Shown: in pieces, positions 1 to 64,000 of the stretch
Position numbering within the stretch: the first letter of the stretch is position 1
How the letters are laid out: the number at the start of each line of letters is the position of its first letter
NCBI GenBank assembly: GCA_003290165.1
Contig: QNQO01010662.1
Span: 62,001 to 126,000 of the forward strand
Origin: Berberis thunbergii
Taxonomy: Eukaryota; Streptophyta; Magnoliopsida; Ranunculales; Berberidaceae
Direction of reading: 5' to 3'
DNA: 64,000 bases
Notes under the pieces: generated by a model
The model's input: only the letters and a program-made list of their open reading frames with translations
Databases searched by the model: none
What the model was told of the DNA's origin: nothing
Made by a program: the position numbers and the translations under genes

Positions 1-1077
1 CGTCAAGCTCAAATTTTTTTGTACTATTTATTATTACTATTATTCTTCTTCTTCTCATCATCATAAATCATGCCTTCTCATGTTTTGTTTATTACTCTAT
101 ATTTAACTTTTTGTTGAAAAGGTGAGGCTACTTTGTTTGCTTACCAAGCTTAGCTTTCAATTTCATTTCCGCCTATGAGTTTATTAATTTTGTTATGCAA
201 TATATATACTGAAACTGATATTTAGATTCTCTACCACAACTTTATGCTAGTTTTACTACTGAAAACTCTCGATAGATAGAGCTGAAATTCATACATGAGT
301 CTCCCATCTCAATAGTTGATGTGTTTTTTTATGCATTGTAATTGTTCATATTTTAGAGTTATCAACAACTCTAAATACTAGTTGCCACATAGGTGAATCA
401 ATAAATTCTAATATGTAACGTTTGGTTAAAAAAATTGTTGGTTTCATGTCAAATGTTGGGCCACGTTCAAGACCAAGTTGCTAAGTCTAGCAAAACTTCC
501 ACAGTAAATGCTATGAATGTTTAAAGGAAGCATATTCGTGCTGCCTCGACTGATAGTTGGAGAGGTGAGGCAAATTCAGAAGTTCATTTTTTATTAAAAA
601 TAATGGATATATCAAGTTGGTGGTTTTCTGAAAAAAAAAATAATAAAATAAACAAACAAAATATAGTTATTCTATGATGTTCATCATTGAGTTTTTGGTT
701 TTTTCCTTGAGTTTTTTATCGTGTGGGTAAGCATATATTAATGACATTACCAAATAGATTTACTTGGTATTGTTGGGACATTGACGTTTTACAATTTTAA
801 ATGAGGGATGTATTTTATTTAGTTCGTCAGCGCTCCCCAATTGGACATTATTGTGATAAATGGAAGAATGTTACCTGATAAGCTGGGCATTTTCAGATTG
901 TTGTTTTATTTGTTGGATATTTTTTTGCGTGATAAGAAAACATGAGTATCAGATGCTTTAAGCTATGAGTTTGTTACTTCCCATTTTACTTTTACTTGGA
1001 TTGTTCTTGACGCCCTTAGAATGCCTGTGCACACATGTTATGGTTGATGGCAATCTTTTTTGTTTTCTAACAAGCAG
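1..1077. other. Element 1 interior without a recognised gene
   Basis: This AT-rich stretch has no exon I can assign. The VIM exons that should precede the first recognised one (the start of the SRA domain) are not seen here, so the captured copy seems 5'-truncated or its upstream part is too decayed to read by eye. Confidence 0.4.
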
Positions 1078-2960
1078 GTCTTACAAGGAGAAGAGATCTT
1101 CCTATGCCCCATAAATCGGTGTACGTTATGATGGAGTCTACCGTATTGAGAAATGTTGGCGGAAGGTTGGGATTCAGGTAAATTAGATGGTCCTCAACCC
1201 TAATTGTATGTGGTTGTTCGAATGATAATGTTAGTGACTTCTTTGCAATATGGTTTGTTTCTAGTGGTTTAAAGTTTGTCACTATTTGTTTGTTCGGTGT
1301 GACAATGAACCTGCACCCTGGACCAGGTTTGTGCCTTTTTCTAATCCCCCTCCCTTTATTTAATTGGTAGGGATGATCTCTAATTTATTAAACTTTAAAC
1401 TGCAGCGATGAGCATGGAGATCGACCTAGACCATTGCCTAAAATTCCAGAGCTGAAAAAAGCTACGGACATTACTGAACGGACAGAGGAGCCATCATGGG
1501 ATTATGACGTGAGTTGCAGCGTATTTCTTTTGATTAATTTCATGAAACTGATTATTAATACCTTTCTATATGAAGAACAATTGCATATTTTCAGTTTTCA
1601 TCTGCATCTTAACATTTATGTTATATTTTTTTGTAGATTGTTTTTCCTTTTATCTACTTGGATAGATTAGTTTTCCCGATGCTTTTCAAATTCATTTATT
1701 GCACCATCAACGGAGGAAGAAAATGTTTGGAAATGGAAGAAGCCTTCCCCTGCTAGTAAGAAATCAGTGGACACTGCTAATCCAGAGAACCAAAGGCCAG
1801 CAAGGGTAGCAAATAGGAGATCACAAAACCTGTCTGTAAGAGAGAAACTACTAAAAGGTTTGGTTTCTTCTCTCGTTGTGTATTTAACCGTGAAACACTC
1901 GATGACCCACTAGTAGGCTTTTAGCCCTTTTAAACTAGTCACACCTTATATACTTTTGTTTTTAATTTCTAATGCTCAGTTATTTAACTTACTAGATATT
2001 TGATCTTGCAGAGTTCATCTACTCTATTTGTCGAAAAGTTCTGACTCTTCCTCTTACAACTTCATGTGCTCACAACTTTTGCAAACATTGTTTAGAAGGT
2101 GTCTTTGCTGGGAAGTCTTTTTTTAGAGAGAGAGGTGGTGGGAGCTGGAGTCTTCGTGCTCAAAAGATTGTCATGAAATGCCCTACTTGCAAAAATGACA
2201 TCTCTGACTTCCTTAAAGATCCAAAGGTATGTAATTCAAATGTCTCGTGTAAATAATTGTGAAGCCATGCTCCTCATTTTCACTTTTCAGCTGAGGTAGA
2301 GTGACAATGGGATCCTAAATGTTGTGCAACTTGCCTAATACTGATTATTGCAACTTATACAGTATAAATTGCAGCTGTTTTGGCTTAGCTAGCTTAGTCA
2401 AAGTAATTTTTCAATATAATTGTCATGCATATGATTAATTGGGGTACATACCAGCTGGAGATTAAATATATAATCCTATTGTTTCTACCATCTAATGTGT
2501 TGTTTTCTGTGGAACATGGTTGTGACAGGTGAATAGAGAGGTGATGGGTATGATAGAGTCCCTGCAACGAAAGAAAGCGGAAGGGGAACAAAATGCTGAG
2601 GTGCAGGAAACCGAAGATAACTATGAAGTGGAGGAAGATGAAGAGAATGCTGAGGTGGAGGAAACTGAACAAAATGCCGAGGTGGAGGATGAAGATGTTG
2701 AAAATGAAGTGGTAGAAGATAGCGAATCTTAGGATCCTCCAAAACGGCGTAAAGTTGATAGTATGGACGGTAAAAAATCTGAGAGAGAGGGGATGAAACC
2801 TGTTTTTGTGAGAGGAGAAATTGAACAAACTGAAGTTGACATGAAAGAAGCTAATACCCCACAACAGAAATCCATGGATGAGGTTGAAGATGTGTTGGAT
2901 TCGCTGAGCAAGATTTCAGATGATGGAAATGAATCACCTTCAAGCCTTCTCCATTTGTGA
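1078..2960 (+). pseudogene. Captured VIM/ORTHRUS (UHRF-type SRA-RING E3 ligase) fragment, broken
   Basis: Family role: VIM/ORTH proteins bind hemimethylated CG through an SRA domain and ubiquitinate through RING domains, supporting maintenance DNA methylation in the nucleus. Exons read at 1078-1177 (SRA, motif RYDGVYRIEKCW), 1265-1326 (VRCDNEPAPW), 1406-1508 (DEHGDRPRPLP), 1716-1857, 2012-2226 (RING) and 2529 onward (acidic tail). Phases are consistent and borders are GT/AG. The copy is broken: TAA at 1112-1114 lies inside the SRA domain where the family has Glu. The first RING zinc ligand is Tyr (TAC at 2020-2022), while the other seven ligands are kept. TAG at 2730-2732 stops the frame just before the basic motif PPKRRKVD, after which the same frame stays open to 2960. 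Only the C-terminal part of the family protein is present. Identification is from remembered family motifs, not a search. Confidence 0.85.
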
Positions 2961-4139
2961 TCTGATGGTAACAACTTGCAACGATCTGATCTAGATGACA
3001 AGGTACGGTCGTCCTGCAAGTGTTTTTTGTATATGGGGGATTTGACATTTAAATCACCTTTATATGGCAGCTTCATAATTTACTCTGATTACAAGAATGC
3101 CATGCATTGCCATTTTGTCTAAGATGAATGTCCTTTTGGCATTTTGTTTCCTTCAAAAAAATATATGACAGTTGAAAAGTTGAATATTTCACAGAAAGGA
3201 ATGAAATTATTATAACTATGTTTACTTGTATTTGTGTCGAACTCAAAAGAATCTGTGTAGATTTGAGGTTTAGTTAACTTTGCAGCTTTTATTTGGTATT
3301 TCTGCTACTAAATGGTGTTGGCGTTAGATGAACTCATCGAATCTAAACTAGGTGTGGTATGCTGCTAAATATTGATTAGGATGTTCTGGAAATTTATCTA
3401 ATAGAACTACACCTTGAATTTGTCTAATTGTCGTTGTTAGTCTGAAGTACTTGTGTACGTTTATTTCCACTGACAGTCTTAATAATAATATGGATTGTAC
3501 GAGTTGCCAATAATGATGGTCTTTTCATGCTACATTTTAGAGTACAGTTGTTTTCATGGTTGAATGTGCAATCACAGTATTTAAGATCGTAACTATCCAC
3601 CGGGAATGGTTGGGTAGGTGTACATGGAGGGTCCAGAGAGCGTCAATAATGTGGTGTTTCAAAAGGAGAGTATGTAGTAAACCCAAGCCATAGAAGGAAA
3701 TATTGATTAACTACATTTTGTGAATAGATTGAATGATGTTCTGTTATATCTGCTTTTGTAGATACTCATAATGTTGCTCATATCATGTCATGAACTGCTT
3801 TTGAAAATTTTCTATTGCGAACCATTAAGCGTTGTTTTGAGCCTTTGCAATGACTTTTCGTGTGTATTATATTGTCATCTATTAATCGTTTCATTAAATT
3901 GGTACCATGAGCTGTTATGTTTGGCTTACTAGTTATCTTCTCGGTTGCAAGCAGGAAAAAGTTTGTGTTTATTTCAATATAGTGTACATTTTCAATATAG
4001 CTAGTGAAGGTTCACTGTAAATTTACCAAAGTAAAAATTCACATTGAATGTTACGTTAATTGCAGTTACAAATTATGCTTTTGAGTTCAAAAAATGTTGA
4101 TAATTTCATCCAACTCTATTGATGTGCCTTCTAATGCAG
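2961..4139. other. Non-coding spacer between captured fragments
   Basis: AT-rich sequence lying between the VIM fragment and the next exon-like segment. I see no domain, repeat or structural RNA in it. Confidence 0.4.
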
Positions 4140-4418
4140 GTTGTAGAAGGTCCAAACGAGTAACATCAATGCCTTCTATTCCAGAGGAGCAAGTGCAGTA
4201 GATGACAGAACTAGAAAGTGTAGCTCATGAACTAACAATACTCCTTAGGGGTGATAGATCCAAAGAACGAGCAAAACCACTTGGCAGTACACCAGCCAAA
4301 CAAGTGTCTCTATCCTTGGAAGAACAAAAAGTAAGACCACTACCTCTAACTGCAGATCTTGAACTTATTTCGGCTTCAGAGATCCAAATGGATCAACGCC
4401 TGGAGGCACACTGCCAAC
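4140..4418 (+). pseudogene. Unidentified exon-like fragment inside CACTA element 1
   Basis: A segment with a good acceptor (TAATGCAG before 4140) and donor (GTAAGT from 4419) reads in one frame apart from TAG at 4199-4201. The translation is hydrophilic and polar, with patches such as RRSKRVTSMPSIPEE before the stop and LTILLRGDRSKERAKPLG after it. I do not recognise the family. Its position between captured VIM and CER3 exons, on the same strand, suggests another captured piece of a host gene. It could instead belong to an element-specific protein. Confidence 0.45.
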
Positions 4419-4916
4419 GTAAGTAACACGACATACACATGTTAATTTGTTCCTTTTTTTTTTTGATAAACTAAAAAAAAACAGGGAAAAAAATACAAGC
4501 ATAACTGGAGATTAAACATTTTTTTAATATTAGAATACATGCATCATATGGTTATCATGGTTTTCAGTCAACTCAAATATATAATTTCTCCTTTGGGACA
4601 CCTTTGTATAGTTCAAAAGAAGCTTGTCTGTTACATGAACCTCTAGGTGCATTGGCTCCATATATAGCTTCTTTACCCTCGTCAACCCAACTTGAGTAAC
4701 AACTTTTTGCTTTTCTTTTCTGCTAGCTACCTATCTGTAAGAACCAATTATGTGTTAATGATGGGAGGGAAAATCAGTCACATATTTTTTTTTCCAAAAT
4801 TTTAATGTATCCTTCTCTACCTCTGCCTGAACATATATGGTATATCTATATCAACTTGCATTTCAATAGATGAGGAATTTTACATTTACCAGTACTATAT
4901 TGGACACCCTATGCAG
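4419..4916. other. Spacer with no recognised feature
   Basis: Intron-like AT-rich sequence between the unidentified exon and the first CER3-like exon. No coding signal was found. Confidence 0.4.
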
Positions 4917-5749
4917 GTACTACAACCTGCATCACACTGAGATGGACACTAATTTATGCCTATTTATGCCTCTCTACGATGCCCTAGGAAACACAATAAA
5001 TACAAGATCATGGGCTCTGCAAAAGAAATTAAGTTCGGGTACATGTTCTAGCTACAACTCTCTTCGGTAAATTTCCCCAACTATCTCTATATATGACTTT
5101 CTGAATGATCTCATTTAATGTTAAACCAGTATATAAAGGTAAGTGCATCAGGCTGCTTGGTGTGCACATGACATATTAATGTAAAGAATATTAACTATGC
5201 ATTAGTGGTGTTAACTATGCAGGAAAAATTGCAAGAATACCGGATTTTGTATTCTTGGCCCATGTTGTAGATTTAACAGCAACACTGCATGTGCCCTTTG
5301 TACTAAGGTCATTTAGTTCGGTGCCCTTCCAGACGAGGTTGTTCTTGTTGCCACTATTGTCAGGTGCTTTTGTAGCAATGCTGGTCATGTGGGCTTCATC
5401 AAAGACCTTCTTGATATCTTTCTACAAACTTAGGAATCGACTTCATCAGACATGGGTCGTCCCTAGGTTTGGTTTTCAGGTAGGTGCATGCGCATATGAT
5501 TAATTACAACTGCCTTCTTATTTTATTATTTTGGCTTTGCTTTTGCTGAATTACTAAATACCATTTTGTTCACTAATTTATTTCCAACATGTATGGGTCA
5601 TTGTCTCCATATTGACATCAAATGGTCTATCCCACATGCAGTACTTTTTACCATTTGCCAAGGATGGCATCAATCACCACATTGAATAAGCCATTCTGCG
5701 AGCTGATAAATTGGGTGTGAAGGTCATTAGTCTTGCAGCATTGAGCAAG
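4917..5749 (+). pseudogene. CER3: Captured CER3/WAX2-like fragment, broken
   Basis: CER3/WAX2 is an endoplasmic-reticulum membrane protein that works with CER1 in making very-long-chain alkanes for cuticular wax. Three colinear exons are readable: 4917-5038 ([20 protein letters not shown], part of the fatty-acid-hydroxylase-like His-box region), 5223-5479 (PDFVFLAH, a hydrophobic membrane stretch, then [14 protein letters not shown]) and 5642-5749 (YFLPFAKDGIN, then AILRADKLGVKV). Borders are GT/AG and phases match across all three. The third exon has TAA at 5687-5689, between IE and AILRADK, so it cannot encode a working protein. The rest of the family protein on either side is absent. It lies in the sense orientation of CACTA element 1. 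Confidence 0.88.
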
Positions 5750-6491
5750 GTCCCTTCCTTCTCATGTTTCTTCTTTTTTATATGTTTTAATTTGTATGTG
5801 TGCATTGTTCTGGTGTGTCTTCATATTCTGTTAGTTGTTGATTATTTGGTTGCTGTTCTTTGAACTAATGGCTCCACTAGTGTAAGATGTCAAATTGAGC
5901 AAACAGTTGTCTAGCTAGGAGATTGTTAGATGTAATCAAATTTGTTGCCATGTTATAATTAAGTTTTCCATTACTAATTAGCTGGTGATGGATGCATATG
6001 CATAATTTATGCCCCTGGCATAATTGGTCGGTCAATAGTTATTAGGACCTGAGGTTGATCACCCCGTGCAATTTAAAGCATGGTACATTGTTGCGCACAT
6101 GGCAGGAAGGCCAATTCATAAAATGGTTTGGTTGCTTGTTTAAGAGGGTAGATTTTAGTAGGTATATTGCATCATGTGTGGCGTTAATTATTCATAGTTC
6201 AGTGCGAATTAACATACTAAATCCAAATCCTTTTTTTTTCTTTCTTCATTTGCTAGATGATTGAATTACTCATGTTGAAAAAACCATTAATTAATTGATA
6301 TGAGTAACCAATATAATTAAAATGCATTTAATTGCTCTCTTAGAGTCTGAATGAATCCATATTTTCCTTTTGATTTGGTCACCACAATTTCAGGTCCTCT
6401 TCTACAGCTTTAATCTAAATGCATAGAATGTATCTGAAATTTGTCCCCGTACTAAACATTAACTTTACTGTTCCTTTCTGACCTGCTTCAG
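5750..6491. other. Spacer between CER3 fragment and last exon
   Basis: Nothing recognisable. The next CER3 exon is not found here, so the captured segment ends near 5750. It resembles intron sequence leading to the acceptor at 6489-6491. Confidence 0.4.
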
Positions 6492-6656
6492 TGGAGGATT
6501 GAAATGACTCATCACCACCGCAATGATCTTCGGAACAACACCAACCATGACCTTGTTCAAAACTCAAATGAGAATGTTGAGGAGTTGAACCAACATCAAC
6601 AAATGAAGGAAGGGGAGAACCAAAGCAATGAAGTTGGAAACTGGAAAGGATTGTGA
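6492..6656 (+). CDS. Terminal exon-like reading frame of CACTA element 1
   Basis: After the acceptor CTTCAG (ending 6491) the frame is open for 54 codons to TGA at 6654-6656. The product is strongly polar: it begins WRIEMTHHHRN, is rich in Asn, Gln, His and Glu, and ends NEVGNWKGL. The stop lies just upstream of the 3' block shared by all three CACTA elements, which fits the 3' end of an element transcript. I do not recognise the family. It may be the tail of a transposase accessory protein, the last exon of a captured gene, or chance. Confidence 0.35.
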   Translation, partial: WRIEMTHHHRNDLRNNTNHDLVQNSNENVEELNQHQQMKEGENQSNEVGNWKGL

Positions 6657-6714
6657 CTCGATGTAATACATTATCTTTATTATTCAACTGAAATAAATGT
6701 AGTATGATCTTTAT

Positions 6715-6875
6715 ATTTTGATAGATATTGTGACTCGATGTAATACATTATCTTATTAATTACATTACTTTGCCTCCATTTATGAAAATATTTAAGTTTG
6801 GCACATTTAGATTTTAATTTTCTAGAAATAAAACTTATAAGATGTTATAAAAAGTCATTTGATAGCACTTGATGA
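6715..6875 (+). repeat. 3' internal block shared by CACTA elements 1, 2 and 3
   Basis: The block runs from GTGACTCGATGTAATACATT through TAAGTTTGGCACATT to AAAAAGTCATTTGATAGC. It matches the reverse complement of 17685-17830 in element 2 along most of its length, and the reverse complement of about 58258-58385 in element 3 in part. In each element it sits between the captured fragments and the subterminal repeats at the same (3') end, so it marks common ancestry and gives each element's orientation. The core GTGACTCGATGTAATACATT also occurs at 6654-6673. Confidence 0.75.
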
Positions 6876-6879
6876 GTGC

Positions 6880-7206
6880 TATAGAAAAAAGGGCCTTGAG
6901 AAACGCTATAGAAACTAATACAATAGCATTTGTTAAATGTTACGTGAGGGAAGACAATAGCGTTTCAGAAATGCTATGGTATAAACGCTATCATATAGTA
7001 TACCAAAGCATTTCTGAAACGCTATCGTATAGTATACCATAGTGTTTCTGAACGCTATAAAAGGTCAACTTACAATAGCGTTTTAAAAACGCTATAATAG
7101 ACCTTGTATCTATTATAGCTCCGACAGACACAGCGTTTTCTAAAACGCTATGGTATCCTACCATAGCATTTTTTAAACGCTATTAATGAGCATTTTTCTT
7201 GTAGTG
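6880..7206 (+). repeat. Subterminal inverted-repeat array and terminal repeat of CACTA element 1
   Basis: Many short copies of AGCGTTT...AAACGCTAT occur in both orientations between about 6880 and 7195, followed by the terminal sequence ending CTTGTAGTG. In En/Spm elements such arrays bind the element's regulatory transposase protein. The array is AT-rich and each pair of units can form a hairpin. The motif is unlike that of elements 2 and 3. Confidence 0.75.
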
Positions 7207-7780
7207 GGGATAGTGTCCCTGATTTTTGGTCCCTGGCTTTTGGTTAACTTATATGCTGGATTACGATCTATTCTCAAGCCCATCCAAACACGAATATTGT
7301 AGTACTCTTAGTTATCTAATAAACACAACTTGAATCACTTGAAAATATTTTGAAATGAGCAAGTTATGGTCATTTAACTAAAGTCATGCAAATCTATTTT
7401 GCAATGAAAATGGAATAGTGTTCCTGACTTTCTGCCAACTTTTGTGCTTAATTGAGACCGATTCTCAAGTTGATCAAAAAAATCTAGTACTCTGAGTTAT
7501 CTAACTTGAATCACTTGAAAATGTTTTAAAATGAGCAAATTATGGTCATTTTACTAAAGTCGCGTAAATCTGTCACTCAATAAAAAATGGATTGTGTTCC
7601 TAACTTTCGGCCAACTTATCTGCTCGATCGAGACATATTCTCAAGTTGATTAAACACAAAAGTTTTAGTACTCTGAGTTATCTAATAAACACAACTTGAA
7701 TCACTTGAAAATGTTTTGAAATTAGCAAGTTATGGTCATTTTACTAAAGTCGCGCAAATCTGTCCGAAAAAAATTGCTGA
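7207..7780. repeat. Three diverged tandem repeats of about 180-200 bp
   Basis: Three successive copies (about 7209-7410, 7411-7589 and 7590-7780) share the order GTTCCTGACTTT...GCCAACTTATCTGCT..., ATTCTCAAG, AGTACTCTGAGTTATCT, AACTTGAATCACTTGAAAA and AGCAAGTTATGGTCATTT. They begin directly at the end of CACTA element 1. The unit length is satellite-like, but only three copies are present, so it may equally be a promoter-type minisatellite or an old element remnant. Confidence 0.6.
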
Positions 7781-7863
7781 AATTTTCTATTCGCCAGAAA
7801 CTTTGCGAGTTTTTGCAAAAACCTCACATTGTTCCAGGCGAGGTTTTTACTGTTCGCCAGGAT

Positions 7864-7894
7864 CAATGCGAGGTTTCGCAAAAACCTCGCATTG
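7864..7894. repeat. Perfect 13-bp inverted repeat (hairpin)
   Basis: CAATGCGAGGTTT is followed by a 5-base loop (CGCAA) and its exact reverse complement. Related partial units (GCGAGGTTTTT, GCAAAAACCTC) lie just upstream, from about 7808. It may be a decayed foldback or a cluster of short element repeats. Confidence 0.6.
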
Positions 7895-9467
7895 TCTCAA
7901 GCTAACAAACCTTTTTTTGTGATTTCTAAAAAAAATTTTGAAGGTTGCTTTGATTTTGTGATTGAAAATATTTCTAAAGTTTCCATGAGATTACTTAATT
8001 TTTTTGAAATTTTTTGGGGAGGTTGCGGTTAGGGGTTCGATTTTTAGGGTTTCGATTTTGAGAGAGATGAAAGAGATGTTAAGGGAGATGGAAGAGATTT
8101 CGAGGGAGAGGGAAAAGATCGGCTCCGATTTTGCAGGAGATTTGAATGTGGGAAGAATTTTGCAAGAGATTTGATTGTGGGAGAGGGAAGAGATACGAAT
8201 GGGGGAGAGAGGAATTGCATTTCGATTTGAATGGGGAGGAGGAAAGTTTATATAGATGGTGTGGGAAAGAAAGTAGGTGGTGTATGAGAGCAGAATGGTG
8301 TGAGAAAACACTTATGGTGGTGTGAAGTAGTCGCTGCCTACTATAAAATCTCCACCACCATCCAACTTTTTTATATGCTAAATAACACCACCAGTATAAG
8401 CAAAACAAAAACACACCATCACCCCTCTTCTCTATCGCGAACACCACTACCATCTTGCCTTGCAATCACCAGCACCACCACCTTGCCATGCCACTGCTAG
8501 CACACCACTCTTCCTCTTCTCTTCTCTTCCTCTTCTTTTATCTTCATTTTCTTCTCATGTTTTTCTTCCTCCTTCACCCTTGAGCAGAAACTCGCTCGAG
8601 GGAAAAGGAGAAAACAAACATGAGAGAAAATGGAAGAGATGAGAAGAAGAGGACCAGAGAGAAGAGAAAAAGAAGAGGACCAGAGAGAAGAGAAAAAGAA
8701 GAGGACCAGAGAGGAGAATAATAGTTAATATATTGTTTCAAATCTTTTGAGAAATGAAACTTGTAACAAATTCCTGCCAAAACCAGAGATGAACTACCAC
8801 TTGATCTTCTCCAAGCTCTATTTAGCGTTGCCATCACCACTTTGTGACAAAATGATTCACAAATCCATAAACCTAAAATTCATTTTATACCTAGATATAA
8901 TAAGTAAAACCCCTAATTTTGATTAAAAAAAACTCACTTGAGATGGAAATCCATTCGAATTCAATGAATCCATTTAGGTTCCAAGTTTAGATAATCAAAT
9001 GGAGATCAGAGAGTGAGTGTTAGAGATAAGAAAATCAATTAAATGAGTAGGAAGAAGAAGAACACAGACTTGCAATTGCGAGTTGGAGATCCAGCTACGA
9101 TTCTATCTAGTTTGGTCTTGGTGTTAGTGAGCTTCACCACACATGCCTTTGACTGCTCACTTGGTAGTAAAGATGGTAGGCAAAGATAAAGCAGCCAGTG
9201 GCAGTGTTGTTCCTGAGAGAAAAGATATGAGAAGAGATGGTGAGAAGAGGGAGAGAAATTGGAGAAAACATGTTTATATTGGTGGTGTCTTTCAATAGAA
9301 TGTGGTGTCCTTCATAAAGTAGTGGGCGGTGTGTCCTTTAGTAGAAATGGCGGTGTCAAAAAGTTGGAGCCCATGATAAAACACATGTTGTGTGTTCTTC
9401 ATATTTACAAAATTAATATTTTTTTATTGTCACAAAATAAAATAAAACAAAAACATTTGTGTTTGGT
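7895..9467. other. Gene-free region with purine-rich tracts
   Basis: 8040-8260 is dominated by GAGAGAGATGGAAGA-like sequence and 8500-8720 by TCTTCC followed by GAAGAGA runs. Long frames here are low-complexity artefacts. Short CACCACCA-type patches occur near 8300-8500 and, inverted, near 9280-9360, hinting at a decayed inverted-repeat element whose ends I could not define. Confidence 0.4.
8644..8718. repeat. 26-bp minisatellite, about 3 copies
   Basis: The unit AAGAAGAGGACCAGAGAGAA plus GAGAAA repeats at offsets 8644, 8670 and 8696, nearly perfectly. It is a simple purine-rich tandem repeat with no coding role seen. Confidence 0.75.
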
Positions 9468-10023
9468 CAAGGATTGTGATTTTGCAAAATTATACAAAAT
9501 TCGCTGAATTTTTCGTTTTTTTAAATTACAGAAAGAAACATGGCGAAATATTACATTTTTCGAGGGTTTTTTAAAAACATTTCAAGGTTTTTTCATAAAT
9601 TTCAATTTTTCGTAAAAATGCTAAAACAAGCTACTAAAATTTACATTTTTTCGAGAATTTTTTCGAAAATTTTTGGGATTTTTCATAAATTTTGAGTTTT
9701 TTTCTTCTAATTATCATTTATTGTAATTATTTATTGATTTTTGAAATCACCCCCTAATTTCCTAATTATTGCTTCTTCTACTTATATATTGATTTTTTAA
9801 ACCACCTCTTGATTTTCTAATTATAGGTATTTCGGTTTCGTTTAATGTGTTTAATATATTTATTTATTTACATATTATTTTTTTCCCATATTTAATATAC
9901 CATCAAAATTCATTATATATTTCATTTATCCTCAAAATTCTTATGTTTTTTTCTTTACACACCGAAATATTTCTTAAAATCAGGAAACCAAAATTAACTC
10001 GAAAAACGAAATCACAATCCTTG
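9468..10023. mobile_element. hAT-type MITE with 8-bp target duplication
   Basis: The element begins CAAGGATTGTGATTTTGC and ends with the inverted form AAATCACAATCCTTG. It is flanked by TGTTTGGT (9460-9467) and TGTATGGT (10024-10031), an 8-bp duplication with one mismatch, as expected for hAT insertions. The 556-bp body is AT-rich, with TTTTCGA repeats, and contains no transposase frame, so it is a non-autonomous copy. Confidence 0.7.
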
Positions 10024-10478
10024 TGTATGGTCTATTGTGATTCGTCAGTGATTTTTTTTCATTCACTCATGGCATATTTTAGTGTAGGTGGATGCAAAAA
10101 TATAAAACTCACCAACTTTATGAAGAGGTTGTAACGATAAAACTATATACTGACATATTGTGATTGAGTAATGCATTACTGATTGGTGATTGTAACCAAG
10201 AGTTAAGCATTGGTGATTAGGGATTCACATTGATTATCTATCACAATTTAAAAATAAAATAAATAAATAAATTGGTGTAGATTTTGGCGAGACCCTGGAC
10301 ACAGTTTGATTTTCTGGAAATGCGTCAGCAGGTGTTGTCAAATAGCATTGTGTAGTCTCACTCTCACCTTGTTGATCGGCCACATCAAAGTTTTGTTCCA
10401 CGACCCTATGGTCGATTACTATCATGACAACATGATTTGCTTTTTTATATTAGGTAAACCATGTTTTCATGGATTAAA
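10024..10478. other. Intergenic DNA left of copia A
   Basis: No gene, repeat or RNA recognised. The stretch ends at TTAAA (10474-10478), the probable left target duplication of copia A. Confidence 0.4.
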
Positions 10479-10695
10479 TGTTGGAGAACAATAAGAACAA
10501 TGTATAAATTTATTTGAAATAAATAATGTAACAATACAAATACTATTTTTATTATAAATTGATTAACATTGAAATCAAATAAAATAAATAAATATAATAA
10601 CTTGTATTGTAGATAGAGGCTTGCGAAATCACTATCTTGAATTGGCGGAGTTGGTACGTCTTGAATTGTAGATAGAGGCTAGCGGATATGCTATG

Positions 10696-11978
10696 TGTAA
10701 TACCCACCTAGTTAATTAAATGTAAATATTACTTATTTATTAATCTGTGATATATACTAACATTTTATATAACATAAAAAAATTGATTTGTTTGTAGTGC
10801 TAAATAGAATAAAATTGTGGGGTTAGTTTATAAACTTGTGTTATTCTTTTTTCGGCTCGGACTCATGTGCAAATTTTGGATTTTGGCTATGGTTGAATTA
10901 GGTTTAACATTGAGTAAGTTTTGCTAAATAAAGGTGGTTCACATATACTTTGGAATCCATTCAAATCTATATAGACTGCATTTGAATGGATTAACATGTA
11001 CGCTAGGATCACCGATTAACATGTACGCTCCGAATGGTTTCGAAGGCAAGGGAGACACAGTTGGGTGAAGTGTGTTCGACATAGGAGGAGAGTACGATTG
11101 TGGAAAAAAAAGTGAGTGTTTTTGTGTATATGCATGGTTGCCTTGAGGGAAAAAACTAAATGCTCATTCGATTATTGTATGAGAACTACATGTCTCCCTT
11201 AAGCTAAATATGTTTGTTGTGGTATTTTATAATATGATTTTCTTGAGGGAAAAAACTAAATGCTCATTCAATCATAGGATGAGAACTATTTGTCTTCCTT
11301 AAGGAAAATAAATGTTTGGTTGTTAATATTTTAATGATGATGTATTAGGGTTATGAGGTTTACTTTGTTAAAAGTAAAATGCTCACATACGTATTGGAAT
11401 ATCTGTTAAAATAGTATTCATGATGAATACTAATAAATTTAAAAAATTTCATCCATTTGGTTCCAACTGTTTCGTGCAGGATGGTAAGTTTACTAATATT
11501 TCTGTAGGTCAGACTTTCCATGGAACATTCACAGTGTAAGTATTGGTAAAATAAATATTTACTTTAGTTACGATATAACTTATTATGACATGTTAGCCTC
11601 GTTGAGGAACTACATATTTTTGAGTTATTGCTTTCTTTTGTATATAATATATGAAACTTATTTGATTTGATAGAGTTGAGGATTACTCATACCAGATGCC
11701 TCGTTGACCCAAGTAAGTTTATGCTTATTAGGTACGTTCTTATTGGAACGTAGTCATTTAGCCTTTCTCAGGCTAGGAAGTTATTGAGGCGGCGATACGC
11801 GAGGTTTACTTAGGGGACGAAATCTCGAAAGAGTTACCTGGTTAGAATTTTTTTCATGATTAATTTTTATTTAATGTTTTTGTTGTTAAATTTTCACGTC
11901 CCGAGTTTTTGGAAAACGAAAATCCCAATCCTATGTGGATAAAAAGATTTTCGTTTCCTAAAAAATCAAGGCGTAACA
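10696..11978 (+). repeat. Left LTR of the nested gypsy-derived element
   Basis: This 1283-bp repeat is matched by 12821 onward and by 15480-16464 (shared blocks include ATGTACGCT, GAGGTTTACTTAGGGGACGA and GATTTTCGTTTCCT near the end). It holds internal near-repeats of ACTAAATGCTCATTC. The TG start and CA end are visible. Confidence 0.7.
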
Positions 11979-12820
11979 GTTATGTATCAAAGCATTTGGT
12001 TAGCCTAGGCTGGGGTAGAGTCGGTGATCCTCGGAATGTGGATATGGGTGAGTAAGTGTGAAAATGTTTAAAGATAAAGTGACACGGGTGAGCCTTGAAC
12101 ATTTAGTATTGTTTCATTTTTCTTTGAGAATCTCGTGGTGAAATTCCTTTGACTAGCGTGTGCAGGAGTAATGATATCTGGTTTTAATGTCAATATTGTG
12201 GGACATTATTCTGTGTAGTTTTCCTTTTAGCGATTTGTTATAACGAGTGTTTAGTTAACCCTTTCAGCGAATCTCGAGACAATATTCCTTTTGAATTGTA
12301 TATATTATAGCACCTCGTAATTTTTAATATTTATTAAATTTTATAATATATAATTATTTGTTTGTCTTCATTAAATTATGTACATGTACATGAGCTAATT
12401 GTTTGTCAATATGATGTGTGGTTTGTTTGCTTATTGTAGAACTAATTACCTACTTACAACTCTCTACCGAATCTCGGGACGAGATTTTTTTGAGATGCAT
12501 ATATTGTAACACCCGTACTTTTTACTGACCCTAATATATATTTTTGTACATAAAGTATTTCAATTTATTATTTTTAGTTTCTTGTTAAAATAATATGGAT
12601 ATTAACATTTAGCAGCCTCGTGTCTATGCATGTCTGTTGTGTTGCTTTATATGATGTGAAAGTTTTCTATAATATAAGTTTCGAATAATTTATCATCTAA
12701 AAATGTATTTTTAAAACCTAATTTCATTTGCCAAGTCGTATAATTTTTTCTTTAAAAAATTCACATGACTCTCTTACCTTCCGAATCTCGGGACGAGATT
12801 CTTTTGAGGTGTATCTATTG
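11979..12820 (+). other. Residual internal region with repeated polypurine/LTR-start junctions
   Basis: Three copies of CGAATCTCGRGACRARATT followed by a TTTTGA-containing tract and TATTGTAACACCC-like sequence lie at about 12268-12325, 12467-12525 and 12781-12835. The last leads into the right LTR. The others look like abandoned 3' junctions from related gypsy insertions or template switching. No gag or pol frame exists here. Confidence 0.55.
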
Positions 12821-13020
12821 TAATACCCACCTACTTTAATAAATGTAAATACTACTTATTTATTAATCTGTGATATATACTAAATTTTTATATAATATAA
12901 AAAAATTATTCGTTTGCAAGTGCTAAATAGAATAAAAATGTGGGGTTAGTTTATAAACTTGTGTTATTCTTTTTACTGGACTTGGGCTCAGACACATTTG
13001 CAAATTTTGGATTTCGGCTA

Positions 13021-13141
13021 CGAAAATGCTAGAAAACCATGTTTTTGCAACCAGGTTTTGTAAAAACTTCTTCTAGCGATGCCACGTCATCCTGGTTATA
13101 AAACATGGTTGCAAAACCTGGTTCCCTAGCCTCACTCTTTT
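13021..13141. mobile_element. 121-bp foldback-like insertion with 5-bp duplication
   Basis: It is absent from the left LTR at the corresponding point and flanked by GGCTA on both sides (13016-13020 and 13142-13146). The interior contains AACCATGTTTTTGCAACCAGG and, inverted, AAACATGGTTGCAAAACCTGG, which can fold. It is probably a tiny MITE. The family is unknown. Confidence 0.55.
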
Positions 13142-13213
13142 GGCTATGGTTGCATAAGGTTTAACATTAAGTAGGTTTTTGCTAAATAAAGGTGGTGCAC
13201 ATATACTTCATAA

Positions 13214-15479
13214 AATTTTAATCTTTGTGATTTTCTTTACTAAACTGTTTGGTTTTGTGTTGGTGGTGGCAAAAAAAGTGACTTAATGGGAAAAAAAGAA
13301 GGTTTGTTTTGCTTTACATTGCTTAAAAAATAAAAGATGAAAAGTTGAGAGAAAAAGAGAAAAGGGAGAGAAAAGAAAAGAAAAAGAGAAAGAGAAATAG
13401 AAATGATGAAGAAGAAGACAGAAGAGCAGTAGGGAATGAGAATTTGAAGAAAAAATAAAGAGAAGAAAGAAAGGAAGGGAAAAAAAAAAAAAAAGTGAGA
13501 TGATTATGTCATCTCTAATAAAAAAAAGGACAGAATAAAAGAAGATGAAGAAGGGGAGGACGTGCGTGAGCGCGTGCGGAAAAGGTTTGCGCAAGGTTGA
13601 AAAAAAATTGTGAGTTTTCTTCATTCTAAATGATATTTTTATTAATGAGTTTTCTTTATTTTCTTTTCTAGAATTTCCAATTTGTGAAATTACCATTGCG
13701 CTTGAATCTCCCCACTTTGGCCTTGTTTATGGACTATTTGTTTATTTTGATGGTATGCAATATCTTTTATCTATATAGACATGGATGTTTGATGACCAAA
13801 TTCTTTAATCACGTCTCTTAGATCTTATTTCTTGTTTTATGATTACATCTTCAGTTTATAGTTTTAGTAGGGAAGGTTATATAAATTGTATGTTGATTTT
13901 ATCAATGTTTTATGTTCATATCTTCATCACAAAACTTTACATCTTTTTATCATAATTAAATCTTATTGGTTTTTATTGATATGTGGGTATGAACCCAAGT
14001 GAGGGCCATAGAAGATAATTTATGCTTGATAAGACAAATAAATAAATAAATAGTTAAATAAACAAATAAATAAATTGATGATACCCCGAGGTGATTATCA
14101 TTCAATACATAAGATTGTGTTTTGTTTGCTTCATAAGACAAATTAGTGGTTAAAAAAAAATCACGCCTACTACATGCATATGTCACTTAACAAAAATTTC
14201 ATGATTTAATTGTTTGAAATAATGATGTGATTCATAACAGTTATGGTACATTAAATTCTCTAGATGTTTTTGTTATTTCTTTATTTAAGTAATGTAAGGT
14301 CAAAATATGAAAGAAATAGTATTAAACTTTGGGATCCTCTTCATCTTGCTCTTCATGATGACATGGGTAACATTTGTTTTTTTGTTGACATTGTGGATTT
14401 AAATTGGTGGACCACTAAACCATGTAGAAACATTGATAATAATCAACCTTAGACTTTATCTTTAGAAAAAGAAGAGAAAAAAAGTTATTGACTATGTCAA
14501 CTCCTTATTTGAAAAAAATATGAAAGTCAAACTAATTAATGTAATCTTAGTCTATTTGGTTTAGTCAAAGATGTTTCATTTTGATCACTTGTATTGTCAC
14601 AAACCTTGATACTCATTTTGTGTTTGATTCAATTGATTTAGAGTTTGAATAATAAAGACACTGAGTTGACTCAATCGTTTATGTGATGTATTAATTGGGG
14701 AATAAGTTTAGTCAAAATAACATGAAACAATAAATCTAATAAATTTATGACCAAAATTCTTAGATTTCAAACATTCGAGCCTGATAATTATTCATATCCA
14801 GTAAATTTTGTGAGCTTTGGGCTTGGCCCAACGTTGTTTACAAAACAAATATATTTACAGATTTGGCTCTCACCCACTATTTAAAAGCCTAGGATGAGCT
14901 GGATAGTTGAACCTTAATAATGAAACCCAACCTAGACTTAGTTTGATTATAATGTGGTTTGAGTTTAGCTTGATTAAAATTATTTGAAATTTATATGGGA
15001 AATATTCATCATTTGATAGGATGTATTCGGTATTTGTATGATTATTGCATATGTGTATTTATATTTGTATTATTCGCTTATGACTCGAATTTTATTGTCA
15101 TACAAATATAGACTTGTTAAGGAATATGAAATTCCTTTATTGGATGGACTTGGTTGTCATTTCTTAAAAAACATTTGTTTATGAAAAATACTAATTTGTC
15201 AAAAGAATGGGTTACAATTGTGGTAGGTTTGTTTATGGTTGACAAAGTGTCACTGTAAAAGAGTTTTGAGAATTTGCTTACAATTGTGCTCTTTTCCACA
15301 GCTCCGAAAAAAAATGGAAAATGTGTTTTTATATACAAAATTGTTTGTATACGTGATATATAATTTTGTTATGCAGACTTGCTTGCATATCGGGTACGCC
15401 ATTATATGTGAGTTCAGTTGTATGTGTAGTATTTAGGAAATGTTTGCCATGGATCGAACTTCGGGTAAGATGACATGTT
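13214..15479. other. Unassigned insert within the gypsy-derived right LTR
   Basis: This stretch is not in the left LTR. It includes a purine-rich tract (13320-13560) and AT-rich sequence with (AAAT)n-like runs near 14040-14075. No domain, terminal repeat or target duplication could be defined by eye. It may be a decayed element or LTR sequence lost from the left copy. Confidence 0.35.
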
Positions 15480-16813
15480 CCTTGATGTGGCACACCACTT
15501 GGAACATGTACGCTTCGAGTTATTTCGAAGGCATGGGAGACACACTTGGGTGAGGTGTTCGACACAGGAAAATAGTGCGATTGTGGAAAATAAGCGATAT
15601 TTTTGTGTATTTGCATGGTTGCCTTGAAGGAAAAAACTAAATGCTTACTCGATTATTGAATGAGAACTACATGTCTCCCTTAAGGTAAATATGTTTGTTG
15701 TGGTATTTTATAATATGATTTCCTTGAGGAAGAAACTAAATGCTCATTCAATCATTGTATGAGAACTATATGCCTTCCTTAAGGAAAATGGATGTTTGGT
15801 TGTTAATATTTCAATGATGATGTATTAGGGTTATGAGTTGTACTTTGTTGAAAGTAAATTGCTCACGTATTGAAATATCTATTAAAATAATATTCATGAT
15901 GATTACTAATAAATTTAGAAATTTCATCCATTTGGTTCCAATCGTTTTGTGCCGGATAGTAAGTCCATTAATATTTATGTAGGTCAGACTTACCATGGTC
16001 ATCCTTCACGTACAGTGTAAGTATTAGTAAAATAAATATTTACTTTAGTTACGATATAACTTATTAGTATGACATGTTAGCCTCGTTGAGGAACTACATT
16101 TTTTTGTTTTATTGTTTTCTTTTGTAAATAAAATATGAAACTTATTTGATTTGATAGAGTTGATGATTACTCATACTAGCTACCTCGCTGACCCAAGCAA
16201 GTTTATACTTCTTGAGTACATTCTTATTGGAACAAAGTCATTTAGCCTTTCTTAGGTTAGGAAGTCATTGAGGTGGCGATACGGGAGGTTTACTTAGGGG
16301 ACGAAATCTCCAAAGAGTTACCTGGTTAGAATTTTTTTTTCATGATTAATTTTTATTTAATGTTTCTGTTGCTAAATTTTCACATCACGAGTTCTGAGGA
16401 AGTGAAAATCCCAATCCTACATGGATATAAGGATTTTCGTTTCCTCAAAAATTGAGGCATGACGCTATGTCCTATAGACAACTAACGACTGACTATCAGG
16501 ATTCAACTATCTAATACCAACACCCTAATATTAGGGTGTTGGTTCTGGTGAATTTACCGAATGCAATCTCTCTCAGAAGTAATGGAAGAATGAATAACTC
16601 TGGAATAAATTAACGTGTTGAAGAACTCGTTTTTCTCTTCAATATATAAATAACAAAACAGTTTGTCTGTTGAATTGAAAGGGTGTGTTGATCGGACACA
16701 TACTTTCTTAATTCAAGGGCTTGTAATCAACAAAGTCCAAAAGACACATCATTTCTTAATTCAGACACGTCATTTCTCTTCAATATTTGTTATTTGCTAT
16801 ACAAACTCTAACA

Positions 16814-17283
16814 ATACCCCAAATTTGTATAGTAAATATAAAGAGTTGTCTTCTGAAGAAAAACTTAGACATGATATGCTGGAGAGAGGTGTCATTTGGA
16901 CTTGAACCTTCCTTAGTGAATACTTATCGGATTTACCGGTGACACAGTGTGTATAAGAGACATTGAATTGTTCACCATGTTTAGTAAATCTAGAAAATGA
17001 GTATCTCACATATCATATCTTCAAAATTTTCAATTCATGCGGTTGTGTTCATTTTGGTCTTGAACAAATCCCGGATTCATGAAAGCTTTAGAGAATTTAG
17101 CCATATCATTCTCATAAATGCTACCCAACATTTATTCCCATATATGTGACACTTAGATTATTAATACCCTGCTATATCCATCTTATCTCTCAAGAGATTA
17201 GTGTCATTAAGAATAAATAAATATTCACCCTGATCATCACAGGTAGTATACATTTCTTATTATAGGAATGAGTAAGTGTGTAC
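16814..17283 (-). other. 3' internal remnant of copia A
   Basis: Sequence between the copia A 3' LTR and CACTA element 2. It continues across the CACTA insertion at 27376. No frame is retained. Confidence 0.5.
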
Positions 17284-17645
17284 CACTACACCAAAAATGG
17301 CCATTAGCAACGGTTTTAAACCGTGGGGGTAACCCATTGGCATGGCTTAGAACCGTGGGCTGTAGAGGCGTCGCTAAATCCCTAGTAATGGCTAAAAACC
17401 GTGGCTAAAATATTAGCAACGGTTTTATCTCGAGGACGGTTGATGATTTAGCCACGGTTCTAAGCCGTGGGCAGGAGTAGTCGGGGCTTAAAATCGTTGC
17501 AAGTTTGGCCACGGTTTTAAGTCGTTGCAATAGCTTTAACAACGGTTTTAAGCCGTGGCCCAGTACTAGCCACTGTTATAAGTCGTGGCAAGGTAGCCAC
17601 GGTTTTTAGCCGTTGCAATAATTAGCCACGGTTTAAAACCGTGGC
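17284..17645 (-). repeat. 3' terminal and subterminal array of CACTA element 2
   Basis: After the terminal repeat, about 15 copies of the palindrome-like unit GCAACGGTTTTAAACCGTGG occur in both orientations. The first 95 bp closely match the left end of element 3 at 57791, including ACCGTGGGCGTAACCCATTG-like sequence. Such arrays are the expected binding sites of the mobilising protein. Confidence 0.85.
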
Positions 17646-17684
17646 AAAATTTATTTTTTTTTAATAATTTTTTTTTTTGCTGTC

Positions 17685-17830
17685 AAATGACTTTTTATTA
17701 CATCTTATAAGTTTTATTTCTAGAATATAAAAATTTTAATGTGCCAAACTTGAACATTTCCATGAATGGAAGCAAAGTAATTTTCAATGTATTACATTGA
17801 GTCACAAAATCTATCAAATAATATCTCAAA
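17685..17830 (-). repeat. Shared CACTA 3' internal block, element 2 copy
   Basis: The reverse complement reads GTGACTCAATGTAATACATT ... AAGTTTGGCACATT ... CTAGAAATAAAACTTATAAG, closely matching 6727-6870 of element 1. Confidence 0.75.
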
Positions 17831-17875
17831 TACAATGACACACACACAAACTTAAATATCTCAAATACAAAGAAA

Positions 17876-18056
17876 GTGGAACAATGTTGCTGCTGCTGCG
17901 AGAGACGCAATGTTGTTGCTGCAAGGGACGATCTGCTGATGATGCGAGGTACGCACTGCTGCTGCTGCTGCGAGGGACAAACTGCTGCTGCTGCAAGGGA
18001 CGAACTGCTGCTCTGTGAGGGACGCACTGATGCGAGTTTGCTGCTGGTCGCAAACC
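17876..18056 (-). repeat. CTG/CAG-rich repeat, copy 1
   Basis: Units of CTGCTGCTGCGAGGGACG-like sequence are present, and nearly the same block is repeated at about 19850-20030. On the minus strand it reads as Ser-, Ala- and Gln-rich low-complexity sequence (SKLASVRPSQSSSSSL). Confidence 0.75.
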
Positions 18057-18544
18057 AGAGTGCGCTCTGTTTCACTGCAGAGTACCCACTGTCCTGGCAG
18101 TTATGATCTGCAGATTTTTGAATGCAATCTGGGTGCATGCTGCATTTCACTGCTTGCACTCATTCCTGCTGCAGGTCTTGGATTCCAAGCAAGTACATTA
18201 CTTTAACATTTGGAGAACTATTAGTAAATATGCAGTACAAAAATGAAACAGATAAAACTAAAGTTTCATCACCTGAAAACATTTGGAGTGTATGTTCACT
18301 TGTTTCAAATGAAAGAAACATGACAAATTCATTCGAAAGATGCTATCATCAAATGCTTCTCTATAAACTTAAATGAGTTTGAGAATACCTAAGTTCATTA
18401 ACTTGACAACTGAAAAGTGTTCCATTAAGCTCATGTGGTTCAACAAAAAAGACTAACTTTATGGTTAATAAGAAAAAATTTCCCTAGGCGAGTTAGAAGA
18501 AAAAAACAACTAGAGTATCTGCTACAGTACACATGCAAACATAC

Positions 18545-18674
18545 CTCGTTTGCTGGGCGTCCGTAGTCAACAGGATCTCTTCTAGTAATTGCTTCCAAAA
18601 CAACAACCCCAAAGCTATATATGTCACTCTTTTCATTCAAAAGTCCAGTATTTGCATATTCGGGTGCAACATAT
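18545..18674 (-). pseudogene. Captured receptor-like kinase exon
   Basis: A single exon with acceptor CCAG before 18674 and donor GTATGT after 18545. It encodes kinase subdomains [26 protein letters not shown], then [18 protein letters not shown] and RPANE. The APE and DxxSFG-type motifs are intact. The match is to plant receptor-like cytoplasmic or LRR-type kinases with [10 protein letters not shown]. It has no catalytic loop or N-lobe, so no kinase activity is possible from this piece. It is in sense orientation within CACTA element 2. Confidence 0.85.
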
Positions 18675-18890
18675 CTGGAAAAGTTATGTCACATTGGTAT
18701 CAAGAAGTATCAAGAATGTATTCATTCACAGGAGCAGGAAGTATCAACTCATCTTCACACAAATCATGCCAGACAAATCCATTTTTGTAACTTCTACTTT
18801 CACAAATCCACCACAACAATGATAACAATCAAATTTCTAATAAAATACAATTTACTGGAAAACCAAAACCAGTTCTTATAACACTCTTAC

Positions 18891-19239
18891 CTCTTACAAG
18901 ACCACGAATACAACGAAGGCATGCCACTACCTCCCAAGACATTAAGCCGATTAATCACATCTACAAAACATACTAAATTTCAGCATTCCCAAATTCAAAT
19001 AGAAATATAGTATAACACAGTAATAAACAAGCCAGACACATACATCTCAAGTGAAGACTTTCGGGCGAAGAGAGTGCAACCTCAATGAAATGTGGATGTT
19101 CAAGGTGGTGATTTCTGCAGAGATAATAAACAACAACAACTTTTCTATTATGTCGCTTCGGTGATGGCTCCGTCCAAACTATAGCCCTCTCTGGACTAGT
19201 TTGCATGTACTTGTTCATTCTCCCCTCCATTTCTCTCAT
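18891..19239 (-). pseudogene. Captured SOSEKI (DUF966) N-terminal fragment
   Basis: SOSEKI proteins are plant polarity proteins with an N-terminal DIX-like oligomerisation domain. Exon 1 (19044-19239) starts at the natural ATG (MEGRMNKYMQTSPERA, preceded by an in-frame MRE) and reads VVYYLCRNHHLEHPHFIEVA. Exon 2 (18891-18960) reads VINRLNVLGGSGMPSLYSWS. The exon 1 donor is TGTATG where GGTATG would restore the family residue, so splicing would change Asp to Tyr. The rest of the protein is missing. Confidence 0.85.
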
Positions 19240-19849
19240 TGTTAAATCACCTCAAACTTAAACGGATCTAAAACAAATACATCTTAGTCACTTTAGCCTT
19301 CAGCTTCACATTTCATCATTAATCACAAGAAATACAATCTACCTAAGACTTATAACTGACTAGAAGTTCTATTGTCTTGCATTAACTAAAACCTAGCAAA
19401 ATTTGCTTTCAAATCCAACTAATTGAATGAACTTCAGCTCATAATGTCAAATTCCATCAGATCCTCTAAATAATAGCTCAAAAAGACCTATAAAACTACT
19501 ATATGAGCCTCATCAGATCTAATTTCACTCGTAAAACCTATTTAGTAATCCCATACAAAGGAATGCAACACAAAAACACTACAAATCAACTGTTCAAAAC
19601 AGTTTTCAGTAAAAAAACTCCAATATGGAAGCTAAGTTGTTATTATTTGACATTCATGGATACAAAAGAAGAATATCCAATATGTCTAGCAAAATGGCTT
19701 TTGACCAATGGAAGCTTGTCATCTATACAAAATATGATAGATTCATGCAATATGATATGATATGAGAGACGCAATGCTGACTAACCTGTGTTGATTCAAG
19801 TTTTCCCTCTTGGTCTGATTCTATGGGCAGGGCCAGGGACGAATTGCGA

Positions 19850-20030
19850 TTGATGTTGTTGCTGCTGTGAGAGACGCAATGCTGCTGCTGCAAGGGATGA
19901 TCTGCTGATGATGTGAGGTACGCACTGCTGCTGCTACTGTGAGGGAATCACTGCTGCTGCTACGAGGGACGAACTGCTGCTCTGCGAGGGACGCACTGAT
20001 GCAAGCTTGCTGTTGGTCGCAAACTCGATG
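19850..20030 (-). repeat. CTG/CAG-rich repeat, copy 2
   Basis: This direct duplicate of 17876-18056 is fused on its right to the TGA-factor fragment, so that the minus-strand frame runs from the DOG1-domain part straight into the Ser/Ala-rich repeat sequence and stops. Confidence 0.75.
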
Positions 20031-20190
20031 ATTTCAGAGGGCTTGAACCCACCCATCCACAAAAAGTAGTGCTCCGCCGGAGTCTTCCACATGCCTGAAA
20101 TGAGATGAAAGAGACCGGCTTTCATGAGCATTGCCTTCAAGCCCATCATCTTATCCAAGTGTGCAAGGCAGTTGTCCACGTAAAGTTGCA
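20031..20190 (-). pseudogene. Captured TGA bZIP factor, DOG1-domain fragment
   Basis: The minus strand encodes LYVDNCLAHLDKMMGLKAM, then GLFHLISGMWKTPAEHYFLW and MGGFKPSE. This is the signature of the C-terminal DOG1 domain of TGA transcription factors. TGA proteins bind as-1 elements and the NPR1 co-regulator. The bZIP part is not present. The frame continues into the CAG-type repeat (IIEFATNSKLASVRPSQ) instead of the normal domain, a novel fused tail that ends at a stop near 19934. Confidence 0.85.
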
Positions 20191-20191
20191 C

Positions 20192-21290
20192 AAATTAAAC
20201 ATTATGAAATTCAAATATAACATCCTCAATTTCTAACATGACCAGATAGGAATACCAATTTCTAATCCCCACTGTCACCAACAAAGCAATGTGACCACCC
20301 ACAATTATAACATCCCCATTAGACATTACCACTCCCTAATCACTTTTTGGTTTTGCTTTGTGACTTGTACATCCTAGCTTCAACCCTTTAGCAGGAACAC
20401 ATGTTCAAAGTTCATACTTTCAAGAAAAAGAAGAAGAAATCTGTGTATGTCAGGAAGAAAAGTAAATAACTAACATTCAAACTCAAATCATTAACATTAT
20501 ATTTGTTATGATTCATTTCACACTTGAGTGGAAAAAAATATGCAATAGTAAAAAAAAAACATTAACTAGCCAATATTTTTCCTCAAAAGCTAGACTTGTT
20601 AAAAGATATCAAAACTAATTAGTTAACTATGATAGTATCGTTCCACCATGTTTCCAAAGTTGATATATGTTCATTAAAAATATCCAACTCTTTTATTAGT
20701 GTTCATTACAAATAACAAATCCTCTTCAGGCTGCTTTTATCAGTTAAACTACTTATTCTTATCGCCTTTTGAATGAGAAAGAAAAATCAACTTGTGTTTA
20801 TACTGACTGAGGAACCTTTCAAGGTTCAGTGAATCATATTGGTTTCATTGCTGGATGTTATTTAGCTTTTGATGTCGTATTTGTTTCCCTCTCTAGACTA
20901 TATGTCACTCTAATTTCTACCATTTTATAAATGTTGGTTTAGTATGGAATACTTAAGCTGTATTGGACTTGACATCAGCTAGTAAATAATCATATGATCT
21001 AGCCATTGACAAAAAGCACATGAAAAGCACACACATATAAACATCTTAATTAACCAAAGGTTTCAGCGGATACACTTTTGTCACACAGAGCACACATGTC
21101 AGGCACAGTGTGATACATCTGTTTGTGTTTTGAGTTCCATAATAGATTTTTCTAATCAGTAAAAAATGCAAATCTAAAAAGATAATTCATGACATGCTTT
21201 ATAAATTGAGGGTTGTAAGAGAAATGTGTTGAAATAGCCTCCATGACTAAATTTAACTAGTGGATGTTTGAGATTGTGCATGTAACATAC
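20192..21290. other. Spacer within CACTA element 2
   Basis: AT-rich sequence with no exon recognised, between the TGA and SNF2 fragments. Confidence 0.4.
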
Positions 21291-22747
21291 CCTGTGAGAG
21301 TCTTTGCAAGAGCGCACTCGTGATCCTTTAATCTATGTCCTTCATCAATAATCATGTAGTGCCAGCTAATTTTCTTAAGAAATGCTTTGACTTTTTCCCT
21401 CATTATCAAATCATAGTGGGTGGTCATCACGTACATTGAATTTTCCCTCCCCCGCATACTCCTCCCTCGTTGGTTTCCTTTCATCTTGGCGTCCGTCATA
21501 CAGAACTGCACCAATGCTGCATCCACAAGTATGTTGAATATAACATATACTGACAGCATAATAGGAGATTAAAAATAAAAAAAATAAAACCAAAACCAAA
21601 ACTCACTCTACCTAGGAGCCCAGGTTGCAAATTCATGAACCCAGTTAGGGAGCACATCCTTAGGAGCAACTATTAAGTATGGTCCAGTTACACCTTTGTT
21701 CTCCATGAGATATGCAATCAATGATATGGTTTGAATTGTCTTCCCTAATCCCATCTCATCAACCAAAATGCCATTTAGGTTGTTGTTGAACAAAGAAAGC
21801 ATCCATTGAAGTCCTTCCAGCTGGTAAGGTCTTAGCTCTCCACCTTGAAGCATAGACGGTTGCTCAGTAACCTGTAGAGTTGTCAATGATGGAAGTTAGA
21901 TGTTACCTTATAGTAGCATGTCATAACATTATCATAAAAGCCAGTGATATGACAACTAACTCGATGTCACATGCAAAATCAACCCAAACATGCATATAGG
22001 GCATAAAGGATGAACTGCTGAAGTTATTGGAAGATAAAATTCAAAGAAAATCAACAGAGGTAGAGACTCAAAGTTTACCTTTTCCTAATTTGAGTGAATA
22101 ACAAAATTATATTGCCGTTGTCCTTCAAGTAAATCATTTGTCTTAACATACCTATCCGAATCTAAATCAGTGACATCTACATCTTCTTCTTCTTCTTCTT
22201 CTTCTAGTGGCATATCTGTTGGGCTTTCCCTCTTAGAAGTGGACAACTGAGACAGATCATCAGCTTCTACGTCTTTTAGAGGTTCAACATCATTAGTATG
22301 TTTTGCATCCTTTTGCCTTTGAACAGCAGCTCCCAGACAAACAAGAAGATCATTAGTTTTTCCAAAAAGTGTTGTCAATCTTTCATTCTTGCTCTCCTCA
22401 ACCATTCGCATGTATGCTTCTTGACAATCAGCTTTCAACGCTTAATATAAAAACCGTCAGGGTTTACAATCCTAGACACTATTCTCAAGTCAAGTTTTCA
22501 AATAAGAACTCGTACATCCACTGAGAAAAGTAATGCAAATATTAAAAATCACCTCTTCCTCCAGTTTCTTGCGCTGATTATCATCACCATCCATTGCATA
22601 GGCTTCTCCCATACCATAAAGGACATGTGGACGACGCAATCTACTCATGCCCCAGTCGAACAATTGCTTGTCAGGACATGCACACGTTTCACGTAGCCAG
22701 TACTCTGTGCTCACCTCAGACCGAACCTTGTTTTGTAGCTCTTTAAG
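21291..22747 (-). pseudogene. Captured SNF2 ATPase (CHR12/CHR23, MINUSCULE-type) fragment
   Basis: SNF2 ATPases remodel nucleosomes. Four colinear exons on the minus strand read: 22747-22553 (YWLRETCACPDKQLFDWGM), 22440-22079 (ending with an acidic run and [12 protein letters not shown]), 21871-21612 ([19 protein letters not shown], Walker A region [14 protein letters not shown], then [13 protein letters not shown]) and 21516-21291 ([16 protein letters not shown], then box [12 protein letters not shown]). Borders are GT/AG. It is broken by an in-frame TAG within HSN*EK near the end of the second exon and by a frameshift between GEGKFNV and THYDLIM in the last. The C-terminal helicase lobe is absent. 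Part of the same gene recurs in CACTA element 3. Confidence 0.88.
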
Positions 22748-23774
22748 CTGTTAGCCAAAAAAAAATCACCTCAGAAAATCCCCTTTGTCATGTGTAACTT
22801 AAAAGAAAAACATATTCATGGAGAAACGAGTGTCTAAATTGAAGATAATCATGCTAGTGTTTGCATGCTTACTAAATTAGTAAAACTTCAATTTTCTAGA
22901 AGCAGTATGATAAACACCACCATGTCTATTGCTAATGAGATAGATTTCTTGTACATCATCAGTTTTAGTGAAATATTTTGTTAGTACTCTTATATATGAG
23001 CCAAAAAAAATTTGCCCAAGACGTGACAGGAAAGAGATCTCTCCTGTCACTTTGCCTCCACTTGTCTTGAATATATGTAGATATCAAGACTTCCACATTT
23101 TCAGTTCACCAAGTATACCTCAAGGACAAGACTAAACTATGATTTTGTCAAAAGTTGCTAAACCAGAACGAAATACATTTGTATTCATAGTTTTTCAATA
23201 ATCCAAATGGCCAGTTTGAAACAAAATTAATCTAATGTGTAAAGGATGATAAGTACCGATGGTAGCAATATACATGAACAACATGAGACAGTTCAACACA
23301 TCATCATCTCTGCAACTCACAGCCTCACACCATGTGAGGACATGAAGTAGTAACCAAGGGTTTTGGATTCTTATTAGTATTTGATGAGAATTCAGCTTCC
23401 GTAAATAATCACAGGTGAATAAGAAACTTGTATTACCTCCAAGTCATGAAGCTTTGTCTCAAGTTTCCGTAAATAATCATGCAAAACTAACTAAGCTTGG
23501 GATATAGAAAGTCAATCAAGTAGTGCATGTACTCAAACACACAAGATACAAAAGACAGATTAATATTCAGTAGACCATCCATATGCACCATGCACTAACA
23601 AGAGGTTTGTTAATTAGTCAATTTCATTAGAGGATTATGGAATCTCAACAAAATCTAAGCTCTTAACTACTTGAAGTAAATTAAAACCATAAAAAGAAAA
23701 TTAAAACCTAGCAACACCTATCATAGCAGAACTTGCTTCAGTACATAATGAAAATAGAAAACAGAGTAGCATAT
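22748..23774. other. Spacer between SNF2 and E2/PRT6 fragments
   Basis: Mostly AT-rich. One short exon-like piece near 23435-23470 reads DYLRKLETKLHDLE on the minus strand before a GTAATA donor and could be part of another captured gene. Nothing else was recognised. Confidence 0.4.
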
Positions 23775-24034
23775 CTAAAGCTGATCATTATTAGCAAGGT
23801 CTGGAGGAAGAGACTTCACCAATTGACTATGAGTAGCATCTCCAATTGCTAGCTTATAGACCAATTCTCTTCGCACACTTTCAGCAGTTGAAAGCCCACA
23901 GAAACGTCGTTCTTTGACTATTTGTATGATGAGAGTGAGCATCATCAAGGCTGCAGCCTCTCCATTCAATGGGTCTGATGGATTGGGGTATAGAAGAAGT
24001 TGTGGAAGGAACACTTCAAAGAAATTTGCTAGAT
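23775..24034 (-). pseudogene. Chimeric captured exon: UBE2H-type E2 joined in frame to PRT6 E3 fragment
   Basis: After acceptor TTTCAG at 24035-24037 the frame reads [20 protein letters not shown] and [11 protein letters not shown], the C-terminal core of the UBC4/5/6 (UBE2H) ubiquitin-conjugating family. It continues with no intron into [20 protein letters not shown], then [20 protein letters not shown] and VKSLPPDL, which I recognise as a segment of PRT6, the N-degron recognin E3 ligase. A stop follows DQL, where the family has Gln. The joint falls at LMM|LTL (near 23940). Neither the E2 catalytic Cys region nor the PRT6 UBR box or RING is included, so it is not an active enzyme. Assignments rest on remembered motifs. 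Confidence 0.75.
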
Positions 24035-25045
24035 CTGAAACATATAAAATCCATTGTCAGGAACTGAACATGACCAACGAACTACAGCCCGTGTAAAAAA
24101 AACATATTTAATTCTTTGACGAAAATATAACAATCTTATTCAAAGAAGACAATGATCTAGTTTGTTATTTACCAAACATGGGGCTCAAGGTCAGATTGAT
24201 AACATCCAAACAAACAGAGGCTGACCTGAAATTTGAAACCCAATGAAACATTTTCAGTTATAACATTTCTCCTTACGTAGATAGACAAATCACAACCACT
24301 TGAAATTAACTCAAAACAAAAATCACAGCCACCATACAGAAAGACCATGTTATCATGGACCCAAATGCACAAAACCATTAGATTACAAATGAGGTTCTAG
24401 TATTCTACAAGACTTTAACATACTTTGAAAATACAAGAAATCAATCTAATTGAAAAGTCCATAACTTTGCCCCCACCATTGCCAATTGCACGACAAGGCG
24501 TGGAACATTACCTAATACATTGAAAGGTGTCAAACCAAGATCAATTACAGTATGTTCACCAGCTAATGCATAACATGTTAAATAAATATCTACAAAACCT
24601 AAAACGAACTTTCATCAACTCTAACACTCAAAATATCCACGTTCCTGACAACCCTGACAATGGGCGACTTGAAGTCTCAAACCAACAACTTTTTTACCTA
24701 GACTGCTTTCATTCTAGTCATCATTTCTGAGCAATCATGGAAGAAGCTGATTTTTCGCTCTTTTATATCAATTTTTAACAATTACCAGTCATCAGTTGAG
24801 GGCCAAAGCTATCTAATGGTTATTTCCTTGTGGTAATGACAATGGTAGAAATTCCCTTAATCATCAAATGTTACCTAGTGCAGTGATCATGCAATGCTGA
24901 CACACTGTTTACACAGAACAACTACTGGTAGATAATACATTTGGCAGTGATGAGTACACCATAACTAAGAAATGATAAACTCCTGGGACAAAAATATAAG
25001 CTTCGGACCATTAGAACATGGAAATACATAAAGGTTGATCAGTAC
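24035..25045. other. Spacer within CACTA element 2
   Basis: No exon recognised. Longer frames here have no family resemblance. Confidence 0.4.
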
Positions 25046-25793
25046 CTGGGGGTTTCTCTGACACAAATCCACCTATTTTCTCAATGACACATTTCTCTTT
25101 CTTTGGTTCATGATCCTCAGATATCTGTTTGCCTTTACATTTATTGCATATAACTGCACGAGAATCTCCAACATTGCTCAACCAACTTCTCATTCTCCAC
25201 TATCATTGTTGTAACTGTTGTCGACTCTCCACGGGAAGCAACAACTCTATCCAGAATTTCTTCATCTATTTTCATATATGCCCTCTTGATTTCTTTCTCA
25301 GTATTTGTCCATAGATCGGGCTAGTCATGATACAAATGTGGTGATAACATCAAAACAGTGATCCATTTTAATTTTCAAATATGTTATGAAAAGTTCATGT
25401 ACTGATAGCAAAATAGTTAAACCAAAACCTAGTTAGTGGTGTTAATAAGGAGCCACTTTTTACTTTAAAAACAACAACAACCAAAAAAGGAGGAAAACTT
25501 CAAGCTTCAAGTCAAAAGCAAGTAACTCTTCTAAGATATTGTCAAAAAGATGCCTCTGCAAGTAATCTGCAACAAGACGACATGAATGTCCATCAAAAAT
25601 AGCAACACAACATTCCATAACATGACCTTGTTTCCCTTTGACCAAATGACATCCATGACTTACAAATATGGTTCCAATCTCATCATCGTCATCAATATCT
25701 GAGGTAAATAAATCAGATTCATCGTCGTCTTGTAACAATAGATAGTTAAGTATGTAGGTGCGCTGCAAGCCTATTCGACGTGCATCCTCGCTC
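25046..25793 (-). pseudogene. Captured PP2C protein phosphatase fragment
   Basis: PP2C enzymes are metal-dependent Ser/Thr phosphatases. Upstream exon (25793 to about 25527): an acidic stretch, then HGCHLVKGKQGHVMEC and VAIFDGHSCRLVADYLQRHL. The DGH metal-binding motif is present, but the segment between ME and AIFDGH is shortened. Downstream exon (25320-25046): PDLWTNTEKEI, RGESTTVTTMIVENEKLV, then after a one-base frameshift NVGDSRAVICNK and SEDHEPKKEK...GGFVSEKPPG. The donor of the upstream exon (GAAGAGTTACTT) is also off by one base relative to the expected phase. Substrate and pathway are unknown. It is a non-functional fragment in sense orientation. Confidence 0.82.
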
Positions 25794-26564
25794 CTGCATA
25801 TAAAACAACAGCATCAGCCTGAAGAGTCCGAAATTAGCAAAACAAGTATACAACTCATCAATTTTAGAAATTAGGAAACTCAACTTCACAAGAAAGAATA
25901 ACATTCACTTACATTAGCTGCTTGAACTTTGGAGAATAACAAAGTGGTAAAGCAGAAGACTTAACATGCAATAATAAATTGGAAGCCAACTCAAACAAGA
26001 TGGATTTATATAGACCAAGGAGGATATGTGATATGCCCACGCACATGGAAACTTCCTTCCTTCACATATCACAACAACTTCCTTGCACTACAACCACACT
26101 TTCTACACTTTCCACGTCAAGATATAAGCTGATTAATTCTTGCAAATCAGTATTGCAAGTTCTTCCAAATAATGAAATCATTGAATACTAATGGTCACCA
26201 AGCAAATAAAAGTCAATGAAATAGCCTACAATGTTCAGTAATTGCACCCACAACTAGACCTTTTTTCATATAGTTCTAATCAAACCTATGTGATATTATA
26301 ACTTGTAATATATCAATACATGGTAATACAAGTCAGCAAATGCAAAATGGAGTTTGCAACATAAGGAATTATGTTTCTCTGTCATATTTTGAGAATTGGT
26401 TGTATAAGAATGCAAATACGTTATCTTTTAGCATAAAAAGACTACTAAAGATCAAACTTAACAGTAATATTTCAGTAAAACAGAAAACATAGTTTAAGAG
26501 CCACAAGCAAAAGACCCAATTTAAACTTTCTCCCTAATCGATTGAGATTCAAAGTAAAACCTAC
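25794..26564. other. Spacer, likely first intron of the element 2 transcript
   Basis: AT-rich and without domains. It lies between the candidate first exon at 26565 and the first captured exon (PP2C). Confidence 0.35.
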
Positions 26565-26860
26565 AATGGGGGTGTAAAACCAGGCTTCATCATCAACAAT
26601 CTTCTTTGGGAGCGGAGAAATTGATCCATTCAGAGAAATCTTCTTCTTCTCCTCTTCAGAAATCGAGCTGGAGAAAAGAAGAAAGTGAGTTCTAGGGTTT
26701 GCTTTGCTGAAAGAAGAAAAAAATAAGAAGAGATCTAAAAAAGAAGAAGGAGATCTTACCTTATCTTCTTCTTCTTCTTCTTCTATCATCCTCTCCTTCT
26801 TTTCTCCTTCTTCCCTACTTCAAGAGTCTGTTTCGTCCCTGCTTCTTCTTCCCTGCTTCT
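26565..26860 (-). promoter_or_regulatory. Candidate 5' leader and first exon of the CACTA element 2 transcript
   Basis: On the minus strand, a CT-rich stretch (CTTCTTCTT runs, AAACCCTAGAAC) typical of plant 5' leaders precedes an ATG at 26629. A short frame (MDQFLRSQRRLLMMKPGFTP) runs to a GTAGGT donor after 26565. It lies at the end from which all captured fragments would be transcribed in sense. No promoter element is certain. It could itself be a captured gene 5' end. Confidence 0.35.
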
Positions 26861-26939
26861 GCTTCTTTCGTCCTCTCCTTCTTTAGTCCTTCTTCTTCCC
26901 TTGTGAGAATTTGTTTTTCAACAATTTTTTTCGCCAAAG

Positions 26940-27375
26940 CGCGAAAGTGAAATTTTTTTTAGCTACGGTTTTCAACCGTTGGCAGTTTTAGCCACGGTTA
27001 TAAACCGTTGCAACCTTTTGGTGTATTGTTTTTAGCCACGGTTTTAAACCGTTGGTCATTATAGCCACGATTTTTAGCCGTGGCAATTAAACCAACGGTT
27101 TAGAGCCGTGGCCACTTCTCCACACTTCTACGTGCAGTTTAGCAACGGTTTTAGGCCATTGTGCACTATAGCCACGGTTTTTAACCGTGGCAAACACACC
27201 AACGGTTTAGAACCGTGGCAAACACACCAACGGTTTAGAACCGTGGCCAAGCCTTTTTTAGCCATGGTTTTAAGCCGTTGGTCACTATAGCCACGGTTTT
27301 TAGTCGTGGCAAATAAACCAACGGTTTAGGGCCGTGGCCACCTCCGTGTAGCTAAATAGGCCTTTTGGTGTAGTG
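26940..27375 (-). repeat. 5' terminal and subterminal array of CACTA element 2
   Basis: Repeated TAGCCACGGTTTTAAACCG and ACCAACGGTTTAGAACCGTGG units occupy about 26960-27340, in both orientations, followed by GGCCTTTTGGTGTAGTG at the terminus. Confidence 0.85.
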
Positions 27376-27465
27376 TACACTCTATTATTTGAGTTTCACC
27401 TAACTAGTTTGTCTTTTTGAATCTAGGCCTTGGAATTTCATTTGGCTAGGTTAGGTTTCTGCTAG

Positions 27466-28663
27466 GTATACTCCTCAATGGATTGGCTTTAAGCCCATTC
27501 CTCTTAATAATTTTAACACTTCCTCTTTTGGTGTACCCTTTGTAAGTTGATCTGCAATATTCTCCTTTGACTTCACATAATCAATGGAACTGGTCCCAGT
27601 TTTGAGCAATTGTTTTATAGTCAATAGAAATTATCTTATGAACAACGTTTCTTCACCATTGATAAGAGTGTAGGTGAAAAACATATTTCGTTTTCCACAT
27701 ATGTGCCTTGTTGCACTAGTGTCAACCCACCAATCCTTACAATTTCTCATCATATTGACTTCAGAAACAACACCAACAAAGTCTTCAGCAATATTTGTTT
27801 GGGTTTTATTACTTTTAGTAAGATTCTCCTTCTTGTAGCGCCAGTCTTGTGCCTTGTGTCCAGACTTTCTACATACCCAACATGCACCTTTAATTTGTTT
27901 CAAATTCTTCCCTTTTGGAGCAAGTGCATGTGAGTGTTGACGTTTTCCATCATACTTCTTGTTTATCTTTTTCTAAATGTTGTACTTAGGCTGGACTTGT
28001 TTCCATCTTCAACAACATTGGCTTTGGCGTCAATATCAGAACCATTCATTCCGTCACTTTTGAGGTGATCTTCTTGAACCTTTAATTTGAGAACCAAATC
28101 CTCCATTGTCACATCAATCTTCTTATGTTTGAGATGAATCTTGAAATCATTCCAAGATGGAGGCAACTTCTCAATGACAACCCTGACTGAAAGTTGGTGT
28201 GGCAATTCCATTCCTTCTGCAACAAGTTCTAGGATCATAATTTGAAGATCCTCCACTTGGTTCACAACAGTCATCGAGTCTATCATTTGGCACTTTAAGA
28301 ATTTCTCAATGATAAACTTCTTTGAACCAACATCTTTAATTTTTTATTTATTCTCCAGGGATTCCCAGAGTTCTTTTGCTGTTTTGTATGATCTATACAC
28401 ATCATACAATGTATCATCAAGACTGTTTAGGATATAGTTCATGCATAAAAACTCACTATGTTTTCATGCATCAATTGCATTAAACTGATCTGCGGAAATG
28501 TCATCTCCTTCAGTAACAAGAACATTTTCCTTGATAATATGAGCAAATTTCAGGGTTGTTAGATAGAACAACTTCTTCTGTTGCAAGCGTTTGAAATCCT
28601 TACCCTTGAACTTGTCTGGTTTCTCAGCATGGGGTTTGACGTCATTCACTGATTGTTCCATAA
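27466..28663 (-). pseudogene. Copia A gag-protease joined to RNase H tail
   Basis: The gag start is at 28663 (MEQSVNDVKPHAEKPDKFKG). It continues near 28286-27963 (SWNDFKIHLKHKK) and has a zinc knuckle CWVCRKSGHKAQDW in which the last Cys is Trp. Protease follows at WWVDTSATRHICG, with DTS in place of the usual DSG/DTG. At about 27615 the sequence jumps to SIDYVKSKENIADQLTKG and RGMGLKP, the end of RNase H. Integrase and reverse transcriptase are therefore deleted. Several frameshifts and stops are present. The product would have been the retrotransposon capsid and protease. Confidence 0.8.
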
Positions 28664-28676
28664 CTCTGTCTATAGA

Positions 28677-29258
28677 TAGTTGGAGAACAATCAGAACAAT
28701 GTATAAATTTATTTGAAATAAATAATGTAACAATACAAATACTATTTGTATTATAAATTGATTACAACGAAATAAAATAAAATAAAATAAATAAATCTAC
28801 TAACTTGTATTGCAGATAGAGGCTTCCTAAATCACTATCTTGAATTGGCGGAATTGGTACGTCTTTATTTGTAGATAGAGGCTAGCGGATACACTATATC
28901 CTATAGACAGAATTCGCCCCTACTCGGTGTTATAGTTCGTTAGGAGTCTGACTACCATGATTCAACTATCTAATACCAAGGGTGTTGTTTTAGCAAATCT
29001 ACCGAATGGAATCTATCTCAGAAGTGAAGGAATAATGAATAACTCTGGAAAAAATTAACGTGTTGAAGAACTCATTTTTCTCTTCAATATATAGAGAACA
29101 AAACGGTTTGTTTGTTGAATTGAAATGGTGTGTTGATCAGACACATCATTTCTTAATTCTAGGGCTTGTAATCAACAAAGTCCAAAAGACACATTCTTTC
29201 TTAATTCAGACACATAATTTCTCTTCAATATTTGTTATTTGCTATACAAACTCCAACA
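28677..29258 (-). repeat. 5' LTR of copia A
   Basis: This uninterrupted 582-bp copy matches the split LTR at 10479-10695 plus 16465-16813. The outer end reads CTCCAACA. The inner end has AGTTGGAG where TGTTGGAG is expected, a point change. Confidence 0.85.
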
Positions 29259-29334
29259 TTAACCGAAGTCGAGATCAGCTGGTCAGTGGAGCAAAAGTAC
29301 TCCATAAGCTAACTTTTCGACACATCATTTATTT

Positions 29335-29448
29335 ACTTTATTTTTATTTTTATTTTTTCTACCCTTAACCCTCCCCACCCCATGCCTCCGGACGGGTTCG
29401 AATTCGTGTCGTGTGATTCCATTTGCCACACATCTATCAACTCAGCTG
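29335..29448 (-). mobile_element. tRNA-derived SINE with 16-bp target duplication
   Basis: Read on the minus strand it begins CAGCTGAGTTGATAGATG (A-box-like), contains ATTCGAACCCG (B-box-like) about 45 bases on, and ends in an A-rich tail (AAAATAAAAATAAAAATAAA). It is flanked by GACACATCATTTATTT (29319-29334) and GACGCATCATTTATTT (29449-29464), one mismatch in 16. The short length suggests a compact plant SINE. Confidence 0.75.
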
Positions 29449-29464
29449 GACGCATCATTTATTT

Positions 29465-30872
29465 TAACTCAAGCCAAACAAACCAAGACGTAAATGCAAT
29501 TAATATGGCCATTTTAATTAAAATTTAAAAACAATTAGTAAGATTCTTATTTTAAATTGAAAAATTAAATTGTTTTCATCCAAAATTCTAAGGAAAAAGT
29601 ACACCACCTATACTCCAAACCCTATAAATGAGTTTCTCAACTTTTTTCCTACTTGATTGTAGTCTTGCTGTGCTTTCACTCTTTGATATGTTCAATTCTG
29701 AACAAATGAGATCGATGCAAGAATGTCAAGGCAATGCTCATTCTTTGTAAAGTATATATGGTGTAGAACTCGGGCTGTGTTTCAATATAAAGCTACCGCC
29801 TTCCAGGAATGTAGGTAGTTTGATCAGAAGATACAATCATCATATGCTGGAGCAGGTCTGATGGCAATAGAACAACTAGTTAGTGACTGTGATTAGTTGC
29901 TGAATTTTGCCATATTCTTAAACCTTATAAATGCTACCGAAGCTGCTTGACTCCCTATATTCTCAACCTAATTTCTTGCATTGCCCTTTCACTTGGGTTT
30001 ACTATCTGATTATGCTAACTCTTTAGTGATCAGATCCACGCTGTGGAGTTTTCAGGACTGGCTTGGCATTAGGCACTAGACCCAAACCAACATTCAACCT
30101 GAAGAGTTGTTGCATTGAATACCATGATGCTTGCATAGGTTGAAAGCAACTAGCAGTTATATTGTTGTGTTGGGTATGTCTAGCGAGAATGACACTGTCA
30201 GATGTTCAGAATGATTTTCTGGGTCTCCATGCTAAATCGTTCTATTGGTACAAACAAATACCAAACGAACACCGTAGTCATCTCAACTCAAATTATTTCC
30301 AATAGCTTATGCCTGGAAACTCCTGTCAGTCCATCTCAGTTCTCTCTATTTTCTTCTGATGGAGAACTAGTAGTTGTGACTTAGCAATTAGCATATAGAA
30401 TTTTTTATTCATATTTATTTGTTTGTTTTTGATATTTATTTATCAACTTTCCGATAAAGTAGTTATGATATCCATTTTTGAATTTAGATTTCAATCTGTT
30501 AGGATTGTCAGTTGCTGGCTAATATATCCCTTCGTTGTGAGCTTGACAAAAGAACTCTGTGTTATGAAACAGCAAACAGATGGTTCGTTTGTTCATACAA
30601 AAGTGAAAAATATTACTCATCGTAAGAAAAATGCAAAAAAGATACATGATACACCTAGTAAGCTTCAATTACGTAAACAAACTGACTGACTTATGTGATG
30701 TTATCAATGATGTAAATTGTCTCCATTCATAATGACTCAGTGCCAGTAAACGAAGTTATTTTGACTGTTCCAAAGTTATTTCAACTCTAATGGCATGTTT
30801 TATATGCCACTGTTTTAGTAAAGACATGTATAAGAAGGAGGTAGTCTCTATACAATTACTCATTCCTTAAAG
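29465..30872. other. Upstream region of malectin-like copy 1
   Basis: No gene. From about 29930 the sequence is a diverged duplicate of 37975-39089 (shared GACTCCCTATATTCT, GATTATGCTAACT, GCACTAGACCCA-like blocks), so the tandem duplication included the 5' flank. A TATAAG motif lies at 30829-30834, 39 bp before the ATG. Confidence 0.6.
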
Positions 30873-31134
30873 ATGGAAAAACTGCTTGCACTAATCTGGC
30901 TGGGTTTCATGACTTTGCTTGGTCACGGAGAAATTCAAACTGGTAAACTTATCGATTTGTATGTTTTCTATATATATCCAAATTTGGCTTAAATTTAAAC
31001 CATGTATAAATTTAATAAAGATGTATGTACTAACTCTCAGCAAATTCTAGGAATGACGTTCAAAAATGGATTTTCAGTTGGAAATACAAGGTTAATTTCC
31101 TACAACTCTGATTTTATTTTATTTATTTGATCCC

Positions 31135-31353
31135 TGTTAAACATACAAATCAGTTTGTTACTTAGTTTTGTCATTTAGTTAGTTTGTTAGATAATCTGTT
31201 CATAGCTGTCAATCTGTTTTGACTGACTTCTGTTTCTAGCTTCTGTTTGACAAGCTTCTCTGCTGTCTAGATATCTATATATATAGCAAATGTAAATTGA
31301 CAATCAATGATGAAATAGAATTCATTTTTAGTATTTCTTTCAGAGTTTCAACA
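31135..31353 (+). repeat. Left LTR of copia B
   Basis: 219 bp. Four of the five substitutions from the right LTR are C-to-T type changes and a fifth is T/A, consistent with deamination of methylated cytosines in a silenced element. Confidence 0.92.
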
Positions 31354-31437
31354 TGGTATCAGAGCACCATTATAGCTCTTCATCTTCTCGTCTCTGTCAC
31401 TTCTAAAAAAAATTTCTCTGCTTCATCAGCATTGATA

Positions 31438-34149
31438 ATGGCTGATTCAAGTTCTTCAAATGCTGCTTCTATCAGTAATTCCAATACTACAGAAGGTAAA
31501 CCAGTCATGTTCACTCATGTATTGTCTGTCAAACTGAGTGAGAGCAATTACTTGCTATGGAAACAACAAGTATTAGCAACTATTAAGGGTCATAAGTTGT
31601 AGAAGTTCATTGAAACAGATGCATCTCCACCACGGTTTCTATCAAATGAAGATCAAGCTCTAGGTCATGTCAATCCAGAGTTCACCAGTTGGGAACAACA
31701 GAATCAATTGCTCTTTTCTTGGCTTCTTTCATCCATGACGGAATCATTATTAACAAGGTTAGTTGGCTATGAATCTTCAGCACACATATGGAGTTTACTT
31801 GAGGTGTTCTTCAATTCACAAACCACTGCAAAGATTTCACAATTCAGAAAACAACTCCAGAACATCAAGAAAGGTGATATGAACATCAATAATTACTTAC
31901 TAAAGATCAAGACCATCATTGATCAATTGGCTTCTGTTGGTCATTCACTCTCACCTCAAGACCATATCAATGCAATTTTTGATGGTCTTCCTCAATCTTA
32001 TGATACATACATAGTATCTGTTTCTTCAAGATCAGATACATACAGTATTTCTGAGATAGAATCACTTCTTCTGGCCCAAGAAACAAGGATTGAGAGACAT
32101 GCTAAAAATCTTGATATATCCAGTTCTGTCAATGTAGCACACAGTAACTACAAACCATCTCCTAGATCCTTTGCTTCAAATCCACATTCATGGCGTCCAC
32201 AGTTCAGATCACCAACCAATACTGTCTCATTCAGAAGTGGTGCACGGTTTGGATCAATGAGAGGTTCTCGACCTCCTGGCTATCAAAATACTCGACCTCA
32301 ATGTCAAATTTGTGGAAAGATTAGTCGCATGGCTTTCAAATGCTACAATCGCTTTTATAACAACATTTCAAATCCTTGGAGTTCATGCAATACATCTCAG
32401 CAGTCAGCATTCTCTCAGCAAGCAAACGTGCAAGCACACCTTGCTACTAGGAATGTTTTATCAGCATCCTCCAGTCAACCTACTGAAGATAATTGGGGAG
32501 TTGGTACTGAATCTCCAATTTATCAGCCTCAAGGGTTTCTTTCTGCATCCAATTCATCTGATAACAGATGGTATCCTGATTCTGGTGCAACAAACCATTG
32601 TACTCCTCACACTCAGAACATGAAGACATCTTCTCCTTATTATGGCAATGAGCAGCTTTTTATTGGGGATGGATTAGGTCTGCAGATTCAAAATGTTGGT
32701 GAGTCCACATTACCTACTTTCAATTCTTCAAGAATATTATATCTGAAGAGTGTTCTACAAGTTCCTAGGCTCACTAAAAACCTTTTGAGTGTGTCCAAAT
32801 TTGCTCAAGATAATCATGTTTACTTTGAGTTTCATCTTAATTCCTATTTTGTTAAGGACCAGGTCACCAAACAGATACTATTGGAAGGCACACTTAGCAA
32901 TGGGCTATATGTATTTCCATCTCCTTCTCTAGCTGCATCAGTCCATTCAGAATCTAACTCCTATTCATCGTCTAGCAAGATAGTGCATACAGCCTCTACA
33001 AATGCTTCCTCACCCTTATCTCTTTGCCATGCTCGGTTGGGACATCCATCATTTTCCCTTGTTCATAAAATTGTAAGACATTGTAACATCTCTGTTTCTA
33101 GTCCAGATGCATCTGTGTTTTGTTATTCTTGTTGTTTAGGCAAAATTCATAGACTGCCTTATTCTAGCTCTTCAACTGTATACAACAAACCTTTAAAGCT
33201 TATTCACACAGACCTATGGGGTCCAGCATCGACTGTATCTTCTTCAGGATATAAATACTATATTCATTTCATAGATGCTTATAGTAGGTTTACTTGGGTT
33301 TATCTCTTACAAAACAAATCTGATGCATTTCCTACTTTTCTCAAGTTTAAAGTTCAAGTAGAACTTGAATTTGATCTTCCTATTAAGTGTGTTTAGTCAG
33401 ATTGGGGAGGAGAATACAGATCATTCTCCAAGTTTTTAGCTCAAAATGGAGTTCTTCATAGATTAGCTTGTCCCACTACTCATCAACAGAATGGTGTTGC
33501 TGAGAGAAAACATAGGCATATCATTGAGTCAGCCCTCACTCTGCTAGCTCATGTCTCTCTTCCTTTAAAATTTTGGGATGAAGCCATCAGAACCTTTGTC
33601 TATCTTCTTAACAGAGTTCCTACTTCTGTCTTGAATGGGGGTTCTCCTTTTGAATTTCTTTATCACAAAGCACCAAATTACAGTCATCTCAAGGTGTTTG
33701 GTTGCTCATGTTATCCCAATGTCAGACCTTACAATGCTCATAAGTTGCAATATAGGTCTGAAGAGTGTACCTTTCTTGGTTACAACATTCAACGCAAAGG
33801 GTATAAGTGTAGGTCATCTAATGGTCGTATATTCATATCCAGAAATGTTTTGTTCAATGAGAATTCATTCCCATTTCACAATTTAAACCCTTCTTTTATC
33901 AAACCCAATTCTCTTTTTCCTGATTTTACACCTGCCTATATCCCTATGACAGTTCCATCCACAGTCACACCCGCAGTGACATTTGCAAGGTCTTCTACTC
34001 CCACACTGCAGAGTCCATCCATCACTCAGCATTCTACTTATGATACTAATCAGACTCCTTCATCTAGTCCATTACTTCTTGATCATACATCTCTCAGTAC
34101 AGAGCTTCCATCAGTACCTACTTTTGTTCCTCCTACACTACCTACTTGA
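31438..34149 (+). pseudogene. Copia B gag, protease and integrase, with stops
   Basis: The frame starts at MADSSSSNAAS (31438) and stays in one phase to 34149, apart from TAG at 31600-31602 and 33394-33396. Gag of the UBN2/retrotran_gag type runs to a knuckle CQICGKISRMAFKC, whose His is replaced by Arg. Protease shows WYPDSGATNHCTP with an intact DSG. GAG-pre-integrase shows LCHARLGHPSF. The integrase core shows HTDLWGP, SDWGGEY (after the second stop) and HQQNGVAERKHRH, the D, D and E region. The segment ends with a Thr/Pro/Ser-rich linker and TGA at 34147-34149. Confidence 0.9.
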
Positions 34150-34155
34150 CACCAG

Positions 34156-35784
34156 ATGATCACTCGATCTAAAGCAGGAATATACAAACCAAAGATTTTT
34201 CTGGCCTCTGCAGAACTATCTAGTTTGAAGGAGGCTTTGAACACTCCTCATTGGCTTTCGGCCATGCAAGATGAGTATTTCGCTCTCCAACGTAATCACA
34301 CTTGGTCACTGGTTGATTATCCTCATCATAGGAGTATTGTTGGATGCAAATGGCTTTTCAAAGTCAAGGAGAACTCAAATGGGACAATACAGAAATATAA
34401 AGCTCGCCTAGTAGCTAGGGAGCTTTCAACAAACTGAAGGTTTTGATTATAAGGAAACTTTCAGCCCAATGGTTAAACCATCTACTATCAGAATCATCAT
34501 GTCAGTTGCAGTCACTTATTCTTGGTCAGTGTTCCAGTTAGACGTCAACAATGCCTTCCTAAATGGGGTATTACAAGAAGAGGTATATATGATGCAACCA
34601 CCTGGGTTTGTAGATCCATCTCGTCCTGATGCTGTGTGCAAGCTCTCCAAGGCCATTTACAGTCTCAAACATGCCCCTAGAGCCTGGTTTGACAAGCTTC
34701 AGCACACACTTATCAAATTTGGTTTCACTGCAACAAAGTCAGACTCCTCTTTGTTCATCAGGCACTCACCTTCTCCCATCTTCATCCTAGTGTACGTTGA
34801 TGATATTCTAGTTACAGGGTCCAGCACATCTGATATTTCTCAATTGATATCTCAACTACATGCTCAATTTAGTTTGAAAGATCTGGGATTGGTTAAATAC
34901 TTTCTGGGTATTCAAGTTCAACACACAACTACTGGCATGTTTCTTTCTCAGACCAAATACATTCAGGACCTCCTTTGTAGAGCTAAAATGCAAAATGCCA
35001 ATGGGTTGCCTACCCCTATGTCTGGTGGTGAGAAGCTGATGGATACAGGGAGTGATCCAGTCCAAGATGTTCAGATGTATAGGAGTATTGTTGGTGCCTT
35101 GCAATATGTCACTATCACTAGACCTGACATAGCCTACTCTGTCAACAAGGTATGTTAGTTTATGCAAAACCCGCTTGAAGCTCACTGGCGAGTTGTTAAG
35201 CGAATCTTAAGATACCTGAAAGCAACATCAACATTTGGTCTTCACATAGTTCCTGTCCTTCATTCAAATTCACTGGATATTGTGATGCAGACTGGGCATC
35301 TGATGCTACTGATAGACGTTCAACTTCAGGGTATTGTGTGTATTTAGGATCAAATCTCATATCTTGGTCATCAAAGAAACAAAGCATTGTTTCTAGAAAT
35401 AGTACTGAAGCTGAGTACAGGAGCTTAGCCTCAGTAACTGCCGAACTATCATGGTTACAAACTCTCTTCTCTGAGTTGCGGATTGCTAGTGTAACTCCCA
35501 CTGTCTGGTGTGACAACATGAGTGATGTTTTCCTCAGTGCAAATCCAGTTCTTCATGCTAGAACCAAACATATTGAAATCGATATTTTCTATGTATGTGA
35601 GAAGGTTGCCAGAAAACTCATCAATGTGCTTCATATTTCTGCCAAGGATCATATTGCAGATGTTCTCACCAAAGCTCTAGGCACGTCTAGATTTCTACTA
35701 CTTCGTGACAAACTCAGTGTTGTCAATGAGACTACACTTATTTTGCGGGGGAATGTTAAACATACAAATCAGTTTGTTACTTAG
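34156..35784 (+). pseudogene. Copia B reverse transcriptase and RNase H, frameshifted
   Basis: The reverse transcriptase begins MITRSKAGIYKPK and LVARE, then shifts frame near 34420-34437. It continues FQLDVNNAFLNG and the catalytic LVYVDDILVTG. TAG at 35156-35158 and a second shift separate it from RNase H (SSKKQSIVSRNSTEAEYRSL, KHIEIDIFYVCEKV, HIADVLTKALG). All catalytic blocks are recognisable but cannot be translated in one piece. Confidence 0.9.
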
Positions 35785-35971
35785 TTTTGTCATTTAGTTA
35801 GTTTGTTAGATAATCTATTCATAGTTGTCAATTTGTTTTGATTGACTTCTGTTTCTAGCTTCTGTTTGACTAGCTTCTCTGCTGTCTAGATATCTATATA
35901 TATAGCAAATGTAAATTGACAATCAATGATGAAATAGAATTCATTTTTAGTATTTCTTTCAGAGTTCAACA
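35754..35971 (+). repeat. Right LTR of copia B
   Basis: 218 bp, preceded by the purine tract GCGGGGGAA in the polypurine-primer position and followed by the target duplication ATCCC. Confidence 0.92.
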
Positions 35972-37322
35972 ATCCCCAACCCTAAATTTATAGGGTTAAA
36001 GCATGTTTAACAAAATAGCCAAGCACATCTGCTTGCTTGGATATAACTATAAGCTTTGTGTTACAGCAAATTAACAACCATAATGTGTATTTTTTTTGTT
36101 TGTTTGTTATAAGGTGCTTACCAACATTTGCAAATTGACTGTGGAGCACCAAACGAAACACTGAATGAAATGAACATAAACACATGGAGATTGGATGAAG
36201 AATTCATAAAAACAGGACAAAACATCCTCTTTTCGATGACCATAGCCCCTCCTCAGATGAATACACTCAGGTTTTTCCCAACTGGCAATAAGAACTGCTA
36301 CCAACTCCCTCTACAAAATGATTTAATGCATCTCCTCAGAGCTGGTTTCTATTACGGTAATTACGATGGTTTATCGAAGCCTCCAATATTTGACCTCGAG
36401 TTCGATGGCACTCCATGGGTAATAGTCAACACATCGATGAGCCAAAAACCAATTTTCCATGAAATGTACTATAGCCCAAGCGAGAACATGCAGAGGTGTG
36501 CTTAATTCAAAGATGAAGCAAGAACGCAAGTGAAGGAGGGGTACCCTTCATTTCTTCACTTGAAGTGACAGTGATGCCTGACTTTCCCGATTCCCCGATG
36601 AACAACATGTCAGTGTATCACCTTCAGGCTAGGAATCGCTTTGGCTCCAATCGACAAGTCGGGTAAATAAGTTTTTTCACACTTGTACTCAAGCTTCTTC
36701 TGTTTGAGAACACTGGACTACTATGATACCATCTAAGAATGTTTTTTTCCACAGGGGCCTAAATGCACCAGATGCCGATGAAGATCGGTGGAATAGAATC
36801 TGGAAACCAAAAAGTATGCTGGGCTACATAAATCTTGTCCCTATAGACTATTCAAATGGAACATCGTATGAACTATACTACCCTCCGTTGTCAGTAATTT
36901 CATATGGGATCCAATCACAAGATCTTTCATCATCCATCACTATGAACATCGAATTCTCTTCAGTAGCCCCAGTTGATGCCTTCTTCGTATTCTACTTTGC
37001 AGAAGTAAATGTCCGTACTAAACCTATCAATGGTTACAACAGGAGACTCCAGATTTACATAGATGGGCATGACAAGGGGGTGACTGATATACCACAAAGC
37101 TTAGGGAACTGTGCAGTGGTTTGGTGTACCCCGTCACTGTTGTAGGGGTTCGGCTGAGGTGACTTTGCTCCTGCCGAGAAAATTACATTACCTGCTCTTC
37201 TCAATGCCATTGAAGTGTACACAGTAACTCAAGTTTCTAAAGCTGGGAGTGTTGTTAGTTGCTTACTAGTAGTGTTACTTGTGCTCTTTCCTTTATTTGG
37301 CAACTTTGTTCCACTGTGGTGA

Positions 37323-39089
37323 AACTGATTGAGAATTTGTTGTTCATTTGAATAACTCGGTTTTACATCGAATGTTTGTCTAAATCCACTCACTGGAACA
37401 AGTTATATATGTAGATATTCAAGTCATTCTCTAGGCTTTTAATCGAGAATCTCTTTATTAAGATTATCAGCATCAGCCTCTGAGCCTGACTTGAAATTTG
37501 GTTGTTCTCTTTCTCTCGACCACATAAAAGAGAATATTACTCGCAAAACATTTTAAAATGTCTGAAATACAAAAATCATATTACTGCACGCAAGTCCAAA
37601 TGTTGCATGTTATCCATGTGCAGTGTAAATCCAACTTGAACTCATTCTTTGAAGCTTGTCAATAGTGCAGAACACACTTATATAGCTGCAACTTACTAAT
37701 ATTGTTTATAATTGATCAAAATATACTGTTAAAGTCATTTCGAATAACTTCCAACAATATTGTTTATAATTAACTGTAATATAGGCGAGTACATTTTCTT
37801 TTTCTTTTTCTTTTCAAAGCAACGATTGTGCTAAAGCAGGTAAAGACTTGTTAATACCAGAAGCAACAACAGGTTTACGATGTTAATCAATGCTTAGTAG
37901 GTAAGCTGCGAAGATGCAATACCCAGCAATCGCTGAGTTTCTCTGTCTTGCGTGCAAAACCATCCAGATGAAGCGTTTGACTCCCTATATTCTAAAACTA
38001 AGATCTTTTTGTCTCACTCTTTCCCTTGGGGTTTCTATTTGATTATGCTAACTTGAGCATCAGAGGGAGTCTTTAGTGGACATCCACATCATTAATTTGG
38101 AGTCTGCGTGATTGAGCTTGGCAATAGGCGCTAGACCCAGACCCGAGTTGTTTCTTTGAAATCCACTGAAAAGCTTATGTTGAACTAGCAGTTTGTATTG
38201 TTGGCAGATGCTCAGAATGAGTTCCGTGGGTCTCCATTTCTACATCATTCGATTAGTAAAAACAAACACCACAGTTTCATCTAACTTAAAATTATTTCCA
38301 ATGGCTTATGCTAGGAAATTCCCGTCAGTCCACTGCAGAGGAGATTTGACACAGATACATTTTATGACTTGCAAGAGATTTATTTATTATTATCATTATC
38401 ATTATTTTATTTTTTTATGAAATTTCTGATATAGAAGGTATCAATGAAGCTGTCGAGGTGAGAAAGTTTTTTTAATTTTCATTCCATGACCTAATTTGCA
38501 ACAAAAGTCGAGATCTAATGATTTCTTCTTCTTTTTTGTGCATAGGAATCTTTCCATTGGGATATGGCTTAGAACTTCTGGTATACTTCGAAGGTAGCTG
38601 AAGCCTACTCAGAAAGAGATTTCACATCACTATTTCGTTGATAGAGTTTTACAGCAAATCTTCTGACAAGAAAACATTCTGTTTCTGTAAATGATTGATC
38701 TTTGAATAGATTTCATCAATCTCTTAAGATTCTCAGTTGCCGCCTAATAAGCCTTCATTACAAGCTTGACAAAAAAAGCTAGCTGTTATATAGTGCAATA
38801 AAACAGCAACAGAGCTAATATATTTTGTATATTCAAAGGTGAAGAACATTGAATCATCCTAAGAAAAATTTACAAAAGCTACATAAACTCCAACAACTAA
38901 GTAATTAAGCAACTGAAAGTGCGTTGTAAGCAATGACTTAAACTGTTTCTATTCGAGATGATTTCGAAGATGCAAACAAAGTCCTTTGACTCCCGTTAAC
39001 TCTAATGGCATGTTTTATGTGCCAAGTAATTAAACATGTATAAGTAGGAGGTAGATCTCTAAACAATTACCTCCTTTCACTCCTAAAAG
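37323..39089. other. Spacer between malectin-like copies
   Basis: No gene. 37975-39089 duplicates the 5' flank of copy 1 (29930-30872). The last 90 bp before the copy 2 ATG match those before copy 1, including TGGCATGTTTTATGTGCCA and GTATAAGTAGGAGGTAG. Confidence 0.6.
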
Positions 39090-39406
39090 ATGTAAAAACT
39101 GCTAATGCTAATCTGGTTAGGTTTCATGACCTTGCTCTCAGTCATGGAGATGAAATTCAACTTGGTAATTTTAATGTTGGCTTAAACATATTGTTTGGGT
39201 ACTTATTTATTTAGTTATTTTGTTATAGGGCCTGTTGCAAAACATGGTCCGACTTGATGCTGTTAAAGAATAGAAGTCTACTTATGTTACAGAATAGGAA
39301 AGTGTTACAAAATATAATATGTTAGGAAAGTAAGAATAGAATATAAGTCTTTCTTTTTCTATTTCAACAAGGTTAGGTCAGAGTTAGCTTGATACAATTC
39401 TTTACA

Positions 39407-40440
39407 TAATATCTGAGCAATTTCTCTGAAACTAAGCCCTAGCCACAGAACAAGGGAATCAAACCCTTCAACCAATATACTCCTTTCCTATTCTTATCCC
39501 TAGCTAACACAAAACAATTGCCATGAGACCAATCAAACCCTTCTCCATCATCATCAACATCAAATCTATCATCACAGATCACCGAGATCTATCATTAACA
39601 TCAAATCTATCAGATCTATCTTCACAAATCACCGAGATCTATCATCAGAGATCACCGAGATCTATCATCAGAGATCACCGAGATCTATCATCAACAATAT
39701 CATCAACATTAGATCAATCATAACAAATCACCGAGATCAACAACATCAATCATCATCAGATCTTGTGATCATCAACATCATCAGATCTATCATCACAGAT
39801 CACCGATTATCATCGTCAAAATCACTGATCAATTGATCAATCATCATCAGATCATCCTAACGGAAACGTCTTCATCATACAACTTCATCGCCTCGACGTC
39901 ACTGCTGCTCAATAGGATCACCGAGATCTACTTCGATTGAGATCCTCGTTAACCTTTTTCTCCGGTGAATCCAGCTTCATTCCGGAGTCACGCAACCTTT
40001 TTACAATGTCTCATTCACAAGCAAGGAAAACCTCGTGAAGAAGAAGTTGAGCAATCTCTTGGGTGTACATCTTCAACCTCTGGCAAATCAACCTCTGATT
40101 TCTTCAACAGTAACATGAAAATCGACAGGTTGAGGAACCTTGTAGGGATCACGAACCTCTTTCGCTGCGAACCCACGTACACAGCAAAAAATCCAAACGG
40201 AATCCGCCTCGTTGAGCCAGATTGGGACCCTGAATCACTGTCGAAGTCTGAGTATCGTGAGGAGACTGATCGATGACCGAGCCCCCATCGACTTCCACCG
40301 CTTCATCACTTGCTTCAGAGGTGCCATTTGACGGATTCTTTTGACCCTTTTGATAGCTGAGGCCATTGGAAAGGAAAAGTTAGCAAATCCACATTATCAC
40401 AAAACAAATCCACATTAGAAAAAAAAAAAAAGTCCAAGGC
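39407..40440 (+). other. 5' internal region of copia C with ATC-rich repeats
   Basis: Includes a tandem run of a 23-bp unit around TATCATCAGAGATCACCGAG (about 39640-39690), with looser copies to 39880. A polar reading frame at 39965-40276 is probably a gag remnant, but I could not match it to a gag domain. Confidence 0.5.
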
Positions 40441-42206
40441 TCACAATATTGGTAATGACATTTCTATTACAGAGTTAACAGGTAAAATATTCTCTCTCAA
40501 ATCTCATGGTTCTCGTTCATCTTGGATCCTTGATAGCAGCGTCACTAATCATATAGTTCGTAACCCTCATTTACTCACATTTTTCAAATCCATCCACAAT
40601 CGAACTGTTGAGCTTCTTGATGGTACACTTGTTCTTGTTACACACATTGGCACCATGATTTCTCTTCTGTTTTTACCTTGCATGATGTTATTTGTGTTTC
40701 CTCTTTTAATCTCAATTTAATTTCCATTAGCGAACTCATAAAACATTCTTGTTTGTCACCATTTTTCTCAACAATTCTTGTCTGATACAAGACCTTCTTT
40801 CGGGGAAGATGATTGGGACAGCAACTGAGCTTGATGGTTTGTACTACCTAGATGGCACCACCACCATAACTTCCACCACTTGTCACATCACTGAAGACAA
40901 CAACTCCGTCTTATGGCACAACCTCCTAGGTCACCTTTCTGAAAAAAAAACTCTTTATATTCTTCCTATCTCTTTTTGTGATGCTAGTACTTGTGTTTCC
41001 AATAAATGTGTTATTTGTCCTTTGGCCAAACAAACTAGAAATAAATTTACTTCATACCATATTTCGAGTGCTACTCCTTTTTCCTTATTACATGTTGACA
41101 TTCTGGGAGGATATCACGTTCTTTCCCTTTCTAGAACGCGTTATTTTCTCACCATTGTTGATGATTATACACGATGTACTTGGATTTATTTCGTGAAACA
41201 CAAGTTTGACACGCGCACACTCTTAATTTCATTCATCAATTATATTGAAAACCAATTTTATTCCAAAATTCAAACCATTCGCAGTGATAATGGACTTGAA
41301 TTTTTTCTCACTGATTTTTATGCTTCAAAAGGCATTACCCATCAAATTCTTGTGTCTCTATGCCCCAACAAAATGGGGTGGTGGAACGCAAACATAGACA
41401 TATTTTGAATGTCGCTCGTGCTCTTTTGTTTCAAGCACATCTCTGTAAACATTTTTGGGGAGAAGCAATTATCACCGTTGCCTATCTCAATAATCGCACA
41501 CCATCCTCTATTCTTAAAGGCAAAACGCCTTTTGAACTTCTCTTTAACAAACAACCTAACTATTCTCACATTCGAGTATTTGATTGTCTTTGTTTCGCTT
41601 TCACACACGCCAAATGTCCTAACCAATTTGATGCTCGTTCTAGTCAATGTGTCTTTCTTGGATACCCTCACGGGCAAAAAGGAAACAAAGTCTATGATCT
41701 CACTCACAAAAATATCATTGTTTCTCGTGATGTCATCTTTCATGAGGAGACTTTTCCTTATTTTTCTGACAAAATGCACAATCACCTCACTAACCGGTCT
41801 GACACACTTCCTCGACCGATCGCTCATGCTTCACTTTTTGATCCTCCAACAATGCCTTTCTCTGACCAGTCGGACCACTCCCACCAACCGGTCGCCAAAT
41901 TCGATGTCTCGGTCACCGGCTGGGCAGAAACCCAAACCCAAGCGATTCACCAATTTTTTGGAAAGTTGAGAAACAAACTACAGTGGCAAGATCTACAACT
42001 GAAGCGGAATATAGGGCCATGGCTTCTACATACTGTGATTTAACCTGGTTGAGGTACATTCTTAATGATTTGCACATTAATCATCCTCAGGCAGCTCTCT
42101 TGTTTTGTGACAACAAGGCTGCACTCCATATTGCATCTAATCTGATTTTTCATGAGCGAATGAAGCATATAGATATTGATTGTCATTTGATTAGAGAAAA
42201 GATATA
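40440..42206 (+). pseudogene. Copia C protease-integrase-RNase H remnants, reverse transcriptase deleted
   Basis: Protease-like SSWILDSSVTNHIV (DSS instead of DSG); GAG-pre-integrase LWHNLLGHLS and CVICPLAKQTRNKF; integrase HVDILGG, VDDYTRCTWIYF, IRSDNGLEF and, after a frame change, [19 protein letters not shown]. After [15 protein letters not shown] a Ser/Pro-rich linker leads directly to [20 protein letters not shown] of RNase H near 41970. About 1.5 kb of reverse transcriptase is therefore gone. RNase H continues to [14 protein letters not shown]. Confidence 0.85.
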
Positions 42207-42480
42207 AGAGGGTACTATTCAGATTGAGCATGTTGGAACACTACATCAACAGGCAGATTTGTCCATTAAAGCTTTGAGCATTTATCAATGTGATAATCTT
42301 CTTAGCAAGTTGGGTATTACAATCATATACTCCAACTTGAGGTGAGTGTTAAAGAATAGAAGTCTACCTAGTTACAGAATAGGAAAATGTTACAAAATAG
42401 AATATGTTAGAAAAGTCAGAATAGAATAGAAGTCTTAGGTTTCCTATCTCAACAAGGTTAGGTCAGAGTTAGTTTTATAA

Positions 42481-43040
42481 CAGTGTTCTAAAAATCGCTA
42501 GGCGGTGGGCGGGCGTCTAGGCGGTTTTAGATTTTGTATTATAATTTTTATAATTTACAAAAATTTAGCATAATACATTAATATTTTATCAATTACTTCA
42601 AATTTAATGCCAGAATAGTAACACATATGAAAATTTTATAAACATGAAAAATTAAGCTTACATTAAATTTTATAATAGCATAAGTTGCATAACATAGAGT
42701 TTCAACAACATAGAGGAAAAAAAACATACTTGAAAGTTGATAGTTGATAGTTGAACTTGAAATGCTAGGCCTCTATCTCTTCTTCGTCTTCTCCTTCTCC
42801 TTCTTCCCCTTTTCTTTTCTCTCTGTTTTGTAAAATCTAAAAATTTTGATGGGTATTTGGTCGATTGGTTTTGGTTATTTGCAACCAGAGAAAGAAAAAA
42901 AAACAAAAAGAATAAAAACGCCCAGACCCGCCCAGAACCGGCCTAGGCGCCCTGACCGATTTTTCCCTCCGCCCAGCAACTAGTCGTCTCTCTACCTACT
43001 AGCGCCTAGGCGGCCGCCCAAGCCGCTTTTTAGAACATTG
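42481..43040. mobile_element. hAT-type MITE inside the copia C right LTR
   Basis: Ends CAGTGTTCTAAAAATCGC and, inverted, CAATGTTCTAAAAAGCGG. It is flanked by a perfect 8-bp duplication TTTTATAA (42473-42480 and 43041-43048). The 560-bp body is non-coding, GC-rich at the ends (CGCCTAGGCGG-type) and AT-rich in the middle. Its absence from the left LTR confirms it is an insertion. Confidence 0.9.
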
Positions 43041-44584
43041 TTTTATAAACTTGTATTCAGTCAATGAATAAACACAATATAATAATATTTGAATACAATT
43101 CTTTACAGGCGCAACCATCATCTCATCTTAAGCTTGCTAAAGACTCATCTCCAATAAAAACTCAGCTCGCCTTTAAAAAAAAAAATATTCATTCTGTTGA
43201 AAACAAAATCACAAACATAAAATGTCTGATTCTTATTTGTTAAGGTGAAGCTTACCAACGATTGCAAATCGATTGTAGAGCAACAGAGGAAACGTTGAAT
43301 TAAATGAGCATAAACACATGGAATATAGATGGAGAATCCATAAAAACAGGTAAAAACATCCTTTTTTCAATGAAACTAAACCCTCCTCAAATGAACATCC
43401 TCAGGATTTTCCAATTTCTAAGAACCTCTACAATTCAATCTACAAAAAACTTCATTTATCTCCTTAAAGTTGGTTTTCATTTTGGTAACTATGACGGCTT
43501 ATGGAAGCCTCCAATATTTGATCTTTAGTTTGATGGCACTCTATGGGCAATGGTTAATACATCAATGGGCGACGAGCCAATCTTCCATGAAATGTGCTAT
43601 ACGACCACGAGAGAGTATGCTGAGGTGTGCTTAATACAAAGATCAAACAAGAATGCGTGCGATGGAGGACCCTTCATTTCTTCACTTGAAGTGACTATGA
43701 TGCCTTATCACTCTGGTTCTGTGTTCAGCAACACGTTATTATATCACCTACAGGCTAGGAATCCCTTTGGCTCCAATCTACAAGTCGGGTAAATAAATAC
43801 TAATTTTCTAAGGTGTATTCAGGCATGTACTATAGAGATCATTCAATTACTATGCTATTGTGTAAAAAAAAAAAAAAAAATTTCTTCCACAGGGGCCTAA
43901 ATGCATCAGAAGCCAATGAAGATCGTTGGAGCAAAATCTGGAAACCGAAAAATATGCCAAGCTATGCCTATAAACTATTCAAATGTAACTTCATATGCAC
44001 TATACTCAGTAATTTCATATGGTATCCAAGCTCGGAATCTTTCATCATCCATTACCTTGAACGTCGACTTCTCTTCAGTCGATGCCTTCTTCGTGTTCTA
44101 CTTTGCTAAAGTTAGAGTTCAAACTCAACCAATTAAAGGCAACAACAGGAGGGTCTAGATTTATACATATGGGCATGATAAGGGGGTGACTGATGTGTTA
44201 GATTTTTCCAAAATGATTAGGGACTCGGTTTTTCTACAAATTGTCCACGTTGAACCAGTCTTCATAATTTCCAATGCGGTTACAACCCATGTCGTCCTAA
44301 TTTTGTGGCAACAAATCGGGTAGCAGTTTGATGGAAACTCGACTATTGATACTGTATTTGGTCCCTAAACTCTCTCACTTGAAACCCTTAAGTTTACACC
44401 ATCTATCTGAGAGAGTTTAGAGTTTAGAAACTCCGAAACACTGTAAGGAATCAGAGTTTGAATTTGTGCAAACAATGGCTGGAGGTATATTTTCAATCAT
44501 TCCTATTTTTCCGTGTTGATCTAACTGTTATTTGAGTTTGTGTAAAGCATGATTAGATCAATTTAGTCGGTTGGTATCAGAGCC

Positions 44585-45410
44585 GTACTCATTACCTCTG
44601 ACTTGTGTGTTTTCTTTCAAAAATTCTCTGAAAACTGTGTTTTTATTTTTCAAAACTCTTCTCGTATTAAAAACTCCATTTTCTGGTTGTTTTTTATATG
44701 CAATGAAATGAGAAATCATTAGGAATATGGATTTCTAATGATTCTGTAATTTGAAACATCATTTTTGTATGCAAAATAATAAGAAAGCGTTGGGTTTTTA
44801 TTTTGGATAAGAACCGGGTTGAAACGACCCAGTTAAAGGTTGAAGAAGACAAAATCAGATAACTGTGCAAATGAAAAAAAATATAAGATTTTGGAAAGCA
44901 AGGTTTTATCTTGCAATCAAATCATTTTCTAAGTCCAGACCATGTTTCCTTTAAAACAGTTTTCAAAGCCCAATCCATGTTGCCTTCAAACTCAGCAAAC
45001 AACAATTATACAAATTTTCAGCCAACGTTGATCATCTAATGTATGCAAATTCTAATTATAACAATAATTTTATCATACTGATTTGCATTAATTAATTATA
45101 TTCTGTTTGGTGCTAAATTTATGAGAACATTTTAGTGTATAATATATGTTGTACTTTTACTTATGGTTAAGTTATGCAATAGAAAATTGTTCTCATAATG
45201 CCTTAATTTTATTTTGAAGTATTTAATGTTTAGTGATCCATCTAATTTTCTTTAATCAAGGATTAGCCACAACATCTTTAGTTAAATAAAATTATATGTT
45301 ATGTTATGTTTAGGATCACATAAAGATTTATAAACATTAATTGTAAATAATTATAGTTAATATAATAAATATTATCCAACAGGATTTTATTATATTTGTA
45401 TAATTAATCA
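44585..45410. other. Leader of copia D, no frame
   Basis: AT-rich untranslated sequence between the primer-binding site and the hAT insertion. Nothing else seen. Confidence 0.45.
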
Positions 45411-45418
45411 GGATAAAA

Positions 45419-46505
45419 TAGGGGTGGGTTGGGTCGGTTAACTGGACCGTGTAGCTCAAATCGAGGACCAGACCGAACTTCAAAATTTTAAATTTTCATG
45501 GATCGAGCCCAGACCGAATGGAATCGGTTAACCGAGTCCCAATTAACAGATATTTCGGGCTGGTCCGGGTCGGGCTCGGTCTAATCCATGTTTCAGCAAA
45601 AATAATATTTCTCCTCTATTTTCCATCATACATCTATAATCCACAACAACAAGCAACAAAACTACGGCAGCTTCCACGAGGACTTTAATAGTTCCTTTGA
45701 TGTTTATGTTTGGCTGATCTTCAAAATCTATAAAATGCTAGGGTATCTAATGTTATCAAAGATTTGATGAAAAACAAAAAGGGCAGAGTAGAATCTGCTC
45801 ACATCATAAACTTTGATTTGGTGGATTTAATAAAGGTGGTAGACACCAAGAGTCCATTTTAGATTCAGCTGGATCTCATCACCACTATCTTCTTTCTTGA
45901 GCAGCCAAAACTTGTCTCCAAATCTACCCTTTTTCCTATGAACTCGTGGTTGAAGACAAGACTTTCATTCAATCAATTAGTGAACTTTGAAACCAATTCT
46001 CCACCAAGGCCAGCCAGAGTGACTCCCAGATCAAGTAGTGTCTTCACAGGGGGGCCTCGTGTTGGGGTTGTGTTGTCTTCGCAGAATCAATGGAAGTCTG
46101 GGGTTGGGTTGTGTTTGAAATCAATTGCAGGGCGTCGCTGCACATGCCATCATCCGACCACTGCACACACCATTATGCTCGTGTGCGTCTCTTTCTCTCA
46201 CTTGTTTCTCTCTATCTGAAAAGAAAAAGTGGGTGACAGAGAATGATCTAAAAATTGGATCTCACCCCTTTAAAAGATGGATGGAAAGTAAAGCGTCAGA
46301 TGTAAACTGAATAGAAAATTAGTAAAAGGTGGATAATCGGGCCGGGTCGGGTAACCAACGGTTTTGATAAATGAAACCGAGAACCGAATCGTAAATTTTG
46401 GTCTGGGTCGGTTTTTGGACTGAACATTAAAATTGTATTAATAAGACCAGCCCGAATTGACCCGATCGGGCCGATTTTCGTTTCGGTCTGAAATGCCCAG
46501 CCCTA
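45419..46505. mobile_element. Non-autonomous hAT element in copia D
   Basis: Starts TAGGGGTGGGTTGGGTCGG and ends ATGCCCAGCCCTA (inverse TAGGGCTGGGC). It is flanked by a perfect 8-bp duplication GGATAAAA (45411-45418 and 46506-46513). Length is 1087 bp. The ends are rich in GGGTCGGG/CCCGACC-type repeats, a known style of plant hAT subterminal sequence. There is no transposase domain in the body. Confidence 0.9.
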
Positions 46506-47190
46506 GGATAAAATATATAATTATTTTACATAATATACCGACAAGAATTGTGGATTAGAATATGATTTGATAGTTTTATTATAAAGTTTATGATAAAGAT
46601 TATTCTCATAATAAACTCACTAAATTATGAATTAAGTATACAATTTGATAATTATATTATATGGTATATGTTGAATTAAAAAATTTAGCGCACATGCAAT
46701 TTTTATGTCGTAAGATTCAATTTTAGCATGATTTACCTGGGTAAAGCATGAAATTTATTTAGGCCTCAATTTTAACATACACATTTATTTTAAATTTTAT
46801 GCACTAAGTCAAACAACAAATTTCTCTGATATTCCTGAACTAAAGGGTGATAACTATAATATATGTAAGGAGAGAATTTTGCTCCATTTATGGTGGATGG
46901 ACATTGATTATGCAATTAGGAAAAACGAATCACCTGCAGTTACTGATACCAGCACTTCGGAAAAAAAATTACGCTTTATGAATGATGGGAATGATCTAAT
47001 CGTCTAAGTGTGATGTTCATAAAGACTAAAAATATTTGTTGGTATACATGGTTCGATCGATCAACATGAGAAGGTTCGTGATATGCTAAAGGCTATAAAT
47101 GACCAGTTCGTCACTTCAGATAAGGCACTTGCAAGCACCCTAATCATGAAGTTCTCTTCCATGAGGCTCGCCATTGTGAGAGGTCAATAT

Positions 47191-47456
47191 ACCAAAATAG
47201 GTAATTAGTAACATCAATATTTTTTAATTTGTAACTCTTCATTGTGTTATAAGTCTTGTAACCCAACAAAATGTTACTAATTATTGACTTAAGTTAATAT
47301 TAGTAATTTTATAAATATATTATTTATAAAAATAACTAAGAAATGAAAAAATATTTAGTTAAATTACTAATTAGTAAAATGAGAAATAATAATTAGAGTA
47401 TTATACCAATTTCTCTGTGTCTCTTTAAAAATCCCAACGTTCTTGAGACACTGACG
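47191..47456. other. AT-rich spacer
   Basis: No feature. It separates the truncated copia D gag from the pararetrovirus-like island. Confidence 0.4.
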
Positions 47457-47816
47457 TTGAATATTCAAACTTCTAGTTTTGATATGTTACCAGGATCTGA
47501 ACTTTTAGCCTTGATCTACAAAATCACATACAAAGCCATGAAGACTCAATTGAGCCCTCGAGCCTTACTCGAATCTAAAAAAGGATATACCATCCTGTTT
47601 CAGGCTAACAAGGATAAGACTAGTGTGATTGTCCCAAAGACAATACACTGGAATCAAGTTACCCTTCCAGTAACTTGGCAAGTTCAATTTCAACCTAGGA
47701 AGCCTCCTCCTAGCCACCTCAACCAAATCATAACCCTTGAGGATGGAAGTATTGAATTACAGTTCTCTCACTCTAGAACCACTAGATTACAACCCTCTGA
47801 CTTTCAATCAAGATGA
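47457..47816 (+). pseudogene. Plant pararetrovirus-like movement-protein-type fragment
   Basis: A 119-codon frame (LIYKITYKAMKTQLSPRALL, then KDKTSVIVPKTIHWNQVTLP) resembles the C-terminal part of the movement-protein domain at the N-terminus of ORF1-type polyproteins of endogenous caulimovirid-like elements. Such proteins open plasmodesmata for cell-to-cell spread in viruses. The N-terminal half is missing and the frame stops at 47814-47816. A Ser/Pro-rich stretch follows in another phase. The assignment is from general resemblance only. Confidence 0.5.
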
Positions 47817-48719
47817 AGATCTGAATCTTCATTCAGAACTGCTCCTTCACGTATCCCTAAAACTCCTATACCAGAAGTTCAACCACACTTAGATCTTGTC
47901 AGTCTAAGACAAAATCTACAATATCCTCAAATACCTCAACCTATTTACAATTTCCAAACTGATTCTCAATCCGAAAAATCTCCAACTCGCTCTGAGATGG
48001 GAGATCCTTATCAATTAAATGTTATTTCAACAAATTTTGTATCAAACAAAACCTGGATTCAAAATGAATTTCTACAAGAACACAATTCTGTCAAAAGAAA
48101 AGAATTTTTTTTCAAAATCTACTCCTTTTCAACAAAAAATTCTAGGAAAAATGTTTTATGAATTTTGTGCAGAAGTTCGTAGCAACATGCTATTTTAGAA
48201 TGGGATGTAACTATTCATCTTCCTAGTATCAAAGTTTTGCAAAGTTCCTCTAAAATAGCTTGGCAATTAAAGAATAATTCCATCCAGAAATCCATTCTGC
48301 CACCTTTAGAATAAATCAAATTTCAAACTCAAGGACATACTATTAAAGCTTCTTCTTTATAAGATTCTATTTCTCAAACAGATTCAAGTGGAATTTCTAA
48401 AATTATTGAGCAAAATAATTATTCAAACATTTTGTTATATACTCAAGGTGCAAAACTTTTGGATGAGTCGATGACTCCACACCAGACTTCAAATCAGATT
48501 TCAAAAGCAATTTCAAAATCGGTTATATATTTTACTCCTTCCACAATTGAGCCAAATACTTTATCAACCCCAACCTACCTCATAGATGAGATAAATAAGA
48601 AGCTTGCTTCATTAAAACTATAGGATAATCCTACTAATGCTCAACAAATCAACACATTATCAAATGAAACCCAATATGAAGATTCTGACTAATCATATGA
48701 GAATGACCCTCTTGATGAG
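47817..48719 (+). pseudogene. Broken linker region of the pararetrovirus-like polyprotein
   Basis: Fragments such as SPTRSEMGDPYQLNVIS and KTWIQNEFLQEHN, followed by several stops, look like the linker between movement and capsid parts of such polyproteins. Many small frames and no complete domain are visible. The decay is advanced. Confidence 0.45.
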
Positions 48720-49980
48720 TTGGAAAACCTTCAAACTAATCCTATCAAGACATCCACAAACAATCGATCTAACCAATCCAATCCTTTTCCCACTACTAGG
48801 AGTTATTTTCTTAGACCCACTTTTCCTGATATGCAATATGAGGAAAAATTTCTTCATACTTTCAGTTCTTTTTCTACAGGATTCATTTATAGTTGGAATA
48901 TAGATGGATTAATTGAAGAAAATATTCTGGAAATGACCCAAGAAATGATTATGTTGCCTTCTTCTCATCGCAGTGACCATAAAAATGATCAACATATTGC
49001 TCAAATAATTATCGCTGGATTTTCAGGACAATTAAAAGGGTGGTGGGATAATTATCTCACGCCTATTGAGCAACAACAAATTTTAACAGCTATCAAAGTT
49101 GATTTGCAAGGAAAACCTATTAAATCTGAGACAAGCAGTACTATATCTGACTCTGTGTCAACTTTAGTATTTGCCATACTCAACCATTTTATCGATGATC
49201 CTTCCAAATATCAAAACATATCTAAAGACCTTTTAATGGTTCTTAGATGTCCCAAACTTAGGGATTTTCGCTGGTACAAAGATGTATTCATGAAGAAAGT
49301 TATGCTTCAATCTGAGGCTAACAATCCTTACTAGAAAAGGAAATTTCTTTATGAACTTCCTCTGATATTTGCACAAACAGTTCGTGAAACATTGCAAGCT
49401 CAATACAATGGAGACATTCCATTTGTTATGCTTACATTTGGTGATCTTATTGCTAAGATCAACGAAGTTGCTCTGCAATTATGTAATGATATTAGGCTCA
49501 AAACCCAACTCAAGAAACAAAATATTTTAGGCCCAAAAGAGCTTGGATCATTTTGTCAGCAGTATGGTTATGAACCTATTAAAACCCATTCTAGCAAATC
49601 TAAACAAAAATATAGATCTCATCCAGCCCGTGTTTTCAATAGCAAACGTCCTTATGGTCCAAAGCCCTACAAGCCTTTACCACATTATTATACTAAGCTC
49701 AAAAGGCATGGTACACACAAACCCATTAAAAAAATCTCATAATAGCCCTACTACTCAAAAGTACATTTGTTACAAATGTGGAAAGCCTGACCATTATGCT
49801 AAAAGTTGTAGGTTACCACAAAAAATTCAAGATTTACAAGGCCCTGAAGACATCAAACAAATGTTTACAAAATTATTCATAAATTCTGAGTCATCTGACT
49901 ATCACTCTGATGATGATCCTCAAATTTACCAATTAAAACCCTATTTTGAGTCATCAAGTGATTCAGAAGACCTAGATTAG
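48720..49980 (+). pseudogene. Capsid-like region with CCHC zinc knuckle, frameshifted
   Basis: A frame at 48720-49334 contains FSTGFIYSWNIDGLIEENIL and QIIIAGFSGQLKGWWDNYL, a gag/capsid signature common in caulimovirid-like and related retroelements in plant genomes. After a stop, the frame at 49392 continues with a Lys-rich stretch. In a further frame CYKCGKPDHYAKSC (49768-49808) forms a perfect CX2CX4HX4C knuckle, followed by an acidic Ser/Asp-rich tail ending DLD at 49977-49979. Capsid and nucleic-acid binding are the expected ancestral roles. At least one stop and two frame changes disable it. Confidence 0.6.
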
Positions 49981-50640
49981 GATCCCCATGTTAGTGATTG
50001 CCATTGCAATACATTAACATCGATCAATATGCTTTCAAAACATATAGAAGCTAGTATTCTTTTGGATTTTGTTGATCATATTGATGATCCTCAATCAAAA
50101 CACAAATATTTAAATCATATCAAACAATCAATTACAAAAAAAACCCATTTATGAGATTATAAATCCATTTTACAACCATAAGGAAATTATAAATAAATTA
50201 AGAGCTAACCCTCAACAATTTATTTCTCTTCAAGACTTACAAGCTGAAGTCAATATCATGAAAAAAGATATTTGTCACCTCAAGCAAAGTCACAACCAGC
50301 TTGAACGTGAACTTGTGACTTTTCAGGCTCACATCGTTGAATTATCCTCTCCTCATATTCCGGGACGACTTTACCTCGCATACTTCCGTATCCCCCAATC
50401 CAAGTTCCGATGCTTCAAATCCGGAGTCATCAATTGGTCAGATGAAAAAACAAACTCGTGGGTCACAAAATGTGAACAATTGTGCATACATAAAACCCAA
50501 CCTATATCAGCAACAACAAAATTGGAATACAACAAAATTAATGCAAATGAAATCATCAACACGAAGAGATGAACCTAAATGTACGCCAATCCCTAAGTCA
50601 ATACAGGTCCTCCTCCTTGGGAGGCAACTTCCCTAATTTC
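49981..50640 (+). pseudogene. 3' part of the pararetrovirus-like remnant
   Basis: A short helical frame (KDICHLKQSHNQLERELVTF) with heptad-like spacing follows the knuckle region, then the sequence loses coding character. No protease, reverse transcriptase or RNase H follows, so the polymerase half is absent from the window. Confidence 0.4.
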
Positions 50641-51117
50641 TTTCTAGAATTGTTGTGAACATGTTCATATATTTTAAGAGACATCATAAATTATGAATAC
50701 ATTATTTAATTATCAGACATGAACAAATTTATTCATGGCATATTGAGATTCCATTTTTGCAAACTCCATCATTGTCCCATCCAAATGAAAGGCTCCATGC
50801 AGAATCCTCCAAAAATTCCACTTGTGTTTTTCATACACTCCAAACACATATAGTTCATTTACAGTAATTCCAAGACAATTTAACAGTCTTCCAAGTGTCT
50901 TTATATATAACAAGTTTAACCCAAAAATGAAAACACAAACCAAATATTAGTCTACATATTTCTCTCTTATGGAAAAATGTGTGGTTGCTGAGTTTGGTGT
51001 TTTTTTTGTTGGTTGTGTTGCCTCCAAGGGATTTTTGTAGTGATGGTATGTTCTATTACATAATAAGAGTTCATTTCATTTTATGCATTTCCTTGTTAAA
51101 CGAACACGGTATATATA
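50641..51117. other. Spacer without recognised feature
   Basis: AT-rich. No gene or repeat could be assigned. Confidence 0.4.
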
Positions 51118-52664
51118 TGTTGGTATGGTGTTGGCTTAAATAATCCCGCATCAAGTAAGGAGGAGTTGTCACAAGGGTTTGTAAGGGAGAGGTTCACTCC
51201 CTAATAGAAGTAAGGCTTTTTGGAAAGAAAAAAAACCCACAACACCTAGGCCTAGATTGAAGGCATGATATGGTGATGTTTAATTTGGAGACAATATTGT
51301 TGTTATGTATAGTGGACCAAGGTGCATGCACATGCCTAGTGCACCAACAATTGGTATCAGAGCCGATAGTTCGGCTGGACTTGGCAAGGAGGAGGTGCAG
51401 CTGGCACATCATTTAAGGAGAGTATGTGCAGAGCAGCAAGCCATATCTAAGTGAAATGCAGGTCCTTCGAGTGAACAATCCAGGGAGTACATCATTCAAT
51501 GAGAGTAGCCGCAGGGCAGCTAGCCAAATTCAGGTGGATCGCAGGCCCTCCGGATGAATGATCCACGATTATACTCCAGACCCTTGCCAAGTGAATATCC
51601 TACAAGCAGGACGAGGTGAAGCTAGTGCGGTGGTTGCGACTAGGTGGAGCTACCAATGCCGAAAATAGTCGAGCTTATACACCGAATACTACTCTCAGGA
51701 TCGTAGTTGCGCAAGACACTCAAGAAGTAAGTGTACTTCAAGATTTTGCGAAACGGACGGATGGATAGTAGGATGTGTGACGATTCACGACAAATGTGAA
51801 GTTTGAATATTCCCATATCAAGTAAGGAGGAGGAGTCACTAAGGTTTATAAGGATCGGTCCACTCCCTAATAGCAACGAGGCCTTTTAAGAAAAACCTGA
51901 CACCACCTAGGCTCGGATGGAATGCCCGATATGGTGGTGTTTGCACAATACCAAATTAGCATTTTTGTAACAACCCCCAAAACAGTAACACTTTTGAGCT
52001 ATAACAATCCACAAAGCAGTTTTACACATTTTCACAAAACAAAGTGACACAATAATTGTATTACCATGAAGAGTATGGTCCTACAAGTGATACTATTTAT
52101 TGTGATCTAATTTATTGTATCAACTTTTGTGTAACTATTTTTAATTTTCTTGACTAAATTTAGTTTTGACTTGAAATGGTTTGGTGGATTGTTACAGCTC
52201 AAAAGTGTTACTGCTTTGAGAGTTATTATAAATATGCCAATTTGGTGTAGTGTTAAGTTGGGGACAATATCGTAGCTATGTATAGTTGACCAATGTGCGT
52301 GCATGTGCCTAGCACACCAACAATTGGTATCAAAATTGATAGTTCGGCGGGAACCTGACAAGGTGGAGGTGCAGGCGGCACAACGTTCAAGGAGAGTAGG
52401 CGTAGTACAATTTCAGACCCTTGCCAAGTGAGTGTCCTACAAGTCTGACCGAAGTCAAATTAGTGCGGTGGTTGCAACTAGGTGGAGCCAACAACACCAA
52501 AAATAGTCAAGCCTGTGTTGCGGATTGAACGGATGGATTGTAAAATGTGTGACGATTCGGGCCAAAGGTGAAGATTGTTGGGATAACATTGGCTTGAATA
52601 ATCCCAAATCAAATAAGATGGAGTTGTCACAAAATTTTACAAGGGAGAGACCCACTCCCTAATA
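51118..52664 (+). mobile_element. Tandem TRIM-like LTR array (LTR-int-LTR-int-LTR)
   Basis: Three related LTRs: 51118-51349 (TGTTGGTATGGTG to GCACCAACA), about 51802-52322 (5' end lost, interrupted by a MITE, ending CACACCAACA) and 52576-52664 (TGTTGGGATAAC, truncated). A primer-binding site TTGGTATCAGAGCC follows the first LTR, and a decayed copy (TTGGTATCAAAATT) follows the second. The internal segments (about 450 and 250 bp) are alike (CCTTGCCAAGTGA, GTGCGGTGGTTGC) and encode nothing. A tandem arrangement with shared LTRs suggests unequal recombination between terminal repeats. Confidence 0.75.
51944..52252. mobile_element. CACTA-type MITE with long inverted repeats, inside the second TRIM LTR
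   Basis: The left end CACAATACCAAATTAGCAT and inverse right end CACTACACCAAATTGGCAT pair for about 70 bp (shared core CAGTAACACTTTTGAGCT). The flanking triplets are TTG and TTA. It is absent from the first LTR at the same point. It is 309 bp and non-coding. The CACTACACCAAA end resembles CACTA elements 2 and 3, so it could use the same mobilising enzyme. Confidence 0.7.
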
Positions 52665-53100
52665 GGGATGGAAAATGAGACGAATTTGGACAAATTCGTC
52701 CCCACTTCACTGGGGATCACAGATCCTCGAATCCGCCCCGAATATCCGTTTAAACTATATTTCAAAAACTATCCCCGCTCTGGTCGGATTGGCGGATATC
52801 TGCCCCGCCCTGAAGATCCGTTAAAAAAATTTATCTTCTTCAATTCTTCTCAATAACATGGAAGCTGAAGATTACAATAAACTCAATCACAATTTCTTAT
52901 ATTCCGATCTTTCTTTCTACAATGTTCTGTAAAGGCACGTCACAAACAGACCAACAAATTAAACAAAAGCAACAAAAATTTTAACAGTAAACAAAAGCAA
53001 CAAAATTTTCAACAATAGAGTAAGAATGAGAAGAATAGGAGGTGACAATAGAGTAAGAATGAGAAGAACAGGAGGTGGCAGATCTTCCCATTGTTTCTCC
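52665..53100. other. Mixed remnant left of the gypsy element
   Basis: Begins TAGGGATGGAAAATGAGACG with CCCCGCCC-type repeats in the first 150 bp, like the end of a hAT element. No partner end is seen, so it was probably split by the gypsy insertion. No coding sequence. Confidence 0.35.
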
Positions 53101-53496
53101 ACCGGATTTGTCACAACCGAACCAAAATCAACACCTCCATACTCCCCGGGTCTCCACCGGATTCCGCATCATCATCTAATAGAGACCTTGACCTTTTGAT
53201 TGGAAATCAAACCACCTAGATCCTTTGATTGGGGATCAACCACCAATAAACTAAAATAAAAACTTGTATTGCTTGCTTAAACTCTATTACATCATATGTA
53301 TTTATAACTAAAAGCAAAAATAATACTTCCTAATTGATTTCAAACTTAATTCTAATCAAACAATAACTCCTGATTCAAAACAAGCTAATATTCCCTAAAA
53401 TAGAATATTGTTCTAACTAAGACATTCTAATCTTAAGTAAATACTAAATAGTATTGGCATCCTAACATCCCACGCCGCCTGAAACAAGGCTTGTCC

Positions 53497-54540
53497 TCAA
53501 GCCTGAAAATCTGGAAAACGTACACGAAACTGCTCGTAGTCTTCCCAAGTAGCTTCCTCCACAGGACGGTCCTCCACAGGACGGTCGGTCCACTTGATAA
53601 GCCACCGTGTAACAGGCTTATTATTGCATTCAAATAATCCTCGATCAAGTAGTTTCTCCGAGACCCATGAGGGTTCATTGGCAAGAGTAGGTAAAGTTGG
53701 GTTCGGAGTAATACCATTACCTAACTTCTTCTTTAAAAGAGATACATGGAAAACAGGGTGGATACGAGATGCAGCGAAAAGATCAAGTTTGTAAGCCATA
53801 GAACCGATCTTTTCAAGGATTCGAAAAGGTCCATGAAACTTGGGAGAGAGCTTAGAGTAATTATGAGATGCAGCAGTGGACTGTCGATATGATTGCAGTC
53901 ATAAGAAAACCCAATCATTAACTTCAAAATGGCGCTCAATGCGCTTACCATCAACATATATTTTCATACTGTCCTGAGCCTGATGAAGGTTATCCTTGAG
54001 AACTTGCAGAGTGCGATCACGATCCCATAAAGCAAGGTCAACGGCATGAACTGTGGTGCTACCAAGTATATAGGTTGAGATCTTCGGAGGTGGCCAACTA
54101 TAAACAGCTTCAAATGGAGTCATTTTGATTGCACTATGATATGTAGTATTGTACCACCATTCTGCCCAAGGTAACCATTTTGTCCAACGGCTAGGATGAT
54201 GACTAGCAAAACATCGAAGATAACATTCTAAGGTACGATTGGTAACTTCAGTCTGACCATCAGTTTGGGGATGATAGGTTGAACTACGACATAATTGAGT
54301 ATCTTGCATTTCAAAAAAGGTCTCTCAAAAGTTAATTAAGAAAACCGGATCACGATCGCTCACAATAGAATGAGGCATAACATGGAGGCGAGTAATATCC
54401 CGCACAAAGACTTCGGCAATTGAGGTCGCGATATAAGGATAAACCAAAGAACTGAAGTGCGCATACTTGGATAGACGATCAACAACGACCAAAATCGTAG
54501 ATTTGCGATTGGACATTGGTAATCCATCAATAAAATCCAT
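53497..54540 (-). pseudogene. Gypsy integrase core and chromodomain-like C-terminus
   Basis: MDFIDGLPMSNRKSTILVVV, HSIVSDRDPVF and STYHPQTDGQTEVTNRTLEC hold the D, D and E region of integrase. Then come EWWYNTTYHSAIKMTPFEAV, a hydrophobic link (HPVFHVSLLKKKLG) and RWLIKWTDRP...EEATWEDYEQF, a chromodomain-like fold thought to guide insertion to certain chromatin. A 15-bp tandem duplication (53557-53586) doubles DRPVE inside that domain. Stops and shifts lie near 53900 and 54310. Confidence 0.88.
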
Positions 54541-54542
54541 AA

Positions 54543-55261
54543 CTAAATATCATCGAGTATTGGTAAGGGATTAAGCAACCTAGAAGGAGAAAGAGCTTCA
54601 CTTTTATTCCGTTGGCAGATATCACAATGAGAAATAAACAACTTTACAGCAGCTTTCATACTAGGCCAATAAAAATTATGCTGAAGACGTTTATATGTGC
54701 GTAGAAAACCGGAATGGCCCCCAGTAGGCAAGGAATGGAACTGATGTAAAAGTTTAGAACACCAAGATGATGATGGAACTACCACAGGTCGACCTTTATA
54801 GCAAAGAATTCCATGCTCATATGAATAATGTGGTCGAGGAGATGATTGTTGACAACTATCAATAATAGTACGCATGGAAGGATCGAGATGACACTCCCGG
54901 CTAATTTCATCAACACTGAAAATGCCGGGGAAGATAGAGCCAACAAAGAACTGTTGGAAGACAAACGAGAAAGTGCATCTGCAGCTTGATTGACGGAACC
55001 AGAATGATAAATGATTTCATAGTCATATCAAAGTAATTTAGAGAGCCACTTTTATTGTTCAAGAGAGGAAAGTCGTTGGTCCATAAAATATTTGAGACTA
55101 CGATGATCTGTATAGATTTTGAAGTGCCGACCCAGGAAATAAGGTCGCCATTTCTGTATTGCAGCAACAATAGCTAACATTTCCTTATCATAGATGGACA
55201 TGTTCAAATTGCATCCAAAAAGACATTTACTGAAATACGCAAGGGGACGACCTCTTTGCAT
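54543..55261 (-). pseudogene. Gypsy RNase H and integrase zinc-binding region
   Basis: RNase H: RPLAYFSKCLFGCN, YDKEMLAIVAAIQKWRPYFL, HFKIYTDHRSLKYFMDQ. After shifts, a region with GGHSGFLRTYKRLQHNFYWP and HCDICQRNK gives the HHCC zinc finger before the integrase core. Broken by stops near 55052 and 54880. Confidence 0.85.
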
Positions 55262-55555
55262 AAGTATCGCACCAATGCCACCATGAGACGCGTCACATTC
55301 AATATAAAATTCAGCATTGAAATCAGGAAGAGCCAGTACGGGGGTAGAAGTTAAGGCCGTTTAAGAGCAGAAAAAAAGACTTGGAGGCATCATCATTCCA
55401 GATAATCATTCTAGATAAAAGAATCTTTCTTTAATAATTGGGTCAAAAGAGCACTAATCTTACCATAATCGCGAACAAATTTACGGTAGTACTTGGTGAG
55501 TCTAAGAAGCCCACGAGATCCGTCAAAGAAGAAGGACACGGCCAGGAGACAACAC
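55262..55555 (-). other. Linker between gypsy RT and RNase H, no clean frame
   Basis: Contains pieces such as the RT thumb and RH start in shifting frames. Too decayed to define further. Confidence 0.45.
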
Positions 55556-56080
55556 TCATAATTTTATCACCGTCAACTCAACACCAAGCCCTGAAATAGT
55601 ATGCCCAAGATACCCAATAGAGGATTGAGCAAAAGAACACTTGGACGCTTTCGCAAAAAGCTTATGAGTGCGCAATAGCTCAAAGACAATAAAAATATGG
55701 TGAAGGTGATCAGAGAGTAAGGCACTATACACCAATATATCATCGAAGAAAACTAAGACAAAGTTACGCAAGTGAGGGCAAAAAATGTCATTCATCAAAC
55801 TTTGAAAAGTGGCTGGGGCATTGCTTAACCCAAAGGGCATAACCAAAAACTCATAGTGACCATCATGTGTGCGAAAAGCCGTCTTGGAAATATCTGGTTC
55901 ATGAACCCAAATTTGGTGATAACCTGAGCGTAAATTGAGCTTAGAAAACACCGATGCGTCGTGCAGTTCGACCAATAATTCATCCAAAATCGAAATTGGA
56001 AAGCGGTCCTTAATAGTGATTTTATTAAAGGCTCGATAGTCAACACACATGCGCCAAGAAACATCCTTCTTTTTAACCAA
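55556..56080 (-). pseudogene. Gypsy reverse transcriptase
   Basis: WRMCVDYRAFNKITIKDRFP, VFSKLNLRSGYHQIWVHEPD, KTAFRTHDGHYEFLVMPFGL and the catalytic LVFFDDILVYS are intact in one 174-codon frame, followed by HKLFAKASKCSFAQ and GYLGHTISGLG. This is the best-kept domain of the element. The upstream stop at 56081 separates it from the protease frame. Confidence 0.92.
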
Positions 56081-56113
56081 AAGAACCGGTAAAAAATAAG
56101 GGTTGGTACTGGT

Positions 56114-56930
56114 TCAAATAGGGCCTGAAGCCTTCAATTCAGATACAACTTTATCAATTTCGGCCTTTTGAAAGTGAGGATAACGATATGGTCGAACATT
56201 TACTGGATAAGCATCTGGTAAAATCGAAATATGGTGATCATGTGCTCGGGTGAGGGGAAGGGTGTTGGGATTGCCAAAGACATCCGAAAATTCAGCGATA
56301 AGTGGTTGAACAACAACTGGAATGAAAGCGCCCAGGTCAACTACCCGAGTTGACTGTAAAAGAATGTCGTGACGTTCCTGTCGTAAAGAACGATGGACCG
56401 GGGTACTATCCATGAACATGACCATAGTAGAATTGTTGCCAATTAATGTATATGTACGATTTGCCACTGAAAAGGTCATAATCAGCTTGGAAAAGTCCCA
56501 AGTAATAACACCCAAAGAGCGAAGCCATTCAGCACCTAGAACCACATCACATCCAGTGATACCCAGAAGGAAGAAGTGGTCGTGGAACTCATAATCTTGT
56601 AATTTAAGGAAAACATGCCGATAAGAGCCTAGACTATGCAATTGGCCACCATCCGCAATCATGATGCGTAAAGCACAATATTTGTGGATTGGAAACCCAC
56701 ATTGTTTGGCAAAGGATGTGTGCAAACAAATTATGAGTCGAACCAGAGTCAACAAGGACAGTGACAGTCCTGTGTTTTATTTGTCCAGTGATACGCATCG
56801 TTTCAGACCGTGGGGACCCGAGAAGAGCATGAAAAGAAATCTCTAGAGGAGGTTCAGATAAAGTATGATCCGGAATAGGAGGCTCAACATCATAATCGTC
56901 TTCTTCTTCTTTATTACCCTCGAGGAGCAA
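56114..56930 (-). pseudogene. Gypsy aspartic protease region
   Basis: VTVLVDSGSTHNLF is the retropepsin active-site motif, followed after a shift by IMIADGGQLHSLGS and CDVVLGAEWLRSLGVITWDF. The frame then runs into the pre-RT link (HDHHISILPDAYPVNVRPYR). The break between the two frames is at about 56640-56755. Confidence 0.85.
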
Positions 56931-57789
56931 AACGTGGGGCTAAGGACAACTATGGCCACGCTTATATACTTCATTGTAGTTAAAGCAAAGTCCTTAAGCA
57001 TGACGTTCTTGTTGTTCAGCCCATGACAGACGTTTAACACCTGGTGGTATACTAGTAACAGGCTTTGAAGAATTTGCAACAGTCACAGGGTTAGCAAAAT
57101 TTTGGACAAGCCCTTTAGATCGAGTAGCATTAATGGCATATTCTTAACATAAAGCCAACTCGAAAGCATGTGTAATACTGGTAGGGTGTAGCATCCTAAC
57201 TCCTACTTGAATATCAACATGCAAATCCAATAGAAAAATGCTAATTTGATGAGATTCAGACAAACCTGGCAGCAAATTAGAAAGCTTCTCGAAATCGGTA
57301 ATAAATGAGCGAACTGTGCCTCGTTGTACTAACTTGGAAAAATAACTACACGGATCAATATCTTTGCTAGAGCCAAAGCAAGAGCAAATAGATTTCGAAA
57401 ATTGTGCCAAGTTAATGTGCCCAGTGATTGGCGAATCCATCGGTACCAAGAACTGGCATCCCCATGAAGGTGAAGAGCACTAATGGGAAGCATCTGTTCG
57501 CTGGAAAGGCCGTTGAGTTCCTGGTACTGCTCGACCTGAAATAACCAACCATACAGATCAGTTCCATAGAAACGGGGTAAATCAATACGGAGGCCCTTGC
57601 CAGAAATAACAATAATTGGTCGTTGTTGTTCCGGTTGAACGTATGGTGCCGGGCGATATGGCTAGAGATTCCTTAATGCCTCTAGAATAGTGGCATTAGT
57701 GTGGTCTCAAGTGTGTGGAGGTGGGATGAGATCTCGACAACTTGAGTAGTAAGCTCATCGACTTTCTCTTGTAATTCAGCAACAGTCAT
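56931..57789 (-). pseudogene. Gypsy gag with degenerate zinc knuckle
   Basis: The start codon at 57789-57787 begins MTVAELQEKVDELTTQVVEI, a coiled-coil gag start. Segments at 57612-57412 and 57449-57144 (YFSKLVQRGTVRSFITDFEK) are the retrotransposon gag domain. The knuckle near 56950-56990 reads CFNYNEVYKRGHSC, with the second Cys changed to Tyr. Several stops occur, including one soon after 57720. Confidence 0.82.
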
Positions 57790-57790
57790 T

Positions 57791-58205
57791 CACTACACCA
57801 AAAACCCCCATTAGCAACGGTTCTATACCGTGGGCGTAACCCATTGCCACGGCTAAGAGCTGTGGGCTATAGAGGCGTCGCGAAATTCTTTGTAACGGCT
57901 ATAAATCGTTGCTAAACATTGTAGCAACGGTTTTATGCTTGAATAGGGGTGATGATTTTCAACATTTAGCCACGGTTTTAAATCGTTGCAAGAAGAATAG
58001 CAACGGTTTTTAGCCATGGCAAAAATAGCCACGGTTTTAAGCCGTGATAAAGTATGGATACTAGCAACGGTTTTAAGCCGTGTCTCATTAAGTAGCAACG
58101 GTTTTAAGCCGTGGCTAAACAGTGAGAAATAAACCGTGGCAAACCTGATAGCCACGGTTTTTAGCCGTTGCAATAGTTAGCCACGGTTTAAAACCGTGGC
58201 AAATT
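57791..58205 (-). repeat. 3' terminal and subterminal array of CACTA element 3
   Basis: Terminal CACTACACCAAAA followed by many AGCAACGGTTTTAAGCCGTG units in both orientations, as in element 2. Confidence 0.85.
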
Positions 58206-58257
58206 TTTTTTTAATTTAATTAATTAATTTATTTATTTATTATTATTTTATTTTATT

Positions 58258-58385
58258 TTGCTATCAAATGACTTTGAGTCATTGAGTCAAAATCTATCAA
58301 ATAATGGAGGCAAAGTAATGTAATTAATGGAGGCAAAGTAATGTAATTAATAAGAAAATGTATTACATTGAGTCAAAATCTATAC
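58258..58385 (-). repeat. Shared CACTA 3' internal block, element 3 copy
   Basis: The reverse complement reads GACTCAATGTAATACATT and ATTAATTACATTACTTTGCC, the latter (with CTCC) present twice in tandem, then AAAGTCATTTGATAGC. It lacks the middle AAGTTTGGCACATT part present in elements 1 and 2. Confidence 0.7.
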
Positions 58386-58406
58386 ATGGTACACACTAAT
58401 TGTGAC

Positions 58407-60195
58407 CTGAAGGGTCCTCATGTTATGCCAAGTGAATGTAGCCTTGAACGCACTAGAAACAACGTGGATTGTCTTGTTTGCTTCTGGAGTCCTCTTCACA
58501 TATATCTTCTTAAGATAGTTTGCCGCACAACTCATGGCACATCTGCAAATTGGAAACAAAAAAACAAAAATCTTGAATTATATCTTTTCTCACTGCCAAT
58601 TATTTCAGATGCACATGAATAGAAGCAAATGTATGGCCAAGTTAAGTCTTCTTACACAAGATGGTAAATTATTAAGCATGTCACACTAATTTGGACATTT
58701 AAAAGGCATTCCATTGTATTGACAAAAGTGAATGGCAGTTCAAATACTGAGATTATCTCATCGAAGATTGAAAATATATAAATAAAGTTCAATGCCTACA
58801 AACTAACAAGAACTAAATGGCTTTAGCACCTAAGAATCTGAATATTTCTGATGATTCCCATGGGAAAGAAAACTTATTATGTAGATTAGTTTATTCAACG
58901 TGGAAAAAAAATTGGGGAGGAGAACTTTAAATTGATGGCATAAACAACAGAGGATATATGCTACCATGCACAAGACTACAATAAAGTCGGAGTACTATGG
59001 AGAAATGTATGTGAAATTATTACGTTTGTGCAAGAAGAGGTAAGAGTCGCCTTTGATGAGTAGGGTAATCAAGTAATAGAACCTCAGGCCCATTTGGTGT
59101 TACAGAGAATGCCCACCTTGTCAATGCGTACCTTATGGCAATAGCTAAACTAATCTGTGGTAAAAAATGAAAATCATAAAATACAGATTACGCGAAGTTT
59201 TGCAGCCAAGGTTGAAGGAGTGCAGATCCATCTTCAAGATGAAAGAAAATAGATACAAACACATTTACCTTTGCCTGGTTTACTGCACTTAGAGAAATGG
59301 TCACACGACCAGATGTCAGTGGGGCCAGGAATGCTGCAAATCTCTGAAAAAAAAGAAATAGATTGAACTTTTTTCTTAAAATGGCTAGCGTCAACTGAAT
59401 AGGACCACTATTGTTTCTAGAGAAGCTGTCAAGAGTTGGAGTTAGAAGTAGTTGTCGCCTAATCTGGATCTTTTATAGCACTCAAATATTGACCGTCAGG
59501 TGATACATCAGCAACTGAATTCAACAAGTTATCTCGAGGGATTCGGACATTGTCAAACCTGACATAAAGGCAGCACCATGATGAACTCAGAAGCATATAT
59601 ACGCAGTTAAAATGAGAATGGATTGGGAAACGAAATAAATGAAAGATAAATTTTTTTTGCTATTGTACCATATACGGCCATTATCAACACCATTCAGTCC
59701 AATTTTATGACCACAGTCTGCAATACGGACGTTTGGGCATACATTCCCTTTTTGATCTCTAATCTGAGCTATGAATGCACTCCCGTACCAAACCATCTCG
59801 ACATCAATTGGCAACTGTCACTAATAATGTCTTGATCATCAAAGTACTCCCGTACCTTGGCAGCTCCTCCAATCCAGTACTTTTGAGCTGATTCACAAGG
59901 TGTGTTGATGATAAACTCTCCAGTATTTGAGTCATAAGTTGTGATTGTTTCAATTCCTCTAACCTGATACATATGGATCACAATGCAATTAGTTACAGAG
60001 GATCAAGAAGAAAATAGAAGAAATAAAACAAGCTATCTTAGTAGCAATTGAATCGATCATCTTCACATACATTACTTCCATGTCCCAACTCCGACATTGC
60101 AAAACAACCCTTGACCACATATTTTTCAGTATCCCTCAACCATTTCTCATGATGCTACTGCGTACCAAAGAATTGGACAGCACCACCCTTGTGAC
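58407..60195 (-). pseudogene. ACX3: Captured acyl-CoA oxidase 3-like gene segment, seven exons
   Basis: Acyl-CoA oxidases carry out the first, FAD-dependent step of peroxisomal beta-oxidation. Exons in gene order: 60195-60071 (GGAVQFFGTQ, HHEKWLRDTEKYVVKGCFAM, SELGHGSN), 59963 to about 59860 (VRGIETITTYDSNTGEFIIN, TPCESAQKYWIGGAA), 59790-59669 (AFIAQIRDQKGNVCPNVRIA, DCGHKIGLNGVDNGRIW), 59558-59459 (FDNVRIPRDNLLNSVADVS), 59343-59269 (RFAAFLAPLTSGRVTISLSA), 59154-59024 (AIRYALTRWAFSVTPNGPEV) and 58542-58407 (KKIYVKRTPEANKTIHVVSS). In-frame TAG at 60157-60155 and TAG at 59461-59459 disable it. Both protein ends, including the peroxisomal targeting signal, are missing. Confidence 0.9.
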
Positions 60196-61489
60196 ATGAT
60201 GAGAGAGAGCATGTGCTATGTAAGTTTCTTCTTTGTGGTGTGCAAATTACACAAATAACAAAACAAACTAAAAACATGTAATGTAATCATCTTGATTCCC
60301 TAATCTTAGTTCCATTTTGGAAGTATTTTCTTGTTTGGGAAGCTTACTGGCTCGATAGATCAAGATCCAAGCTAACCAGTAACATGGGAAACCTATTTGT
60401 GTTCCTACAAAATATAAATACAAAATGAGGTACAAATTGATCAATTTAGTCTAGTTCAAGATCTTATAATCACAGATTTCAACATGATAAACTGGATATT
60501 TCATCCAATCAGCCAACCTATTGTATGTGTAGGCTTGACACCTACTGTGCCCAGTTAGAATCCATTGTACATCCAAAGAAGGACAACAATAGTATCAAAA
60601 AAAATAGATAATGGAAAGAACATGTAATGGATTAGAAACTTCAAGGGTACGTATCGCAACAGCGGTGTCCATATTCACTGATGAAAGATCACCTTGGTCA
60701 TCCTAACACAGTTGTTTAGTTGTCATAATACAGATAGGTCGAATACTAGCAATTATCTAGAGGAACAATGTCAATGCAATGGGACCCAAAGAGAGAGAAG
60801 ATATTATATTATTAGTAGCACGTTTGAATCCCTAAATCTTCTAAAGCCCGACTTTATGTGACCTGGCATAACAATACAAGTGGTAAACGTACACACTGTA
60901 TCATACCATATCATTAAATGCATGAGTGGAAGAAGTCGAGTGTTGCTTGTTTCTTATTCAATTTACTTCCATAGTTCCATACCAACTTTAGCAATCTTCC
61001 TAATTTTCATAGATTTGAGTATATGCTTTACTTTCTTAGTCAGAAATTTATTCTCATGGTTGAATCTCATACTTCTATACCCAAAAAGTGCTCGAGAGGA
61101 ACCAAACCCTTTGTATGGATATTCTTACATACCCCGGTAACAACTAAGTCACCGACATATACAACTAATGAAATAAAGCCCTAGAAACTGATAGAAGAAT
61201 ATTGCATGATCGTATTTACTGGTTTGATTCATGACATAAGAGCTAACTGAAGTATCCAATCTAATTGGTTACTCAATTCCATTCTTATTATGCTGAACAA
61301 AAAAAAAAGTAAGAAGAAGAGGAAAAAAACACATTCTAGATAAAGCAATCAAACTTCAGTATCCTCAGGGCATGTTTTACATGAGAGAGCTGAAGTGAAG
61401 AAACTAAAAGGCTAGATTAATGCTCAAAATTTATCACTTCAACTAACCACATGATAGGTAGAATATTTGAAGAGAATGTAAAGGTACCT
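60196..61489. other. Spacer within CACTA element 3
   Basis: No exon recognised. AT-rich with small non-specific frames. Confidence 0.4.
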
Positions 61490-61680
61490 GATTCCGGTAT
61501 GAATAGAAATCATTGGATCCAAGAATCGTAATATCAAGACCTGCATGAGAAATTATGTTAGGACTAGGATACTCGAAGATCATAATCTTAAACAAATGAA
61601 CAAAAAGCACCAGCAATACCTTGCAAGAGCAGCTTCTGTAGTACAACACCAAACTGGGCAACAGTTTCAACCTGAATGCA
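61490..61680 (-). pseudogene. Unidentified pair of captured exons
   Basis: Two short exon-like pieces on the minus strand have AG/GT borders and compatible phase: VETVAQFGVVLQKLLLQ (about 61672-61620), then LDITILGSNDFYSYRNQ (about 61543-61491). The joined frame is open. I do not recognise the family. They lie between the ACX3 and hydrolase fragments, in the same orientation. Confidence 0.4.
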
Positions 61681-62183
61681 CAAAGAAAATGCGACTTTTT
61701 AGGACAAGTATCCAATATTGGAGTTTCTACCATCCTGACAACAAAACTTACTTTGTCAAAAAAACAAAAAAAATTTGAAAGGAAACTAACAAAGACCAGG
61801 CAGCATATACTTATTTCCATTCAAAACTACTTAAAAAATCAGCATAGCTGGAACTAGAAGGGATAAATGGAAGCATTACAGGCAGCATATACTTAAAAAA
61901 TCAGCATATCTGTACTGTATACACTATACAGACAACAACTTGAAATGCTTAACAATAGGATGAACATTAGAACATGCAGACCTTAGAACATGCAGCATCC
62001 AAACTTCATGAAATCCTACCAATTTTAATACCAGGCAGACCTTAGAACAATAGGTAACTAGTTATAGAACTTGCTTAGAAGTCATTTATAGATCATTTGT
62101 GATTAAAACTTGGCAGCCTCTTATTTTGAAAGAAAAGATTTATTACAGAAAAGATATAAGATATTTAGAGAAAAATGTCATAC

Positions 62184-62273
62184 CCTTGATATCATCCACA
62201 GTTACGAATGTAGGATGGCACATGACTGCAGCTTTGATGTCACCTGACTTTGCAAGTTGCACAACTATCTTGG
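62184..62273 (-). pseudogene. Captured dienelactone-hydrolase-like exon
   Basis: After acceptor CCCAG, the exon reads KIVVQLAKSGDIKAAVMCHP then TFVTVDDIK before a GTATGA donor. It resembles the family of plant dienelactone hydrolase / endo-1,3;1,4-beta-glucanase-like alpha/beta hydrolases around the turn after the nucleophile. The catalytic Cys, Asp and His are not in this piece. Confidence is moderate because it rests on one exon. Confidence 0.55.
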
Positions 62274-62329
62274 CTGGGAATCAAAACTATATATAGTTAG
62301 GTCTAAATTAAAGCTACAAGTATGGATAG

Positions 62330-62578
62330 TATGACAACTAACTCGATGTCACATGCATGCAAAATCAACCCAAACATGCATATAGGGCATAAAGGATGAA
62401 CTGCTGAAGTTATTGGAAGATAAAATTCAAAGAAAATCAACAGAGGCAGAGACTCAAAGTTTACCTTTTCCTGAATTGAGTGAATAACAAAATTATAAAG
62501 CTCAAGCAAGCATTTCGTCTGCAGATCTTCACCTCTACTTGAACATAACTCTGTTTCAATGTTATTAAAGTAATCCAT
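62330..62578 (-). pseudogene. Captured SNF2 (CHR12/23-type) pieces fused together, related to element 2
   Basis: The frame reads RGEDLQTKCLLELY joined directly to NFVIHSIQEK and a GTAAAC donor. In the family the first part precedes the second by well over 150 residues, so an internal stretch is deleted at the joint. The exon end and about 150 bp of the following intron (62330-62498) match 21949-22115 of element 2 almost base for base. Here the frame is SIQEK, whereas element 2 has SN*EK. The two elements thus share a captured ancestor, and the stop arose in element 2. Confidence 0.8.
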
Positions 62579-62719
62579 GAGAAAGAATCAACACATCACT
62601 TGAACATAACTCTGTTTCAATGTTAGTAGGATTACAATTCTTGATGACAATATCGACCAATTAGATAGCAGTAGTTTAGAAATATATCAAGAAAACTCGG
62701 CAGGCCGAGGGAATCTTAC

Positions 62720-62810
62720 TTGACAGCCTGATTAATAACTTCAAAGGGATTTGTCCCAGCATGCATACAGACCAGATGAAGCCCTTGATTGGTCTGAACA
62801 TCTGTATCTC
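62720..62810 (-). pseudogene. Captured raffinose synthase / galactosyltransferase exon
   Basis: The exon with acceptor TTTACAG and donor GTAAGA reads GDTDVQTNQGLHLVCMHAGT and NPFEVINQAVK, the region before the catalytic barrel in raffinose synthase and SIP1/2-type proteins, which transfer galactose from galactinol to sucrose. The catalytic Asp residues are not included. Confidence 0.78.
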
Positions 62811-63278
62811 CTGTAAATAAATCAAGACAAAACACCAGAGTTGGTTTGGGTCCTCCATACCCATATCTTTCTTGCTTTTAAAATGGTGAATAGGTGACTA
62901 CTGATTTGGATTCAACCATGCCAGAACTTGGAAAAGTCTTTGAAAGATCTGGAATTATTATTTCTATTTCCTACATAAAGGGCCACCATAATCAAATCCA
63001 TAAAATAAGGAGAAAAAAAGTTTTAAAAATGAGATGCATCAAGTAAAACTTCATAGCTAGCAAACAAAATTGATGGAAGCATCATGTTCCTGGCATGCTC
63101 TAATATCAGATATACAAATATTGCATTCTTTCATGATGATGATGATGAATATGATGGATTCAACATCAACATATGCTCAGATGTAGGAAGTGGCATATTG
63201 TCAAAACCAAAGTTATGCATTTTAAATAGGAAGTGGCATGTTCTAATAAAAAGGTGCATAAAATAACAAGTGTCTTAC

Positions 63279-63398
63279 CTGCCTTGCATATTTGATCCTA
63301 AAGAGACCATAACGGATAACAGGACATCCTGCCTTACAGAGAGGATCTTCAAGAAACTTTTGATTATTGTTTCCAACATCTAGCATCACTGGAAGTAT
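63279..63398 (-). pseudogene. Captured NAD-malic-enzyme-like exon with unrelated tail
   Basis: After acceptor TTGTAG, the frame reads ILPVMLDVGNNNQKFLEDPL, the malic-enzyme motif near the NAD-binding domain (family usually DVGTNN). It then changes without an intron to CKAGCPVIRYGLFRIKYARQ, which does not fit malic enzyme, before a GTAAGA donor. A joint between two captured genes is likely. NAD-malic enzyme is mitochondrial and decarboxylates malate. Confidence 0.6.
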
Positions 63399-63538
63399 CT
63401 ACAATAAAATAACAGTAAACTGAGAGTACTTGTAATGGTATAATGGTATATGCAGCAGTATTCGAAAGCTGAAAGACATAATATATTGAAGAGAATTAAA
63501 AGTGAGACAAGCTCACACTTTATGTAAGAACATTTTAC

Positions 63539-63650
63539 CAAAGGTGTTCGTTTGTTGTTGTCTGCTTCATTCGGATCCAAACTGCGTCTAAGTAACTGGT
63601 GCAATAGAAGATCATCCCCTCTATAGGCACCGAAACATAAACCCATAAGT
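63539..63650 (-). pseudogene. Captured ankyrin-repeat exon of a SKOR/GORK-type K+ channel
   Basis: LCFGAYRGDDLLLHQLLRRS followed by LDPNEADNNKRTPL and a GTAAAA donor matches the first ankyrin repeat of plant outward-rectifying Shaker channels, where the ankyrin region is cytosolic. No membrane or pore part is included. The frame upstream of the motif is disrupted. Confidence 0.65.
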
Positions 63651-63715
63651 TATCAGGAAAATATAGTCATAGGATGTATAAAATGTTATTAAGATACAAA
63701 GTTTCACTCGTTTAC

Positions 63716-64000
63716 TTTGTGATAATGCAGTCGCAAGCTCCCATCCATTTCTCCATTTGGGTCTCAAATCCTCGTACCTAGAGTAAGCAAAGAACAGCTT
63801 AAGGAACCCCCCATATCAATGAAAACATACACAATCATGTAAGAGAAATTACGGAATTATGGATAGTAGAAGCAAATTGTTCACCTTCACAGGAACATTC
63901 CATTCAATTTATTCTAGCTTGGAAGCCAATGTTTTATTACGGCCACAAAAAATAATAATTTTCCCAATTGGCTTGCCTAACTCTTCATCAAACAGTGATT
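63716..64000 (-). pseudogene. Captured MGDG synthase fragment
   Basis: MGDG synthase makes the main galactolipid of plastid envelopes from UDP-galactose and diacylglycerol. The exon running off the window to 63885 reads GKPIGKIIIFCGRNKTLASK, with TAA at 63911-63909 just before IEWNVPVK. The next exon (63777-63716) reads VRGFETQMEKWMGACDCIIT before a GTAAAC donor. Both belong to the GT-B C-terminal domain. The copy is non-functional because of the stop. Confidence 0.82.

Follow-up and report, generated by a model that had tools for sequence, protein, structure and literature searches.

A family of CACTA elements in Berberis thunbergii with one-directional host-gene cargo and shared modules

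Introduction

Non-autonomous CACTA transposons that carry host DNA, known as Pack-CACTA elements, have been described in Arabidopsis and, by Gisby and Catoni (2022, PMC8903248), in maize and rice. In the available excerpts of that report, it is Pack-CACTA elements that contain the largest number of distinct loci in maize; the first set defined by terminal inverted repeats (TIRs) yields 324 CACTA elements for maize and 75 for rice, Pack-CACTA being mostly low-copy, and a wider set, with all superfamilies taken together, yields 40,692 elements for maize and 3,183 for rice; these excerpts carry no mention of cargo orientation.

Here we analyze a 64-kb stretch of the Berberis thunbergii genome (64,000 nucleotides, hereafter the window) and the transposon family to which part of it belongs. 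The Berberis elements share with Pack-CACTA elements their non-autonomous CACTA ends, target site duplication (TSD), and fragments from several host loci, but differ in that one TIR family has an estimated ~9,000 intact copies, with modules in common and cargo that runs one way (PMC8903248, in excerpt). The CACTA TSD is given there as 5 nt, whereas it is 3 bp in Berberis and in Chenopodium Jozin (PMC8978399). As far as its available text goes, Jozin shows the same TIRs, direct and inverted subterminal repeats, and small captured fragments, but it keeps transposase domains and its cargo lies outside the coding part. Soybean Tgm-Express1, as described in the accessible part of PMC1947982, likewise brings together exonic and intronic pieces from five unrelated genes in one CACTA element, and its fragments can splice into chimeric transcripts; it is a single 5.7-kb element with demonstrated expression, whereas the Berberis elements are described here at the sequence level. 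In grapevine Cactavine-5, a captured host fragment is similarly common to two copies, but that fragment runs opposite to its transposase, whereas all Berberis fragments found read from one end (A) to the other (B) (PMC2528002, in excerpt). A comparable mosaic, with stepwise build-up of gene fragments in related elements, is reported in the excerpts on maize Helitrons (PMC3288121), which are of a different transposition class, whereas the Berberis elements have TIRs and TSDs.

Results

Three CACTA insertions in the window

The window contains three genuine CACTA insertions, each flanked by a 3-bp TSD (3/3), with CACTA-type TIRs at both ends of all three elements and subterminal repeat arrays. 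A sequence-only reading had treated them as three related elements. All are real, as judged by the TSDs, but element 1 has termini (CACTACAACAC / CACTACAAGAA) and a subterminal motif (AACGCTAT) unlike those of elements 2 and 3 and therefore belongs to another CACTA family. Of the extents proposed in that reading, that of element 2 is whole, whereas elements 1 and 3 extend past the window; its estimate of some 23 kb of element-derived DNA agrees with the summed in-window lengths (7206 + 10,092 + 6210 = 23.5 kb). Element 1 is 9,050 bp long (TSD GGG/GGG), starting beyond the window at -1843, with its block-bearing end at 7206, and its flanks, when joined, resemble the adjoining uninterrupted tandem-repeat unit (empty-site comparison). 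Element 2 is 10,092 bp long, with a perfect 13-bp inverted repeat, CACTACACCAAAA, and the TSD TAC/TAC at 17281-17283 and 27376-27378; a copy 99% identical to it over 4.5 kb is present on another contig. Element 3 is 8,516 bp long (TSD ATT/ATT, left copy 57788-57790), and its other end lies outside the window at 66306. The hosts of elements 2 and 3 are retrotransposons of the LTR type: element 2 is nested within a copia element, and element 3 stands immediately ahead of the point where gag begins in a Ty3/gypsy element (placed by eye, retroelement domains from domain search). The features are as follows.

Element 1
-1843 to 7206 (1 to 7206 in the window), plus strand: whole element, CACTACAAG-type CACTA family; right TIR, subterminal array, TSD
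1071 to 2730 (span by eye), plus strand: UHRF1-like fragment, RING and weak SRA, introns kept (Pfam RING 9e-6, SRA 0.038)
4918 to 5749, plus strand: ECERIFERUM 3 (CER3/WAX2) fragment, several exons (protein search E 3.9e-48, 54% identity; tblastn exons)
6717 to 6867, plus strand: 3' block common to element 2, with AATAAA (83% over 151 bp)
6868 to 7206, plus strand: subterminal AACGCTAT array and right TIR (12 motif matches in 6860-7206, shuffle maximum 2)

Element 2
17284 to 27375, minus strand: complete element, end A at 27375 and end B at 17284 (13-bp perfect TIR, TSD)
17284 to 17660, minus strand: end B, TIR and array of ACGGTTTTAAGCCGTGGC-type units (10 motif matches in 17284-17684, shuffle maximum 3)
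17678 to 17818, minus strand: shared 3' block (alignment to element 1)
18566 to 18679, minus strand: captured protein-kinase exon (PF07714 E 2.5e-4, under curated cut-off)
18703 to 19251, minus strand: SOSEKI (DIX-like) exons (PF06136 E 1.6e-22 and 6.7e-8, two frames; 18703-18979 by Pfam, 18980-19251 by eye)
20021 to 20188, minus strand: DOG1-domain exon (PF14144 E 3.3e-17)
21287 to 22762, minus strand: colinear exons and introns of CHR12, an SNF2 ATPase, covering residues about 166-579 (PF00176 E 3.2e-35)
21948 to 22111, minus strand: CHR12 stretch common to element 3 (95.8% over 168 columns)
23778 to 23876, minus strand: UBR1-type E3 fragment (PF22960 E 5e-4 on the piece, under curated cut-off)
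23901 to 24056, minus strand: ubiquitin-conjugating enzyme (E2 H type) exon (PDB match 2.6e-9)
25059 to 25813, minus strand: protein phosphatase 2C exons (PF00481 E 9.5e-5; 7.9e-11 on joined exons)
26960 to 27375, minus strand: end A, TIR and subterminal array (12 motif matches, shuffle maximum 3)

Element 3
57791 to 66306 (57791 to 64000 in the window), minus strand: whole element, end B at 57791 (TIR at both ends, TSD)
57791 to 58205, minus strand: end B, TIR and subterminal array (14 motif matches, shuffle maximum 3)
58323 to 58379, minus strand: partial 3' block, 57 bp (93% to element 1)
58978 to 60181, minus strand: acyl-CoA oxidase exons and introns (PF22924 3.4e-10; PDB acyl-CoA oxidase matches, best 1.3e-11)
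62330 to 62551, minus strand: deletion derivative of CHR12 in which residues about 149-166 of the exons are fused to about 409-420, plus intron (tblastn exons, alignment)
62692 to 62835, minus strand: raffinose synthase fragment (PF05691 E 2.5e-4, 19.5 bits against a 20-bit cut-off)
63339 to 63395, minus strand: probable malic enzyme fragment, weak (PF00390 E 0.039; PDB E 0.026)
63524 to 63652, minus strand: AKT1 potassium-channel ankyrin fragment (PDB 2e-10)
63697 to 63995, minus strand: MGDG synthase exons, running on past the window (PDB 7.9e-7; PF06925 6.3e-7 in L012)

Subterminal motif matches numbered 10 and 12 at the left and right ends of element 2, 14 at the left end of element 3, and 12 at the right end of element 1, against maxima of 3, 3, 3, and 2, respectively, in 2000 Markov-shuffled versions of each end. 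Almost all matches in the 64-kb window fall within these tested ends (36/37 for the first motif set and 12/13 for the second). A 3' block had been proposed for all three elements; it holds for elements 1 and 2 (~150 bp; 6717-6867 versus 17678-17818), but element 3 has only the 57-bp part.

Across the three elements, 14 distinct donor genes have some tool support (profile, PDB, and protein searches), where about 15 had been suggested; four of them (the kinase, UBR1-type protein, raffinose synthase, and malic enzyme) fall under the Pfam curated cut-off and are weak. For the UHRF1-like fragment, the joined peptide gave a RING match of 4.1e-7, and UHRF1 was the best PDB match (8.7e-5); in plants, UHRF1-like genes are of the VIM/ORTHRUS type. 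No Pfam transposase match (E ≤0.1) was obtained in the scanned stretches of the three elements; in element 2 these lie inward of its outer ends, and in the part of element 1 beyond the window they are on the sense strand. An autonomous En/Spm element was rejected, the scanned parts having no transposase domain. Elsewhere in the genome, all 150 scored PF02992 matches, from 7,809 first-look candidates, were over the cut-off, and none was tied to the termini of these elements.

A very large family with CACTACACCAAAA termini

Elements 2 and 3 are members of the same, very large family, whose termini are CACTACACCAAAA. The genome-wide terminus search proposed in the sequence-only reading returned 28,503 exact matches (14,295 + 14,208) in the 2.24-Gb genome, compared to 236 (123 + 113) for the reversed pattern. 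Neighbouring termini that face inward were no more than 20 kb apart in 32/38 cases, and those that face outward in 11/37. We fetched 21 pairs of termini from the first two contigs listed, a sample in which longer elements are under-represented (4/14 pairs needing two pieces); a perfect 3-bp TSD was present in 20 of these pairs, and none was found for the sampled pair L040. By extrapolation, intact elements are estimated at ~9,000, or ~4% of the genome.

The two ends of each member examined are unlike: end A is of the TTAGCTAC type and end B of the CATTAGCAACGG type, with one of each in 23/23 elements, the end types of one (L035) being assigned by eye. End B at times carries part of the conserved 3' block. 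Since 3'-block matches, mostly short, were present in 10/21 sampled elements and AATAAA lay 350-900 bp from end B in 10/23, a role in polyadenylation appears weak. The AATAAA counts (118 A-to-B versus 287 B-to-A) differ partly because the sense strand is T-rich.

Cargo direction

Every host fragment detected reads from A to B. On the A-to-B strand, T exceeds A and G exceeds C in all 23 family elements and also in element 1 (24/24). Among non-tied 500-bp windows, T>A was observed in 314/353 and A>T in 39/353. One non-element flank was likewise skewed (16 windows T>A, 4 A>T). Moreover, 150 sense ORFs yielded 19 Pfam families (matches pooled over elements and unassigned to single ones), compared to 0 families for 146 antisense ORFs; a Transposase_24 match (4.4e-5) is present in the sense set. 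In the window, 0/9 antisense frames of the three elements had a Pfam match. Donor-splice motifs were in excess on the sense strand (64 versus 35.6 in shuffles) and not on the antisense strand (28 versus 30.8), and acceptor-splice motifs were above shuffles on both, with 589 versus 509.6 on the sense strand and 446 versus 406.8 on the antisense strand.

Shared modules and the CHR12 donor

Interior modules common to other elements were found in 21/23 elements, at ≥90% identity and in new combinations across elements. When every pair is counted from both of its sides, the interior matches sum to 25,896 bp in the same orientation, and in this comparison none (0 bp) was in the opposite orientation. 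Three junctions were inspected by eye in all, two of which are module-to-module joins that are direct, with no terminal sequence between. Internal subterminal motif matches are absent in 19/23 elements, and the pool of host-gene modules is roughly estimated at about 1.4 Mb. One-way cargo and module mosaics exceed what is seen in ordinary Pack-CACTA elements.

In addition to element 2, 39 scored places carry the CHR12 module, which retains introns and ends near residue 580; these copies are 93-99% identical to element 2. A candidate donor has its exons at C34:1985166-1989947. The long copies (11, element 2 included) are 87-89% identical to this gene over exons and introns, and the short piece of element 3 is 84.5% identical. 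C34 also matches CHR12 residues 695-900, whereas the listed captured copies end at about residue 580. Judged from these alignments, the C34 gene is the likely CHR12 donor, and CHR12 is the one cargo gene for which a candidate donor has been located elsewhere, with exons beyond the captured part. Module sharing in general could partly represent repeated capture from one donor; for CHR12, the higher identity of the copies to element 2 than to C34 argues against this.

Discussion

The CACTA TIRs, TSDs, and host-gene fragments, present in both window and sample, support the Pack-CACTA (transduplication) class, and the introns kept in CHR12 indicate capture at the DNA level. The sequence-only reading had itself named the alternative that the fragments are ordinary neighbouring pseudogenes beside coincidental CACTA ends. 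This has a negligible probability: it fails on the TSDs flanking all three elements, the LTR retrotransposon hosts, the 99% identical second copy of element 2 on another contig, and the CHR12 gene that sits elsewhere with exons beyond the captured part. Capture by a Helitron or a Pack-MULE is just as improbable. Helitrons have neither TIRs nor a TSD, and in Pack-MULEs the TIRs are long and the TSDs ~9 bp. Although both likewise hold multiple gene fragments (PMC3288121, PMC8903248, in excerpt), the inverted CACTA termini and TSDs exclude the former, and the 13-bp TIR with a 3-bp TSD excludes the latter.

We consider it probable that this is a gene-capturing CACTA family with A-to-B cargo and reassorted modules, shaped by break-repair capture and transcript-level selection. 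CACTA transposases elsewhere in the genome would mobilise the elements, host DNA would enter as DNA during double-strand-break repair at junctions with little or no microhomology, and later break repair with template switching among copies may trim and reassort the modules. A-to-B transcription would favour sense, spliceable cargo; antisense cargo may be lost because it would end transcripts early or give antisense RNA to the donor. In the route published for Pack-CACTA, two same-orientation neighbours lose their facing ends and move jointly with the DNA between, and polarity would follow from a biased orientation of surviving insertions within genes. This route, of which related Pack-TYPE families offer examples (PMC8903248, PMC13317346, in the available excerpts), fits the same-orientation modules and mosaics, but the 19/23 elements without internal subterminal motifs (which deletion of remnants would permit) and the two direct junctions make it somewhat doubtful here. 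It seems rather unlikely that direction was set at capture, for example by template switching tied to donor transcription, instead of by later selection. The absence of antisense Pfam families from the scanned ORFs fits such a bias, as selection alone would be expected to spare some recent antisense captures; on the other hand, the opposite fragment of Cactavine-5 indicates that a CACTA element is able to hold antisense cargo (PMC2528002, in excerpt).

Beyond capture followed by selection, we tentatively put forward, as a possibility we hold less firmly, that the family acts as a genome-wide exon recombination system: a Pack-CACTA family of about 10,000 copies with a finite, sense-only module pool and orientation-preserving exchange. 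If so, the genome would contain thousands of one-directional chimeric exon cassettes, which, if transcribed and spliced, would amount to exon shuffling carried out by nature on a large scale. With its thousands of copies, strict cargo direction, and visible module sharing, the family offers enough junctions to separate tandem-fusion from break-repair capture as the way in which cut-and-paste transposons acquire host genes, and it allows a test of whether the bias in direction is set at capture or comes from selection. In the annotation of such a genome, many gene predictions could likewise represent transposon cargo.

Insertions of two CACTA families

The window is DNA of plant origin, with a GC content of 36% and sequences that have plant relatives; it lies at positions 62001-126000 of contig C10592 in an assembly of 2.24 Gb and 11,732 contigs. 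Three gene-capturing CACTA elements were delimited, elements 1 and 3 by reading the window together with flanking 10-kb stretches.

-1843 to 7206: element 1, starting before the window; target site duplication (TSD) GGG
17284 to 27375: element 2; perfect 13-bp inverted repeat CACTACACCAAAA; 3-bp TSD TAC on both sides
57791 to 66306: element 3, ending beyond the window; TSD ATT

The sequence-only reading had described three related elements with a shared 3' block. All three are real insertions and a block is common to them, but element 1 belongs to another family: its termini are CACTACAACAC and CACTACAAGAA, its subterminal motif is also unlike that of elements 2 and 3, and it is therefore assigned to a second CACTA family rather than placed with the others in a single one. 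The block, just inside the subterminal array, spans 151 bp at 83% identity between elements 1 and 2; element 3 retains only 57 bp of it.

The TSDs, the LTR-retrotransposon hosts and a second copy of element 2 on contig C1596 (98.9% identity over 4.5 kb) argue against reading the gene fragments as ordinary local pseudogenes. Element 2 sits in a copia element, with a protease-side domain on its right, an RNase-H end read by eye, and LTR-like repeats around it (16489-16822 vs 28948-29267, 86.5% alike). By eye, element 3 is inserted a single base ahead of the gag start codon of a Ty3/gypsy element (reverse transcriptase at 55559-56113), and retroelement-like 5' sequence picks up again behind the insertion. 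The empty site of element 1 resembles the adjoining tandem-repeat unit. The elements are thus insertions, not local pseudogenes. Upstream of the window, at about -17500 to -13500 (fetched stretch L011), there is another cluster of ACGG-type subterminal motifs, which may mark an additional element whose ends have changed.

Cargo of the three elements

Tool support was obtained for 14 donor genes over the three elements, close to the approximately 15 unrelated host genes first proposed, with four of the matches (kinase, UBR1-type, raffinose synthase and malic enzyme) under the Pfam cut-off.

Element 1: UHRF1-like RING/SRA gene, CER3
Element 2: kinase, SOSEKI, DOG1-domain gene, CHR12 (an SNF2 ATPase), UBR1-type protein, E2 enzyme, PP2C
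Element 3: acyl-CoA oxidase, CHR12 again, raffinose synthase, malic enzyme, AKT1, MGDG synthase

For the CHR12 and CER3 fragments, the best relatives are spread over various flowering plants, and none of them is near-identical. Those stretches of the three elements that were scanned yielded no transposase domain. With terminal inverted repeats, TSDs and host-gene fragments, the original assignment to the Pack-CACTA class is right.

Two pieces of element 3 named by eye were left uncounted: a dienelactone-hydrolase-like piece near 62150-62280, which was blank in Pfam, and a copia reverse-transcriptase-like peptide at 61070-61180. Element 2 carries a 172-bp minisatellite-bearing stretch twice (17884-18055 and 19853-20024, 90% alike), and sequence near the latter copy reappears beside CHR12 at several other loci.

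Family size in the genome

The genome-wide terminus search suggested by the sequence-only reading returned 14,295 plus 14,208 exact occurrences of the 13-mer terminus of elements 2 and 3; read backwards, the 13-mer occurs 123 plus 113 times. Among 100 listed terminus places from two contigs, 32 of 38 adjacent inward-pointing pairs were within 20 kb (median 9.9 kb), as were 11 of 37 adjacent outward-pointing pairs. Our sample consists of 21 of the 32 close inward pairs (17 fitting one fetched stretch and four of the 14 needing two), and a perfect TSD was present in all but one (L040). Extrapolating from the two contigs, the family would comprise approximately 9,100 intact elements, 96 Mb or 4.3% of the genome, a figure to be read with contig C1 being richer in termini than average (16.4 per Mb vs 12.7 genome-wide).

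The termini had no match in the prokaryote collection (genome_contigs), and their sole match in viral_contigs proved to be a chance one, on a phage-like contig without BLAST similarity to the window. Autonomous copies within the sample were also rejected: the longest stop-to-stop ORF in the 21 elements is at most 276 aa, with a single Transposase_24 match.

Unlike ends and one-way cargo

The two ends of each element differ: one is an A end (TTAGCTAC type), the other a B end (CATTAGCAACGG type). They were typed by script except for L035, which was typed by eye. Pieces of the 3' block were detected by BLAST in 10 of the 21 sampled elements, mostly below 60 bp, and lie near end B in all ten.

The A-to-B (sense) strand carries more T than A and more G than C in all 23 family elements tested, which include the close relatives L033 and L036 and the TSD-less L040; element 1, read towards its block, shows both skews too. 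By 500-bp windows of the elements on this strand, T exceeds A in 314 and A exceeds T in 39, the corresponding counts in the window's two between-element stretches being 16/4 and 29/30. The 150 longest A-to-B stop-to-stop ORFs of 21 elements were compared with 146 of the longest from the opposite strand by Pfam; the ORFs of L035 were sorted by hand, four being moved to the sense set, where they displaced the four shortest ORFs. At E ≤0.001, the sense ORFs contained 19 Pfam families (18 host-like and one Transposase_24), and the 146 antisense ORFs contained none. A read-through scan, limited to the sense frames of L025-L029, gave 10 host-like families. Donor-splice motifs numbered 64 on the sense strand vs 35.6 in shuffles, and 28 vs 30.8 on the antisense strand; acceptor-splice motifs were above shuffles on both strands (sense 589 vs 509.6, antisense 446 vs 406.8). 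The reason for this polarity, like the capture step itself, is something we infer rather than observe.

Module sharing and the probable history of CHR12

Interiors are mostly unique in the sample (covered fraction 0-0.43, save 0.90 in L033 and 1.00 in L036), and 21 of the 23 elements hold at least one piece (≥80 bp, ≥90% identity) in common with one to five others. The interior matches, 25,896 bp in sum, are all in the same orientation. In L032, for instance, only a few bases separate L033-like from L035-like sequence, and three junctions inspected by eye have about 1-3 bp in common. Since 11.7% of interior bases overlap within the sample, the pool of interior modules would be roughly 1.4 Mb if the sample is random.

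CHR12 serves as a worked example. The fragment in element 2 matches 39 other scored places at 93-99%, out of 490 first-look candidates, and twelve fetched loci (that of element 2 included) form a series differing by internal deletions. Locating donor genes had also been proposed, and a CHR12 gene was found on contig C34, matching residues 284-422, 506-579 and 695-900; in this search, which scored 41 of 1,526 candidates, places on C5167, C35 and C5178 match later exons only. Eleven long copies (element 2 plus 10 loci, omitting L021 as a near-duplicate of L020) are 87-89% alike to 1.3 kb of the C34 gene. With two separate captures of CHR12, the pieces in elements 2 and 3 should be no closer to each other than to the donor. 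The piece common to both is 95.8% alike, compared with 88.1% (element 2) and 84.5% (element 3) to the C34 gene, and independent capture was rejected. Because the copies are nearer to one another than to the C34 gene, the simplest history, judging from these identities, would be a single capture of the module followed by its spread. Over their first 126 bases, the ends of elements 2 and 3 are only 84% alike, less than the cargo they share (Fisher p = 0.0008). This agrees with transfer of a module from one element backbone to another but is only supportive, as subterminal arrays may evolve faster than cargo. Elsewhere, a sequence at G000:C2105:101398-102975 that matches CHR12 residues 12-554 without a break, and contains one stop, looks like an intronless retrocopy.

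Other features of the window

31135-35971: young copia element, LTR-like ends 97% identical; its gag, integrase-side and reverse transcriptase domains are fragmented
36067-37145 and 43204-44194: gene fragment with a malectin-like domain (detected in the first copy), present twice; the copies are 74% alike and flank copia-type integrase sequence
48693-49980: open frames containing DUF7746 and, by eye, a zinc-knuckle motif; resembling an endogenous pararetrovirus-type coat protein
51944-52252: MITE-like, 309 bp, 79-bp inverted arms, one side ending in CACTACACC, the other in CACAATACC; an exact TSD is lacking

Relation to known systems

The closest known kinds are Pack-CACTA, Tgm-Express1, Cactavine-5 and Jozin. 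In rice and maize, most CACTA Pack elements are low-copy according to a 2022 survey (PMC8903248). The grapevine element Cactavine-5 carries a fragment opposite to the transposase (PMC2528002); therefore, CACTA elements do not all follow a one-way rule for their cargo. The literature searched, a selection that excludes most subscription journals, gave no report of such cargo polarity in CACTA elements. The three elements are genuine and were placed in the correct class; copy number, polarity and module sharing set these elements apart within the known Pack-CACTA kind.
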